A stretch of DNA of 64,000 nucleotides from contig CM049313.1 of assembly GCA_026874595.1 (NCBI GenBank), positions 57,803,159 to 57,867,158 of the forward strand, in the 5' to 3' direction. The stretch comes from Sipunculus nudus. Taxonomy: Eukaryota; Annelida; Sipuncula; Golfingiida; Sipunculidae. Position 1 is the stretch's first letter, and every line of letters starts with the position of its first letter. Shown here one piece after another: positions 1 through 64,000 of the stretch. Position numbers and translations under genes: made by a program. The notes beneath the pieces were generated by a model. That model was not told the DNA's origin. It ran no database searches and worked only from the letters and a program-made list of their open reading frames with translations.

Positions 1-768
1 TCCGCAGACTGATCAGATTGCTGAAGGCTTGCATTGTCTTGTACTAGCCATGTACCAGTACCCATAGTTTTTATCTGTGGCATCTGGGTTTAAGTATGTA
101 CTGGTACATAAAAATGGCAGCCCACATGAGTGGATTTCGAGAAATTAGTGAATTAAACCTGACAGGGATGGGGAAGGGCGTGAGAATTTGACACAAAAAT
201 ACTCTGAGGATAACATCCAGGCAAGACTCTACCTGCAGAGAAGTTTTGTGGCCAAGGGACATATATAGGCAAAGTTTACAGTTAAATAATGCTGTTTTGA
301 ACCACACAATAATCTTCAAATTATAGTAGGATGCCTATTAACCATGAGATTATGGGTATGAAAACACATGATATGACCATAAATAAACAACAAGTGACCC
401 ATTGGTCATGACTCTGTGCTGAAAAGCAAGACCTACTGTTTTAAGAGGCAAATATTCAAAACATTTAACCACATTTTAATAAACTAGTTAGCTAGTTTTG
501 TCGAACCTATGTAGGATGAAAGGTATACATGCATGTCTGGTTAAGCAAATCACTTACTGGTCAAAGAAAAATACTGAATGCTAATGAGCTTATATTGTAA
601 AATGACTGACACTTATTAGTCTTATAATAACCAATAACATGCTAAACTTAACCAATGGACACAAATATCAGCTGTTGACCAACATGCACACCTAATTTCA
701 AGGCTGCCTGTGCATGAATTACTGAAACATTGGTGCTTTTGTATGAATTTATACTAACAATTGTTACA
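1..768. other. Left-edge non-coding stretch
   Basis: No coding frame with splice signals, no tandem array and no inverted repeat is visible here. The sequence is plain AT-rich DNA, consistent with intron or intergenic DNA left of the SINE-like array. The 82-codon minus-strand open frame at 71-319 has no recognisable domain and no paired splice sites, so it is not called as a gene. Confidence 0.4.
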
Positions 769-1193
769 GGGGGAAATAAAGCGGACCAAACTGTCTGGCT
801 AGTGAAGCTTGCTTTTCTAGTGAAGCTGCTGGAACGTCAGGCATGTGCGCAACCAACATGGGTCGAATCCCGGATCGACCCAATGTTTTCCCCTGAGCGA
901 TTTGTCTTCATAAAGAAAATGGGGGCTCGTCCAGCTGAAGGTTAACTTTGTGGCGCAGGAAATAAGCTCACCAAAGTGTGACTCCTGGGATAATTAGTCT
1001 TGTTCTGATAGCAGAACACTCTTAAGAGGGGGTGTGTTAAGGGGTGACATAAAGCTTACCGAACTGTCTCACTAGTGAAGCTTGCTTTTCTAGCAAAGGG
1101 GTTGGAACACTGGACATGTGCGCCACCGACATAGGCCTGAATCCAGGATCAGGCCAGAATTTTCCCCTGAGCAATTTGTCTTCGTAACACAAT
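769..1193 (+). repeat. Three-unit SINE-like array with a covarying hairpin
   Basis: Two diverged copies lie in direct orientation at 769-925 and about 1,041-1,193. A fragment of a third copy lies near 955-990. Shared blocks include CTAGTGAAGCTTGCTTTTCT and CCCCTGAGC.ATTTGTCTTC. Copy 1 holds TGGCTAGTGAAG (about 796), which resembles a polymerase III A box, and GGTCGAATCC (861), which resembles a B box, so a tRNA-derived SINE is plausible. Each copy also has a 7-bp hairpin: GGGTCGA/TCGACCC at 860-881 and GGCCTGA/TCAGGCC at 1,134-1,155. The three changed base pairs are all compensated. No poly-A tail or target duplication was seen. The SINE assignment is inference. Confidence 0.5.
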
Positions 1194-1370
1194 GGACTAA
1201 CTATATGAAACTAGAACATCAGTAGATGCTGACAAAAGTCCTCAGCCAAAAGAACAGTAACAGTAACACTGTTCTCATGTGTTCTCATGGATGAATATCT
1301 GTACATATCTCAGTTATAAATTTAAACTGGAGAAGTATGTACCATGATTCAATATAATCCACCAATGTTT

Positions 1371-2400
1371 TTAGAAGATATCCTGCTCACAAGGCCAAAG
1401 TTGAAAAATCTAATAAAAAAATCATTAAAAAATCAGGAATTGTAGGTGGTGCCCCCAAACTTGTGCAGCAGGTACAGACCATCAGTCCCAATGATCATAG
1501 TAAGTTTTGTGAAAATCCACCCAATGGTTCCTAAAAATTAAGCTTCTAAGTATTTTTCTATAATCAGCTCTAAAACATAAAAAAAAAAACAGGTCAAGGT
1601 CACCCATCTTTGAACATGACCGAGATATTGTCGATATACATCTTCAACGAAGAAATAAAATTCCTACAAAGAATCCTTTTAGAGATATCTTGCTCACAGG
1701 GCCAAAGTTGAAAATTCGGATAAAAATTCATAAAAAACAGAAATTATCGGTGGCAGCAACAAACTTGTGCAGAAGGTACAGACCATGAGTCTCCAGAAAC
1801 CATAGTAGGTTTTGTAAAAATCCACCCAATGATTCCTGAGAAATAAGCTTCTAAGTGTTTTTCTATAATCAGCTCTTAAACGTAGAATAATTGGTTATGG
1901 TCACCCATCTTCGAACTTGACTGAGATTTTGTTGATATACATCATCACCAAAGAAATAAAATTCCTACAGTGAAATAAAATTCCTAACCCTAACCTTTTA
2001 GAGATATCCCACTCACAGGGCCAAAGTTGAAAAATCCGATAAAAATTCATTAAAATTCAGAAATTGTAGTTGGCCCCACAAAAATTGTGCAACAGGTACA
2101 AACCAACAGTCCCCATTACCATAGTAAGCTTTGTGAAAATCCACCCAAAGGTTCCTGAGAAATAAGCTTCTAAGTGTTTTTATATAATCAGCTCTAAAAC
2201 GTAGAAAAATAGGTCAAGGCCACCCTTCTTCAAACTTGAACTAGATTTTGTTGATATACATCATCACCAAAGAAATAAAATTCCTACGGTGAATCCTTTT
2301 AGAGATATCCCGCTCACAAGGTAAATGTTAACGGACGCCAGACAGCCGGCCAGACAGACACATTGAGGTGACAACAATAGCTGATGTGAGGGCTAATATA
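1371..2400 (+). repeat. Three tandem ~300-bp units with ACGG/ACAG-type tail
   Basis: The block GAGATATCC.GCTCACA.GG recurs at about 1,374, 1,681, 2,001 and 2,302, giving units of about 307, 320 and 301 bp. Each unit repeats a GGTCAAGGTCACCC-like stretch, a CACCCAATGGTTCCT-like stretch and TAAGCTTCTAAGT. The array ends in GTTAACGGACGCCAGACAG followed by a CAGACAGACA tract near 2,330-2,365. The tandem core plus GACAGAC tail is the layout of the A/B elements elsewhere in the window. However, the 3' hairpin is not recognisable here, so this is either an old element or a separate family. Confidence 0.7.
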
Positions 2401-3065
2401 ACTGAAAAAGTCATACTCATGAAAAACTTTTTCATTAAATCTTGTGAGAACTTTGCACAATTAATGGCATATAAATGAGATCATTGGACATTATTTCAAC
2501 TTGAAGGACAAAGGCAAAATCTATAATTTTTTTGTGATAACTACAATCACATGACCACCATTGACCAGTCACATCATGAGCATACCATGAAACAAGTGCT
2601 GAGAAAATGTTGAGAAAACACTGAATATCCTTTTATTTAGTCCACAGTTAATAGTATGCATAAATTAAATTAAGTTCCAGCACAAGATATGAACCCACAG
2701 CTGAACTTTTCTCATTGCGATTGTTTATAACACATTTGCAGTAGTCTCGAATTAATAACTGGATTTTATTGGGAAAAAGTAAATACCTAAGGAGCATCAC
2801 AAGCCTATAATAAACAATAAAGCCATTGGTGATCCACATGCATAGCAAATTTTATGGCGTTGCATGAGTTTATCATTGAGATATATTTATGAATTTTTTC
2901 TCAAAATGGACCAAACACAGTGAATTTGACACCTTTAAGAGAATCAGGAAAGGCAGATTATTTTCATGTTTTCCCACTGACAAGTTTGATGGTAAAACTG
3001 AGGCACATACTGGTAATTTATATTTAAACCAACACACAACATTTGTTCAACAACCTTGATCTTTC
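2401..3065. other. Non-coding stretch
   Basis: AT-rich sequence between the 300-bp tandem array and the poly-G/poly-C element. I see no exon, inverted repeat or array. A 66-codon minus-strand frame at 2,648-2,848 shows no domain and no convincing splice junctions. Confidence 0.35.
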
Positions 3066-3289
3066 CAGTGAAGGATCCAGAAGGGGGGGGGGGGCGGAGG
3101 TCAAGAGCCCCCCCCCCCCCCCCCCCCCCACTTTTTACCTGAACCTTTTTATAACCTTGGGTTTCAAACCAAATTTTGCGGCCTGGACCCCCTCCTTCCC
3201 AGACAAGAGTACCCTTTTTTAGGTTTTTCTTTTTTTAAGGTCTTCCTGGGTTGGACCTTCCCCTCTCCAGAATTGTGGATCTGCCCCTG
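3066..3289. mobile_element. Candidate hAT-like MITE with poly-G/poly-C core
   Basis: The left edge reads CAGTGAAGGATCCAG and the right edge, read from the other strand, is CAGGGGCAGATCCAC. This imperfect terminal inverted repeat resembles the CAGNGGCGGATCCA ends typical of many hAT-type non-autonomous elements. Inside are a G run (3,083-3,094) and a long C run (3,107-3,129) that could fold on each other. I could not find a clear 8-bp target duplication, so the borders and the class are tentative. Confidence 0.4.
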
Positions 3290-3488
3290 CATTCAGCACT
3301 TAGGAATGGGACACTAGAGTCAGCTGATAAATAACTTCCCTTTTTAATGATGGTGTGATAAACCATGTGTTGCAGCTGTAGTCACTGCAGGTTTCAATAC
3401 CTTAGAAACAGTTGTAAATTTCTGGTTTTGTGAAAGTGTGTCACCAATGCATGTGGTCAAGGTAGTCCTAAATGCATAAAGTACTCAC

Positions 3489-3655
3489 TTGCTGGTTCAA
3501 CTTTGTGTGTAAATCTCTGGTAGCTGGAGTAGAGTATGTAGATGATTAACAGGACAGGCAGACCACACTTAACAAAGCTTACTATACCACGACGCATGAT
3601 GATCAAAATGGACTCCATCATACTGCCTTCAACGACATGGTGTCCAGATGTAAAT
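3489..3655 (-). CDS. Candidate start exon of a signal-anchored (type II-like) membrane protein
   Basis: On the minus strand this block starts after an acceptor (TTACAG, 3,661-3,656) and ends at donor CAA|GTGAGT (3,488). From the ATGATG at 3,621 it reads MMESILIIMRRGIVS, then a hydrophobic helix CGLPVLLIIYILYSSY, then QRFTHKVEPA, with one base left over (phase 1). A short basic cytosolic N-terminus, one membrane span and a polar stretch after it is the layout of a type II Golgi/ER enzyme or another signal-anchored protein. The family is not recognised. The frame is also open upstream of the ATG to the acceptor, so an internal exon is possible. A 6-codon upstream frame (ATG at 3,639) ends in a TGA overlapping the main ATG. 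The polypyrimidine tract is weak. The phase does not join to the exon at 45.4 kb, because direct joining would create TGA. Confidence 0.5.
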
Positions 3656-5883
3656 CTGTAACACACAATGATACAAACTGTGCTTATAAAAAGATCTCTA
3701 CTGTATACTTCACATGTATATTGTACAGGACTCTGTATGACTTGGTTATATATGTATTCAATAAATAAAATGCTGTTCAAAATACTGATAAAATTAAACA
3801 AGACTCAATAATATGCACCGACAGACCATGAGTCATGGTTTTATGCTGAATTTGTCCTCTAGGAATTTTAAATTTATCAATTAATATAGTGAATGATGGG
3901 ACACTGGTGATGTGAGAGATTGTAAAAATGTCATAACTGATTTCTTATGGGTTTAGATAAATTTACAAATGAGGAATAATGTATCAAATATTCTGCTGCT
4001 CCTACTGCTGATATCAACATCATTCCTACAATAATGTCTATGCACGATCATTTCAGGTTTGTTATTTGTTCATAAGTGAAACATGTCTATCAAGCACTTG
4101 CGCAGGTACCCTTCAAATGCAGTGGTTATATACACACTTTAGTCACAGTACATCTCTTCAGTTAATAAAGCAAGTATTGCTGGGTTTCTCCACCAGGCTT
4201 AGCACCTGAACAAGTATTGTGGTTAAACCCATGAGAGCTGGGTGTCACAGTATGCTCCATAAGCAGCTGTTACACTACGCTCAACTATTTGCTCCACTAA
4301 CCGCTGCGGTTGTTTGGCCACCAGACGATGCTGTCTCTGTAGAATTCCCTCCTGCATAATATTAAACCATCCCCCCCCCCCCTGTTGGAATACACAGGAT
4401 GCAATTGTAACCTTTCAGGACAGTCTCTATACTAACTCGCTGGTGTGACCTGGGGTCAGTTAATTATTTCCACCTGTTTGCAAACTTCCTCTCTTGCAGT
4501 TCTGCGCAAAGAGCTTTGCATGGGTGCAGCCATTTTGTTTTCAGATTTCGTTTTTGAGCTATGCATGGGTGCAGTCACCTTTGTCCACATGCTGAGTCAA
4601 TCAGATTTTACCTTACCCATCGTCAAATTGCTGGATGTTTGGCAGCATGCAAAACCTGAAGAATCCTTCAATTTCTCACAGTGTGTGAGTGGAAAGTTCC
4701 AGGGAAGTCACACACTGTGTTCAGAGCATAGGTGTCACAGGTTAAAAACTTGGGAGTTCAATGCAAAATGCAATATCACACATTAAATGGTTAAAATGAA
4801 GGAGATATAGAATGATGAAATGTATTATCCCTGTATAAGGAGTGTTATACAGGCTGTTTTAACAATCCTCCATTAAGTCTGTGAAAACCATCTCAAGCAT
4901 GCAGTCCACAAACTGAACAGCAAATTTATGCAAAAAAGTGAAATTTATTAATGTAAAAAGTCCTTTAACATGTTTTTATTCAATCATAATAACAAACTCA
5001 TATGGTGCTCAGCAGAGTGCATACCCCATCCAAGGTGAACCAATCTTACTGGATAAGTCCTTCATCCAGAGGCACATCTAAATTTAATGGGGGATTACTT
5101 AATCCCCAAACAGCCAAACCTAAACCCAAAAAAACAGACCAACCAAATGTAAAACTGTAAAAAATAAATAAATAAAACCTACCAACCATACAGTAAAACT
5201 TGCTGTAAAAAAATACTCACCAACAGAACAAACAAACAGTTAAACCTACTGTAAAAAAAAATAAAAACAAAACTGACCAACAGACAAACTATACAGAAAA
5301 ACTTACCTAAAAAAAAGAGATACTGTCAAACTGAACAACCAAACCATACCACCTACAGTAAAATAAAAACCAATACCCTTCCAAACAAAGAAGCAAACAA
5401 AACCAATCAGGTATTAAAAAATAAGACTATTTAAGGCATATCAGATATCATATAAATTTATCCATCAGTATTTAAAACATATATAAAGGCATATAAAAGC
5501 CTAATTATTAAGTGTTTTGAATTCCTTTGCAGGCTCTACTCAATATACACTATATACTTACGACAGAATAATGCAATATACATTACTGTTTCAGTCATAG
5601 ATTTACTTTCAAATGGATATATATGACTTTCTGTCAGGAATTTCGCCATTCAACAATGTTACTGACATCAGGGAGAAGGTACACTTACTGTGTGTTACAC
5701 TCTTTAAATGGCCATGGCATTTGGAGTGCCCAAACTCTCATGCTATCAATGAAACAAAGGCATAAGTTTGAAACAAGACATGCTGCTGAAATAACATTTC
5801 CCTGCTTGGTTAACAATAAAATACCACTATACCTTGCTGTGTGAACCATTTTCATGAAAAAAAACAACAAGAAACAATTTTGA
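3656..5883. other. Non-coding stretch, possibly upstream intron of the 3.5-kb exon
   Basis: About 2.2 kb with no array and no convincing exon. A 10-12 base C run lies near 4,371-4,382, and A-rich simple sequence with repeated ACCAAC/AACAAAC words fills 5,100-5,400. A 113-codon plus-strand frame at 4,445-4,786 has no recognisable domain and contains a degenerate internal repeat (GAGCTTTGCATGGGTGCAG / GAGCTATGCATGGGTGCAG, 4,511 and 4,556), so it was not called. If the 3,489-3,655 exon is real, this stretch would be its upstream intron or 5' flank. Confidence 0.35.
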
Positions 5884-6054
5884 ACAAGTGACCCATGGGT
5901 CATGACGCTCAGCTGCCAAGCATGACCTGCGACATCATGGGCTGCAATTCACAACTTCTAGTAAAATTGTTGCAGAACCTATATGCCAATTTTGTTTAAA
6001 CTTTCTACATTGCCATAAATTCTTATCATATATGTCTGGTTAAAACATGGTGAA
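5881..6054 (+). mobile_element. Solo A/B-family 5' end
   Basis: ACAAGTGACCCATGGGTCAT at 5,884 followed by GACGCTCAGCTG matches the 5' terminus of the A and B elements at 12.15, 16.7 and 20.2 kb. It includes the 14-bp palindrome TGACCCATGGGTCA (5,889-5,902). The similarity fades after about 60 bp and a C-family 5' end begins at 6,055. I read this as a truncated or C-interrupted A/B element. The matching A/B 3' hairpin is not found directly after the C element. Confidence 0.6.
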
Positions 6055-8002
6055 CTAGATATTTCTTGGCACCGCAGGTGCCATAGTATCCCCAGACAAT
6101 TAATCCCCCCCCCCTTTAAGAATAGGCCCCCCATCTTCAGCAACAATTAATATCAGACCACACTCATAGAAAAGGTCATTCTCATAGAAAAGGTCATGAT
6201 CCAAATTTCAATATACATCATCCCCTAACCCATGTCTATGTATATGCAAGAAATCTGTCCATTAGTTTTTGACTTATAATGCTCACAATACTGTTAAGTG
6301 GCAATGATGGGGTATTAAACGGCACGAAAACAAGTAAAAGAATAACAGGTGGCACCACCTGTTTCCTGTACATGACAACACTATCCAAGATCTTCGTTCA
6401 AGTTGATTTTTGGACCAATCAATGCATCCCTTATTGAGAAATTAATGATTTTGTGTGATTTTCACCATATATGGCAATATTCAAGGTCAAGGCCACTCAT
6501 TGGAAAGGTCATGACCCCTATTCAAATAAACATTATCCTATAACCCATATCCATGTATATGCATAATATGAAAGAAATTTGTCCATTAGTTTTTGACTTA
6601 TAATGCTCACAGTACTGATAAATGGCAATGATGGGGTATTAAACGGCACAAAACAAGTAAAAGAATAACAGGTGGCGCTACCTGTTTCCTGTACATGACA
6701 ATACTTTCCAAGATCTTCGAACATGTTGATTTTTGGACCAATGCATGCATCCCTTATTGAGATATTAATGATTTTGTGTAATTTTCACCATATATGGCAA
6801 TATTCAAGGTCAAGGCCACTCTAATAGGAAAGGTCATGACCCCAATTTATATATACATTATCCCATAACCCATGTCTATGTATATGCATAATATGAAAGA
6901 AATCTGTCCATTAGTTTTTGACTTGTAATGCTCACAGGTTATAAATGTACTGTGAAGTGGCAATGATGGGGTATTAAACGGCACGAAAACAAGTAAAAGA
7001 ATAACAGGTGGCGCCACCTGTTTCCGGTACATGACATTACTATCCAAGATCTTCGGTCAAGTTGATTTTTGGACCAATGCATGCATCCCTTATTGAGAAA
7101 TTAATTATTTTGTGTGATTTTCACCATATATGGCAATATTCAAGGTCAAGGCCACTCACTGGAAAGGTCATGACCCCTATTCAAATAAACATTATCCTAT
7201 AACCCATATCCATGTATATGCATAATATGAAAGAAATTTATCCATTAGTTTATGACTTATAATGCTCACAGTACTGATAAATGGCAATGATGGGGTATTA
7301 AACGGCCAGAAAACAAGTAAAAGAATAACAGGTGGCGCCACCTGTTTCCGGTACATGACATAACTATCCAAGATCTTCGGTCAAGTTGATTTTTGGACCA
7401 ATGCATGCATCCCTTATTGAGAAATTAATGATTTTGTGTGATTTTCACCATATATGGCAATATTCAAGGTCAAGGCCACTCTCATAGGAAAGGTCATGAC
7501 CCCAATTTAAATAAACATCATCCCATAACCCATATCTATGTATTTGCATAATATGAAAGAAATCTGTCCATTAGTTTTTGACTTATAATGCTCACAGTAC
7601 TGTCAAGTAGCAATTTTGGGGATATTAAATGGCATGAAAACAAGTAAAGCATAATAGGTGGCGCCACCAGTTTCTGGAACATGACAACCCTATCCATGAT
7701 CTTCGATCAACTTGATTTTGGGATCAATCCATGCAAGTTTTCTTGAGATATTTAAGAATTTGTGTGATTTTCCCCAAAATTGAACCTATTCAAGGTCAAG
7801 GTCACTCTCCTAGTTGAGGTCATGACCTCATTTTAAATAGGCGTTGTCCTCTCACCCATATCTATACATATACCAAGTTTGGTAAAGATCTGTGAAATAT
7901 TTTTTGAGTTATTGTGTCCAAAAGAAATCTCTGCGGCGGCGGCGGCAGCGCGACTGTGCCTAAACCATAGTATCTCCAGACTATGTCTGGCGATACAATG
8001 AT
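6055..8002 (+). mobile_element. Complete C-family hairpin-ended element, five ~325-bp units
   Basis: The 5' end holds a perfect hairpin GGCACC-GCA-GGTGCC (6,068-6,082) followed by the subterminal motif GTATCCCCAGAC (6,086-6,097). The 3' end holds the hairpin GTATCTCCAGAC-TAT-GTCTGGCGATAC (7,970-7,996), whose outer arm is the reverse complement of the 5' motif in 11 of 12 positions. A GCGGCGGCGG tract at 7,933 precedes it. The core is five tandem units anchored by ATGGGGTATTAAACGG at about 6,301, 6,624, 6,960, 7,283 and 7,610. Each unit carries one copy or variant of CAGGTGGCGCCACCTG. No coding capacity is seen. The architecture fits a non-autonomous rolling-circle (Helentron-like) element, which is inference. 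Confidence 0.75.
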
Positions 8003-9160
8003 GGTCTGAGGCAAAATGTATGGTTGTTGAGCTATCAGGAACTAATCCCACAGCTTGCTCGATACCTGTCAGTCTCAAAAGGAATACCACACAGGCCACA
8101 TATAAGGTCAAAATATAGCAAAAGATCAAGGAAATCCATGCAAGAATTATTGTGAAACGGGTGCTTCCATATTATTTTTTATTCAATTCAAGCCAACTGT
8201 ACTGAGCTTTCATAAATGATGGTCATATTTATTAAGAAATCTTTGACCCAATGCAAGATTACATTAATATACATCCCACTGCATTCACTTTAATAGTTCT
8301 TGAGATAATATGTTCTACAGGAATTTAAAGATGGCGTCCTGGTGGCCATATTGGATTTCTGACAGGTCAGAAATTGAACAACAAACATCCTCTAAAAGGT
8401 ACCAAACATCATAAAAAAATCACAGAAACTGTCCTGGCAAAAGGATTTCTAAAATGGCTACCTGGCAGACATAATGGTTTTCTGACAAGTCACACATCCT
8501 CCAATAAGACACTAAACTTGTAGCAATTGCTTCAAAGAATGTAACAGTTATGAATGTCCAAAACAATTCAAAAGGCATGATCAGGTTGGAGAGCTCTCAT
8601 ATCAGATTTATGAACATGCAAATGTAAAAAGTGCAAGTCCAATTTGTTTTAATTATCAGCTTGCTATTCAATGGGGTCAGCAGGGTAGGTAAACTGCAAA
8701 ACCTAAAAGAAAAGAAATGCAGAAAGCATCACTAAGAGTCTTGTAATCAAATAAAGCCATCCTAAATCCAGGTACAGACCCACATATTATCAGAACAAAC
8801 ACTTGCTGGTATATCTGATGATTTGTATAATAATATTCAGATATCTAGAAAACTAAGTTTATTGCTATGATTCCATGATATAAACTGCAAAATGTTCCCA
8901 TCATTTTATAAATCAGTAGCTAAACTTAACACTTAACTCTCATAGTCTTAATGCCTGGCCACAGCATTCCGGCAACAGTGTTTTTGTTATGCACTAATGA
9001 TATATTCTTATCACTCCATGAGCTGATACAAAAGGGAGTCATATATCACAAGTGTCACTGACAATTATGGGCACATAGTGAGATGTACCAGTTGTGAGTG
9101 CCATATGGATTTATATATACAAGAAAACAAGAAAAATAGAGATGGTCTACAAAATAAGTT
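8003..9160. other. Non-coding stretch with a diverged two-unit repeat
   Basis: No exon is supported. At 8,329-8,500 two diverged copies of an AAGATGGC..CCTGG..GCCATATTGG..TTCTGACA segment lie about 130 bp apart. The rest is AT-rich unique-looking sequence. Confidence 0.4.
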
Positions 9161-10212
9161 ATTGTGAACATCCCTGACCTATGACCTTGGCCTTTTGCCC
9201 ACATATCAACTGGATTCTTTCTAAATGATGGGTAACTACTAACCACTTACATCTGGCCGGGTGTAATTACTTGGCAACCAATGAGTAAATAACTTAGACC
9301 TGCAACCTTTTACCTCCTGACCAGCTGACCTCAAAATCAATTAGTTATTTCTTCATGCAAAAAGACCCATAAATATGAAGTTTGAATCAAATTCAGTGAT
9401 GCATAGATGTGGCATATGTGAAAAACTGAAGGTTTGGGTTGAACAGTTTCACTTGAAATATGTTCACAAGCATTTAGAACAATATTGTGACCTTGACCTT
9501 TGACCTTTTGAACTCAACATCAATAGGCTTCTTCTCCTATTGGTAGGTAAGCCATATATGACAGATATAAAGTATAGATTGAAAAGTTTGCTGAAAATGA
9601 CTCCACACAAGAAGAGGGTGCTGTGAACTTGACCTTTGACCTCAAAATCAACAGGTCTTTTCCCCTGTTGGCAGAGAAGCGATATCAGTGCTGAAAGGTT
9701 TAGCTTGAAATGTGTCCACAACCTTTTCAAAGAAGTGGATCCTGTGACCCTGACCTTTGACCTTGTGACCTCAACATCTATAGGATTCTTCTCCCACTTA
9801 GTAGGTGAGCTATCTGTGAAAGATCAAAGAATTGGGATGAAAGGTTTGGCTTAAAATGCATCCTGAGGCTTTTCAAAGAAGTTGGTTCTGTGACCTTGAC
9901 CTTTGACCTTGTGACCTCAAAATAATTATGGTTCTTCCCCTGTTGGTAGGTGAGCTGTATGTGGAAGATGGAAGGTTTGGGATGAAAATTTTGGCTAAAA
10001 GAATTATTTCTGGGGGGTGCAAACACACCCCATAACTTTGAGAATATAGGTTGCAGTGACCTAATTTCAGGTTTGCAAGGAGATCTTTTTAGAACCTCTA
10101 AATCTGCTTAGGGTTCATGGCCCTAGCCCCTATGGTTACGATTTGTGCCCTGCGCCGGACAAAGACCCATCGCTATAGCCCAGCATGACTGAAAGTCAGC
10201 TGAGCTAAAAAA
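9161..10212 (+). mobile_element. 5'-truncated A-family element with nuclear-receptor-like half-site array
   Basis: The 3' terminus matches family A. A GGTTACGATTTGTGCCCTG block (about 10,133) is followed by a reduced GCGCCGGACAAAGACC tail and a hairpin with arms AGCCCAGCATGACT (10,177-10,190) and AGTCAGCTGAGCT (10,194-10,206), then AAAAAA. Upstream are four or five degenerate units of about 115-150 bp, each with TGACCTTGACCTTTGACC or a close variant (9,488, 9,629, 9,744, 9,891; a weaker one near 9,176). No A-type 5' palindrome was found, so the 5' end is missing. The units are not coding. Confidence 0.7.
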
Positions 10213-10385
10213 AGGATACAGAAATTATAAGTTATAAGCACATCACATGTAACATCAAATGCTCAACCTCAGTTGGTATATTTAATGGAATCATTACTTT
10301 CTTAGTAAACTCATGAATCTGTCCAATGACCCATGATTGAATCTTACATCGGTTATCCAGTTAATACCCCTGTATCATTCCCCTA
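10213..10385. other. Short spacer between two elements
   Basis: AT-rich sequence between the A-family 3' end and the 10.4-10.87 kb element, with no feature seen. Confidence 0.3.
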
Positions 10386-10870
10386 AGAAAACTTAGTAGA
10401 TATCACTCTATTAAAGGAGGCCGTGATACTGATAAAACAAGTAAATTTGTGATATTTGTGTCCTGCTCTTAAAATATATGCTTCCTGTGATCTTCATGCT
10501 TGTCTTCTCAATATGTTTTAGTTTTTATTTCCCCCTGTTGATATCTATACGTCATAGTGCCTGTGTTTTAGTTTTCATTGTCACCTGAAGATGTGTCCAC
10601 ATGTAAAATTTTTGTTGTGAATTGGGAACCAAAGGGATATTTTAGTTTTGTTTTTGAGCTGGTGATAATAAATTTTCTGACTCTCCAAAACCGATCATAG
10701 CTAAGGTCAGCAAAAGAGCAATCACTGATCCAAATTTTAATGAGATTGGACAATATTAAGGAAAGTTATCTCATGGAAATGAAAAATCTGACTGACAGAC
10801 ATACAGAGGGACAGGAAGACAGACAAACCAAGATCAATGTCCCCTGTTCCGTGAAAACAGGGTACAAAAA
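10386..10870 (+). mobile_element. 3' part of another hairpin-ended element
   Basis: The sequence ends with a GACAGACATACAGAGGGACAG-type microsatellite (about 10,794-10,830) and a hairpin CCCTGTT / AACAGGG (10,842-10,862) followed by TACAAAAA. That is the same order of parts, microsatellite then hairpin then A-rich end, as the A/B and D families, with different sequence. I could not locate a 5' end or tandem units, so the left border is a guess. Confidence 0.4.
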
Positions 10871-12154
10871 GCAGTACTCACAAGCTTTCAACTGACTAGT
10901 AAAGCTGATATACTGACTATATTCAAGTCTGATGAAATATAAGAATACAACAGCAATATTAAAATTTCAATATACTGGGGTAAATGTACCTATGTTACAC
11001 AGGCCACTTTGTGTCACATGGACAAACATATACGGGTACGGGTACTGAGTTATATGAGGCCTGGGTAAGTATGTATTGTAACCAAACATTTAGTGTTCAG
11101 ATAGATGTAATAAGTTGTTGAATAACATTCAGCCTTAACACACACACATGCGCAAGCGAGGTTTTGAATCAGACAGTCAAATTTGCGCACTCAGTTAACA
11201 CAGTCATGAATGTGAGGCCATCTTACCACAGCTGTCTGTTCACTGAAGTTGTAAAACAAAGGTTCACAGAAGACCAGCCACATTTACTGGCAGATAAAAG
11301 CTGCAAGTCCATACACAAAAACACCTTATCAAATACAACTAGTGTGTTTGCATGCCTGTCACTTCAGTCACTAGCAATACACACAGTTAGGTCCTAAAAA
11401 TGATTATTGGTATGGGAAACAGTTCCCAGGGATTTTAACATGCTTTTCAGCCACTTTTATGGCAATTGTGTTTGGGTACAAATTAGGCACAGATCTATCC
11501 CTCTGATCAACAACAACATGCAAGGGCTGTATTATGCTTGTTCACACACATGAAAATTGTCCTTGACACAATGATATCCTTGTGACCAGTTAGTGGTCTT
11601 CCCCGTTTATGTCATTTTTTGGGGGCAAAATTTTGTAGTGTGTCTGTGCCAGGTGTAATATGACTTGAACTGACTGATCATCAAATGGGTTTTCTACATT
11701 AACAACCACACTAAGTAGAGAAACAATGGCCTATGATGGCATGAACCCCAGTGCTAGGTGGAACTTGATGTGAAGGAAGATTTTGTTAAATTTTTTTAAA
11801 AGATTTGATTCCCTAAAGAAATGAAGGAGAGGTCAGGTGGCATATGATCATCTGACAGATAGAGAAGAAAGCCATTTATTTTATGAATACAAATGTATTT
11901 TCAGTCACAATCTGTTATATGACCTAGACTTTATTCAAGTTTCGGTCAGCCTTGCTTAAAGGGGCATAATCAGGAGCAATATCATGCCTATTCTTTCACA
12001 CTATCAGTTCACCTTTGCTTTAAAAACACAAGTTTCCAGGCAAAATTATAGCAGCACTGCAGCAGGTGGTTTCAGTCCTTCCCATTTAGCCGCTGACACT
12101 TTGCTATGATTTTGGGTGTTTATAAACACAATCTACATGTGTCTGTTTACAATA
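10871..12154. other. Non-coding stretch
   Basis: No supported exon or array. It includes a short CACACACATGCGC segment near 11,141. A 77-codon plus-strand frame at 11,164-11,397 has no recognisable domain. Confidence 0.35.
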
Positions 12155-14437
12155 CAAGTGACCCATGGGTCATGACGCTCAGCTGACTGGAAAGAGATTC
12201 GCCAAAGGAAATTTTATCATCTAAATGGTAGTATAAACCCATTCAACTGAAGCATCAAACAGATTAACCAACAGGCCAAGTTTGTGACTGTATTTATATA
12301 TCTCAAAAATAGAGAAAAAATGCATAAACTTTAAAAAAAAATACAGGTGGTTCCACCTGTCTGCAGAAACTAATAAAAACACTTAATGGTCAATATCCAT
12401 GCAAAGAATCATGGTGATCTCTGGATTAGTTGTTCAGATACTTCAGCTTTTGTATCAAATTTTCCATTATTCTGAGGGATACTTTGGAGTCCTATAGCTT
12501 GAAGGATATGGGTAACAGAGACCTAATTTCAGGTTTCCATAGACACTTTTCATTGGCCTACTTGCACGACAAGAATGGAGATTCTAGGTCCTGTTGTTAC
12601 AATCTGTGCCACATTAACAGATGACAGCATCCTTAAAGGTCTCAAAAATAGAGAAAAAAATTTGTAAAAAACCCCGAACAAATACAGGTGGTGCCACCTG
12701 TCTGCACAAACTGATGAAACACTCCATAATTAATATCCATGCAAAGAATCATGGTGATCTCTGCATTAGTTGTTCAGATACTTCAGCTTTTGTATCAAAT
12801 TGTCAATTATTCTGCGGGATACTTTGGAGTCCTATAGCTTGAAGGATATGGGTAACAGAGACTTAATTTCAGGTTTCCATGAAGACTTTTCATGGGTCAC
12901 CCAGTGTGTCAAGAATGAAATTCTAGGTCCAGTTGTTATGATTTGTGCCCAATTAACAAATGTTCATATCTTTAAAGATCTCAAAAATAGAGAAAAAATT
13001 TGTAAACAAACCCGAACAAATACAGGTGGTGCCACCAGTCTGTAGAAACTGATGAAATACTCCATGATCAATATCCATACAAACAATTATGGTGATCTCT
13101 GCATTAGTAGTTCAGATACTTCAGCTTTTGTAACAATTTTTCAATTATTCTGAGCTGTACTTTGGAGTGCCATAGCTCAAAGGATATGGGTAACAGAGAC
13201 CTAATTTAAGGTTTCCATGGAGAATTTTCATGGGTCTCCCTGTGTATCAAGAATGAAGATTCTACATCCAGTCATTACGATTTGTACCCTGTTGACAGAT
13301 AACTACATCCTTAAAGGTCTCAAAAATAGAGAAAATTAATTGTAAATATTTGAAAAAATACAGGTGGCACCACCAGTCTAAAGGAACTGATGGAACAACT
13401 CTTGATCAACATGTATGCCAAAAATCATGACCATCAGTGTTGTAGTTATTGAGATGTTGCAATTTGTTTTTATCAAATTTTCCATTATTCAGGGGCGTAA
13501 TGGGGAGCCAAATAGCTCAAAGGATACGGGTAACAGAGACCTTATTGCTGGTTTCCATGCAGACTTTTCATTGGTCACTCACTGTGTGAGTAATGAAGAT
13601 TTTAGGTCCAGTCTTTACAATTTGTGCCCTGTTGACAGATGTTCACAGTTTTAAAGGTCTCAAATATAGAGAAAACAATTCGTAAAAAATTGAAAAATAC
13701 AGGTGGCGCCACCAGTCTGCAGAAACTGATGAAACATCTCATGATCAATATGTATGCAAAAAATACTGACCATCAGTGATGTAGTTAATGAGATATTGAA
13801 GTTTTTGTATGAAATTTTTGACTATGAGATATTGAAGTTTTTGTATGAAATTTTTGACTATTCTGGGGGTTACTTTGGGGCCCAATAGCTCTAAGGATAT
13901 GGGTAACAGAGACCAAATTTCTGGTTTCCATGGAGACTTATCATAGGTCTCTCAGTGTGTCAAGAATTAAGATTCTAGGTCCAGTCTTTACTATTTGTGC
14001 CCTGTTAACAGATGTTCACATTTTTAAAGGTCTCGAAAATAGAGAAAAAAAATTGTAAAAAATTGAAAAATACAGGTAGCCCCACCAGTCTGCAGGAACT
14101 GATGAAACTTCTCATGATCAATATGTATGCAAAAAATCATGACCATCAGTGATGTAGTTAATGAGATATTGAAGTTTTTGTATGAAATTTTTTATTATTC
14201 TGGGGGGTACTTTGGGGCCCCATAGCTCGAAGGATATGGGTAACAGAGACCCAATTTCTGGCGTCCAAGGAGATTTTTTATGGACCTCTCAGAATGTAAA
14301 GTTACAAGATTCTAGGTCCAGGGGTTACAATTTGTGCCAGGTTAACGGACAGACGGACGGACAGACGGACGGACGGACAGACGGACAAAGAGTGATCACT
14401 ATAGCTCAGATGACTTACAGTCAGCTGAGCTAAAAAA
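12155..14437 (+). mobile_element. Complete A-family hairpin-ended element, six ~340-bp units
   Basis: The 5' end is ACAAGTGACCCATGGGTCAT with the palindrome TGACCCATGGGTCA (12,159-12,172) and the subterminal motif GCTCAGCTGA (12,177-12,186). The 3' end is a GACGGACGGACAGACGG microsatellite (14,345-14,387), then a hairpin AGCTCAGATGACT-TAC-AGTCAGCTGAGCT (14,403-14,431) and AAAAAA. The outer arm contains TCAGCTGAGC, the exact reverse complement of the 5' motif. The core has units anchored on the CAGGTGG..CCACC palindrome at about 12,344, 12,684, 13,023, 13,361, 13,700 and 14,072, giving periods of 338-340 bp and one of 372. Open frames inside are repeat shadows. This is the best intact copy of the family in the window. 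Confidence 0.8.
13790..13860 (+). repeat. ~34-bp duplication inside one A-element unit
   Basis: The segment ATGAGATATTGAAGTTTTTG plus its continuation into TGAAATTTTTGACT occurs twice back to back. This accounts for the single 372-bp unit among 338-340-bp units, and it is a local slippage event after the array formed. Confidence 0.8.
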
Positions 14438-16725
14438 GGCCAGTGACTGAAGGTCTGATTTTGTGCATGTGTGTGTAACAGATCCCAACCAGAGAGCAGT
14501 CAAAACTAGTCCATACATCAATCTTCCTGTCCTTTGATATAACTCAGCTGGCTTGACATTATACGGTCCATGGGACCAAACGGTAAATTCTTTGTAGACC
14601 ATGTTGCAACATATTTGAACAATAGGTCTTAGGGCCTCAGGGGAAATGACACTGGTAGCACAGGTGGTGTATCAGGTCCCAGGCCTGAGTCACAGCAACA
14701 TGTAATGTTTCAGCCAGCGGGAACATGCATTACATTTTGGAGCCAAGCAAGTCAGGGCATCTGATTGATAGGTGTTGTGGCCCAGACGATGCACAGATTC
14801 CCACATGCTGTGTTTTTGTTGACACCTGTGATTGTGCCCGGTTCACTGTTTTTAACACTCATGTACAGGAATGCCAACGGTTTCAAGGCAATATTTTGGC
14901 TGACATTTACCAATTTTTTTTAAAGAGAAGATGCTATTTTTTCATGTTAATTTAACATGCTATTTAGGTGATTTCGCCGCTTTAATGACAAATGTCAAGT
15001 TTAGTAGTATCAAACTCAAAGGAACATGGAACCTTTAAGTCAAGAACCTGTCCACTATTAATTACAGCAAAATGATACCCAGGCTTGGACTAATTACTGT
15101 CAATAAATGGGGCCACATTATTAAGATAAGCAGTGGTTTAACTCAGCCACTATGATGTGACGTGTTATTGAATTCTCCATTCACTCCTTGAGCATTTTCT
15201 TCATTACAATTTTTTTGTAAAAAAACCTTGCTTTTTGTTAAAATTTCCCAGTCATAAAGCCATATTCAGTATGCTCATACTCCATATAACAGAGGCCTTT
15301 CACTTTTACAACTTGATGGATCATACATTACCTGGGCCACGAACAGCAAAATCAGGTCATTATAGAGAGATTATACATGAAACCATCCGTGGGAGTGTGG
15401 CAAGTATAAATTATTGTTAAGAGAGTTAATATTAAATATGTTGGGACTCCACTGACACTAAGATGGGCCAATTGTGCTAAACCTGTACACAGCGGTGTCT
15501 GAGGTTAAAGCAAGACAAATAAGGTTGTTTGTCAGGCAGTTACTTAATAAACATAACACAAATGATGCAGACAGTAACATCCATCACTTTTAGAGTGATA
15601 GAAAAGATGATTCTATCCACTTACAGCAAATTATGGGCCATTTTGTCCCACCTGTAACATGTCCACAATTAACCCAAAAATTTTATGACCATGCAGACAT
15701 TCAATGAATAATCAGTTGCATATTTGCTGCTGAATCAATTTAAAACGTTGAAAGTTGAAAGGGTTGAAAGTTTACATGAAGAAGTAACTTGGATACAGAA
15801 ATCCATAACTTCGATTTTGGTATCTTTTATAATGTCTTGGTCAAAATAAAATATTTTTGTTTTTGTCCCACCTTTAACAGGTTGTGCTGCAATTAATATT
15901 GTTATGACTATTAACCTAGAATTGCAGATTGCTTTACACTGACCATAATAGAAGTGAGATTAATATTTCATATGTGTCTGGGGTACATATAACTCTAACA
16001 AATCAGAATCAAGTGTTTCATCGAAAAGGTTGACATTGTCAATCACAACTGTCCCACCAGTTGTATAGCAGTGTGGAATTTGAGACAAGATAAACCTTTA
16101 ACCTTTCTGCAGAAAAGCACAAACTTGAACTGTTTTGTCATGCCTAATTTGTATGCCTGTCCTCTGAATTTATTTTGCAGCAGATCAAAGATACATCTTT
16201 TTGTCCCACTGTAACATGTTCCACCCATATCATGTCCCACCCATAACAAGGCTAAGAATATAGCTTGCTTCATATCGAGTAAGATTTAATAAATTGTTTC
16301 ATGTTAACTTTGATGGTATTTTCTTCAACTTGTTTATAAAGGTAACACTTTCAATATTTGTTTTAATGTACTTTTTAGGCCTTCTTTGGTTATTAATAGG
16401 ACTTTCAGAAAGGCAATTTATCATATTATAACTTATTAATATTTAATGTCTTAAATTTTCTTTTTCTAACACAATCTGGATTTAATTTCCTTTATTATGT
16501 TTTCAAAATTTAAGATTATTTAAATCATTTAAAATATAACCAAATAATAAAGTGTAACTGCATATGATGACAGATTTTTTTTAGTAGATTAGTTGATAAA
16601 GATATATAACAGTGAAAGGTGCCACTTTATAAAGGCAGATATGGTCAATAATGATTACAAAAATGGTATGGATTCCAAAAAGCACTGGCAAAATAGAAAG
16701 GTTGGGAAAACATGAGTACATTTAA
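14438..16725. other. Non-coding stretch with recurring GTCCCACC motif
   Basis: No exon is supported. Variants of TTTTGTCCCACCTGTAACATG recur at about 15,643, 15,867, 16,049 and 16,201, with related TTTGTCCCAC words at about 18,250 and 18,446. The spacing shrinks (about 225, 180, 150 bp), so this may be a decayed tandem array. Nothing else is recognisable. Confidence 0.4.
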
Positions 16726-16727
16726 AA

Positions 16728-17712
16728 ACAAGGGACCCATGGGTCATGGCGCTCAGCTGAAGTTTGATATTTTTGCAAATGCAAAATATACAAAATATTC
16801 TATTGTAATGTTTTTCATTTATATTAGCATATGAGAAGCTAGGAGGAAAGGGGCCCTCCTACTTGATATAGTCAATTTCTAAATATATGATTGCAAAACT
16901 AATACTCTGACAAGACTGTCATGAAGAAAAACAGTAAAGTTTTGAGTTACTTTGATGCATATGAAAAAATTAATGATGGACAGGCCAGTGGACAGAATAG
17001 ACTAATAAATTTATTTCACTTTCAAAAATGCATTTACGGTAAGTTCATATATAAGCCTATTTTTTTAGCATATCCACTTTTTTCATTAATAAATTTTATC
17101 TGATTCATTTTTTTATTTACAATATTTATATTTAAAATTTGTAATAAAAAACTCTGAAAATATAAGTTAAATATCAGAATTCTAGGTTGCAATTATAATA
17201 TATCCAGAGTGTAATATCCTTGGCTAGATATAAACAACACTTGACATGGTGTATGAAAACTTGAATAAAGCCACTTTTTCAATCAATTCCTTTGAAATTT
17301 CTGATTTTAAAAGATTAATTCCTTATCTATATATGCTGTGAAAAAATTTGGGCCCATAACTTCAAAACAATGAGCAAAACTTACCTAATTTTTGGTATGT
17401 TTATAGAAAATGTACGGAAGAATATGAATACTAAATATTATCAAAAACAGATCAGGGTTTTGATATTAGGCAGCCTTGAAGTGTTACAATGGCTATTTTT
17501 ATGGAAAACTCCTTAATATCTAGAAGGAACAAAGTCCTAGTGACCCAATTTTTGGTATGGTAGGACATTTTTTTTTTAAACATCTAACAGAAAGCAAAAT
17601 TTTGGAATTGTAGGTCCAACGGTTTCAAAACATGCTCTGGTAAGGGCCAGACGGCCGACAGACAAAAGACCACAACTATAGCTCAGATGACTTATAGTCA
17701 GCTGAGTTAACA
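16728..17712 (+). mobile_element. Short complete B-family element
   Basis: The 5' end AACAAGGGACCCATGGGTCA contains GACCCATGGGTC (16,734-16,745), followed by GCTCAGCTGA. The 3' end has a reduced CCAGACGGCCGACAGAC tract, then a hairpin AGCTCAGATGACT (17,680-17,692) TAT AGTCAGCTGAGTT (17,696-17,708). The interior contains one B unit, including the phrases TTTTGATATTAGGCAG and GGGCCCATAACTTC. At about 985 bp it is much shorter than the 2.7-kb B element at 20.7 kb, so it is probably a one-unit version. Confidence 0.75.
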
Positions 17713-19429
17713 AAAGAGAGACTGGACAAGCCAAATAGGCATCCTTTGCCTAGGTGCTGGTGATAATGTCAATTAGTGATCAGAGAAAAATAAGCACCAA
17801 TAAGTAAAGTAGCTAAATAAAACTATTGAATTCTGGCTTAAGTATCAAAGTTAAACAGATTAATGGGGGGGGGGGGGAATGGCTATGGAAAGATACACAG
17901 AAAAATCCAAAATTTAAAAAATTAAGGGAGATGTTGAGGGATTAATTTACTCTTTTGTCACTGATAAACTCTCATTGAATGTATTAAACTGAGTATAAAC
18001 TTAAAGTAAGCAAAATACTGTATATAGTTATAATATAAGAGTATTCAGGTTTTGATAAACCTGTGCCCGAAAACATTAATAAACAGTCACTTGGAAGAGA
18101 AGGCTTACTTATATTAAAAATCACTTGCACCTTTTAAATGAAATGGTGTGACTGTGCAGATTATTTTATAGCATTTTTACACCATAAATTCATTAAGAAA
18201 GAGGAATATCAAAACATACCTGTGGTAAAAGTAAACAGAATTACCAACCTTTGTCCCACTCATAATGGTCCACCATATACTTTCTATTGGCAAATTTGAA
18301 TAATTCCTCATATTATATTCAAAAAAGAAATATACTGTGCCTTGATTTTCAATGGTCCATGGCATATTTTGGGTATATGACATATTTTATGGTCTCATTA
18401 ATGTATAAATTTGATGTAAATATTAATAAAACTGTATTTCTATCATTGTCCCACACAAAACACTTTTTATATAAACATATTTAATAGTAAGACTAATTTT
18501 TGCGGTTTTTGTATTTTAAAAAGTTTCACGGGGTTCCTTTTTCACGCTCTTTCATTAGTCTAGTAGTATATTTTATTATCAAATATGAAACTATAGACTG
18601 TAATGACCAAATTATTTCATAAACCGCGGATTTCACTATTACCCAAGTCTACTATTTCTCCAACCAGATATAGCATGTGTGAACAGTCACTGATGGCTGA
18701 GCCGACATGTGGGGGAAGCATTGACCCCGCTGGTTGTAATTAGTTCAGGGCCAAGGCTTATTTAAAACAACTCATATTCCGCAATTTGGCCCCTTAATGA
18801 ACTGTGATCTTTCAAATATATTCAAAATTCACGTCATCACTAACCAATCAAACATCGTTTGGCGCCTTATGATTTCGGTAGTGACAGAATAAGTCCTTTA
18901 TATGGTTACAAGGTGGCGCTACCCCAGTGGTAACGTTCACTACTTTGATGGCAAATTTTATTCATTGACAATAACTAAATGCGGCACAATGTGAAAGAGT
19001 ACCTTCTACTCAATATCCATTTTAAGCGGCATTGGATGTCTTCTAGCTTGTGTACACATACACCATTTTTTTAAACATTACTGCCCGGCGAGCACTGACA
19101 CTTTCCAGACTCCAGTAACTGCCAGGCGCACCGCCCGGGTCAGCACATCCTTGCAAAGGGTCACGGTTTTTGCATCTAAGCCGACCAATATTATTTTAAA
19201 TGGGCCCTGTTATTCTCCCCAAATCACTTAAAGTATATGCACCAGGCTTGATGGACATCACTATGTAGCTGAACAATAATCTCAACTGTCGGCAACTTTT
19301 GGCAGCTTCTGAAATTAATGATCATGGCCAGGTATATATGCATTCAAAACTGCGTGGTTTCAATTTCGCTGTCAGAGAGCGACCGTGAATATAGCGATTT
19401 TGAAACCACTGCAAATAAGAAGACAACCA
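17713..19429. other. Non-coding stretch
   Basis: No exon is supported. It holds a G run at about 17,863-17,877, two GTCCCAC words (18,250; 18,446) and a more GC-rich patch at 18,700-19,170. A 5' terminus for the G array that starts downstream was looked for here and not found. Confidence 0.35.
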
Positions 19430-20241
19430 CAGTATACATATGCAAAATTTCAGGGGGATATGTCAAATCAGTCCTAAGATATAAGCCTGAATGTCTGCAG
19501 CGTAAACATAAATGTAGGTGGCCCCACCTACATTTATGTCTGCAGCCTAAACATAAATGTAGGTGGCCCAACCTTCCACAAAATCCAGAAAGCTATCCAA
19601 GATGTATAAACATGCAAAATTTTAGGCAGATAAGTCACACCACTACTAAGATATGAGGGATTTTATCCCATGGCAGACAAACAGATGGAGGCTGTGCAAA
19701 ATTTTTTGCAGGTGGCACCATCAGTTTTGCATATGATAAAGAGCTATGTAAGATCTATACACATGCAAAATTGCAGAGGGATATGTCAAACCAGTCCTGA
19801 GATATAAACCTGAATGTCTGCAGCGTAAATATGAATATAAGTGGCGCCACCTACATTAATATCAGCAGCGTAAACATAAATGTAGGTGGCCTCACCTGCC
19901 ACAAAATCCAGAAGGCTATCCAAGATGTATAAACGTGCAAAATTTCAGGCAGAAAAGTCAAACAACTACTGAGATATGAGTGATTTTATCCAATGGCAGA
20001 CAAACAGATGGACGCTGTGAAAAAATGGTTGCAGGTGGCGCAACCAGTTTTGTGTATGATAAAGAGCTATGTGAGATCTATACACATGCAAAATTTAGGA
20101 GGATACAACAAATCAGTCCTGAGATAAAAGCCTGGATGTCTGCAGCATTAACATTAATGTAGGTGGCGCCACCTGCCACAAAATCCAGAAAGCTATTCAA
20201 GATGTATACACATGAAAAATTTCAGGTGGACAGATGCTGTG
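19430..20241 (+). mobile_element. G-family element, left part (5'-truncated, interrupted)
   Basis: Tandem units carry GGTGGC..CCACC palindromes and the phrases TGCAAAATTTCAGG, GATATAAGCCTG and CAGACAAACAGATGGA. The array stops at GCTGTG (20,236-20,241), where an A/B-type 5' end begins. It resumes at AAAAATGGTTGCAGGTGG (26,376). Joining the two restores the phrase seen elsewhere in the family (GCTGTGAAAAAATGGTTGCA, 20,013), so the intervening 6.1 kb is an insertion. The 5' hairpin of family G is absent, so the left end is truncated. Confidence 0.7.
19506..19539. repeat. 34-bp near-perfect palindrome
   Basis: Two perfect 16-bp arms (ACATAAATGTAGGTGG and its reverse complement) are separated by CC. 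A G-family unit boundary has been folded back on itself here, probably by an inverted duplication of the unit's CCACC-containing segment. Confidence 0.8.
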
Positions 20242-20745
20242 AACAAGAGACCCATGGGTCACATCGCTCAGCTGAATTTTGGAAAATATTAGTAACTGCA
20301 AAATATTTTTATTTCTTTTGTTTTTTCATGTATATTATCATTAGAAAAGCTATGAGGAAATGGCCTTGCTAAAATGAAACTCTGTAAATTATAGAATAAT
20401 TGACATGAGCTAAACCATTTAGTGATGCACCAAGGGAAAAAATAGGCCTACGTTAAGTGTTAAATAAGAGTAACATTTCATAAACATATAATGTGTGAAG
20501 GTAATTAAGTTTTCAAAAGTTAAATATATGGCCATATGAGTTAAAAATTAATCCCACAAAGTTTGACCAATATTCCTAATTTTAATACTAAGATAACAGT
20601 GTTATTCACACCTAGGCCCTGCCAACTTTAAGAGATATGAATAAAATGCTACAAAGTATTTATATCTTCTAAAATCTTGTCAGTAAGCAATTACATTAGA
20701 TCCTAATATTTTATCACATTTGAATATTAGCCGGGATTTTCTTTA
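20242..20745 (+). mobile_element. Outer B-family element, 5' part
   Basis: The sequence begins AACAAGAGACCCATGGGTCA (palindrome core GACCCATGGGTC at 20,249-20,260) followed by GCTCAGCTGA. It resembles the start of the short B element at 16.7 kb. It is cut off at 20,745 by a second B 5' end. Its 3' part is proposed to be 25,269-26,375, which ends in a B-type hairpin exactly where the G array resumes. Confidence 0.6.
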
Positions 20746-23700
20746 AAACAAGGGACCCATGAGTCACGGCGATCAGCTGTTATATATGATAAAAAATATG
20801 ATTTGGGAAAGAGGCACATGCTTGTTTTGTGTGGTAATAAATATAAGCTTTATTATGAGTTGTTGGTTTTTAGCTTATGTATGATTTTGATAGTATCTTT
20901 GGAGACAGGGAAGAGGATTGATTTCATTTATTTTATTAACAAATGGAGTGCTACTGTCGCACAGATTTTGACTTGGCTATATAACTTATAAGCAGCACAT
21001 ATAATAAAAGAGTTTAACTATTTATTAAAATTTAATAACAAATATTGTGCCAATATAATTTTTATTTAAAAAAAATAATAAGAAAATCATATGGTTTTTT
21101 AAAATAAAATATAACTGAAATGATTATTAAAATAATATTATAGAATATATTCATGAATGCATTCATGAATACATTTTGAAAGTATCTGCACTGGTATTCA
21201 AATACTTTCATTTTGACCTGAATTCCCAGTCTTATGCAATAAAATTTTTTGATGCAGTACATATTCATATTCGTATTCAAATACATTTGCAAAGCATACG
21301 CACCATGTCTAGTATTTATTCAGTTTTAGCCAAACAATGATGATGAGAATCCAGAATATACAAAATTCACAAATTTAAATAATGATCATAAGTACCTGGT
21401 TTCATGGCTTTTATTTATATTAAAAAAAATAAATGTATTTTATTCACTTTGGACTACTTTCACAACAATCCACACACTAGACACAGTAGGAATCTAGATT
21501 AATATTATCAACTGCATCTTTGTCTATCATTAATTTCCTTCATATGATCCCTAATGATTAGTAATGAATAATATGATTTATTTTTTATCATTAAAATTGA
21601 ACTGAAAAATACCATAGGTGACTGCATGGTGTTATTTGGAATAACATTGACATTGACATTATATCCATCCATACAAGATTCTTACATGATCAGTAACTGC
21701 AAGTTAATTTTCTGTTACTCATCAACTAACAAATTCCTTTTCTATTAATTTTTCTTTAATTTGTTATTAAAAACCAATAAAAATTATTAATTTATTGTTT
21801 TTTGTTATGTTGTTTTTCAAAACAACTACTAGATGAGTTGGGTTGGACACCTTGATCAACTGTGGCTGGGCATTAGCTGCCTGGCTGCCCCAGTGTATGC
21901 CTCGCCTCAAGCATGCATAATTTGATGAAAGGTCAACAAGGTCAACATACAGGTGACTGAAGAGGGGCTGGATTAAGCCTGGGTCTGACATGGTCTCATA
22001 AAAACATTAATAAAAGCTACAATATTTGGCCAATTTCTTTCAGCTTTCTAAACTACAAAGATGAAATCCTTATGTGTGCATGTTATGAAAATTATTTCAA
22101 CAGTGCTCTCAGGAAACAAATGTGCCATGGTCAAAGTTGGGCAAAATTTAAGGTACTAATTTTATATTTATACTAATAACTTATAAAATTTGAAAAATTC
22201 AGAACTAATTTTTGGTATTTAATTGAATCTTGATTAAATAATGTTACATCCCTGACAAAAAATCTCTAGCTTTAGCAATCCTCTTGTTAAGGGAGTAAAT
22301 ATATTTCTTGATTTGTTAAAAAGTGCATTATGTTTGGGCCCATAACTTAAAACAATTACGCAATACTGACATCATTTCTAGCATGTGCATAGGGAATGTA
22401 TAAAAAAATATGTATATTATATATGATCAAAGTCAGATCAGTGGTTTTGATATTAGGCAGTCTTACAGTGTAACAATGGGTTTTTAATGGAAAAATGAAG
22501 TTTTTCATTAATATTTAGAAGGAATTAAGTCCTAGTGATCAAATTCTTGGCATGGTTGGGGATTTTGGAGACATCTAACTGTATGCTAAATTTAAGGAAC
22601 TTAGAGCTGAAGCTGGGGAGCTGAGCTCTAGCAAACTGCATAACACTAGCTTGATGTAAACTTGATGTGACATGGTGCTTGAAAATTTGAATAAAATCTA
22701 GTTTTTGATCAACTGGTTTTAAATTTTTGGTGTTAACAGACAAAATACTAACAAAAACATGCTGTAAAAATTAAATCCACAGTACTTACAGGAAAAAAAA
22801 CGTGCCATAGTCAAACTTTGGCAAAATTTAAGGTACCAATTTTATATTTTTGCCAATATTTAAAAAAATTCAACAGATTTTGATCTAATTTTTGGTATAC
22901 AATTAAATTTTGATCAATTTAAATTGTATTACTGAAACTAGATGTGTCAGAACGACACGAATGCCCCCACCTTGGGCAAATTAGAAACATTTGTAAAATT
23001 TGGAAAATTTTTTAAGTTCAGGAGGTGTCGTATGGTCAAAAGTAGGTCAACAAGGGCAAAATGCAAACTCGATCTGTAACGGGTCATTATCAAGCAACAC
23101 ACCAAAAATCATGCCAGTATATGCAGGCATTGTGAAAAAAAAAGTCCATAAATGTGCATTTTCCATAAAAATTTCTGTCTTTCATGAAATTTTCTATGTT
23201 TAGGAGCCCTAAAACAATCAAAAGTAGGTCAACCGGGATGAAACGCAAACTCGATCTGTAACTGTCATTATCAGTACAAAAAAATCCAGTACATATGCAT
23301 TTGTTATGAAAATTTATATTTTTCATGAAACTTTCTATGTTCAGGAGCAGTCAAATGGTCAAAAGTAGGTCAACAAAACAAGAACTCGATCTGTAACTGG
23401 TCATTATCTGCCTACACACCAAAAATCAGGCCTGAATCTGCAGGCACTGCAAAAAAAAGTCCATACATGTGCACCTTTTTATGAAATTTTCTATGTTAGA
23501 GCACCGTCAAACGGTCAAAAATAGGTCAACTGGGACAAAACATGAACTTGATCTGTAACTGGTCATTATCTGCCCACACACCAAAAATCAGGTCAATATC
23601 TGCAGGTATTGTGAAGAAAAGTCTGTACAAGTGTATTTGTCATGAAAATATATATTTTACATGAAATTTTCTATGTTCAGGAGCCGTAAAACAGTCAAAA

Positions 23701-25268
23701 GTAGGTCAACCGGGCAAAAATGCGAACTCCATCTGTAACTGGTCAATATCTGCCAACACCAAAAATCAGGCCAATATCTGCAGGCATTGCCAAAAAAGGT
23801 CCGTACATGTGTATTTGTCATGAAATTTCATATTTTTCATGAAATTTTCTATGTTCAGGAGCCTTAAAACGGTCAAAAGTAGGTCAACCGGGACGAAACG
23901 CGAACTCAATCTGTAACTGTTCTATATCTGCCCACACACCAAAAATTAGGCCAATATCTGCAGGCATTGCAAAAAAAAGTCTGTACATGTGTATCTGTCA
24001 TGAATATTTCTATTTTTCATGAAATTTTCTAAGTTTAGGAGCCGTAAAACGGTCAAAAGTAGGTCAACCTGGATGAAACGTGAACTCGATCTGTAACTGG
24101 TCTATATCTGCCCACACACCAAAATCAGGCCAATATCTGGAGGCATTGCGAAAAAAAGTCCGTACATGTGTAACTGTCATGAATATTTCTATTTTTCATG
24201 AAAATTTCTAAGTTTAGGAGCCGTAAAACGGTCAAAAGTAGGTCAACCGGGACGAAATGCGAACTTTATCTGTAACTGGTCTATATCTGTCCACACACCA
24301 AAAATCAGGCCAACATCTGCAGGCACTGCAAAAAAAAAGTCCGTACATGTGTATTTGTCATGAAATTTCATATTTTTCATGAAAATTTCTAATTTTAGGA
24401 GCCGTAAAACGGTCAAAAGTAGGTCAACCGGGACATATGTGAACTCGATCTGTAACTGGTCTATATCTGCTCACACACCAAAAATCAGGCTAATATCTGC
24501 AGGCATTGCGAAAAAAAGTCTGTACATGTGAATCTGTCATGAATATTTCTATTTTTCATGAAATTTTCTAAATTTAGGAGCGGTAAAACGGTCAAAAGTA
24601 GGTCAACCGGGACGAAAGCGAACTCGATCTGTAACTGGTCTATATCTGCCCACACACCAAAAATCAGGCCAATATCTGCAGGCATTGCGAAAAAAAGTAC
24701 GTACAACTGTTTGATTTCGGAATGACGGAAGGACGGAATGAAGGACATGGGTAAAACTATATGCCCCGGCCACTTTGTGGGGGGGCATAAAAAAGTCCTT
24801 ACCTTGAACACTTTTGGTCTTAAGTGACCAAATATCTTTCCTGATTTTTTTTACAAAGTCCATTATGTTTGGGCCCATAACTTTTTAAAATTAAATAATA
24901 CTGACTTAATTTCTGACATGTACATAGGAACTATATAGAGGAATATTTATGGTAAATATGAAGAAAACCAGATGAGTGGTTTTGATATTAGGCAGTCCTG
25001 AAGTGTGAAAATAGATTTCTAATAAAAAACTGAGGTTTTTCTTTAATATCTCGAAGGAACAAAGTCCTTTTGACCAAATTTTCGGCATGGTAGGAGATTT
25101 TTGGGGACATCTAACTGTATGGCAAATTTCAATTTCGTAGGTCCAATGGTGTCGAAATGTGCCAGTCTTACGGACGGACATCCGGACGGACAGCAAGACA
25201 GACGGACGGACGAAGGACAATGGACCACGACTATAGCTCAGATGACTTATAGTCAGCTGAGCTAAAAA
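20746..25268 (+). mobile_element. Inner B-family element (complete, carries a D element)
   Basis: The 5' end AAACAAGGGACCCATGAGTC lies at 20,746. The 3' end is an ACGGACGGACATCCGGACGG tract (25,166-25,216) followed by a hairpin AGCTCAGATGACT (25,235-25,247) TAT AGTCAGCTGAGCT (25,251-25,263) and AAAA. The interior has two ~700-bp tandem units marked by TTTTGATATTAGGCAGTC at about 22,447 and 24,979. The first ~2 kb is highly similar to the minus-strand copy at 58.4-60.8 kb, which confirms the borders. A D element interrupts the second unit at 22,938-24,791. Without it the element is about 2.67 kb. Open frames on the opposite strand (22,525-22,743; 25,043-25,228) are repeat shadows. Confidence 0.75.
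22938..24791 (+). mobile_element. Complete D-family hairpin-ended element, ten ~180-bp units
   Basis: The 5' end is CTAGATGTGTCAGAACGACA, containing a hairpin GTGTC-AGAAC-GACAC (22,944-22,958) and the subterminal motif ATGCCCCC (22,961-22,968). The 3' end has a short GACGGAAGGACGGAATGAAG tract, then a hairpin ATGCCCC..CCAC-TTT-GTGG..GGGGGCAT (24,761-24,788) and AAAAAA. GGGGGCAT is the exact reverse complement of the 5' motif. The core holds units anchored on GGTCAAAAGTAGGTCAAC at about 23,034, 23,214, 23,356, 23,514, 23,695, 23,871, 24,051, 24,230, 24,411 and 24,590, mostly 176-181 bp apart. Removing the element restores ACTGAAAAAAGTCCTTA of the host B element. No coding capacity is seen. Confidence 0.8.
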
Positions 25269-26375
25269 TCAAAATTGTCAAAGTCTCATCAAAAAGAATT
25301 TATTTAACATTAAAATTATAAGATTCATCTTGTTTATTAGTCCTGTGTATTAAAGGGATGGGTGGGGGGGGGGAGGGGTCTCCGTTGTTACTGCTCGTTG
25401 CTGAAAAAAATGTTAATTTTAAGATTCATCTAGTTCACAGTACAGGTCTGTCAACATAATGGGGTGGGGGGGGGGGGAGAAAAAGGCTCCCTGAGGTATG
25501 GTATCAACTGCAGACAGCATGATCAAGCTCAACTCAGTGGAGAGAGGGCTTGCCCTAGTGATGGGATTGCATAACATTATGCCAACACCCTGGGGAGCAT
25601 AGAGAGCTGCACTAAATGACCTACAGTCACCAAAGTGGACTTCTTGACAATGTTAGGGAATACAACAAGAGCCTCCCAAAAAATAACTAGCCTAATTTTG
25701 CAGATTTTATTTTCAAACTTCAGATTTTAACAGATTTAATCCTTATGTGCAGATGCTGTGAAAATTAAATCCACAGTACTTACAGGAAAAAAATGTGCCG
25801 TGGCCAAAGTTGGGCAAAATTTAAGGTACAAATTTTTTATTTTTGCTAATATTTTAAAAATTTAAAAGATTTTGATCTAATTTTGGGTATGCAATTTAAT
25901 GTTGATTAATTAGAGTTATATTACTGGAAAAAAATCCTTAGCTTTAACATGTTTTGTGTTAAGCGATAAATATCTTTCCTAATTTTTTACAAAATGCATT
26001 ATGTTTGAGCCCATAACTTTTTTTAAATTATATAATACAGACCTTTTTTCTGACATGTACATAGGAACTATATAGAGAAATATTTATGGTAAATATGAGG
26101 AAAAACAGATGAGTGGTTTTGATATTAGGCAGTCCTGAAGTGTGAAAATAGGTTTTTAATAAAAAAATTGAGGTTTTTCCTTAATTTCTCAAAGGAACAA
26201 AGATGCAAAGACCCAGTTTTTGGCTTTTTAGGAGATCTTGGGGACATCTAACATTATGCCAAATTTTAGATTCCTAGGTCTAACGGTTTCAAAACGTGCC
26301 ACATCTACGGAAGGACGGACGGACGGACAAGGGACCACGACTATAGCTCAGATGACTTTATAGTCAGCTGAGCTG
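25269..26375 (+). mobile_element. Outer B-family element, 3' part
   Basis: From about 25,664 the sequence follows the B unit (AATAACTAGCCTAATTTT, TTTTGATATTAGGCAGTCC). It then ends in an ACGGACGGACGGAC tract (about 26,306-26,329) and a hairpin AGCTCAGATGACT (26,345-26,357) TTAT AGTCAGCTGAGCT (26,362-26,374). Between 25,269 and 25,663 there are two G runs (about 25,363 and 25,462) and no recognised unit. The G array resumes right after the hairpin, so this hairpin closes the insertion that began at 20,242. Confidence 0.65.
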
Positions 26376-26963
26376 AAAAATGGTTGCAGGTGGCACCACC
26401 AGTTACGCATATGATAAAGAGCTATGTGAGATCTCTACACATGCAAAATTTCAAAAGGATATGTCAAACCAGTCTTGAGATATAAGCCTGTATGTTTTCA
26501 GCCACCTGTCATAAAATCGAGAAAGAAAGCTATCCAGGATGTATACACATGCATGATTTCAGGTGGATAAGTCCAACCAATGTAGAGATAGGAGTGATTT
26601 TATCCCAAGGCAGATAAACAGATGGACGCTGTGCAAAAATGGTTGCAGGTGGTGCCACCATTTTTAGTATAAGTTATAAAGCTATTCAAGGGCTACATTT
26701 GTGCAAAATTTTTAGCCTGATCAGTCAAACAGTACCCAAGATATTTGGGTTTATTTGTGGAAACAGAAGCACAAATGGATGCTGGGCAGAGGAAAGGTTA
26801 GACGTCAACCAAAAATGAGGGCACAGCAATTCACATGTGCCCTGATCATAATTCCGAATTTTAAAAATTCCACCAGGTGGTTACAGAGGAGTTCTCCAGA
26901 AATCTATGCGGCGGCGGACTGAAAACATAGTATCTGCAAAACTTTGTTTTGGCGGATACAATA
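26376..26963 (+). mobile_element. G-family element, right part with 3' end
   Basis: This continues the G array of 19,430-20,241. The 3' end has GCGGCGGCGGACTG (26,908), then CATA and a hairpin GTATCTGCAAAAC (26,930-26,942) TTT GTTTTGGCGGATAC (26,946-26,959), then AATAATAAG. This terminus matches the reverse-complemented ends at 31.6, 51.9 and 62.2 kb. Confidence 0.75.
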
Positions 26964-27362
26964 ATAAGATTTTATTGCTACGTGAATTTGAAAGGTTTCA
27001 CTCGTCTGGCAAGAGGTGATGTTGAAAAGAGGAATTTCCAAGTCTACAGTAAACAGCGAACTCCAACAGACATATTTCCGCCTTGCCAAAGTTGGGTTTT
27101 TGGGCCCATCTCCTGTGTGTGTGTGTGGGGGGGGGGGTTGGGGGAGCTTAAGTCTTTTACTTTCTTATTACAACGGAGCTAAGGACTATAACAACAATGA
27201 ACAGCAATCGTGGCCCTTATGCTGTACATTGATCTACTGACACCTTTCAGACTTCAGTGAAACAGCACTTAGATGTGGAGATACTTCATTGTCCTCCATG
27301 TCATCATGACTCTTACTCCAAATATGGCCATATTGTCACCTGCTACATCCCTGTGTAAAAAA
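26964..27362. other. Spacer between two G elements
   Basis: About 400 bp with a GTGTGTGTGTG tract followed by a G run (27,117-27,140). Overlapping open frames at 26,949-27,240 are not supported by splice sites or domains. Confidence 0.35.
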
Positions 27363-28462
27363 CTAGAATACGGGGAGTTGATAGACGACTTTGTGTATCC
27401 GCCGAAATCAGAGTGGGATGGTTCAAGTGAGGCATGGACTGAGTGGCAAGGGGAAATAGAGTGAGGTCTGTTGCATATTAGCATGGATGTCTGCCATGTA
27501 AACATGATTGTAGGTGGAGCCACCTGATATATGAAAGAGAAAGCTATTAAAGAAGCATACATATGCAAAATTTCAGGTGGATAAGTCAAACCACTGCTGA
27601 GATAGAAGTGATTTTTACCCAAGGCAGATGGACACCATGCAAAAAAGGTTGTTAGTTAGGCCACCAAATTTGAATAAGCTGTAGAGCTATGAAAGATCTA
27701 TACTCATGCAAAATTTCAGGCAAATATGTCAAACCACTCCTGAGATATAAACATGGGTGTCTGCAGCTGAAATGTGTATGTAGGTGGCACCACCTGCCAC
27801 AAAATCCCAAAAGCTATCCAAGTTGTATATATATGCAAATTTTTAGGCAGGTAAGTCAAATCACTGCTGAGATATGAGTGATTTTGCAGACAAAAGCAGA
27901 CAAACAGAAGGATGCTGTGGTGGTGCCACCAATTTTGTCTATGATAAAGAGCTATGTGAGATCTATAGATACACATGCAAAATTCTAGGTCGATACGTCA
28001 AACCAATCCTGAGATATTAGCATGGATGTCTGCAGCATAAACACAAATGTAGGTGGCTTCACCTGCCACAAAATCCTGAAAGCTATCTAAAATGCCAAGA
28101 TATGAGTGATTTATCCTACGGCAGACAAACAGATCCTTGGATACTGTGCAAAAGTGATTGAGGTGGCGCCATATTCTGTGTATGTTATAAAGCTTTCCAC
28201 GTGCTACATTTGAGCAAAAAATTTTTTCAAACGAGTCCAAAGATGATGGGGTTAATGTGTCAAAACAGACGCAGAGATGGACCCATTGCAGAGAGTAAAG
28301 GTCAGAGATCAACACAAAATATTATGCCATCAGTTCACATGTGACCTGATAATGGTATTAACTGTCCAGTGGTCTCAGAGATCTATTCCAGAAAGAAGAT
28401 GGTGGCCGCAGAACCCAGTCAAAAACATAGTATCCGCAAATATACTTTAATGGCGGATAAAA
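27363..28462 (+). mobile_element. G-family element with both ends (decayed)
   Basis: The 5' end CTAGAATACGGGGAGTTGAT (27,363) and the subterminal motif GTATCCGCC (27,395-27,403) match the family, although the 5' hairpin is eroded. The core has units with GGTGGC..CCACC palindromes and TGCAAAATTTCAGG phrases. The 3' end is GTATCCGCAAATATAC (28,430) plus GGCGGATA (28,452-28,459). At about 1.1 kb it is shorter than the other G copies. Confidence 0.7.
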
Positions 28463-29655
28463 ATATGCAATAGGCTCCCCAAAAACACTATGGCACATTC
28501 TGGACTCCAGGAGTTATTCACGCATGGATCGCCCCTATATATAATAATTTGTTCGTTGTATCATTGCTGTACTATCCTGTCAATTTATCAAACCCTGTTG
28601 AGGATTTTTGTGTTATCATGCTAACAGACACACAGACAAACATGCGTTGCCAAAAAACATAATACCTGCTGTTGGCCAAACATCATACCTTTACACTCAA
28701 CCTGGTTTGGACATTTTTGAAACAGTGTCTGTGCCTATATTGCTTATCCATCTATCTATCTGCTACTAAAATTTTCTGTCTGTCTGTTTGTCCGATAAAA
28801 ACAACAGAAATGGGCAATGAGAGTAGGCAAGTTTAGCTATCACTATCAGCGTCAGTCAAATGCCCTAACTTATAGAATGCACACCAATATGGCCCTTTGA
28901 CTTGCACACAATTGAATTCCCAGCTGGAATACATCACAGGTGTGTTGCACAACATCACACCGCCTCCATTGCTAACCTTCACCTTGCCAATTACCACAAA
29001 CACATAAATAATTTGTTCTGTATCAACCACCAGATGTCGCTACCTCAAAGGTTTCGCGTAACACTATGCGGCAATATACCCTTCCTCTGCAACTGGACCC
29101 ATTTTCTAGTAAAGTACTTTAGATGTAACAACTGAATGTGCAGATACATCATGACTGATTGAATAAGTAAGATAAAAGTAGCTGGATGTGCACCTGGTGC
29201 AAGCATGGTTTCTCAGCAGCATAATTCATGCAACACATCTTTATTAAGAACAAGCTGCTGAAGAAGGTGGATAAAATGTCATACTGGTATCTTGGTTCAA
29301 TTATTAGTAACTTAGTGCAAAGGATCATTGTGAGGCAAGAATTAGTGCATGTCAGAATGCATTTCATAGCCTACAAAGTGCAGGTCTTTGTAATAAAGGA
29401 ATAAACCTTCACACAGCAATGCAGTATGGTCAACATGTTGTAGTACTTTAGTGTACAGCTGTAATGCTATTTATTTAATGAAAAGGGCAAGGCATGAATT
29501 TGACTGCCAACAAGCCAGAATAATAAAAGCATTGTAGGAATAGGTCCCTGTTACCGCAGTATTGCTGCTTCTCCAGGCATTAGACTTACCGCCAGTGTCT
29601 CACTATGCCCATGTGCAAACTAAAATGTTTTGTTCTATATATTTGAATATAGATC
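28463..29655. other. Non-coding stretch
   Basis: No supported exon. It holds short CTATCTATCTG and CTGTCTGTCTG microsatellites at about 28,747-28,792. Two opposed open frames near 28,833-29,135 show no domain or splice pair. Confidence 0.35.
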
Positions 29656-30060
29656 AGGGCCCATACAAAAATATTTAGTGGGCAGCCCATGGGCCACCCA
29701 TGTGCTACACATGTGCTACCCACTGTTTGGTGGGCATGGACTATGTGCAGCTCCTGCCCACTGATTTTACAGTAGGCAACTCAGTGGGCAGCTCAAGATA
29801 TGTTTGTTATTTTCTCTAAGGAATGGGCAGTGAGTGGGCAACCCCAACTTAGATTTTGACTCAGTGGGCAGTGAGTAGGCAGCTCCAACTTAAGAGTTTG
29901 AATCAGTGGGCAGTGAGTGGGCAGCTCCGACTTTGTTTCTCTTACAGTGGGCAGTGAGTGGGCAGCTCTGACTTAAGTTTCTTTAATAGTGGGCAGTGAG
30001 TGGGCAGATCCTGTTGTCTCAACAGGCAGCAGTGTCTGTCTTTTACAAATGTGATTGGCT
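29656..30060 (+). repeat. GTGGGCAGTGAGTGGGCAGC minisatellite (~42-bp units)
   Basis: Five units of about 41-43 bp begin with GTGGGCAGTGAGTGGGCAGC or a variant, at about 29,825, 29,864, 29,907, 29,948 and 29,990. The left flank (29,679-29,770) is a mixed GTGGGC/CCCATGTGC region resembling the loci at 36.5 and 37.4 kb. It is non-coding. It may be the core of a transposon, but no terminal repeats were identified. Confidence 0.75.
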
Positions 30061-31180
30061 TAAATAATTTTTGGGGGAAAGGCAGGCATTTTTTCTGCCA
30101 TGTGGAAGTTCTGGTTTGTTCAGCTAGCTCTGATCAATTCTCTTAGAAGCTTAAAAAGAGCAACTCTGTGATAGATCTAGCATATTCATTGGACTCATTA
30201 GACCAGATAGAATATATACAATTTATATTTACTGAGTGAAATGGGATAAACAAGGAAGACCAGGGGCTAACAGATGTACTCCACTGCATGCATAGTAAGT
30301 CTGAACTCTCTGTCTCTCTCACTGTCTCTGGGTCTCTCTCTCTCTCTCATATATGAGGGAGAGAGAGGGAGAGTGATTAATATTAGATTAATAAGCTGAT
30401 GTGATATATATCACATGTTAATTAGTATTGTAACTATATAATGCATATCATAATTCATAAATGGACTGTTGTGAAATGACAGAAAAATCTTGGGGCATTG
30501 ACAATTAAGGGAGGGACCTTGTTAGAGAACTGATTGGCTTTCTGCACTGTATTACAAATTAAGAATTTTTTCACATAAGTTTGAATGAAAATTCATATGG
30601 ATCAACATTGTCCCTTCTGTTAATAATAAATATAAATATCATTGTCTTTAAAAGGAATGACATTAAAATATTAAATGCAACTTGCATCAGTGTCCCAGTT
30701 TTCTTAAATTTTCAACTTATACTCCTGTAAAATAAATACAATGTTATGGGTCCTGGAGCTCAGCAAAATTGACCTTGAAATAAAAAATATAAAATAAAAA
30801 CAAGTGCATGATGATAAAATCTGAGAGGATCTAAGAGACTGAATTTAAGACCAGGGATGGTTGATCTGACTGATTTTTATTGATGAGTAAGAAATTGTTC
30901 CAAATGATATTTTGTAATCTGACCATGCATGTGTTTCTGATGTTGTATATTTGTGCAGTCTGTAAACACAGGATCTGTATACTTATTTACCATCATCATA
31001 TTGGTTGGCTCACTAATCACTAAAGTTCAGCAGTTTGCAGAAGTGTTAATTGAACACATATATGTCTTAAATGTTCAATTAAATCCAATTTTTTTATTAT
31101 ATCAGTTTTCTTCTCAATTTTATATATAAAAAAAGTATACAGTTGCAATACAATATGTCCCCAGTCAACAGGTGCAAGGA
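30061..31180. other. Non-coding stretch with TC/GA palindrome
   Basis: The only structure noticed is (TC)n followed by (GA)n at about 30,310-30,375, which can fold as a hairpin around CATATATG. The rest is AT-rich without an exon. Confidence 0.35.
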
Positions 31181-31490
31181 CTTGAATGGGGGTGGGGGGT
31201 GGTGAATGGTCGGAGTTACAATGTCAACACAGTTGCAACACACTTAAAACTGCATACACATTAAGGATACAAAATCAAGTTGCATTTACACAATTCTGTA
31301 TACATGCACATTAAGGATGTAAAATTGAGTTCAACAGTGCTAAAACAGGAAAATAAGCACAGGGGGGGGGGGGAACAAATGGTGGGAGTTACAACATCGA
31401 AACTGTTGCAGCACATATGCACTTACAACTGCATTAACATTAAAGATATGACATTAAGTTCAACAGTGCTGACTGAAAATATACATAATA
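31181..31490 (+). repeat. Two-copy GGGAGTTACAAC repeat
   Basis: Two related copies share GGAGTTACAA, CAACTGCAT.ACACATTAA and AAGTTCAACAGTGCT. They lie at about 31,198-31,352 and 31,363-31,480, with a G run (about 31,363) at the junction. A weaker third copy (GGGGGTGCATATACATACAG, ATTCAACAGTTCT) lies at about 33,510-33,560, beyond the G element. This suggests the G element landed near an existing array. Confidence 0.5.
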
Positions 31491-31587
31491 CCTAATATCG
31501 ACAGACAGGTAGTAAAAAACAAAGCAGATCAATTTATCTCCGATTCTGCTGAGGCTGTTAAATAATTCATGATGTTTCACTTGGATG

Positions 31588-31638
31588 CTAATTGTATCCG
31601 CCAAAACAGAGTTTTGCGGATACTATGTTTTCAGCTGG

Positions 31639-31675
<37 letters not shown>

Positions 31676-33432
31676 GTAGGTGTCCGGAGAACTCCTCCGT
31701 AACCGCTGGGGGGAATTTTCCGAAACCCGGGATTATGTTCGGGTCACATGTGAACTGCTGCGCCCCGATTTTGTTTTGACCTCTGACCTTTCCTTTGCGC
31801 TCTGCGTCCGTTTGTGCGTCTGTTTCCACACATAAACCCACATATCTCGGGAACCGTTTGACCGATCAGGAAAATTTTTTTGCACAAATGTAGCCCTCGG
31901 AGAGCTTTATAACATACACCAAAAATGGTGGCGCCACCTGCAACCATGTTTGCACAGTGTCCATCTGTTCGTCTGCCTTGGGTTAAAATCACTCATATCT
32001 CTGCAGTGACTTGACTAATTCACCTGAAATTGGGCATGCGTAAACATCCTGGATAGCTTTTCTGATTTTATGACAGGTGGCGCCACCTACATTCACGTTT
32101 ACGCTGCAGACATCCAAGCTCATATCTCGGGAACCGTTTGACCGATCAGGAAAATTCTTTTGCACAAATGTAGCCCTTGGAGAGCTTTATAACATACACC
32201 AAAAATGGTGGCGCCACCTGCAACCATGTTTGCACAGTGTCCATCTGTTCGTCTGCCTTGGGTTAAAATCACTCATATCTCTGCAGTGACTTGACTAATT
32301 CATCTGAAATTGGGCATGCTTATACATCCTGGAAAGCTTTTCTGATTTTATGACAGGTGGCGCCACCTACATTCACGTTTACGCTGCAGACATCCAAGCT
32401 CATATCTTGGGAACCGTTAGACCGATCAGGAAAATTCTTTTGCACAAATGTAGCCCTTGGAGAGCTTTATAACATACACCAAAAATGGTGGTGCTACCTG
32501 CAACCATGTTTGCACAGTGTCCATCTGTTTGTCTGCCTTGGGTTAAAATCACTCATATCTCTGCAGTGACTTGACTAATTTACCTGAAATTTGGCATGCG
32601 TATACATCCTGGATAGCTTTTCTGATTTTATGACAGGTGGCGCCACCTACATTCACGTTTACGCTGCAGACATCCAAGCTCATATCTCGGGAACCGTTTG
32701 ACCGATCAGGAAAATTTTTTTGCACAAATGTAGCCCTTGGAGAGCTTTATAACATACACCGAAAATGGTGGCACCACCTGCAACCATGTTTGCACAGTGT
32801 CCATCTGTTCGTCTGCCTTGGGTTAAAATCACTCATATCTCTGCAGTGGTTTGACTAATTCACCTGAAATTCGGCATGCTTATACATCCTGGATAGCTTT
32901 TCTGATTTTATGACAGGTGGCGCCACCTACAATCAAGTTTACGCTGCAGACATCCAAGCTCATATCTAGGGAACCGTTTGACCGATTGGGCCAAAATTTT
33001 GCATGTGTATAAATCTCACATAGCTCTCTATCATATGCAAAACTGGTGGCGCCACCTGCAGCCATGTTTGCACAGCTCCCATCTGTTTGTCTGCCATGGG
33101 ATAAAATCACTCATATCTCGGCAGTTGTTTGACATATCTGCCTAAAATTTTGCAAGTTTATACATCCCCGACAGCTCTCTTGATTTTATGACAGGTGGCG
33201 CCACCTGCATTCTAGTTTATGCAGCAGATATCCAAGCTCATATCTTGGGAACCGTTTGACCGATTGGGCCAAAGTTTTGCATGTGTATAGAGCTTTCTGG
33301 ATTTTTTCGTAGGTAGCGCAACCTACATACACAATTTGGCTGCAGACATCCATGCTAATATGCAACACTTCACCCGTTCCACTCTGATTTAGGCGGATAC
33401 AAGTAGTCGCTTGTCGACTACCCGTATTCTAG
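31588..33432 (-). mobile_element. Young complete G-family element with exact 280-bp units
   Basis: Read on the minus strand, the 5' end is CTAGAATACGGG (33,432) with a hairpin GTAGTCG-5 nt-CGACTAC (33,421-33,403) and the subterminal motif GTATCCGCC (33,400-33,392). The 3' end is a hairpin (31,623-31,594) with arms GTATCCGCAAAAC and GTTTTGGCGGATAC, preceded by a long GGC/GCC run (31,640-31,676). Plus-strand anchors GGTGGCGCCACCTACATTCA at 32,077, 32,357 and 32,637 are exactly 280 bp apart, with few differences. Near-identity of units plus intact ends suggests recent amplification. The repeated 70-73-codon frames are unit shadows. Confidence 0.8.
31640..31676. repeat. (GCC)n trinucleotide run
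   Basis: About twelve GCC repeats lie just inside the 3' end of the G element. The same spot is a short GCGGCGG tract in the copies at 26.9 and 52.0 kb and in the C element at 7.93 kb. The run has therefore expanded in this copy. Confidence 0.9.
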
Positions 33433-34200
33433 TTTTTTTTATATTTAATTATCAAAGTATACAGTTGTAATAAAAATAATATCCCCAGTACAAAGTGGAC
33501 TGGATGGTTGGGGGTGCATATACATACAGGATATGAAATTTAATTCAACAGTTCTCACAGGAAAAAAGTTTATTAATAATTATGAAATTTTAAAAATTGA
33601 GAAATGTACAAACATAACCAAGCACTGTATATATACATTCTGCTGAGGCAGGAAAATGTTTGCAGTAAATACTCGTTTAAATTTAACATAATTCTTTTTC
33701 AAGTTCATAAATTATATGTATTTGCAGTATAACAATATATCTGAATAAATAAATTGATTCAGGATACTAAATTGCATCAACATTTATCCCTAATTTTTTA
33801 AGGAAACAACATTATGCAAATAAATGTACCTATTTTTTACCACAAAATATATTAAAAAAATTGCAAAACAATAACTATCTGAAAATTAAACTTGATTTAG
33901 ACCTAATAATTCAGAATTGTATATATTATCAAATTATGCATACCAATGGGTTTAATTACATTTTGATATGTTAAAATTATTTAAAAAGACAATTTCTTTA
34001 AAAATGCTACATTTCCACAACATGGCACCTAGATTTCAAGAAACATTTATATTGGAGTGGAAACAGCTTTACATTTATGAAAATACAGTTCATACAATAA
34101 CAATTATTACATTACACATGGGGGGGGGGGTTATATGAGAATAAATGTACATCTGTGACAGCAGTTATGCATGTTTAGTCAGGTATAAACAACTGTATTT
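33433..34200. other. Non-coding stretch
   Basis: Strongly AT-rich sequence with a G run near 34,121-34,130. No exon or inverted repeat is seen. Confidence 0.35.
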
Positions 34201-35015
34201 AATGACCTCTAGTGACCAGAAGTGGCCTGCCTGGAGCTTAACAAGTGAAAGCAGTATAGCATCCATGAAAACTTCAATAACTAGCCTAATTTTTTATCTT
34301 TTATTAGATTATTTTTCAGATTTATTTATAACAGACTATATCTTTATGCGAACATGCTGTGAAAGTTAAATCACCAGTACTTACAGGAAAAAATTTGCCA
34401 TGACCTAAGTTTAATTTAATTTTATTAATTTTTTTTATCAAAATTCAATTTGATACCTGAAATATGATCAGAATTTTGTTCATTTTTATATTTATTAAAT
34501 ATAAATTTACTGATATTATATTTGATTCTTAAAAATTTAAAACAATTGGAAATTGATTAAATAAAGTCATATCCTTGAAAAAATATCTCAAACTTGAACA
34601 ATAATCATGTAAGGGGAAAAATATTTTGCCCATAACTTCAAGAAATTATGTTATATTGACCTAATTTCTTGCATATACACAGGAAATATATAAAGGGATA
34701 TTTATACTACTAAATATGAACAAAAGTAGAGAAGTGTTTTTGATATTAGGCCGTCCTGTGTAATAATAGGTTTTTAATGGAAAATTGAGGTTTGTCATTA
34801 TTTTCTTAAATGAACATAGTGGCAGTTAACCCCAGTTTTCAGTTTGGTAGATCTTGGGAACATCTAACAATATGCCACGTTTCAGATTTATAGGTCCAAC
34901 AGTTTCAAAACGTGTTAGTCTATTGGATGAACAGATGGACAGATATACAGATGGATCAACATACAATTGATCATAACTATAGCTCAGATGACTTAGAGTC
35001 AGCTGAGCTAAAAAT
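34201..35015 (+). mobile_element. 5'-truncated B-family element
   Basis: The B unit phrases AATAACTAGCCTAATTTT, TTTTGATATTAGGC and TCCAACAGTTTCAAAACGTG lead to a decayed microsatellite (ATGAACAGATGGACAGATAT) and an intact 3' hairpin AGCTCAGATGACT (34,981-34,993) TAG AGTCAGCTGAGCT (34,997-35,009). No 5' palindrome was found. Confidence 0.7.
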
Positions 35016-35198
35016 TTTACAATACAGTACTTCTAAGTACTTCTGAATTCCTATTATGTTTTTCATTTAATTACCATGATGATAGCTTGAATTTGGTGTT
35101 AATATGACCATAATCATTTACATATAATGCAAATAATGACAATTTTCTACATTTAAACTAAAGAACAATATATTTTTATTGACTTTGTCAGCAAGCAT

Positions 35199-35576
35199 TT
35201 GAGCCACAATTTGCGGTCTTATCACTGTAATACCTGTAATACTGATACGAGAATCTGTGGAAATAAACACCCATTAGTAGGCCCTGCTTATTTCAATGAA
35301 ATACCTGTAAAGAATAAGAATGCATACTATTATAACAAAATATCAATTATCATGCACCCATTGTTTAATAATGCTTTATGTAATACATTATCAACCAGTG
35401 TAAAGAGTTTGGCCTCTATAAAGAAGAATATATTTGTACAATATTCTGAGAATAAATATGCATGGAAATATAAAAAAAAGGTCTTGAATAAACTGCCGGA
35501 TATTGTCCAGTCATTTTCATTTTATCAATCTTTTCAATCACTTAGGATTTTTTTGCGTTTTAGGGCATTTTATTAG
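35199..35576 (+). pseudogene. Unrecognised 125-codon frame, possibly a LINE C-terminal remnant
   Basis: A 125-codon open frame is long for such AT-rich DNA and is not part of a tandem array. The early motif HNLRSY followed later by KVLNKLPDIVQSFSFY and QSLRIFL loosely resembles the end of LINE reverse transcriptases, where a WNxLP..I...S.S...FK pattern is common. There is no catalytic YADD motif, no poly-A tail and no duplicated copy in the window to confirm it. It could be a chance frame. A protein search would decide. Confidence 0.25.
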
Positions 35577-36549
35577 GCCACAGGAAACTCAGCTGAAAAA
35601 ATTAACTAAAATAAACTGGCTGCTCCCCCCCCCCCCCCTTCCCTTCATATATAAGCCCAGAAATTCTGTTTAAAATAGATTAGATATCTTTGCTGGAAAA
35701 TAATTTGTGCCATTGATTGTAGTACATTTATTGTGGTGGAAGAGTCTTTATTAGAAGCTCCCTACAAACATAAGCACATTGTTCAAGTTCGGCAAGTTGA
35801 AACATAACATATATAACATATTCAGCCAAAGTACAAGCCTATTAATTAGTTCAAAAGGGATGTTGTGGGAAGGTCCAGACTAGTCTGATCCAAGGATAGT
35901 CGGTTGGGTATTAAGTGTTGCCAGTCAAGCCCAAAATTGTGGACCAGACTGGTCCAAGTGGTCTGGTCTGCACCTCTTAACATATGCGAAAATATAACAA
36001 ATGAAAACAACAACATATGTGATATTTTAAAAGTAAATTTTTTTAATTTTCTGAGAAAACAACATTTTTCTACAATTAGCTCAATGTGATCAAGTTCATT
36101 TTTGAAATAAGGTCAGCCGGCTATCTTAATCATTCTAAAGTATTAATTAGACTTGTGCTATTTGGGGCAATTCATGCATTTGCAAAAGCTAATTATCTAA
36201 ACTAATATTATTTCTGCTTGTATGATGTGGTCTTTCTGATGTTCTTGAGTTAATCCTAAGGACTATAAGCAGGATACATTTGCCTTTACATGACTTTTTC
36301 CAAGGCAGGCACATAGCAATAGCAATATATTCATCATACTGCAAGTAAAATGGGAAAGAATCTTTTTAAGATAAAAAAATAACTGTAGCGAAAGACCTGT
36401 CAATACAATTGTCCATTGGTATACAAAATTCAGCATTCGTTCATTTAACAGCTTGGGCTTAACTTCATGTGCTGTAAACACAGGTGTGCAAAGTATAGAT
36501 AACCTTAACATGGTGTGAACTGCCTATAATATCATCTGATCTAGAAGAG
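35577..36549. other. Non-coding stretch
   Basis: A C run at about 35,625-35,640 and a GGACCAGACTGGTCC-type palindrome near 35,940 are the only structures noticed. Confidence 0.35.
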
Positions 36550-37500
36550 TGGGGGGCTCCATGTGCGCAGCCCACTGATTGACCTACCCATGTGCAGCCC
36601 ATGTGCAGCCCACTTATCTATATCCGTGGCTCAGTGGGCCGCTCAGAAGGCACCCACTGAGCTGCCCACTGGTAGACCTGCCTATATATGGCAAAGCTGC
36701 CAGTGGGTACGCTCTTTACACAGCGCTTTAACTATAGGTCTACTTCCTATATGGTAAGCGCTGTTTGTTATGACCTCGTATCCTGAATTGCTACACCAGA
36801 GGGGAGCACTGTATTTTTATCCAATCAGATGAGACCTCGTGCTGGAAAACATGGACAAGCGAAGAATACACAGAGCCAATCATGTTAATTTCGTTTTGAG
36901 TGACAGCTAATCGCCCGGGTAACCGTATATAAACAGGCCACAGGCTCAGAGAGAATTGCCGCAGACGTGATTTACTTAGGGCCTTGGGCACATAGGATGC
37001 CCCGTTGGTGAGCTGTAATTCAAACGAAAACGTAACAAAAAAGGGTGTGTGCACACCTCGCTGGCTGGTTTCAGTTCTGCAGACTCCAGACACATGGCAA
37101 CGCTAACACAGTCTTACGGTCAGAATCAAATTGGTCGATGATGCGAGAATGCAGAGGGAGCAATTAAAATTCGAACGTAAACTTGTCTTCAAAAGGCGCT
37201 TGAAGCGGAGCTATGGGCGGAGCCAGGATGCCTGTCGGTGTTTGTTTCTTAGCATCTGGTTGGCTGCTTGTCACATCATACGCACGTTTTGTTCAGCGGA
37301 CAACGAACCGCCACCTGGTGTCTAAATATATCATAAACGGTCAAAGCTGGCAGTGTGAAAATCAGTTGCTTCTTTAGAAGCTTAAGATTTCCGCTGCCTC
37401 GGGAGCGTACCAGTCGGCAGCTCCCTCATTTGCATGGCAAATTTCCCATGTGCAGCCCACTGAGCTACCCATGTGCAGCACATGGGTAGTCTGCCACGTA
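36550..37500 (+). repeat. CCCATGTGCAGCCCACTG minisatellite split by a transposon
   Basis: CCCATGTGCAGCC and CCCACTGAGCTGCCC words fill 36,556-36,707 and resume at 37,447-37,490. The 702-bp element between them is bounded by a near-perfect 8-bp duplication (CCAGTGGG/CCAGTCGG). The words match those at 29,680-29,770, so this is a second locus of the same repeat family. Confidence 0.6.
36708..37409 (+). mobile_element. MITE-like DNA transposon, copy 1 (TACGCTC ends)
   Basis: The termini TACGCTC...GAGCGTA are inverted. Flanks CCAGTGGG (36,700-36,707) and CCAGTCGG (37,410-37,417) are a 7/8 match, which suggests an 8-9 bp target duplication. Next to the left end is a hairpin built from AGCGCTTTAACTATAGG and CCTATATGGTAAGCGCT. 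The interior holds CCAAT words (36,821; 36,875) and GTATATAAACAGG (36,926). An inverted relative lies at 56,108-56,804. No transposase is present. An 8-bp duplication would fit hAT and 9 bp a Mutator-like element. Interior open frames are not conserved between the copies. Confidence 0.75.
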
Positions 37501-39086
37501 TGGACTCCATTTATCTGTGATATGGAGTCTGACCGTCTAGCGGTGAGAGTTCACCCTGCCGTACATGGAGGGACCTGTAACATGAATTATCACTGCTTGT
37601 GCGATAGAGAAACAATCTTGTATTTATATATAGAAATAAACTTTTTACATATCAAATTAAATCGATATATCACCTTTATGTGCGCCTGTAAATGTTTTTT
37701 TATCATTTGAACTGCCGGGGTTCAGTTGTTGCATGCCAACTGGACACCGCTGGAAAAGGAATCCCATGCAAATTAAGTGGGCAATCTATGCAAAAGATGA
37801 ATTCAGGGGGGCTTTTCCCAGGAATGCCAGTGCCGTGCACTAGGATAGACCATATTTTCATAAGCATCCTTCCCATCATACATCGTATGTTGTCAATGAT
37901 GCTAATTTCCAATTGGTTGTTCCAACCGTAAAGCGCCATCTGCCAGACGGAGACGAAGCAATATCTGACTTCATCCAGAGTAAATGCCCATACTTTATTA
38001 ATGCTGATCATCCAGCAAAATTTTGGTCCCAACGGAGTCTAAACATCAGTAACAATTATAATATGTGGGGTTTGTTTGGTGTCCTCACGCTTCACAAGGC
38101 ATATACGTGTCTGAGGGTCTGTACGGATCCGTACAAACTTAGATAGTATAGACTCTCCCCGCCAGAGGCTGCAGCGCTTGTATTGTTTACTATATATGTC
38201 AGCGCTGCAAGACTGCAGCAACACATGAGCAGCTCCAGTGGGTGACTCCATATATATTTTTGTATGGGGGGCTAAAACATTTTACAGTCTCATGCTCAGT
38301 AAAAATAGTGAGTGCCCTTACTTGTTAACAAGATGTGTGGAAAACATATGCAAAACGCATGGATATAATTATAATAATGTTATTTTAAATCGTAAATATA
38401 TTCTGTCTGTGAAAAGAGTATGCAAGGGTAACACTGGTCTGGCTGATAGTATTGGAAGTGTTTTTAACCTTGCCCTTGGTTTTAGTCAGAACATGGCATT
38501 TCTAAAAATGCTCTTTAATAAAGGCTTTTTCATATATTTTCATGATTACAGTATTCATATCTTGGTACGACTTTACAATCAGTACCTACCGGTCAGGGCT
38601 CGGCCCCGAGTGTAGAAATGAGTAAAGAAGTAATAGTTATACAACCAAATAGCCCTATATTGCCTATTATAGGTTTAGATATACATAATAGGATTCATTT
38701 AACAAATATATTTCCTCTGGAGTACATATTAAATACCGCTAGTAGCATGTTGTTGATATCCAAATCCAGACGGGCAGCCATGATTTATTTTAAACAGATA
38801 ATTACGGTATGGTAAACAATCTCCGTTCAGACTACCGTAAAGTATACCGGTCTGACCATGGGGGGGGTTTGGGGGGTCTCCCCCCACATTAAAAGCAGTT
38901 AATAATGTTTCTTTTTTGTTGTAGGAAATCTAAGGGGGGTATGGGGGGTTTCCCCCCATCTTTTAAGTAGTTAATAATATTTCTCAATAAATATTTTCAT
39001 GATATTTACAACCATCGTTAGGTGGCGCTATTTATTACTCCACACCCAGATTTAAAAGCCCTCTTTTTCCTGTGACCTTCACATTG
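37501..39086. other. Stretch with unassigned open frames and a G/C-rich duplication
   Basis: Plus-strand frames at 37,844-38,146 (containing SDFIQSKCPYFINADHPAKF), 38,238-38,615 and 38,618-38,815 are longer than expected for background, and successive. They show no domain I recognise and have no clear splice joins. A decayed coding element or chance frames are both possible. At 38,858-38,975 a segment with GGGGGGT..GGGGGGTCTCCCCCC followed by AGTTAATAATGTTTCT occurs twice, about 75-80 bp apart. Confidence 0.35.
38858..38985 (+). repeat. Tandem pair with GGGGGG/CCCCCC stem and AGTTAATAAT
   Basis: Two copies each run GGGGGG-T..-GGGGGG-T.T-CCCCCC and then AGCAGTTAATAATGTTTCT or AAGTAGTTAATAATATTTCT. 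Each can fold as a G/C hairpin. Confidence 0.7.
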
Positions 39087-39159
39087 TCTTGCATGGTGTA
39101 ATGGCATTAGTGTTCGAGTACTGAGCCGTGCTGCACAGGATCGATTCCAGCGAGGACCA
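39087..39159 (+). other. tRNA-like 73-nt segment (SINE head or tRNA pseudogene)
   Basis: TGGTGTAATGG (39,094-39,104) fits an internal promoter A box and GGATCGATTCC (39,138-39,148) a B box. The 44-nt offset is the one expected between tRNA positions 8 and 52, and the segment is 73 nt long if it ends at GGACCA. The acceptor, D and anticodon stems pair poorly by eye, so this is not a working tRNA gene. A tRNA-derived SINE head or a decayed tRNA is more likely. No poly-A tail is seen downstream. Confidence 0.4.
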
Positions 39160-40102
39160 ACTTCTGCTCTTTCATGTGATATTCATGATTTATAATGTAT
39201 ACATGTACATACACATTTCTGAATAATAATAAAATGTCTTTCATCAAGAGATAATGCCGCGGTAGGAAATAGAAGAGAAGACAATAGTGGTAGCAATATT
39301 TTATTCAGCTGTCCCAAATGTAGGTACTGATTGTAAATTCGCTCCCATATCTTGAACTTGTGATACATGTATTGTTTTAGTATGAATATTCTCTCCTAAT
39401 ATTGGTTAAGCAATGGAACTCCCACATGAGACTACCCCTCTCCCTTTAGGGAAGGTCTGAGACGTACATGGGAGACCTCTGGTGGAGAATTGTGAGACTA
39501 AGATTGAAATTCGTTGACTGCACGACTTTTGGATGACTGAAATGGTGCTGTTGCAGCTACAGATGCAATAATTTGTGCGACTTTTCGAATTAATTAGGGC
39601 TCATATATTTATTATATTTGAGTCACGATTGTGTCCACATAGTGACAATTTCAGCTTACCTTAACAACTGTCGAGTGTCGCGTCAACCAATGTCAACCAG
39701 CTGTGTCAACATGAAACAGTTTGCTGTCAAGTGGCTGCATGATACCTTACGACATTATATTTTGCGAAAAAAATAGAATATTTAGTATTCACCAAGGATA
39801 GTCTATATCATTTGATGAATTTCAATATGAATATAACCTAAATGGTAATTAAGTTGGATAAAATATGGAAAACAAACTAACAAAATTGTATTGGTGTTTA
39901 CGACTGCCGAAAAGGGGCGTTACCATAAACACAAGAATGAATGGGAATTTAGTCTCTTACACAGACACACGGTGGCGCCCCCCCCCCCCCCCGATAGAGT
40001 CTGTGGAAGAGGCTAATAGGAATTTCGCTGATCAGCGCGCTGATTAATGGTCTCCAGTATAAAACGCTGATATGCGCGCTGATCAGCGCATATGTTAAGT
40101 AC
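39160..40102. other. Non-coding stretch ending in a GATC-palindrome cluster
   Basis: There is no exon. A C run lies at about 39,979-39,992. At 40,026-40,090 overlapping CTGATCAGCG words include the 14-bp palindrome GCGCTGATCAGCGC (40,076-40,089) and the segment GGTCTCCAGTATAAAACGCT (40,048). That segment has an inverted near-match at 51,341-51,372. Confidence 0.45.
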
Positions 40103-41225
40103 TAAAGCCTGTATCTCACTGGGCTGCGACGGCTTTGCGACAAATTGCTTAAAAGAGTCGTAAAACATTCGCGGCGGTTCTCATTTTCCTCGCGTGATTC
40201 GCAAAGTGTCGCTAACATGTAGACTGGTACCCCGCTCTATTATGGCACCGCTGCCATTTTCAGTACTCCCGACAGACTGGTTCCAACTCAAGTATGTACA
40301 ATATGATAAAAATAAGCATTTCATTTGCTCAGAGAAGTTGCCAAAAGTTGGCTGTACATTTCGTGTGACATTTATGATTAGATTAATAGATATTGATTAT
40401 AAACCAATGCCACGTACAGTGGACTATCAGATATTCAGTATATCGTATCATATATACATCCATCAGAAATTTTTTGTGCAACAACTCATTTTTCAATATT
40501 TGGAAACTATAAATAACTAAAGAAAGTAATTTTATCAGAAATCTTCACGGATAACGGGTCAGGATCGCGTGAACGTCCATGCAAATCGGTATGAGCGTGC
40601 AGACTGGAGTTGGAACCAGTCTACAGGTAAGTCAGGAATTGCAACTGGGAGTACTTAAGATGGCGTTGTACGCCTGTCTCTATGCTTGGCCGAGGGCCAT
40701 AATAGAGCAGGGTACCAGTCTAGCTAACATGTTGCACAAATTTTGAAAAATGTTAAAAAAATTCGCAAAACAAAATTTCTCGCAAAATAGTCGCAGAGGC
40801 GTCGCTTGTGTCTCAGACCCGTCTCAAACATGTCTCGAACTATTGTCAAGTCAGTTTCTGCGAGTCAGGAATTGCGAGAAATGCGAGACAACTTTGAGAG
40901 GGGTTTGCGACCTAGCTATGCAACTACATTGCGAATATTTGAAGATAAAAATGAGAATCTGACATTCTGGTCGCGAATGGTCGTGCGAATGTTTCACAAA
41001 TGTCATGCGAATGTCTTGTGAACATCGCACGACATTCGCACGACGGGTACACGAGCTCCAGTCGAATTTTGGGCCAAACACTCGTACGATGTTCGCAAAC
41101 ATGTCGTAAATACGATTCAGTGTGATTGCAAGTGAAAATTGTCGCTATCATTCGCGTATTTTCTCGCAATTGTCGTGTCTTCAACTAGTCGCAAGCTGTC
41201 GCAGTCCAGTGAGATACTACCTTTA
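40103..41225. mobile_element. TIR element with TCGCA-rich core (interrupted)
   Basis: The left end TAAAGCCTGTATCTCACTGG continues GCTGCGACGGCTTTGCGAC. The right end read on the other strand is TAAAGGTAGTATCTCACTGG continuing ACTGCGACAGCTTGCGAC. This is an inverted repeat of about 38 bp. The interior is packed with TTCGCA/TGCGAA words, many in inverted pairs. A 503-bp element sits inside at 40,220-40,722, so the original length is about 610 bp. The target duplication is uncertain (possibly TA). No transposase is present. Confidence 0.7.
40220..40722. mobile_element. 503-bp MITE with 9-bp target duplication
   Basis: A 27-bp terminal inverted repeat starts TAGACTGGTACCC and continues GCTCTATTATGGC, with one mismatch between the ends. 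It is flanked by a perfect 9-bp duplication GCTAACATG (40,211-40,219 and 40,723-40,731). A second, internal inverted pair is built from AGACTGGTTCCAACTC near both ends. A 9-bp duplication is typical of Mutator-like elements. No transposase is encoded, and the 108-codon frame inside is not conserved with anything seen here. Confidence 0.88.
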
Positions 41226-41576
41226 CACTTGCGTATTCTGTAGTATTTCACGCGTACTGTTAATGCAGTTTTACCTATGTTCTTGAAATAAGATTAAAAG
41301 GAAAATCTTCATAAAAATGCCCACCGATCTGTGTGAAAAAAAAATGCACTTTGTACAAGGTGGCGGGATCAAGAGGGGAAGCCCCCCCCCCCCCCCCCCC
41401 CCCGGCCTCCAACCTCCAACCCCCACAATTATCATTTTAATCAAAGAAATATATTTCTACGAGTTGTATTCTTATATCATTTACATTGTTTTCATTTATG
41501 ATGGCCATATGCCGATAGGCAAACCAATTCTATTAATAACCAAAGCTGAAAAAGAAAAGGAGGGCTAATCCCAGAC
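41226..41576. other. Spacer with long C run
   Basis: A 22-base or longer C run (about 41,381-41,403) follows GATCAAGAGGGGAAG. No exon is seen. Confidence 0.35.
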
Positions 41577-42020
41577 AGCAGCCCCAAACGGGCCCCATAT
41601 GTGGTTGTCATGGGCTAGCCCAGTCGGCTAGACATGGCAAGCCACATGGGATCCCATGAAAATTGCACCCATTGCCCTAATGGGATCCCACGTGGGTAAC
41701 ACATGGGCTGACACATGGGCATGACGTGGGCCCCACATGGGCTCCTCTGGTACTGACAATGCTTTTCTTCTTACACATGGGCCCCACAAGGGGCCCTCTT
41801 GGACTAAGGAAATACTTTCATTCTCACACGTGGGTCTTACATGGGACCCATCAGTAATCACCCCTCTCACACAAGGGCTCCATATAGGCCCCTTCTCTAC
41901 TGACTCTCTGTCACACATGGGCTCCACATGGGCCCCTTCTGTTCTGACCACCTCTCACACATGGGCTACTAATGGGCCCCTACTGTACTGATTTCCTCTC
42001 ACATATAGGTTTCACGTGTC
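41577..42020 (+). repeat. CACATGGGCYCCACATGGGC minisatellite (~44-bp units)
   Basis: Units of about 43-44 bp begin ACACATGGGCTCCACATGGG and end CTGTACTGACCACCTCTC or a variant, at about 41,825, 41,868, 41,912 and 41,956, with more degenerate units on the left. Many units contain self-complementary CCCATGTGGG/GGGCCC words. The unit length and the CCCATGTG theme recall the repeats at 29.7 and 36.5 kb. Matching words occur in the opposite orientation at 47.9-48.5 kb. Confidence 0.7.
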
Positions 42021-42890
42021 CTTGTTGTACCCACTCTCTTCTTTGAGCCTCTTTATCATCATGATTTTCATGGTATGGCTAACACAATGATGATGGTTCC
42101 TTGTTTCTGATTCTTAAGTTGACCTCATATTAAAATGAAATCATAACAACAACAAACCAATATATTAGAGATGATTATGTTTATTAATCATACTCTCAAA
42201 TTTTTACTTTGTTTTTCTGTCCCTTGAGTTCATCAGTCACATTTGTAATAGATTGTTAATGTTGCTCTGCGTTATCCATCATGTTTGGTCATTCATACGG
42301 CCTGCACCTGAAATAACAAGATAGAAGTATCTGATTGTATTATCAAAGTTTAAAACTTTGTTTTAAATTCCAGTAAATTACAGTCAATCAATAAAATATT
42401 CAAGCAACCGTTACATAATTAGACAAATTTATACACACCAGCCACATAAGCCCTTGGTATTCAGAGAAATCAAGCTATTAAGAGATTATTTAATCATAAA
42501 CGTATGTATATTTGAAATAATAAAATATTACAATTGCATGAATAATAATATAAGGACTATATATTCTCTGTGTGGTGGCATGGTCCATGTACTTCACATT
42601 GTTCACAATTTACGACCTCTTCATAACCTTTTTTTTTATTAAAAAGTGACAGAGTTCACATTGTATTTTGAAACAATGTATTTCGTGTTTCTGCTGGTGC
42701 TGGACCAGTTTACATATGGGTGAAAAATTAAGTTAAATTTGAAAAAATATGACAAACAGAAACAGGTTTTTATCCATATGCACGAGGGCGAAAATCCTAC
42801 TGGATCAAATGATATTAAAGAAGATATGTCTGAAATAATGTGTACAATAGAAAATCACCGAATGTAGTCTGTTAGCCATATTTGATTTTG
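42021..42890. other. Non-coding stretch
   Basis: AT-rich, with no exon or repeat structure recognised. Confidence 0.3.
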
Positions 42891-43175
42891 AGCGAGTCTG
42901 TAATTCAATAGGTCTGGAGTCCTCATAGGCACCAATGATCCCTGTGAAATTGGGAAAGCTGTAGTAGGTTGTTGTTAAGTTATCGCGTGCAAAAGAAAAT
43001 CAGCGATCAGGCTGTGGCAGATTTATTGGAATTCCAACAGCTCTGTAATTCAATAGGTCTGGAGCCCTCATATGTGTCAACTATTCCTGTAAATTTGGGA
43101 AAGCTTAAAAATGTTGTTGTGTTATCACGCCCGAAAGAAAATCAGCGATCGGCTGTGGCGGCCATATTGAAATTC
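42891..43175 (+). repeat. Two tandem ~145-bp units
   Basis: TCTGTAATTCAATAGGTCTG starts both units (42,897 and 43,042). Each continues through CCTGT.AA.TTGGGAAAGCT and GTTATC.CG to GAAAATCAGCGATC.GGCTGT. The 90-codon frame at 42,969-43,241 spans the units and is a repeat shadow. The unit resembles repeat cores of mollusc elements by general style only. Confidence 0.75.
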
Positions 43176-43800
43176 GTATTAGGATCAAAGTTTTTAAGTG
43201 TGGACTATGTAGTGGTAAATAGTGGTATAATTAGGGGATAGATAATGAATAATTGTTGTTTTGTGAAAAGAAGGGGCCTTTCATATAATGACAACCAATG
43301 TGAACTGACCGACTAAGTACTCATTGCATTACATTAGAAGTACTTGAAATTTAGTTCTCATAGGTACTCCTACATAACAGCTATGTTTTAGTGCAATAAT
43401 CATTGTTACAGCAGCAAAAAAATCAAACAAACTGATTTTCAGCCAACTGTGTGTTGTCATCCAGCAGTAACATACATACCATGCAAATAGAAATCAGGCA
43501 TTTCGTGTAATGACTGAGCCATAAAACCAGTCATTACACAGAATGCCTGAAAATTTTAGTAATTTCTTGAATGCCTGAGTGAATCAGTCAATACATGTAA
43601 TCTATAGTTAAGCAGATGAATATAGCTAGCTTTAAATATTTATCACTTATCATGTCTTTTTGTAAAGATTTGTCATAGCGTATGAACTCTGTGTTGGGGA
43701 GTTTTGGGCCCTCATGCAATTCTACAGCTAAAATTCTTACCTCTGACGACTACCAGGGGTTATAAGGTAGAGACTGCCACTTTTTTGGTCAGTGTCACAA
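43176..43800. other. Possible 5' flank of the 43.8-kb candidate exon
   Basis: There is no array. The 100 bases before 43,801 are less AT-rich than the surroundings and could hold an untranslated leader. An ATTACACAGAATGCCTGA / TTTCGTGTAATGACTGAG pair near 43,501 and 43,533 is loosely repetitive. No TATA box was assigned. Confidence 0.3.
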
Positions 43801-43906
43801 ATGGCTTCAGGTTCGCCGTATATGGTGTTGTTGGGGACCGATTGTTGCGGTGTTGAAAGAAATATTCCTCCCAAAATTGTCTTTCTACTTGGTTCACTCC
43901 TTATAA
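43801..43906 (+). CDS. Candidate start exon of an unrecognised membrane or secreted protein
   Basis: The ATG at 43,801 sits in a good start context (CACAAATGG: A at -3, G at +4). The frame runs 35 codons, MASGSPYMVLLGTDC through CGVERNIPPK and IVFLLGSLLI, to a consensus donor A|GTAAGC (43,907), leaving phase 1. Without splicing it stops three codons later (SKL*), so it matters only as an exon. Codon content is richer in G/C and CpG than its surroundings. The C-terminal IVFLLGSLLI could be the start of a membrane helix. No family is recognised and no downstream partner exon was found nearby. The next plus-strand exon (61.7 kb) has its own good start codon, so it probably belongs to another transcript. 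Confidence 0.4.
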
Positions 43907-44458
43907 GTAAGCTTTAGCTCTGAAATAAAATAAAATTACAGGGTCACATGGTTAATTGTCACAAAAAAATTTGAAAAAAAGGAACAGGTGTTATCAAATA
44001 TCCTATATGGACCCGGAATTAAATGTAGACACTGTATTATAATTTTTGAAAGAAAAAGAGTGTTAGTTTGACATTCACTGAAAACACCATTGCTAAACAA
44101 TTTAATGAAAGCGACTGATGTTTATATATATTTGTTTTTCTAATTCATTTGTAAGCTAGCAACTAAGATAAATTTACATGAAATACAGTCATTAATATAG
44201 TGATAAATGTCCATTATAATATATGTTTGTTTGCAATAGAAATCATAACTGTTGCATGCATGATATATATGTCAACTTAAACTTAACTTTCACTTTATAT
44301 CCTTTTTAACTGTAAAAAATTGTAATATTTGTAAATTAATCTCTTATAACTTCTTCTATAATCAAATGGTTAATATACATTTATTGTAAAAATTTAATAT
44401 TAAGACATGCACCAGCATCACTGGAAATGATCACTTCCACATATTTATTATTTATGTC
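43907..44458. other. Non-coding stretch
   Basis: AT-rich, with no feature recognised. It would be intron if the 43.8-kb exon is real. Confidence 0.3.
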
Positions 44459-44613
44459 ATATATATATATATATATATATTATATAGAGCGAAAGTAAAG
44501 ATAAACAGTGACGCCATTTAGATAGACTAACTAGTTTATTAACAAACAGTCTATCTAAAAGGCGTCACTGTTTATCTTTCGCTTCAACTACAGACTAACA
44601 CGGCTATACCACT

Positions 44614-44660
<47 letters not shown>

Positions 44661-44665
44661 GTCTC
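44459..44665. mobile_element. Penelope-like 3' fragment as an inverted repeat between (TA)n tracts
   Basis: Arms GCGAAAGTAAAGATAAACAG..GATAGACT (44,489-44,528) and AGTCTATC..AAGATAAACAGTGA-type reverse complement (44,548-44,582) form a ~36-bp imperfect inverted repeat with a ~20-nt loop. They are flanked by (TA)n at 44,460-44,481 and about 44,619-44,656. The right arm continues into CTACAGACTAACACGGCTAT (44,588), a phrase I associate from memory with 3' ends of Penelope-like retroelements in animals. A related direct-orientation piece lies at 50,250-50,360. Inverted terminal pieces are common for that class. The assignment is inference. Confidence 0.5.
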
Positions 44666-45347
44666 AGTTAAGTATAAGGGTTCTTTAATTAAAGTAATAT
44701 GTTTCTAGTGTATGCTAATTCAAATCCAGGTTCGTCCCAGTATATGTTAATTAAAACTAGGTTATAATACATAATATATAATACAATTTATTTCATAATA
44801 AACTCAGAAATGGAACCAAGGTTTTTAGACATTATTATATACATATTTCATTTCCAATGTATAAATATTATTCTCTGAATATCAGGAAGGGGAGATGATA
44901 CATTGACCATCTCCCCTTGCTCAAAAAGGGGGTGTATACCCTCACCCAGCCACCCCTCCTGTATTGACGCCCCTGGTCTTGTTTTGCTAGGGTCAGGACT
45001 GTACATTGCCCAAACTTATACATTAATCAACCCTAAATTGTTTCATTGATATATGTTATTCCATATTCGTTTGCCATGTTGGTTATCAAAATTGTCATAT
45101 GTTGGTTCGTTATTACCTGACATAAACTGTTGCCCTGAACAGAACATGAGTGTGTAAATAATACAGCTAGAAGCAGCCAGCTGTTCCTTGTTTACATAGC
45201 ATCTTGTATGGCTGGGTCAGAACTTAACATTCCATGTGTTTTATGAAGAAAAATAAATATTTTCAAGTGGGATACTCTGAATAATGAACAGTTTTATACT
45301 TATATCTTAACTGTACATATGAACATATAATTCATGTACTGACTTAC
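44666..45347. other. Non-coding stretch, intron 3' of the 45.4-kb minus-strand exon
   Basis: A hairpin GGGGAGATG/CATCTCCCC (about 44,890-44,918) is present, and the block ends with CGCCCCTGG near 44,970, which resembles a MITE edge. No exon is seen. Confidence 0.35.
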
Positions 45348-45562
45348 CATATACTGATGGTTCGGCAAAATCGAGCTCTGTCAGAATGAACTGGATCATC
45401 TTCACTCACAAAAATTTTGTCAAAATCTGCTTGAACTTCCCTGTGAGGATAAATGCCCCACTGACCCCCACATAACCTTTCTTTGTTGTTCTGCTGGCTG
45501 GCGATCTGGTCTGTAACAGCATCTGGTATTACATAATACCCAGATGCTGCAGCCTCCACTGG
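45348..45562 (-). CDS. Internal exon of an unidentified host gene
   Basis: On the minus strand, an acceptor (ATACTGTCCAG) precedes 45,562 and a consensus donor TATG|GTAAGTC follows 45,348. The frame is open throughout and reads PVEAAASGYYVIPDAVTDQI, then ASQQNNKERLCGGQWGIYPH, REVQADFDKIFVSEDDPVHS and DRARFCRTISI, leaving phase 2. The mix of charged, aromatic and cysteine residues looks like soluble protein and unlike the repeat-shadow frames around it. An alternative acceptor AG four bases further in is possible. I do not recognise the family. Direct joining to the 3.5-kb minus exon would create a stop, so they are separate genes or other exons lie between. Confidence 0.6.
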
Positions 45563-45642
45563 CTGGACAGTATATGTTGTAGGTCAGATCCAAATGCAGT
45601 CCAGTTTAATTAGAACTGGCCTAATAGTACAGATCAGGAATG

Positions 45643-45684
<42 letters not shown>

Positions 45685-45882
45685 AGGGGATAATTATATA
45701 TATATATATAAATATGGGATAAATAAATGTATATATATATATGCAAGTAAAAGGGATATATATGGGATAAATATATATATATATATATATATAAATGGGA
45801 TAAATATATATATAAATGAAAATATGGGATAATATATTTATATATAAATATGGGATTAATATGTATATAAATATTATATATA

Positions 45883-45918
<36 letters not shown>

Positions 45919-46081
45919 GAATTATGCTTAAACCAATGGTTAATGACTGAAAGAAAAAAAGCTGATTATTGATAATCGGTTGAATATTTTTAAATTTATG
46001 TATCTTCTTTATAAAGGTGGAATCGGCTGTATAGGATTTTACTTTAATATTGACCAAGTAAATGCTCGCTGAATGGTCATG

Positions 46082-46157
<76 letters not shown>

Positions 46158-46160
46158 CAC
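45563..46160. repeat. (TA)n tracts and ATATGGGATAAATA higher-order repeat
   Basis: (TA)n at about 45,644-45,680 and 46,084-46,151 brackets a block (45,690-45,914) where TATATA runs alternate with AATGGGATAAATATAT or close variants. The block looks like a microsatellite-derived minisatellite. The 157-codon minus frame of I/Y repeats at 45,584-46,057 is an artefact of this. Confidence 0.85.
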
Positions 46161-47939
46161 TCTAAACAAGAACATTATTTTCATGCAGGAGGCCCAGCTG
46201 TCAACATTAAAATTTTCAATTACAATCTGATTTATACTCTCCACTGGCCAAAATTGTAGTATTCCACTTGGGACCCCAATTTATTTGATCGAATAAAATA
46301 TGATATGGAATAGCACTTCCAAGATAATCTGGTATATGGGATAATATACATAACATCAGGTGATGCGCCAATTAATAGATTATATTCAATGATTGGTCGT
46401 TTTCTTTTATAATCTATTAAATCGGGTACATTTTTGCATAATCGATCATAAATGGTTATGTATACACACCTTCAGTAATAAGTTATATCATTCCAGTAAA
46501 ATACCTATAATTAAGAAGACTGGGTACAAAACAACGAACAGAATTAAAACTTAAACTTGCACAATCAATAAATGTTAAAAGCCCGACCATTGCTTTGAAT
46601 GACAGCAGGATGTAGAAATTTTAACTTAATTTACTAATATTTTAGGTATAATCTTATAGAGCCGATTCACAATAATATAGATGGAACATATAAAAATCAA
46701 TTTTTACTCTGTCATCTTTTTTTTATCTTTCAAAATACCACTAGTGTATCACAAGTGATCACTACAGATTAATAAGCTTTACATAATACAAAATGTCCAT
46801 GAAATTTTAATCATGTACATAAGCCGATCCATTGTGGAAACCCTCTATATGTACATATTTGTTCCCTTACATCAAATTTCGTCACGGTTTCTTTTTGTAA
46901 AAACAAAAGTCGATGACCCTTGTGACTTTATTAAAGTTTAATGGGATTGCTAGTGTTTTTGTAACATGGGTTCTATGTGGACTGTAAGAGAATCCTTTAT
47001 TTAATAAAGTAGTTATGTCACATGTGAAAGATGGCAGTTTATACATGTCATCCCATATTTTATTATTTTTATCTTAACTGAAATATTTAAGTCAAGAGTT
47101 TTACCACATTAAAAGGACTTTTAGATACTAAAACCAGATTCAGTTTACTACTGCGGTACTCTGTAAACTTGAATTTGTCCCACAAATCAAGAAAGCAATT
47201 GAAGCATTTAATCCTGGCAAGGACACACATGAGCCCTAAGTAGTACTTTCAGGTGAATTTAAACTCCCATGCTCTGAGAAGTACAACAAATCCATCATCA
47301 AACTACATCTATATGTTATGTGTGTAAACATGATAGTCTTTCACCTTAGCAAAACTCCGATACTCTCCCATTATCCAACTAGAAAATGCCGGAATATTCA
47401 TTATTCAAGGATGTCATCAATGTTGTCTTCAATGCTTGCTAGTTGAATTTATAGCAATATGCTTGTAGCCAGCCCACTTGAGAATTTTGTGGGCTCAATG
47501 ACAACTCAATAATTTATTGTGATATAAAAGTTGAAAATTGGGAGTATTTAGCTAAAGTAAGTAAAATGAAAGTTGAAAATGGGGCACATTTAGCTTAATT
47601 AAGAGCCTGATGGGCCTATAAATAAATGTGAAATTGAACTTGCACGGTCTGTCAGACAAACAGCACAAAATGTGGTTTCGGTCTAGTACGTCAAGCAGAC
47701 AATCCATTGTCCGCAGTACATGGGCACAAGTTCAGTTGTACAATGTTTGCATGTGAAAATAAATTAAATTTGTCCTTCGGTACATAAGATCAGTATTTAT
47801 AGATCTACCACAAGATACCTAAAGGAACTCAAACATATCCAGGCAGTAATTAATATAAATAAAACACTGATACTTATCAAAGACGCATCTAGTGAAAAAT
47901 GGGTAAATTTTTCACTCATATTAATGTTTTTATTGCTAT
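46161..47939. other. Non-coding stretch, probable intron 5' of the 45.4-kb exon
   Basis: About 1.8 kb of AT-rich sequence with no exon, array or inverted repeat that I could support. Confidence 0.3.
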
Positions 47940-48510
47940 AGCCGTGTAAGGAATTAAACCCATGTGGGAGCCTTGTGGGCCCCATGTAGGCCCCACTGAT
48001 ATTGTAGGGGTACTATAAATTTGCCTCTTCTGTTCTGACGGAGATATTAACAAATAAAGATTGAATCAATATATCAAATAAACTGAAAGCATACCATGCA
48101 CTGTGATGGGTTCCCACGCCAATGCTAGTAAAATTAATAGACACTGAAACGCGCCCATGAAACAGACAGGCTTTGCCACGTGGGGCCCATGTGATGAACC
48201 CTTGTGGAACCCTCATATTCAAATATATTTTTTCTGAATGCTCTAAATTTTGTTTGTTTAACGAATCTTTAGGGGAATGTTTAAATATGTTACCAGCAAA
48301 TTAGTTTCATATTTGTTAAACACTCACATGTACGAAATATAATGTTCTTTTTTCTTACATGGGGCGAGCAAGGGGTGAACATGGGCAAACCCCGTGGGAG
48401 TGCCGATATGAATCCCTTCTGGGGCCCATGTGGCAAATTATGGCCCATCAATATCCCACGTAAGCCCATGTGTTCCCACATGGGGCCCTACTGAATCCCA
48501 CCAGGCCATG
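47940..48510 (-). repeat. CCCATGTGGG-rich minisatellite remnants
   Basis: Words such as CCCATGTGGGAGCC (47,960), GGCCCCATGTAGGCCCC (47,979), CCACGTGGGGCCCATGTG (about 48,177) and CCCACATGGGGCCC (about 48,475) cluster here and recall the 41.6-42.0 kb minisatellite in the opposite orientation. Between them are AT-rich spacers. It is too decayed to define a unit. Confidence 0.45.
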
Positions 48511-49825
48511 CTGTTAGGGATCTGTTGACAGATTTTAAATGACTGATATGGTATTACCGTTCAGTTAAACACAGTTTATACAGTGCATGTATATGCATGG
48601 TCTTTTTTATGATCGCCGTTCATAGAACGTATATCCTCGTCATAAATAACACGCAAAGCGGACTAGGATTGGGGCTGTATATATACAGGCCTATATCCGT
48701 TCGGATTTTTATAGGGGAACACACTATATATATTGAACGTATATTTGTCCTCGCAGCTGGTTAAAAGATAAACTATTCAAAATATGACAGAAAAATATGA
48801 TATACAGACAGCGTCGATATTTACTATATCGATCACAAATGTATTTACTAAAGTTGCATGAATATGTAAGAAAATAAGTGTATTATAATAAGCCCAACGT
48901 ACATGCCGAAGATCACATTTTCCATGAGATGAGCAGTTGCATAAATATATAGAAACCGTTCACAGGGAAGAGTAATTCAAGCTACTGGTTATTTAAAATA
49001 AACACGAGTGGGTTAAGTCAACTTGAAATTCAGCGGAGTAATTCGAGTGTAACATGGATTATAATTGTTTATCGGTTTGCCTTACATTAATAATAATTAA
49101 ATGTTTCAATGTTGTTTAATACTTTTGAATGTTAACGTTTGTCTTAAAATATTTTATAAACCGGTAAGCATTATTCTGATGAATAATTAAAAAATAGTCA
49201 ATAGTTGGACCCTTGCATGTCCTCAATTTTATCATATGAAATCATATAAGAGCTAATTGAAAGGCGTATAAACGGGGGGGGGGGGGGGGGTGAAATAACT
49301 TTCCCCCCCCCCCCCCTGCCAGCTCCAAGGACTTAACATGTGTGAATATCATGACGTGACAGGCTGCGCCAAAATTTGCAAAAAAAAAAAAAATAAAAAG
49401 TTTTCGTACATAGGGGACTCATGGAGTGAACTTTTTCGGTTCATGTGCATGTATACCATGTTATATGTATACAGTTTTACCCAACTAAAAAGCAGCTGTC
49501 ATAATGCTTAACGAAATAAATGAATTACACGTGTATTTCAAGTCTGCAGTTGTAATCCATAATTTAGAGTTTCATAGTCAGGATAATGTTTCTTATTTCT
49601 TGAATATTGTCCCTTTTCCTTGTCATATAGTTTGTTCAGTATTTCTTCCCGGTCGAGCCTATAGTACAAAATTAATAGTATACAACTGTATAGTGCTTTC
49701 GAAATATATTTTCAGATTATAATACCAGAAAATAAGCAGACGAATCTTTGTTTGCTTTCAGATTTAGAGTATAATGAACAAGATATCGAGTCTATAAAAA
49801 GTGACAGGTCCGAAGGGCGCACAAG

Positions 49826-49828
<3 letters not shown>
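48511..49828. other. Non-coding stretch with poly-G/poly-C hairpin
   Basis: No exon is supported. A GGCTGTATATATACAGGCC near-palindrome lies at about 48,682, a G17/C14 pair at 49,274-49,316 and an A run at about 49,380-49,393. Confidence 0.4.
49274..49316. repeat. G17 - 12 nt - C14 hairpin
   Basis: Seventeen Gs (49,274-49,290) and fourteen Cs (49,303-49,316) are separated by TGAAATAACTTT. It parallels the smaller pair at 3,083-3,129. Confidence 0.9.
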
Positions 49829-49906
<78 letters not shown>

Positions 49907-50055
49907 CATGGGTCGAATACAGGAGAAATGTATTCGAATATGAATACAGCAGGGGAACAGGAATACGACTACTAATACTCCAAAACAGAATGTATTCGAA
50001 TACGAATACAAATACAAATACAAATGTATTTATGAATATCAATATGAATACAATT
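49829..50055. repeat. (TA)n tract followed by GAATAC-rich repeat
   Basis: (TA)n fills 49,829-49,902. From 49,912 GTATTCGAATA and GAATAC/AATACA words recur through 50,052. Similar ATTCAAATAC words occur within the B elements (21,170-21,290 and 60,300-60,430). Confidence 0.75.
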
Positions 50056-50122
50056 TACTGAAACAATAAGAAACTATCAAGTATCATTTTTGTTGAAGTC
50101 AATTAACTGCAATCATATATAA

Positions 50123-50128
<6 letters not shown>

Positions 50129-50196
<68 letters not shown>

Positions 50197-50375
50197 GGTA
50201 TAGCCTGTTACTCTATACGTGTATAGTCGAATGTAAGTAAAGAGAAAGAGTGACGCCTGACAAAGACTGACGAAGAATCCTGTGTGCATCGAAAGCTCTT
50301 GCGTTAATAATCAAGTTTGTCTATCTAAAATTAAGGCGTCACTTTATCTGTATCAATATACAACGATTTTTTTAG
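50129..50375 (+). mobile_element. Penelope-like fragment with hammerhead-like core
   Basis: After (TA)n (50,129-50,192) comes CTGACGA (50,267-50,273), a 17-nt stretch, then GAAAGC (50,291). CUGANGA...GAAA is the conserved core of hammerhead ribozymes, which Penelope-like elements are known to carry. Downstream GTTTGTCTATCTAAAATTAA and GGCGTCACTTTATCTG match the arms at 44,489-44,582. The stretch that should form stem II (AGAATCC..GCATC) pairs poorly, so the ribozyme is probably inactive. Only the 3' portion of an element is here and no reverse transcriptase is seen. Confidence 0.45.
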
Positions 50376-51925
50376 TTGAAAATCCTGGATCCGCCCCCGA
50401 TAATAGAAATGTCAAACTTGCACGTACGTCGGCACGCTGATCAGCTCAGTTTGGCCTAGCGCCTTATCGGCTCTCTGTCATTACGACCATGCAGATTACT
50501 TACTGTAAAAGTGCCTTTACACCTAGGTCTGAGGAACGCATTATATATAAGGCCCCATGAGTATGCAAATATTTTGACATAATCAATTGACATAAACCAG
50601 ACTAATCGTTTGCATTTTTGATATACTTTCTATCAACACCAACCATGAACGAGAAAAGTTACGTTCTAACTCTGCATATTGGTAAACCCCTCCGCATGTC
50701 TGTTGAATTCCTGACCGCATGAATACATGGTTCGCGCGGTTTACTAGACGCAGAAAACTTGTACGCGATGCAGGAAATGACCCGTTGACATATAGAGACG
50801 AGTTTTAATTTGGTTTATGAGTTCACATGTATTCTCTTGTGTTTATTCATCATTCGTAGCATAATGTCAAGATTATGGGCTGTTTACCACAATATATTAT
50901 TACCACAATATATAATATTATTATATTACCACAAGTATTATCTTATACTTTTTACTACGATAAACATGAAACAAATAGCAAAAATAAGAACATGAAGAAA
51001 AAGTAAGCCAAAATGAAAATAATAAATATACAAAACACAATTACTAAATTACATGGGTGTTATGCCTAAACGTGATGTTAAAATATGTACTAAAGAAATG
51101 GTAAAACAACGATCGCGGGACGTCAGTGCGCCAGGGTCCGTAAGGGTTAATTATCAACTTTTTTGCAAAACAGACCATTTTTATGTTTTTTAATATACAT
51201 AATATAAATTACGTCTTTAGATACTATTCTGCTATATATCCCGACAAATTACCATGAGAGTTTTAAGAATTATAGATTTTTCTCGGGTCCGGAGTCCGGG
51301 ATCCGTGCGGTCCGGGTTTTGCATACTGCCGATCAGGATCAGCGCGCTGATCAGCGTTTTATACTGCAGACCGAAATCATCAAATATATTATCCCAAAAT
51401 GATCATTGATACTGTGGGTCAATCCCCAATGTCTCATTGAGAAATCCAATTTTTTCTCTCCTTGCGTATCACCCTTTCCGGCACTGCAGTATTCACTGCA
51501 TTAAATGCCTGTTTAAATTTCTTAATGCTCATCAGTCAAACCAAACTGTGAGCGATAATAGAGAATTTCATGACGAGACAAAGCAGATGAGGATCAGATA
51601 GTGAGATACCGTGAGCAGGTGATGGTGTACTTTGAATCCTGCCTTTGTGGCACCCTATTATCTGATCCCCTGCAAATGTGCATCCCGATGACGCAGATAG
51701 AAAGCTTTCATTGGTGCATCCTCCACATATGTTCATGACAACAACTGAAGAAGTGTTCTGTGAATATTTTTTATCTATATGGTCTGACCACAGACCAGGG
51801 AATATATTACAATTTTATTTAAATTCATTTTTATCAAATTTCAAAATTTACCTGAGGCAACCTTTCATTATTGTAGAGTTTTGTGAATATTATGTGTACA
51901 CGCGAGTTCTGCTGCTTTGGCCATT
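50376..51925. other. Non-coding stretch
   Basis: A GATCCGCCCCCGATAATAG segment at about 50,388 may be a MITE edge. A GCGCTGATCAGCG cluster lies at 51,341-51,356. Open frames near 51,536-51,736 (minus) and 51,678-52,019 (plus) overlap on opposite strands; neither has a supported splice pair. Confidence 0.35.
51341..51372 (-). repeat. Inverted partner of the GATC-palindrome segment at 40 kb
   Basis: Read on the minus strand it gives GGTCTGCAGTATAAAACGCT followed by GATCAGCGCGCTGATC. The segment at 40,048 reads GGTCTCCAGTATAAAACGCT with GAT..GCGCGCTGATC after it. The two are inverted relative to each other, 11.3 kb apart. This could be a dispersed short repeat or the ends of a larger element. 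Confidence 0.6.
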
Positions 51926-53374
51926 AATTGTATCCGCCAAAACAGAGTTTTGCGGATACTATATGTTTTCAGCTGCACGCCACCGCCGCCGCGTAGGTGT
52001 CCGGAGAACTCCTCCATAACTGCTGGGCGGAATTTTACGAAACCAGGGATTATGTTGGGGTCACATGTGAACTGCTGCGCCCCGATTTTGTTTTGACCTC
52101 TGACCTTTCCTCTGCGCTCTGCGTCCGTTTGTGCGTCTGTTTCCACACATAAACCCACATATCTCGGGAACCATTTGACCGATCAGGAAATTTTTTTGCA
52201 CAAATGTAGCCCTTGGAGAGCTTTATAACATACACAAAAAATGGTGGTGCCACCTGCAACCATGTTTGCACAGTGTCCATCTGTTCGTCTGCCTTGGGTT
52301 AAAATCACTCATATCTCTGCAGTGACTAATTCACCTGAAATTCGGCATGCGTAAACATCCTGGATAGCTTTTCTGATTTTATGATAGGTGGCGCCACCTA
52401 CATTCACGTTTACGCTGCAGACATCCAAGCTCATATCTCGGGAACAGTTTGACCGATTGGGCCAAAATTTTGCATGTGTATAGATCTCACATAGCTCTTC
52501 ATCATACGCAAAACTGGTGGCGCCACCTGCAGCCATTTTTGCACAGTGTCCATCTGTAAGTCTCCCTTGGGTTAAAATCACTCATATCTCTGCAGTGACT
52601 TGACTAATTCACCTGAAATTCGGCATGCGTATACATCCTGGATAGCTTTTCTGATTTTATGACAGATGGCGCCACCTACATTCATGTTTACGCTGCAGAC
52701 ATCCAAGCTCATATCTCGGGAACCGTTTGACCGATTGGGCCAAAATTTTGCATGTGTATAGATCTCACATAGCTCTTTATCATACGCAAAACTGGTGGCG
52801 CCACCTGCAGCCATTTTTGCACAGCTCCTGTCGGTTTGTCTGCGATGGGATAAAATCACTCATATCTCGTCAGTGGTTTGACATATCTGCCTAAAATTTT
52901 GCAGGTTTATACATCCCCGACAGCTCTCTTGATTTTATGACAGGTGGCGCCACCTGCATTCTAGTTTATGCAGCAGACATCAAAGCTCATATCTTGGGAA
53001 CCGTTTGACCGATTGGGCCAAAGTTTTGCATGTGTATAGTTCTCACATAGCTCTTTATGATACGCAAAACTGGTGGCGTCACCTGCAACCATTTTGCTCA
53101 GCGTCTATCTGTTTGTCTGCCACGGGCTAAAATCACTCATATACATGTAGTGGTTTGACTTATCTGCCTTAAATTTTGCATATGTATACAACTTGGACGG
53201 CTTTCTGGATTTTGTGGTAGGGGGGGCAACCTACATACACAATTTGGCTGCAGACATCCATGCTAATATGCAACACTCTATTTCCCCTTGCTACTCAATC
53301 CATGCCTCATTTCACCCGTTCCACTCTGATTTAGGCGGATACACGTAGTCGCTTGTCGACTACCCGTATTCTAG
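51926..53374 (-). mobile_element. Complete G-family element, copy at 52 kb
   Basis: Minus-strand 5' end: CTAGAATACGGG (53,374), a hairpin GTAGTCG/CGACTAC (53,363-53,345) and GTATCCGCC. Minus-strand 3' end: a hairpin (51,959-51,930) with arms GTATCCGCAAAAC and GTTTTGGCGGATAC, preceded by a short GCGGCGG tract. The array has about five units with GGTGGCGCCACC palindromes and is close in sequence to the copy at 31.6 kb. Minus-strand frames of 90-93 codons in successive units are shadows. Confidence 0.8.
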
Positions 53375-54174
53375 TTATGTCTGTTTCTGGAGAACTACTC
53401 TGATACTACTTGCACCGATCTTTCAGTCCAAATCACAGCATAATTATTCATCATTTCATGTGAACTTGTGCCTAATAAAGACTTGTGGCCCCACCTGTAA
53501 TCCTTTTCTTGCAGTATGAATATGGTTGTCATAGTGATAACAGTCCACATTCTGGCAATCGGTTCAATGTATTCGGCTGAAATTGTTCATGTCCGTAGGT
53601 CTTTGATACCTCCACCTCATATTTAAGACTGGTTGCGCCATCTGCATTCATATATGTATTGCATCGATCCATGCATTTGCTTTGGATGAGAGTCGCTTGT
53701 ATCCCAGGAGTGGTTCAATGTATTTGTCTGAAATTTGGCATGTCCATCCATCTTGAATTGTTTTCTTGTAGATCAGACAGGTGGCGCCACCTACCTCCAA
53801 TTTTCATAGAATACATTGATGCACTTTTCTCAGAAGTGATTGGGAACGTATTGGGCTTAATTTATGCATTTCTGTAGATCTTGGATACATCCATCTTGTA
53901 CTCAAGACTGGTGGGGCCATCTATAATTGTTTTTACTTCACATCCATCTGTGTGTTTGCTTTGGGTGAAAATTGCTCATATTGGTCTGAAATTTGGCATG
54001 TCCATCCATCTTGGAGAGTTTTCTTGTAGATCAGACAGGTGGAGCCACCTAACTTTCTGTTTATGTAAAATACATTGATGCCCTTTCCTTTGGAGTGGCT
54101 TGCTGTATTTGCCAGATATTGTACATGTCCATAGATCTTGGATACATCCATCTTGTACTGAAGGCTGCAATTGT
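53375..54174 (+). repeat. Old G-like tandem array, left part
   Basis: Diverged ~240-bp units carry CCACCTG/GGTGGCGCCACCTACC variants (53,490; 53,633; 53,780; 54,036), TGAAATTTGGCATGTCCATC and TTTTCTTGTAGATCAGACAG phrases. The array resumes after the LINE fragment at 54,899. It directly abuts the intact G element at 53,374, so it may be an older array into which that element inserted. Confidence 0.6.
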
Positions 54175-54898
54175 AGTCTTTGATTTCAAGAGATCAAACT
54201 CGGTAATTACCCTAGTTGCTGTCAAAAATGAAGATGTAGATATTGTAGAAAAATTATAAATACTAAGGATGTATTATTGACAGAAATCTGAATTCGAAAG
54301 AACATGTGATGAATCAATCCAAGAAAGCAAACAAAATTTTATATTATATATATAATCTAAAAAAGCTAAATATTGACAAAACCATAATAACCATGTTTTA
54401 AAATTGAGTAATTTCCAGTGGCCTAACTTATTCACTGGAGTGCTGGTTTACAAATATATCTGATAAGCTGAAGAAACGGTTTAATAATACTAGGAAAAGA
54501 AGTTGTAAAATAACTAGTACTTCTCTTGCCACACACCAGGAAATCTGTGAAACCAAAACAACACATCCCCTACATTTAGAGTTCCGTTCTTTAACTTCAG
54601 ATACAATATTCTTCAGAACAACTCTCCTGCAATACAGTATTAAACTTTTTAACTCGCAACCCTCTCAGATATTTAATGTTTTGAATGATGTGTTTTACCT
54701 GCAGAATTATCTGTTTTATCATTTTTACATGCTTATTTTTACATGCATAGTCAATATGTTATTTATTTTTATGTATTTTTATGTATTTTTATGTATTAAT
54801 TGTATGTATCTATCTATTTACTTATTTTTATGTAATGGATTGCAAGTCGATGACAAATTCCTTGAACTGAAGGCTAATAAATGTTATCTTATCTTGTA
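54175..54898 (+). pseudogene. LINE retrotransposon 3' end (reverse transcriptase C-terminus remnant)
   Basis: In one frame 54,269-54,402 reads GCIIDRNLNSKEHV, then NQSKKANKILYYIYNLKK and LNIDKTIITMF. This matches the general pattern lG..iD..l.w.eHi....kKAnk.l..l.. found after the catalytic domain of CR1/Jockey/I-type LINE reverse transcriptases. After a frameshift it continues WFTNISDKLKKRFNN and later TTLLQYSIKLFNS, typical of the extreme C-terminus. The tail has ATTTTTATGT repeats and ends AATAAATGTTATCTTATCTT. No catalytic motif is present, so it is a 5'-truncated, dead copy. It interrupts the surrounding G-like array. Confidence 0.6.
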
Positions 54899-55030
54899 GA
54901 ATATGTTCATGCATTTATCTCAGGACCTGTTTAATGTATCAGCCTGAAATTTCACATTTCCACAGAATTTGGATATGTCCTGCCTGGGGCGCCACCTACA
55001 ATCATTCACAATGAAAGGCAATTGAAAACT
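54899..55030 (+). repeat. Old G-like tandem array, right part
   Basis: It contains TGAAATTTCACATTTCCA and GGGGCGCCACCTACAATCA, in phase with the units left of the LINE fragment. Confidence 0.55.
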
Positions 55031-55504
55031 TCTATAGTTGTGGTCCATCTGTCCATAGATCTGGCACGTTTTGAAACCTTAAGACCTAGGAATCCGAAAT
55101 TCGGCATAATGTTAGATGTCCCCAAGATCTCCAACCAAGTCCAAAACTGGGTCTTTGCGACTTCATTCCTTTGAGATATTAAGAAAAACCTTAATTTTTT
55201 ATTATAAACCTATTTTCACACTTCAGGACTGCCTAATATCAAAACCACACATCTGTTTTTCCTAATATTTACCATAAATATTCCTCTATATAGTTCCTAT
55301 GTACATGCCAGAAATTAGGTCTATATTTTATAATTTTAATAAGTTATGAGCCCAAACAATGCATTTTGCAAAAAATTCAGGAAGGATATTTGATCACTTA
55401 ACGCAAAACATGTTAAAGCTAAGGACTTTTTTCTAGTATTATAACTTTAATTAATCAAAATTAAATTGTATAACAATAATTAGATCAAAATCTTTTAAAT
55501 TTAT
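55031..55504 (-). mobile_element. Minus-strand B element, 3' part
   Basis: Reverse complement of the B unit: GGTTTCAAAACGTGCC, TTTTGATATTAGGCAGTCC and GAGCCCATAACTT-like phrases. The 3' terminus stops within ACCACAACTATAG (55,031-55,043), so the terminal hairpin is lost. Its left border continues seamlessly with the B sequence at 58,408 once the A element between them is removed: GCTAATATTTTAAA joins AAATTTAAAAGATTTTGATC, as in the uninterrupted copy at 25,848. Confidence 0.7.
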
Positions 55505-58407
55505 AGCTCAGCTGACTGTAAGTCAACTGAGGTATAGGAATGGTGCTTTGTCCGTCTCGGCATCCAGGCGTCCGACAGTCCGTTAGCAGGGCACAAATCG
55601 TAACTGCTGGACGTAAATAAGTGAATATCCAGGGAGGTCAATAAAAATCTCCTTGGAAACCTGAAATTAGATCACTGCCACCTATATCCTCTGAGCTATG
55701 GGGCTTGAAAGTACCCCACAGAATAATCAAAAATATAATACAAAACCTCCAATATCTTGATAATTAATGTATGGATTGTCATGAATTTTGCCTTGAAAAT
55801 TGAGCATGACTAGTTTTGTCCATTCCTGAAAAGTGGTGGCACCACCTGTATTTTTTGTTATTTTAATGAATATTTTTTAATAATTTTACTATAAAATGAC
55901 AACAATCATGTCAGTTTCTCAGCTGTAAATACATCTAGTGTCCCAAAACTTGGTGTGTTTATTGATCACAAGTGGATGCCATATAGTTATCACCCTGTCT
56001 GCCTGTTTGTCTGTCTGTCTGTCCATCCACACAAATTCATTTCCAGATGATAACTCCAGGTTGTATTGATAAATGGATTTCAAACTTGACTTACATATGG
56101 CCCACCATACGCTCCCGAGGCAGCGGAAATCTTGCGCTTCTAAAGAAGCAACTGATTTTCACGCTGCCAGCTGTGACCGTTTATGATATATTTAGACACC
56201 AGATGGCGGTTCGTTGTCCACTGAAATAAATGTGCGTATGATGTGACAAGCAGCCAATCAGATGCCAATAAACAAACACTCGACAGGCATCCTGGCTCCG
56301 CCCATTGCTGCGCTTCAAGCGTCGCTTGACGATTTTTCCGGTCGAATTTAAATTGCTCCCTCTGCATTCTCGCATCATCGACTATGACATTATGACATTA
56401 TGACTGTGTTAGCGTAGCCATGTATCTGTTGTCTGCAGAACTGAAACCATCCAGCGAGGTGCACGCAGCCTTTGTTGTTACGTTTCGTTTGAATTACAGC
56501 TCACCGGCCGAGCATCCTATGCGCCCAAGGCCTTAAGCAAACCACGTCAGGGGCAATTCTCTCTGAGCCTGTGGCCTGTTCAGACGGTTACGCTGGGGGA
56601 TGAGCTGTCACTCAAAAAGAAATGAATATGATTGGCTCCGTGTATTCCTCGCTTGGCTTTGTCTTCCACCACAAGGTCTCATCTGATTGGACAATAATAC
56701 AGTGCTCCCCTCTGGTGTTGCAATTCAGGATACGAGGTCATAACAAACAGCGCCTTACGATATAGGTAGTAGCCCTATAGGTAAAGCGCTGTGTAAAGAG
56801 CGTAGGCCCACCACTAAAGCAAGAACCTTTATGATTTTGGGGTCATGAGGACAAAGGTCAAGGTCACAGGACTCACTTTTTTAAAAAGATTATGGCTGCA
56901 TTTTAAGCCAAGCTTTTCATCCCACATTTAGCTGACTTGCCATTATGGGGAGAGCATTAATGAATTTGAGGTCACATGGTCAAAGGTTAAGGTCACAGGG
57001 GCCATCTGTTCACAAAATCCAGTTTAGTTTGACATAGTGGTTTCAAACCTAACTTATATATGACTTACCACTAAAGTAAGAAATGTGTGGATTTTGGGGT
57101 CCAACGGTCAAAGGTCATGGTCACAGGACTAACTTTTTCAAAAAGATTATGGCTGCATTTTAAGCCAAGCTTTTCATCCCAAACTTTCCATCTTCAACTG
57201 TGTACCCACTTATTTTTGAAAGATTGTGGATGCATTTTAAGCCAAACTTTTCATCCCACATTTAGCTGACTTGCCATTATGGGGAGAGCATTAATGAATT
57301 TGAGGTCACATGGTCAAAGGTCAAGGTCACAGGGGCCATCTGTTCACAAAATCAAGTTTAGTTTGACATAGTGGTTTCAAACTTAACTTATATATGACTC
57401 ACCACTAAAGTAAGAACTGTGTGGATTTTGGGGTCCAACAGTCAAAGGTCATGGTCACAGGACTCATTTCTCTAAAAAGAATACATATGTATTTGAAGCC
57501 AAACTTTTCGTCCCAAACCTTCCATCTTTAACTGTGTACCCACTTATTTTTGAAAGATTGTGGATGCATTTTAAGCCAAACTTTTCATCCAAAACCTTCC
57601 ATCTTCCAAGTATAGCTGAGCTGCCAATAGGGGAAGAACCTGATTGATTTGGGGTCACAAGGTCAAAAGTCACAGGGACCCATCTGTCCACATTTTTGTA
57701 CCTGGATGATAACTCCAGTTTGGATTGACATATTGGTTTCAATTTTGACTTATATATGACCCGCCAATAATGTAAGAACTCTTTAGATTTTGGGGTCATC
57801 GGGCCAAAGGTCAAGGTTACAGGACCCACTTCTTTAAAAGGATTATTGATGTATTTTAAGCCAAACTTTCTGTCTCAAACATTCTATCTTCCAGATGTTG
57901 CTCACCTGCCAAAAATGGAAGTAACTGATGGATTTTGGGGTCACAAGGTCAAGGTCATGGGGGCCATCAATCCACATATTAGTTTCCAGATGATAACACC
58001 AGTTTAGTTTGAAATATTGGTTTCAAACTTGACTTATGTATGCCCACCACTAAAGTAAGAACTGTTGATTCTGGGGTCATGAGATCAAAGGTCAAGGTCA
58101 CAGGACCCACTACTTTAGAAATTTTGTGGATGCATTTTAAGCCAAACTTTTCATCTCAATCCTCCCATCATCAACATGTGGTGCACCTGCCAATAGGGGA
58201 AGTTTCCTTTTGATTTTGGGGTTATAAGGTCAAAGGTTAAGGTCACAGGGCCCATCCATTCACAAATTAGTTTATTAATGATAACTCCAGTTTGGGTAGA
58301 CAGGTGGCTTCAAACTGATCACAGGACCAATATTTTGGAAAACCTCATAAACATATATCCTTATAGACAAATGCAGCTGAGCGTTGAGACCCATGAGTCC
58401 CTAGTTT
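55505..58407 (-). mobile_element. Minus-strand A-family element with nuclear-receptor-like half-site array (carries MITE copy 2)
   Basis: The minus-strand 3' hairpin is at 55,533-55,505 (outer arm AGTCAGCTGAGCT). The 5' end reads TAGGGACTCATGGGTCTCAA followed by GCTCAGCTGC, ending near 58,407. One 340-bp A-type unit (GGTGGCACCACC at about 55,835) lies next to the 3' end. The rest is roughly ten degenerate units with GGTCAAAGGTCAAGGTCACA (for example 57,312) and the phrases TTTTAAGCCAAACTTTTCAT and CCACCACTAAAGTAAGAAC. A GTCTGTCTGTCTGTCC microsatellite is at about 56,018. Without the 697-bp MITE the element is about 2.2 kb. Confidence 0.75.
56108..56804 (-). mobile_element. MITE-like DNA transposon, copy 2 (TACGCTC ends)
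   Basis: It is the inverted relative of 36,708-37,409, alignable end to end with scattered differences. The termini TACGCTCCC...GAGCGTA are flanked by a perfect 9-bp duplication GGCCCACCA (56,099-56,107 and 56,805-56,813). Removing it restores CATATGGCCCACCACTAAAG, which matches neighbouring array units (58,037; 57,397). The subterminal AGCGCTTTACC..CCTATAG-type hairpin is conserved at the right end. No transposase is present. Confidence 0.85.
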
Positions 58408-60836
58408 AAAATATTAGCAAAAATAAAAAAAATTGATACCTTAAATTTTGCCCAACTTTGACCAAGGCACTTTTTTTCCTGTAACTGCTGTGGATATAAT
58501 TTTCACAGCATGTTTTTGTTAGTGTTTCATCTGTTAACACCAAAAATTTGAAACCAGTTGATCAAAACTGTAGATTTTATTCAAGTTTTCAAGAACCATA
58601 TCACATATTGTTTACATCAAGCTAGTGTAATGCAGTTTGCTAGAGCTCAGCTCCCAAGCTTCAGCTCTCAGTTCCTAAAATTTGACATACAGTTAGATGT
58701 CTCCAAAATCCCCTACCATGCCAAGAATTTTGTCACTAGGACTAAATTCCTTCAAGATATTAATGAAAAACTTCATTTTTCCATTAAAACATGTTGTTAC
58801 ACTTCAAGACTGCCTAATATCAAAACCACTGATCTGACTTTGATCAAATATAATATACATATTTTTAAATACATTCGCTATGCACATGCCAGAAATGATG
58901 TTAGTAAAGTGTACTTTTTTTAAGTTATGGGCCCAAACATAATGCACTTTGTAAAAAAATTAAGAAATATATTTATTGCCTTAACAAAGGGATGGCTGAA
59001 GCTAGAGATTTTTTGTCAGTGATGTAAAATTATTTAATCAAGATTCAATTGTTAACCCAAAATTAGTTTTGGATTTTTCAAATTCTATAAGTTATTAGTA
59101 TAAATATAAAATTAGTACCTTAAATTTTGCCCTACTTTGACCATGGCACGTTTGTTTCCTGTGAGTACTGTTGATATAATTTTCATATCAGCCACACATA
59201 AGGCCAAAATAAAAAAAAAGTATGGTTCTCAGGCATTTTTTTTCAGAAATCAATGTGGGCGGGCGCTTTTTTTATTTTAATTTTTTTGGTATGTTTCAAT
59301 TAAAATGTCAAATGATAAGGGAAAAGCATGAAAATAACAGTTTTATTTTGCTAAATAATTAAAAGCACTACAAAACAAAGGAAATTGTATGGTTTTATCT
59401 TCTTGAAAGAAATGTCGAAGCAGCATCTGCTCAAAATTGGAAAGTTTTTATTAAAAATCAAAATAAAAAGTTTTGATGCGGGGGTTTAAAATTGATGCGG
59501 GCGGTGCCTGAGAACCATACCTTTAATTTTTTTTGGCCTAAGGATTTCAGCTTTTAGTTTAGAAAGCTGATAGAAATTGGCCAAAAATTGTAGCTTTTAT
59601 TAATGTGTTTATGAGATCATGTCAGACCCAGGCTCTCCCCAGCCCCTCTTCAGTCACCTGTATGTTGACCTTTTGACCTTTCAGCAAATTATACACGCTT
59701 GAGGCGAGGCATACACTGGGGTAGCCAGGCAGCTTATGGCCAGCCACAGTTGATCCAGGTGTCAAACCCTACTCATCTAGTAGCTGTGTCCAACAACATA
59801 ACAATAAACAATAAATTAATAAATTGTTATTGGTTTTTAATAGCAAATTAAAGAAATATTAATAGAAAAGGATTTTTAGCTGATGAGTAACAGGAAATTA
59901 ACTTGCAGTTACTGATGATGTAAGAATCTTGTATGAATGGATAGAATGTCACGTATTCCAAATAACACAATGCAGTCACCTATGGTATTTTTCAGTTCAA
60001 TTTTAATGATTAAAAAAATAATTCATATTATTCATTACTAATCATTAGGGATTCTATGAAGGAAATTAATGATAGACAAAGATGCAGTTGATAATTTAAA
60101 TCTAGATATCTACTGTGTCTAGTGTGTAGACTGATATGAAAGTAGTCCAAAGTGAATATATTACATTAATATAAATAAATGCTATAAAACCAGGTACTTG
60201 TGATCATAATTTAAATTTGTGAATTTTGTATATTCTGGATTCTCAACATCATTGTTTGGCTAAAACTGAATAAATACCAGACATGGTGTGAATACTTTGC
60301 AAATGTATTTGAATATGAATATGAATATATACTGTATAAAATTTCTTGCATAAGAATGGGAATTCAGGTAAAAATGAAAGTATTTGAATACCAGTGCAAA
60401 TACTTTCAAAATGTATTCATGAATGCATTCATGAATATATTCTATAATATTATTTTAATAATCATTTTTGGTTATATTTTATTAAAAAAATATGATTCTC
60501 TTATTATTTTTAATAAAAATTATATTTGGCACAATATTTGTTATTAAATTTTAATCAATAGTTAAACTCTTATATTATATGTGCTGCTCATAAGTTATTT
60601 GGCAAAGGCAAAATCTCTGTGACAATAGCACTCCCATTTGTTATCAAAATAAATGAAATCAATCCTCTTCCCTGTCTCCAAAGATACTTTCAAAATCATA
60701 CATAAGCTAAATACCAACAACTCATAATACAGCTTATATTTATTACCACACAAAACCAGCATGTGCCTCATTTTCAAATCATATTTTTTTATCAAATATA
60801 ACAGCTGAGTGCCGTGACCCATAGGTCCCTTGTTTT
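58408..60836 (-). mobile_element. Minus-strand B element, 5' part (carries Harbinger-like MITE)
   Basis: The minus-strand 5' end is ACAAGGGACCTATGGGTCAC (about 60,835) followed by GGCACTCAGCTG. It aligns to 20,746-22,840 over about 2 kb with few differences, in opposite orientation. It is interrupted by a 337-bp MITE at 59,202-59,538 and by the A element at 58,407. The 121-codon plus-strand frame at 58,558-58,923 is antisense to the repeat and has a diverged counterpart in the 22.5-kb copy. It is not called as a gene. Confidence 0.75.
59202..59538. mobile_element. 337-bp Harbinger-like MITE with TAA target duplication
   Basis: The ends GGCCAAAATAAAA and TTTTTTTTGGCC are inverted, and the repeat continues for ~35 bp through GTATGGTTCTCAGGCA. 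TAA lies on both sides (59,199-59,201; 59,539-59,541). The sister B copy at 22,070-22,072 has a single TTA (TAA on the other strand) at the same place: an empty site. A 3-bp TWA duplication with GGCC-type ends is the signature of PIF/Harbinger (Tourist-type) elements. No coding capacity is seen. Confidence 0.88.
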
Positions 60837-60880
60837 CATAATTATTATAACACAAAAGTAATGTATAGTCATATTGCAAC

Positions 60881-61136
60881 TGGCTAACTGCTAAACTGCC
60901 GGCTGGGGAAATTCACCTTGCCAGCAGTTTAAATAGCCCTAGCCTTGCCATAGAATCTAATTAGGAAGGTGTAAAGAATGCTCCATTAGTTGTGAATCTG
61001 CCATCCCTAAGCTGTCTAAAGGTCACATTTGATTGCCTTCACATCAAATTAGAGTATATGTGCTTATGCTGGTAGTTCTGCCTGGCATATACATTGCTGG
61101 CAAGGTAAATTTTTCCCTGCTGGCAGTTTAGCCAAT
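60881..61136. mobile_element. ~256-bp MITE with ~45-bp inverted ends
   Basis: The left end TGGCTAACTGCTAAACTGCC then GGCTGGGGAAATTCACCTTG mirrors the right end, which read on the other strand is TTGGCTAAACTGCCAGCAGG then GAAAAATTTACCTTGCCAGC. The exact termini and target duplication are unclear because the left end has an extra CTGCTAA-like duplication. It lies just beyond the 5' end of the minus B element. Confidence 0.7.
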
Positions 61137-61694
61137 TGAGACTTTTATTTTATATTATTACTAAGCCTTCAGATACTTATTCACTTGGGCACCAGACAGT
61201 GACACTGTGGTGATATTTAAGTGTGTCTAATTAGGTAATTTGGATGAGCATCTCTAGGATGAAAAGACCATGGATATATACAATTATTCTAATTGACCAC
61301 TATCCTGATGTTTCTTGTTTTAGAGAAGCAATATGTTATTATTACATAACATCCGTAGGACTAGCTGTATTATTGCTGGTATCATAGATCTGTTTGTTTT
61401 AATAATTTGCTTAATCTTGTTGAATTGCAAGTTGCTTGGCTCAAGTGTGCACACCTGAAAAATATTGAATGCATAAAATGGGAAATTCTTAAGATGTTTA
61501 CCAAAGATATAATATACTAACAAACAAAGATGACAAACTACTGTGCAGCATGAGATAGTGCCTATAGCTCCATGGGTGTTTTTTTTTTTGTTTGATAATG
61601 AAAATAAAAGCATTTTCATTTATCATATATATCTAAATAGTTTCATATGTATGTAGCTACATGTGAATTTTATTTTTCATTTCCTTTTTTTCAG
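61137..61694. other. Upstream intron or leader of the 61.7-kb exon
   Basis: AT-rich, ending in a strong polypyrimidine tract and acceptor (TTTCCTTTTTTTCAG, 61,680-61,694). No earlier exon of the same gene was identified. Confidence 0.4.
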
Positions 61695-61789
61695 TAGAAT
61701 CATGGCTTCAACTGACAATGATCAGAATGAGGCTGACCTTGAGGTTGCGACCCTTCTGGCAGCTTCCAGTGCCGCGGAGTTATCATCAG
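61695..61789 (+). CDS. Start exon of an unidentified host gene
   Basis: A textbook acceptor precedes 61,695 and a donor CATCAG|GTTTGT follows 61,789. Seven bases in, ATG at 61,702 has a strong start context (A at -3, G at +4). The frame reads MASTDNDQNEADLEV and ATLLAASSAAELSS, leaving phase 1. The N-terminus is acidic and then Ala/Ser/Leu-rich, with no signal peptide, so a cytosolic or nuclear protein is likely. Since the acceptor lies only 7 bases before the ATG, an upstream non-coding exon is expected. The other two frames are also open here, but they give poor protein composition. The rest of the gene lies at least 2 kb downstream, outside the window. Family not recognised. Confidence 0.7.
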
Positions 61790-62192
61790 GTTTGTAATAA
61801 ATAATTCAGCAGAAGAATGTTCACAGTAATCACCACAGCAGATATACTGGTAAAATGTGACAGAAGGCATAATGTATAAGATACCATCTCCAGCGTGACA
61901 GGTTACTCCGGTTACACTGTGAGTCTAACACTAACAGATCTTGAATAAACAAGCTTCTCTAACAATTCCAGTAGGAACAATGCCACACTGCCACTCTCTG
62001 TATATTTTCTGCATTGTGCAAACCACACTGATCTGTAGGTTCAATCGCCACAAAAGTCCAGCATCCTAAAACTTGTCAGTAAAGTAAACTTCCCCGGCAA
62101 GGCTTTTCTAATTACTTGATGCATACACAAAATATACAAAATTATTTTTTGGGTGCACTTTTACATACATAAATGATGCCTCCCTCATAATA
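61790..62192. other. Start of first coding intron
   Basis: About 400 bp of intron-like sequence between the exon and a G element. No further exon is visible. Confidence 0.4.
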
Positions 62193-63646
62193 TTTGTATC
62201 CGCCAAAATGAAGTTTTGCGGATACTATGTTTTTGACCCGGTTCTGCCACCGCCGCGTTCTTTTCCGGAGAATTCCTCTGAGACTTCTGAACGGATTTTT
62301 CCGAAATTTACACAAATTATCGGGTCACATGTGAACTATGCCTAACCAATTGGTGTTGACCTCTGACCTTTCCTCTCTGCCCAGCGTCCATTTGTGCGTC
62401 TGTTTCCACACATAAACCCTATCTCGGGAACCGTTTGACCGATCAAGAAAAACATTTTGTACAAATGTAGCCCTTGGATAGCTTTAAAACATACACAAAA
62501 AATGGTTGGGCCACCTGCAACCATGTTTGCACAGTGTCCATCTGTTTGTCTGCCTTGGGTTAAAATCACTTATATCTCTGCAGTGGTTTGACTAATTCAC
62601 CTGAAATTCGGCATGCGTATACATCCTGGATAGCTTTCTTGATTTAATGACAGGTGGCGCTACCTACATTAACGTTCACCCTGCAGACATCAATGCTTAT
62701 ATTTCAGGACTGGTTTGACGTATCTTCCTGAAAATTTGCATGTGTATAGATCTCACAGATCTCTTTATCATATGAGAAACCAGTGGCGGCACCTGCAACC
62801 ATTTTTGCATAGCATCGGTCTGTTTGTCTGCCATGAGATATAATCACTCATATCTCGGCGGTGGTTTGACATATCTGCCTCAATTTTTGCGTGTTTATAC
62901 ATCCTGGACAGCTTTCTTGATTTTATGACAGGTGGCGCCACCAACATTTTAGTTTACGCTGCAGACATCAAGCTCATATCTAGGGGACCGTTTGACCGAT
63001 TGGGCCAAATTTTGCATGTGTATAGATCTCGCATAGCTCTTTATCATTCACAAAACTGGAGGGGCCACCTACAACCATTTTTTCACAATGTCCGTCTGTT
63101 TGTCTGCCCTGGGCTAAAATCACTCATTTCTTGGCAGTGCTTTGACTTATCTGCCTAAAATTTTGCGTGTTTATATATCTTAGATAGCTTTCTCAATTTT
63201 TTTGGCAGGTGGCGCCACCTACCTTTATGTTAATGCTGCAGACATTCAGGCTTATATCCTAGGACCGGTTGGACATATCCCCCTGAAATTTTGCATGTGT
63301 ATAGATCTTACATAGCTCTTAATCATATACAAAATTGGTGGAGCCACTTGCCATCATTTTTGCACAAGTCCTTCTGTTTGTCTGCTGTGGGATAAAATCA
63401 CTCATATACATGTAGTGGTTTGACTTATTTGCCTTTAAATTTTGCATATGTATACAACTTGCACAGCTTTCTGCATTTTGTGGTAGGTGGCGCAACCTAC
63501 ATACACATTTTGGCTGCAGACTTCCATGCTAATATGCAAAACACCTCACTCTATTTCCCCTTGCCGCTCAATCCATGCCTCACTTCACCGTTCCACTCTG
63601 ATTTTTGCGGATACATGTAGTCGCTTGTCGACTACCTGTGTTCTGG
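62193..63646 (-). mobile_element. Complete G-family element, older copy at 62 kb
   Basis: Minus-strand 5' end: a hairpin GTAGTCG/CGACTAC at 63,635-63,617. Minus-strand 3' end: a hairpin at 62,225-62,196 preceded by a GCGGCGG tract. Five or six diverged units carry GGTGGC..CCACC palindromes (for example 62,653; 62,931; 63,209). Divergence between units is higher than in the 31.6-kb copy, so this insertion is older. It sits in the presumed first coding intron of the 61.7-kb gene. Confidence 0.75.
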
Positions 63647-64000
63647 TTTTTGTTGAAATTATTTTGTGTTTGCACACGGACAATAGATTTAATACACATA
63701 CTAAAACACATATTTCTGTGAAGAGCGTTATTGAATACAGTTAAATAACAATAAAGGGACACTCAAGTGATCAGTTTATGTCTTAGACAAAAGAAAAGGT
63801 GTCACAACAACTTGTGGTATTTAGAGAGAGCTCTTATGAAAAATACACATGGAGTATCTTTCTGTCTTAAAAATCTCTACAAAGAGTAAGTCTGATATAT
63901 ATGCAGGATCAGGTTATATATGAAGATAATGAAGATGGGATCTCTGCATAAAGGCAGATCTTTATAAAAAATCTGTGTTTTATTTCATTACTATAACTGT
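63647..64000. other. Right-edge non-coding stretch
   Basis: No exon or repeat is recognised. It is presumed to be a continuation of the intron of the 61.7-kb gene. Confidence 0.35.

What the first reader, a model, noticed from the sequence alone, without database searches (positions are those of the whole stretch)
6055..63646. At least four sequence-unrelated repeat families share one terminal design: 5' hairpin, subterminal motif, tandem core, and a 3' hairpin that carries the motif's complement
Seen directly. A/B: palindrome TGACCCATGGGTCA plus GCTCAGCTGA at the 5' end, AGTCAGCTGAGCT at the 3' end. C: GGCACC hairpin plus GTATCCCCAGAC, then GTCTGGCGATAC. D: GTGTC hairpin plus ATGCCCCC, then GGGGGCAT. 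G: GTAGTCG hairpin plus GTATCCGCC, then GGCGGATAC. In each case the 3' hairpin is followed by an A-rich or AT-rich end, and C and G also share a GCGGCG tract and CATAGTATC before the hairpin. Helentron-type rolling-circle elements are known to have subterminal inverted repeats and a 3' hairpin, so one replication machinery could mobilise all these families. That they share one source element is inference.
Basis: partly seen in the sequence, partly recalled or inferred. Interest (0 to 1): 0.8.

Follow-up and report, generated by a model that had tools for sequence, protein, structure and literature searches.

The report
Rolling-circle transposons (HINEs) and autonomous partner
These repeats are a known kind of non-coding 'copy-by-rolling-circle' jumping DNA, and the same genome holds gene-carrying Helentrons with the same ends as one of the families; the end design itself is already described in oysters, mites and flies.

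Summary
In the usual orientation each family starts in T-rich DNA with a subterminal inverted repeat (subTIR) that folds as a hairpin, carries a tandem core in most copies, and ends with the subTIR complement, a palindrome, and C-T-(A/T)-G followed by T. That is the published anatomy of HINEs, non-autonomous Helentrons (PMC4067079, PMC7492417). It is no chance pattern: A/B palindrome 10,844 places against 3 for the reversed control, G terminator 14,218 against 0, D terminator 4,743 against 0. Empty sites show insertion in T runs and no clear target duplication. I found an autonomous partner for the A/B family: a ~14.9-kb Helentron with an open 2,342-residue Rep/helicase frame, the A/B 5' and 3' ends, and a tandem array homologous to that of window element B. 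A second Rep lineage has the A2-type end. Partners of C, D and G were not found, so 'one machine for all' is not shown. Extra: tandem cores of B, C and G share the palindrome GGTGGCGCCACC; GGTGGNNCCACC occurs 35 times in the window against 0 in 20 shuffles.

The parts
5884..10206 (-). HINE A (A/B-type ends); contains nested C
   Evidence: 5' AGCTCAGCTGAC preceded by T7, 3' TGACCCATGGGTCACTTGT
6055..7996 (-). HINE C, ~326-bp tandem core, nested in A
   Evidence: subTIR GTATCGCCAGAC / GTCTGGGGATAC (1 mismatch), hairpin GGCACCtgcGGTGCC, CTAG|TT
12155..14431 (-). HINE B, ~340-bp tandem core; 5' part homologous to the autonomous A/B element
16729..17707 (-). HINE A5 (A2-type ends), 979 bp, no tandem array listed by TRF
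20244..26374 (-). HINE A1, inserted in a G element; contains A2
20748..25263 (-). HINE A2, nested in A1; contains D
22938..24787 (-). HINE D, ~179-bp tandem core, nested in A2
   Evidence: genome-wide terminator count
19433..20243 (-). one part of a G copy split by A1 (canonical 3' portion); its own 3' end not located
   Evidence: self-BLAST
26375..26962 (-). other part of the split G copy, with its 5' end
27363..28457 (-). G27, decayed G copy
   Evidence: subTIR only 6 bp
31593..33432 (+). HINE G31, 280-bp tandem core
51929..53374 (+). HINE G51
62196..63646 (+). HINE G62 (ends CTGG)
55505..58403 (+). HINE A4, nested in A3
55043..60834 (+). HINE A3 (A2-like), interrupted by A4 and by a TIR-like insert at 59203-59539; its own 5' end not located
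390..422 (-). A/B-type 3' terminus of a further copy, 5' end not located
   Evidence: 4 edits

Best explanation
The repeats are HINEs: non-autonomous Helentrons that move by Rep/helicase rolling-circle replication. Canonical layout: T-rich flank | 5' subTIR + its inverted copy (hairpin) - GTCC-type microsatellite (A/B) - tandem array in most - 3' subTIR complement - palindrome - C-T-(A/T)-G | T. For the A/B ends the machinery is an autonomous Helentron of the same genome (C17:35.62-35.64 Mb, ~14.9 kb, 2,342-residue frame) whose ends coincide with those of the HINEs; B has the 5' end and an array related to that of such an element and lacks the Rep gene. Shown: anatomy, copy number, insertion in T runs at four sites, shared boundaries of autonomous copies, Rep/PIF1 domains. 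Inferred: that Rep nicks at these termini, a circular or single-stranded intermediate, and that C, D and G use Helentron Rep proteins too.
For: Anatomy in 12 copies with both ends; T first in the 3' flank in 12 of 12 if A4's end is read as CTAG; T directly before the 5' end in 8 of 12 with the boundaries as set (A in D, G27 and A5; C in A1). Genome counts: 10,844 v 3 (A/B palindrome), 7,159+7,059 v 0 (G), 2,357+2,386 v 0 (D). Empty sites: D in A2, A4 in A3, A1 in G against paralogues in the window; G in one autonomous copy against four copies without it, flanks 91-99% identical (junction letters printed for three). Autonomous element: Pfam Helitron_like_N 5e-27, PIF1 7e-23; VEFQQRGSPHIH fits the Helentron Rep motif quoted in PMC4067079. 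Five other copies 98-99% identical to the query stop at query 1024-1028, right after CTTGT, and flanks then differ (40 of 1,990 candidates scored); of 12 fetched loci 11 show the end with at most 3 edits, L059 does not. Of these six copies (query included) five have a listed Rep domain ~4.7 kb upstream on the same strand (coordinates; none listed near the C8 copy). Three copies have the outer 5' end AGCTCAGCTGACTGAAAGTCA after TTTTT with different upstream flanks. B aligns to it for 1,338 columns at 73% from its 5' end. Second lineage: two Rep copies 99% identical up to query 494 = last T of CTTGT, and 37 further places share q1-357 at 93-95%; 33 of 34 second pieces end at q495-498 (40 of 1,854 candidates scored).
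Against: No circle or transposition event was seen. Filled sites carry one or two Ts more than empty sites (read by eye), so a TT duplication cannot be told from terminal Ts of the element. The endonuclease domain in the A/B protein is below Pfam's cut-off (20.5 v 24.5 bits), though above it in the two cluster-1 proteins. Window A-type copies share only 33-51 bp of the 3' end with the autonomous ends. The 37 places were not read for coding capacity; by eye none is within 10 kb of a Rep match listed, itself a capped list. No autonomous copy for C, D, G; a D end 10.7 kb after a Rep domain turned out to abut an A2-type end.
Confidence: 0.94

Rival explanations
1. All four families (A/B, C, D, G) are trans-mobilised by one and the same autonomous Helentron that reads the hairpin plus CTWG|T rather than the sequence.
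For: Common C-T-(A/T)-G|T ending (11 of 12 copies) and common layout in all families.
Against: The two autonomous ends resolved are both A/B-type; subTIRs differ between A/B, D and C/G; the genome has several Rep lineages whose ends I did not reach.
Confidence: 0.15
2. The elements are MITE-like TIR transposons or foldback elements.
For: Inverted repeats at both ends.
Against: Inverted repeats are asymmetric (terminal at 5', starting ~32-44 nt before the 3' end), no target duplication beyond possible TT at four sites; a TIR-like insert in the same window (59203-59539) does show a 5-bp duplication against its empty paralogue, so the method would have seen one.
Confidence: 0.02
3. The shared design is chance or composition.
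For: Single short hairpins are common in AT-rich DNA; shuffles of the window gave up to 4 rows in the blind scan.
Against: Thousands of copies of 31-32-nt terminators against 0 for the reversed control.
Confidence: 0.01

Closest known systems
Cg_HINE elements of Crassostrea gigas (PMC7492417; section 7 and passages read)
   Same: 5' subTIR + IR + GTCC/GTCY microsatellite, tandem array, 3' subTIR + palindrome, TT target without duplication, several sequence-unrelated families, related ends with unrelated arrays.
   Different: There ten autonomous Helentrons could not be related to any Cg_HINE ('remains unresolved'); here the A/B family is linked to an autonomous Helentron. The C-T-(A/T)-G|T ending and the GGTGGCGCCACC core palindrome were not in what I read.
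HINE-Mo / DINE-1 and Helentrons of mite, Culex and Drosophila (PMC4067079; passages read)
   Same: subTIRs, 3' palindrome, T-rich target, variable Ts at the boundary, Rep motif with S between G and P, HINEs as deletion derivatives; OTU-like proteins are also named there.
   Different: Here a tandem array inside the autonomous element with a second internal 5' end and an N-terminal Herpes_teg_N match, neither in the passages read.
Helitron2-type FoHeli of Fusarium (PMC5148889; abstract and passages read)
   Same: Asymmetric terminal inverted repeats and hairpins at the termini.
   Different: End in ATTTT or CTCCTGT, other targets, no tandem core in the passages read.
Pearl elements of bivalves (seen only as mentioned in PMC7492417 and PMC12628747 passages)
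   Same: Recalled: short tandem core between conserved ends.
   Different: Not compared by sequence here.

Membership tests
HINE / Helentron | subterminal inverted repeats, hairpin-forming at the 5' end | tested here: met
   11 of 12 copies 9-16 bp; G27 decayed
HINE / Helentron | palindrome or stem-loop near the 3' end | tested here: met
   decayed in some copies (e.g. G27, A4)
HINE / Helentron | T-rich / TT target, no target duplication | tested here: met
   four empty sites, 1-2 extra Ts unresolved; no empty paralogue for C and A2
HINE / Helentron | autonomous Rep/helicase partner with the same ends (A/B) | tested here: met
HINE / Helentron | autonomous partner with the same ends (C, D, G) | tested here: inconclusive
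   not found in the Rep loci read; cluster-1 ends not reached
HINE / Helentron | Helentron Rep motif (S between G and P) | tested here: met
   VEFQQRGSPHIH; one search also for L030, L032, L034
HINE / Helentron | C-terminal endonuclease | tested here: inconclusive
   A/B protein 20.5 bits, cut-off 24.5; two cluster-1 proteins 43-48 bits
HINE / Helentron | rolling-circle intermediate | not testable with these tools
   needs reads or a junction PCR
Canonical Helitron (Helitron1) | 5' TC, 3' CTRR, A|T target | tested here: not met
   no 5' TC and T-run target; CTAG of C, D and G does fit CTRR, CTTG does not
TIR/MITE element | terminal inverted repeats with fixed target duplication | tested here: not met

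The most novel reading that the evidence does not exclude
The palindrome A-GGTGGCGCCACC-T, repeated once or twice per monomer in tandem cores that share little or nothing else (B, C, G), and present in the array of the autonomous A/B element, is a conserved protein-binding site that different Helentron families have each kept or gained; it fits the nine-base core AGRKGGCRS of the published CTCF consensus on both strands, so the arrays may act as dispersed chromatin-factor sites or as a replication signal.
Probability: 0.3. Interest if true: 0.65.

Novelty: new member of a known kind. Interest (0 to 1): 0.42.

Why it matters
In the oyster study the autonomous partner of tandem-repeat-carrying HINEs was left unresolved (PMC7492417, passage read). 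Here an autonomous Helentron and HINEs share exact ends, and a tandem array related to that of HINE B is part of the autonomous element, which argues that at least this array came with the element rather than being captured from a host satellite. A common core palindrome in otherwise unlike arrays would offer a testable reason why such arrays are kept.

Tried and rejected
Considered and rejected: TIR/MITE and foldback (asymmetric ends, no clear target duplication); canonical Helitron (no TC, T-run target); chance (counts). A D terminator on the same strand 10.7 kb after a Rep domain at C7:48.15 Mb looked like a D partner, but the stretch fetched shows an A2-type 3' end abutting the remaining part of a D element, so it is no evidence for D. 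A weak 5'-end candidate in L039 was dropped because homology with the paralogue lies also upstream of it; the real 5' end came. An internal second 5' end at canonical 2963 was set aside for the outer one at 2239. Cluster-1 Rep elements (L035-L037) did not show their ends in the stretches read. No Rep match lies in the window (150 of 195 candidates scored). Not done: genome counts of AGGTGGCGCCACCT and of the C terminator, because the machine did not complete them; genome-wide alignments of each family; species identification ('bivalve-like' is inference from resemblance to oyster HINEs).

Literature: the motif GGTGGCGCCACC occurs in 1 paper of the held library, on a bacterial chitinase, seen as a listing, so no description was found there; a search on CTCF, Helitron and mollusc terms was seen as a 12-row listing of 1,476 papers, plus passages of PMC9023564. 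CTCF consensus seen in passages of PMC6746451; only the core matches, the five bases before it mostly do not (read by eye). Searches were listings; PMC8268682 and PMC12628747 were seen as passages.
Full report
Observation. Scanning both strands with edits allowed recovered further copies and their boundaries. In all, 12 copies with both ends could be delimited; others have one end only (window 390-422, A3, the split G). Nesting is deep: D lies in A2, A2 in A1, A1 in a G copy; C lies in A; A4 lies in A3.

Orientation. Two published descriptions fix the convention: HINEs begin with a subTIR close to the 5' terminus, accompanied by its inverted copy and a microsatellite, and end with the second subTIR some tens of bases inside the 3' terminus, followed by a palindrome (PMC7492417; PMC4067079).

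More than chance. SubTIR lengths exceed shuffled ends in most copies (9 of 12 with at most 7 of 200 shuffles; D 10, A2 22, G27 196). A blind search for the full design gave 8 rows (five distinct 3' ends) against a mean of 0.8 rows (0-4) in 20 shuffles. Genome-wide (1,426,538,692 bases, window at C8:57,803,159-57,867,158): A/B palindrome 10,844 exact places, control 3; G 31-nt terminator, at most 3 mismatches, 7,159 forward and 7,059 reverse, control 0; D 32-nt terminator 2,357 and 2,386, control 0. The C terminator search did not complete.

Insertion sites. Paralogues in the window give empty sites for D (in A2), A4 (in A3) and A1 (in G). A cleaner case: the autonomous copy at C9:52.35 Mb holds a G element, and four sister copies (C1, C5, C8, C17), whose flanks are 91-99% identical, do not; the junction letters were printed for C1, C5 and C17. 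Read by eye in canonical orientation the targets are T runs of 2 to 7, the filled sites have one or two Ts more than the empty ones (plus a stray A or C in two cases), and nothing else is duplicated. C-in-A and A2-in-A1 had no empty paralogue in the window. With the boundaries as set, the 3' flank begins with T in 12 of 12 (A4 when its end is read as CTAG) and the base before the 5' end is T in 8 of 12. A separate TIR-like insert at 59203-59539 shows a 5-bp duplication against its empty paralogue, so duplications are visible by this method.

Autonomous partner of A/B. PF14214 finds 143 Rep matches in the genome (150 of 195 candidates scored), several in open frames over 2,000 residues, none in the window, and 0 of 14 control genomes ring. 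Of four 10-kb stretches first read, L038 (C17) carries the A/B 3' end ~1 kb after the stop of a 2,342-residue frame on the same strand; the other three did not show it. Further upstream lies the A/B 5' end with the GTCC microsatellite and a tandem array. Pfam: Helitron_like_N, PIF1, DUF6570, Herpes_teg_N, Exo_endo_phos below its cut-off. A DNA search with 1,041 bases reaching over its 3' end found 47 matches (40 of 1,990 candidates scored). Five other copies are 98-99% identical and end at query 1024-1028, just after CTTGT. In 15 places the main match is confined to q870-1032 (103-169 bases), 13 of them reaching q1024-1032, as deletion derivatives would; the rest match other or longer parts. 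The fetched loci show the same terminus followed by unlike flanks; one (L057) sits in what looks by eye like a G element. Of 12 fetched loci, 11 have the end within 3 edits and L059 lacks it. Three copies (C17, C5, C1) have the outer 5' end after TTTTT with unlike upstream flanks, and each has a second, internal 5' end after part of the array; the 5' stretches of C9 and C8 did not reach the outer end. From outer 5' end to CTTG the C17 copy is about 14.9 kb, including a nested G. Window element B aligns to it from its 5' end for 1,338 columns at 73%, and the monomers align (score 239 against a null maximum of 18). Thus B looks like an internally deleted relative, and the tandem array is a part of the autonomous element.

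Second lineage. Downstream of the Rep frame at C7:71.19 Mb lies the A2-type end. A search with 560 bp around it (40 of 1,854 candidates scored) shows that the Rep copy at C3:10.58 Mb matches at 99% and stops at base 494, the last T of CTTGT; the C7:70.98 Mb copy matches beyond, as a segmental duplicate would. Thirty-seven further places share bases 1-357 (within a few bases) at 93-95%, and 33 of 34 second pieces end at 495-498. Whether these 37 lack coding sequence was not read; by eye none lies within 10 kb of a Rep match listed. Window A5, A2 and A3 match this end best (94-97% over 34-36 bp); A and B match the C17 end (90-93% over 42-51 bp). So what window copies have in common with the autonomous copies at the 3' end is only ~33-51 bp.

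What is not shown. No partner for C, D or G. A D terminator near a Rep domain proved to belong to a D element abutted by an A2-type end. Transposition, nicking and circles are inferred from the family.

Extra observation. GGTGGNNCCACC occurs 35 times in the window, 0 in each of 20 shuffles; 32 of the 35 lie in the B, C and G copies delimited here (including the split G copy), 2 in a G-like stretch at 53.5-54.2 kb and 1 in A4. With the palindrome masked, C-G scores 11 against a null maximum of 14 and B-G 13 against 17; C-B scores 17 against a null mean of 11.4 and maximum 19, so a faint kinship of C and B is not excluded. B and the autonomous array do align (239). Three pairs with D pass their null maximum slightly: B-D 19 v 15, D-autonomous 17 v 16, D-t1652 18 v 17. 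The null (60 shuffles a pair) used shorter sequences than the observed comparison, which favours passing. The D, A4 and t1652 monomers lack the palindrome, and so do the cluster-1 stretches. The 9-base core fits AGRKGGCRS of the CTCF consensus CCASYAGRKGGCRS (PMC6746451) on both strands; this is a lead only, since a palindrome of this composition could serve other proteins and the first five positions mostly do not fit.

Verdict. A well-founded observation of a known kind of element, read in reverse; made more useful by the autonomous partner, which the oyster study could not link, and by the shared core palindrome.

Noticed in passing
window 6348-63219 (35 places): Palindrome GGTGGNNCCACC, mostly GGTGGCGCCACC, in tandem monomers of B, C and G and once in A4, whose sequences are otherwise unlike.
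   Followed up: partly
L044/L038 composite canonical 2239 and 2963; L069/L064 and L070/L066: Autonomous A/B Helentrons carry a second, internal copy of the 5' end within or after the tandem array, as expected from rolling-circle passes over repeated 5' ends.
   Followed up: partly
window 59203-59539: TIR-like insert with AT-rich ends GGCCAAAAT...ATTTTTTTTGGCC and a 5-bp target duplication inside HINE A3.
   Followed up: partly
L036, L037, L035: Another large Helentron lineage (Rep, PIF1, OTU, Exo_endo_phos) with long tandem arrays after the frame; ends not reached.
   Followed up: partly
L071 1150-1184: A2-type 3' end abutting part of a D element, ~10 kb after a Rep domain at C7:48.15 Mb: perhaps an autonomous A2-type copy inserted in a D HINE.
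   Followed up: partly
window 36703-37409 and 56108-56811: 88% identical stretches in opposite orientation; the second lies inside HINE A4, the first has no recognised ends.
   Followed up: no
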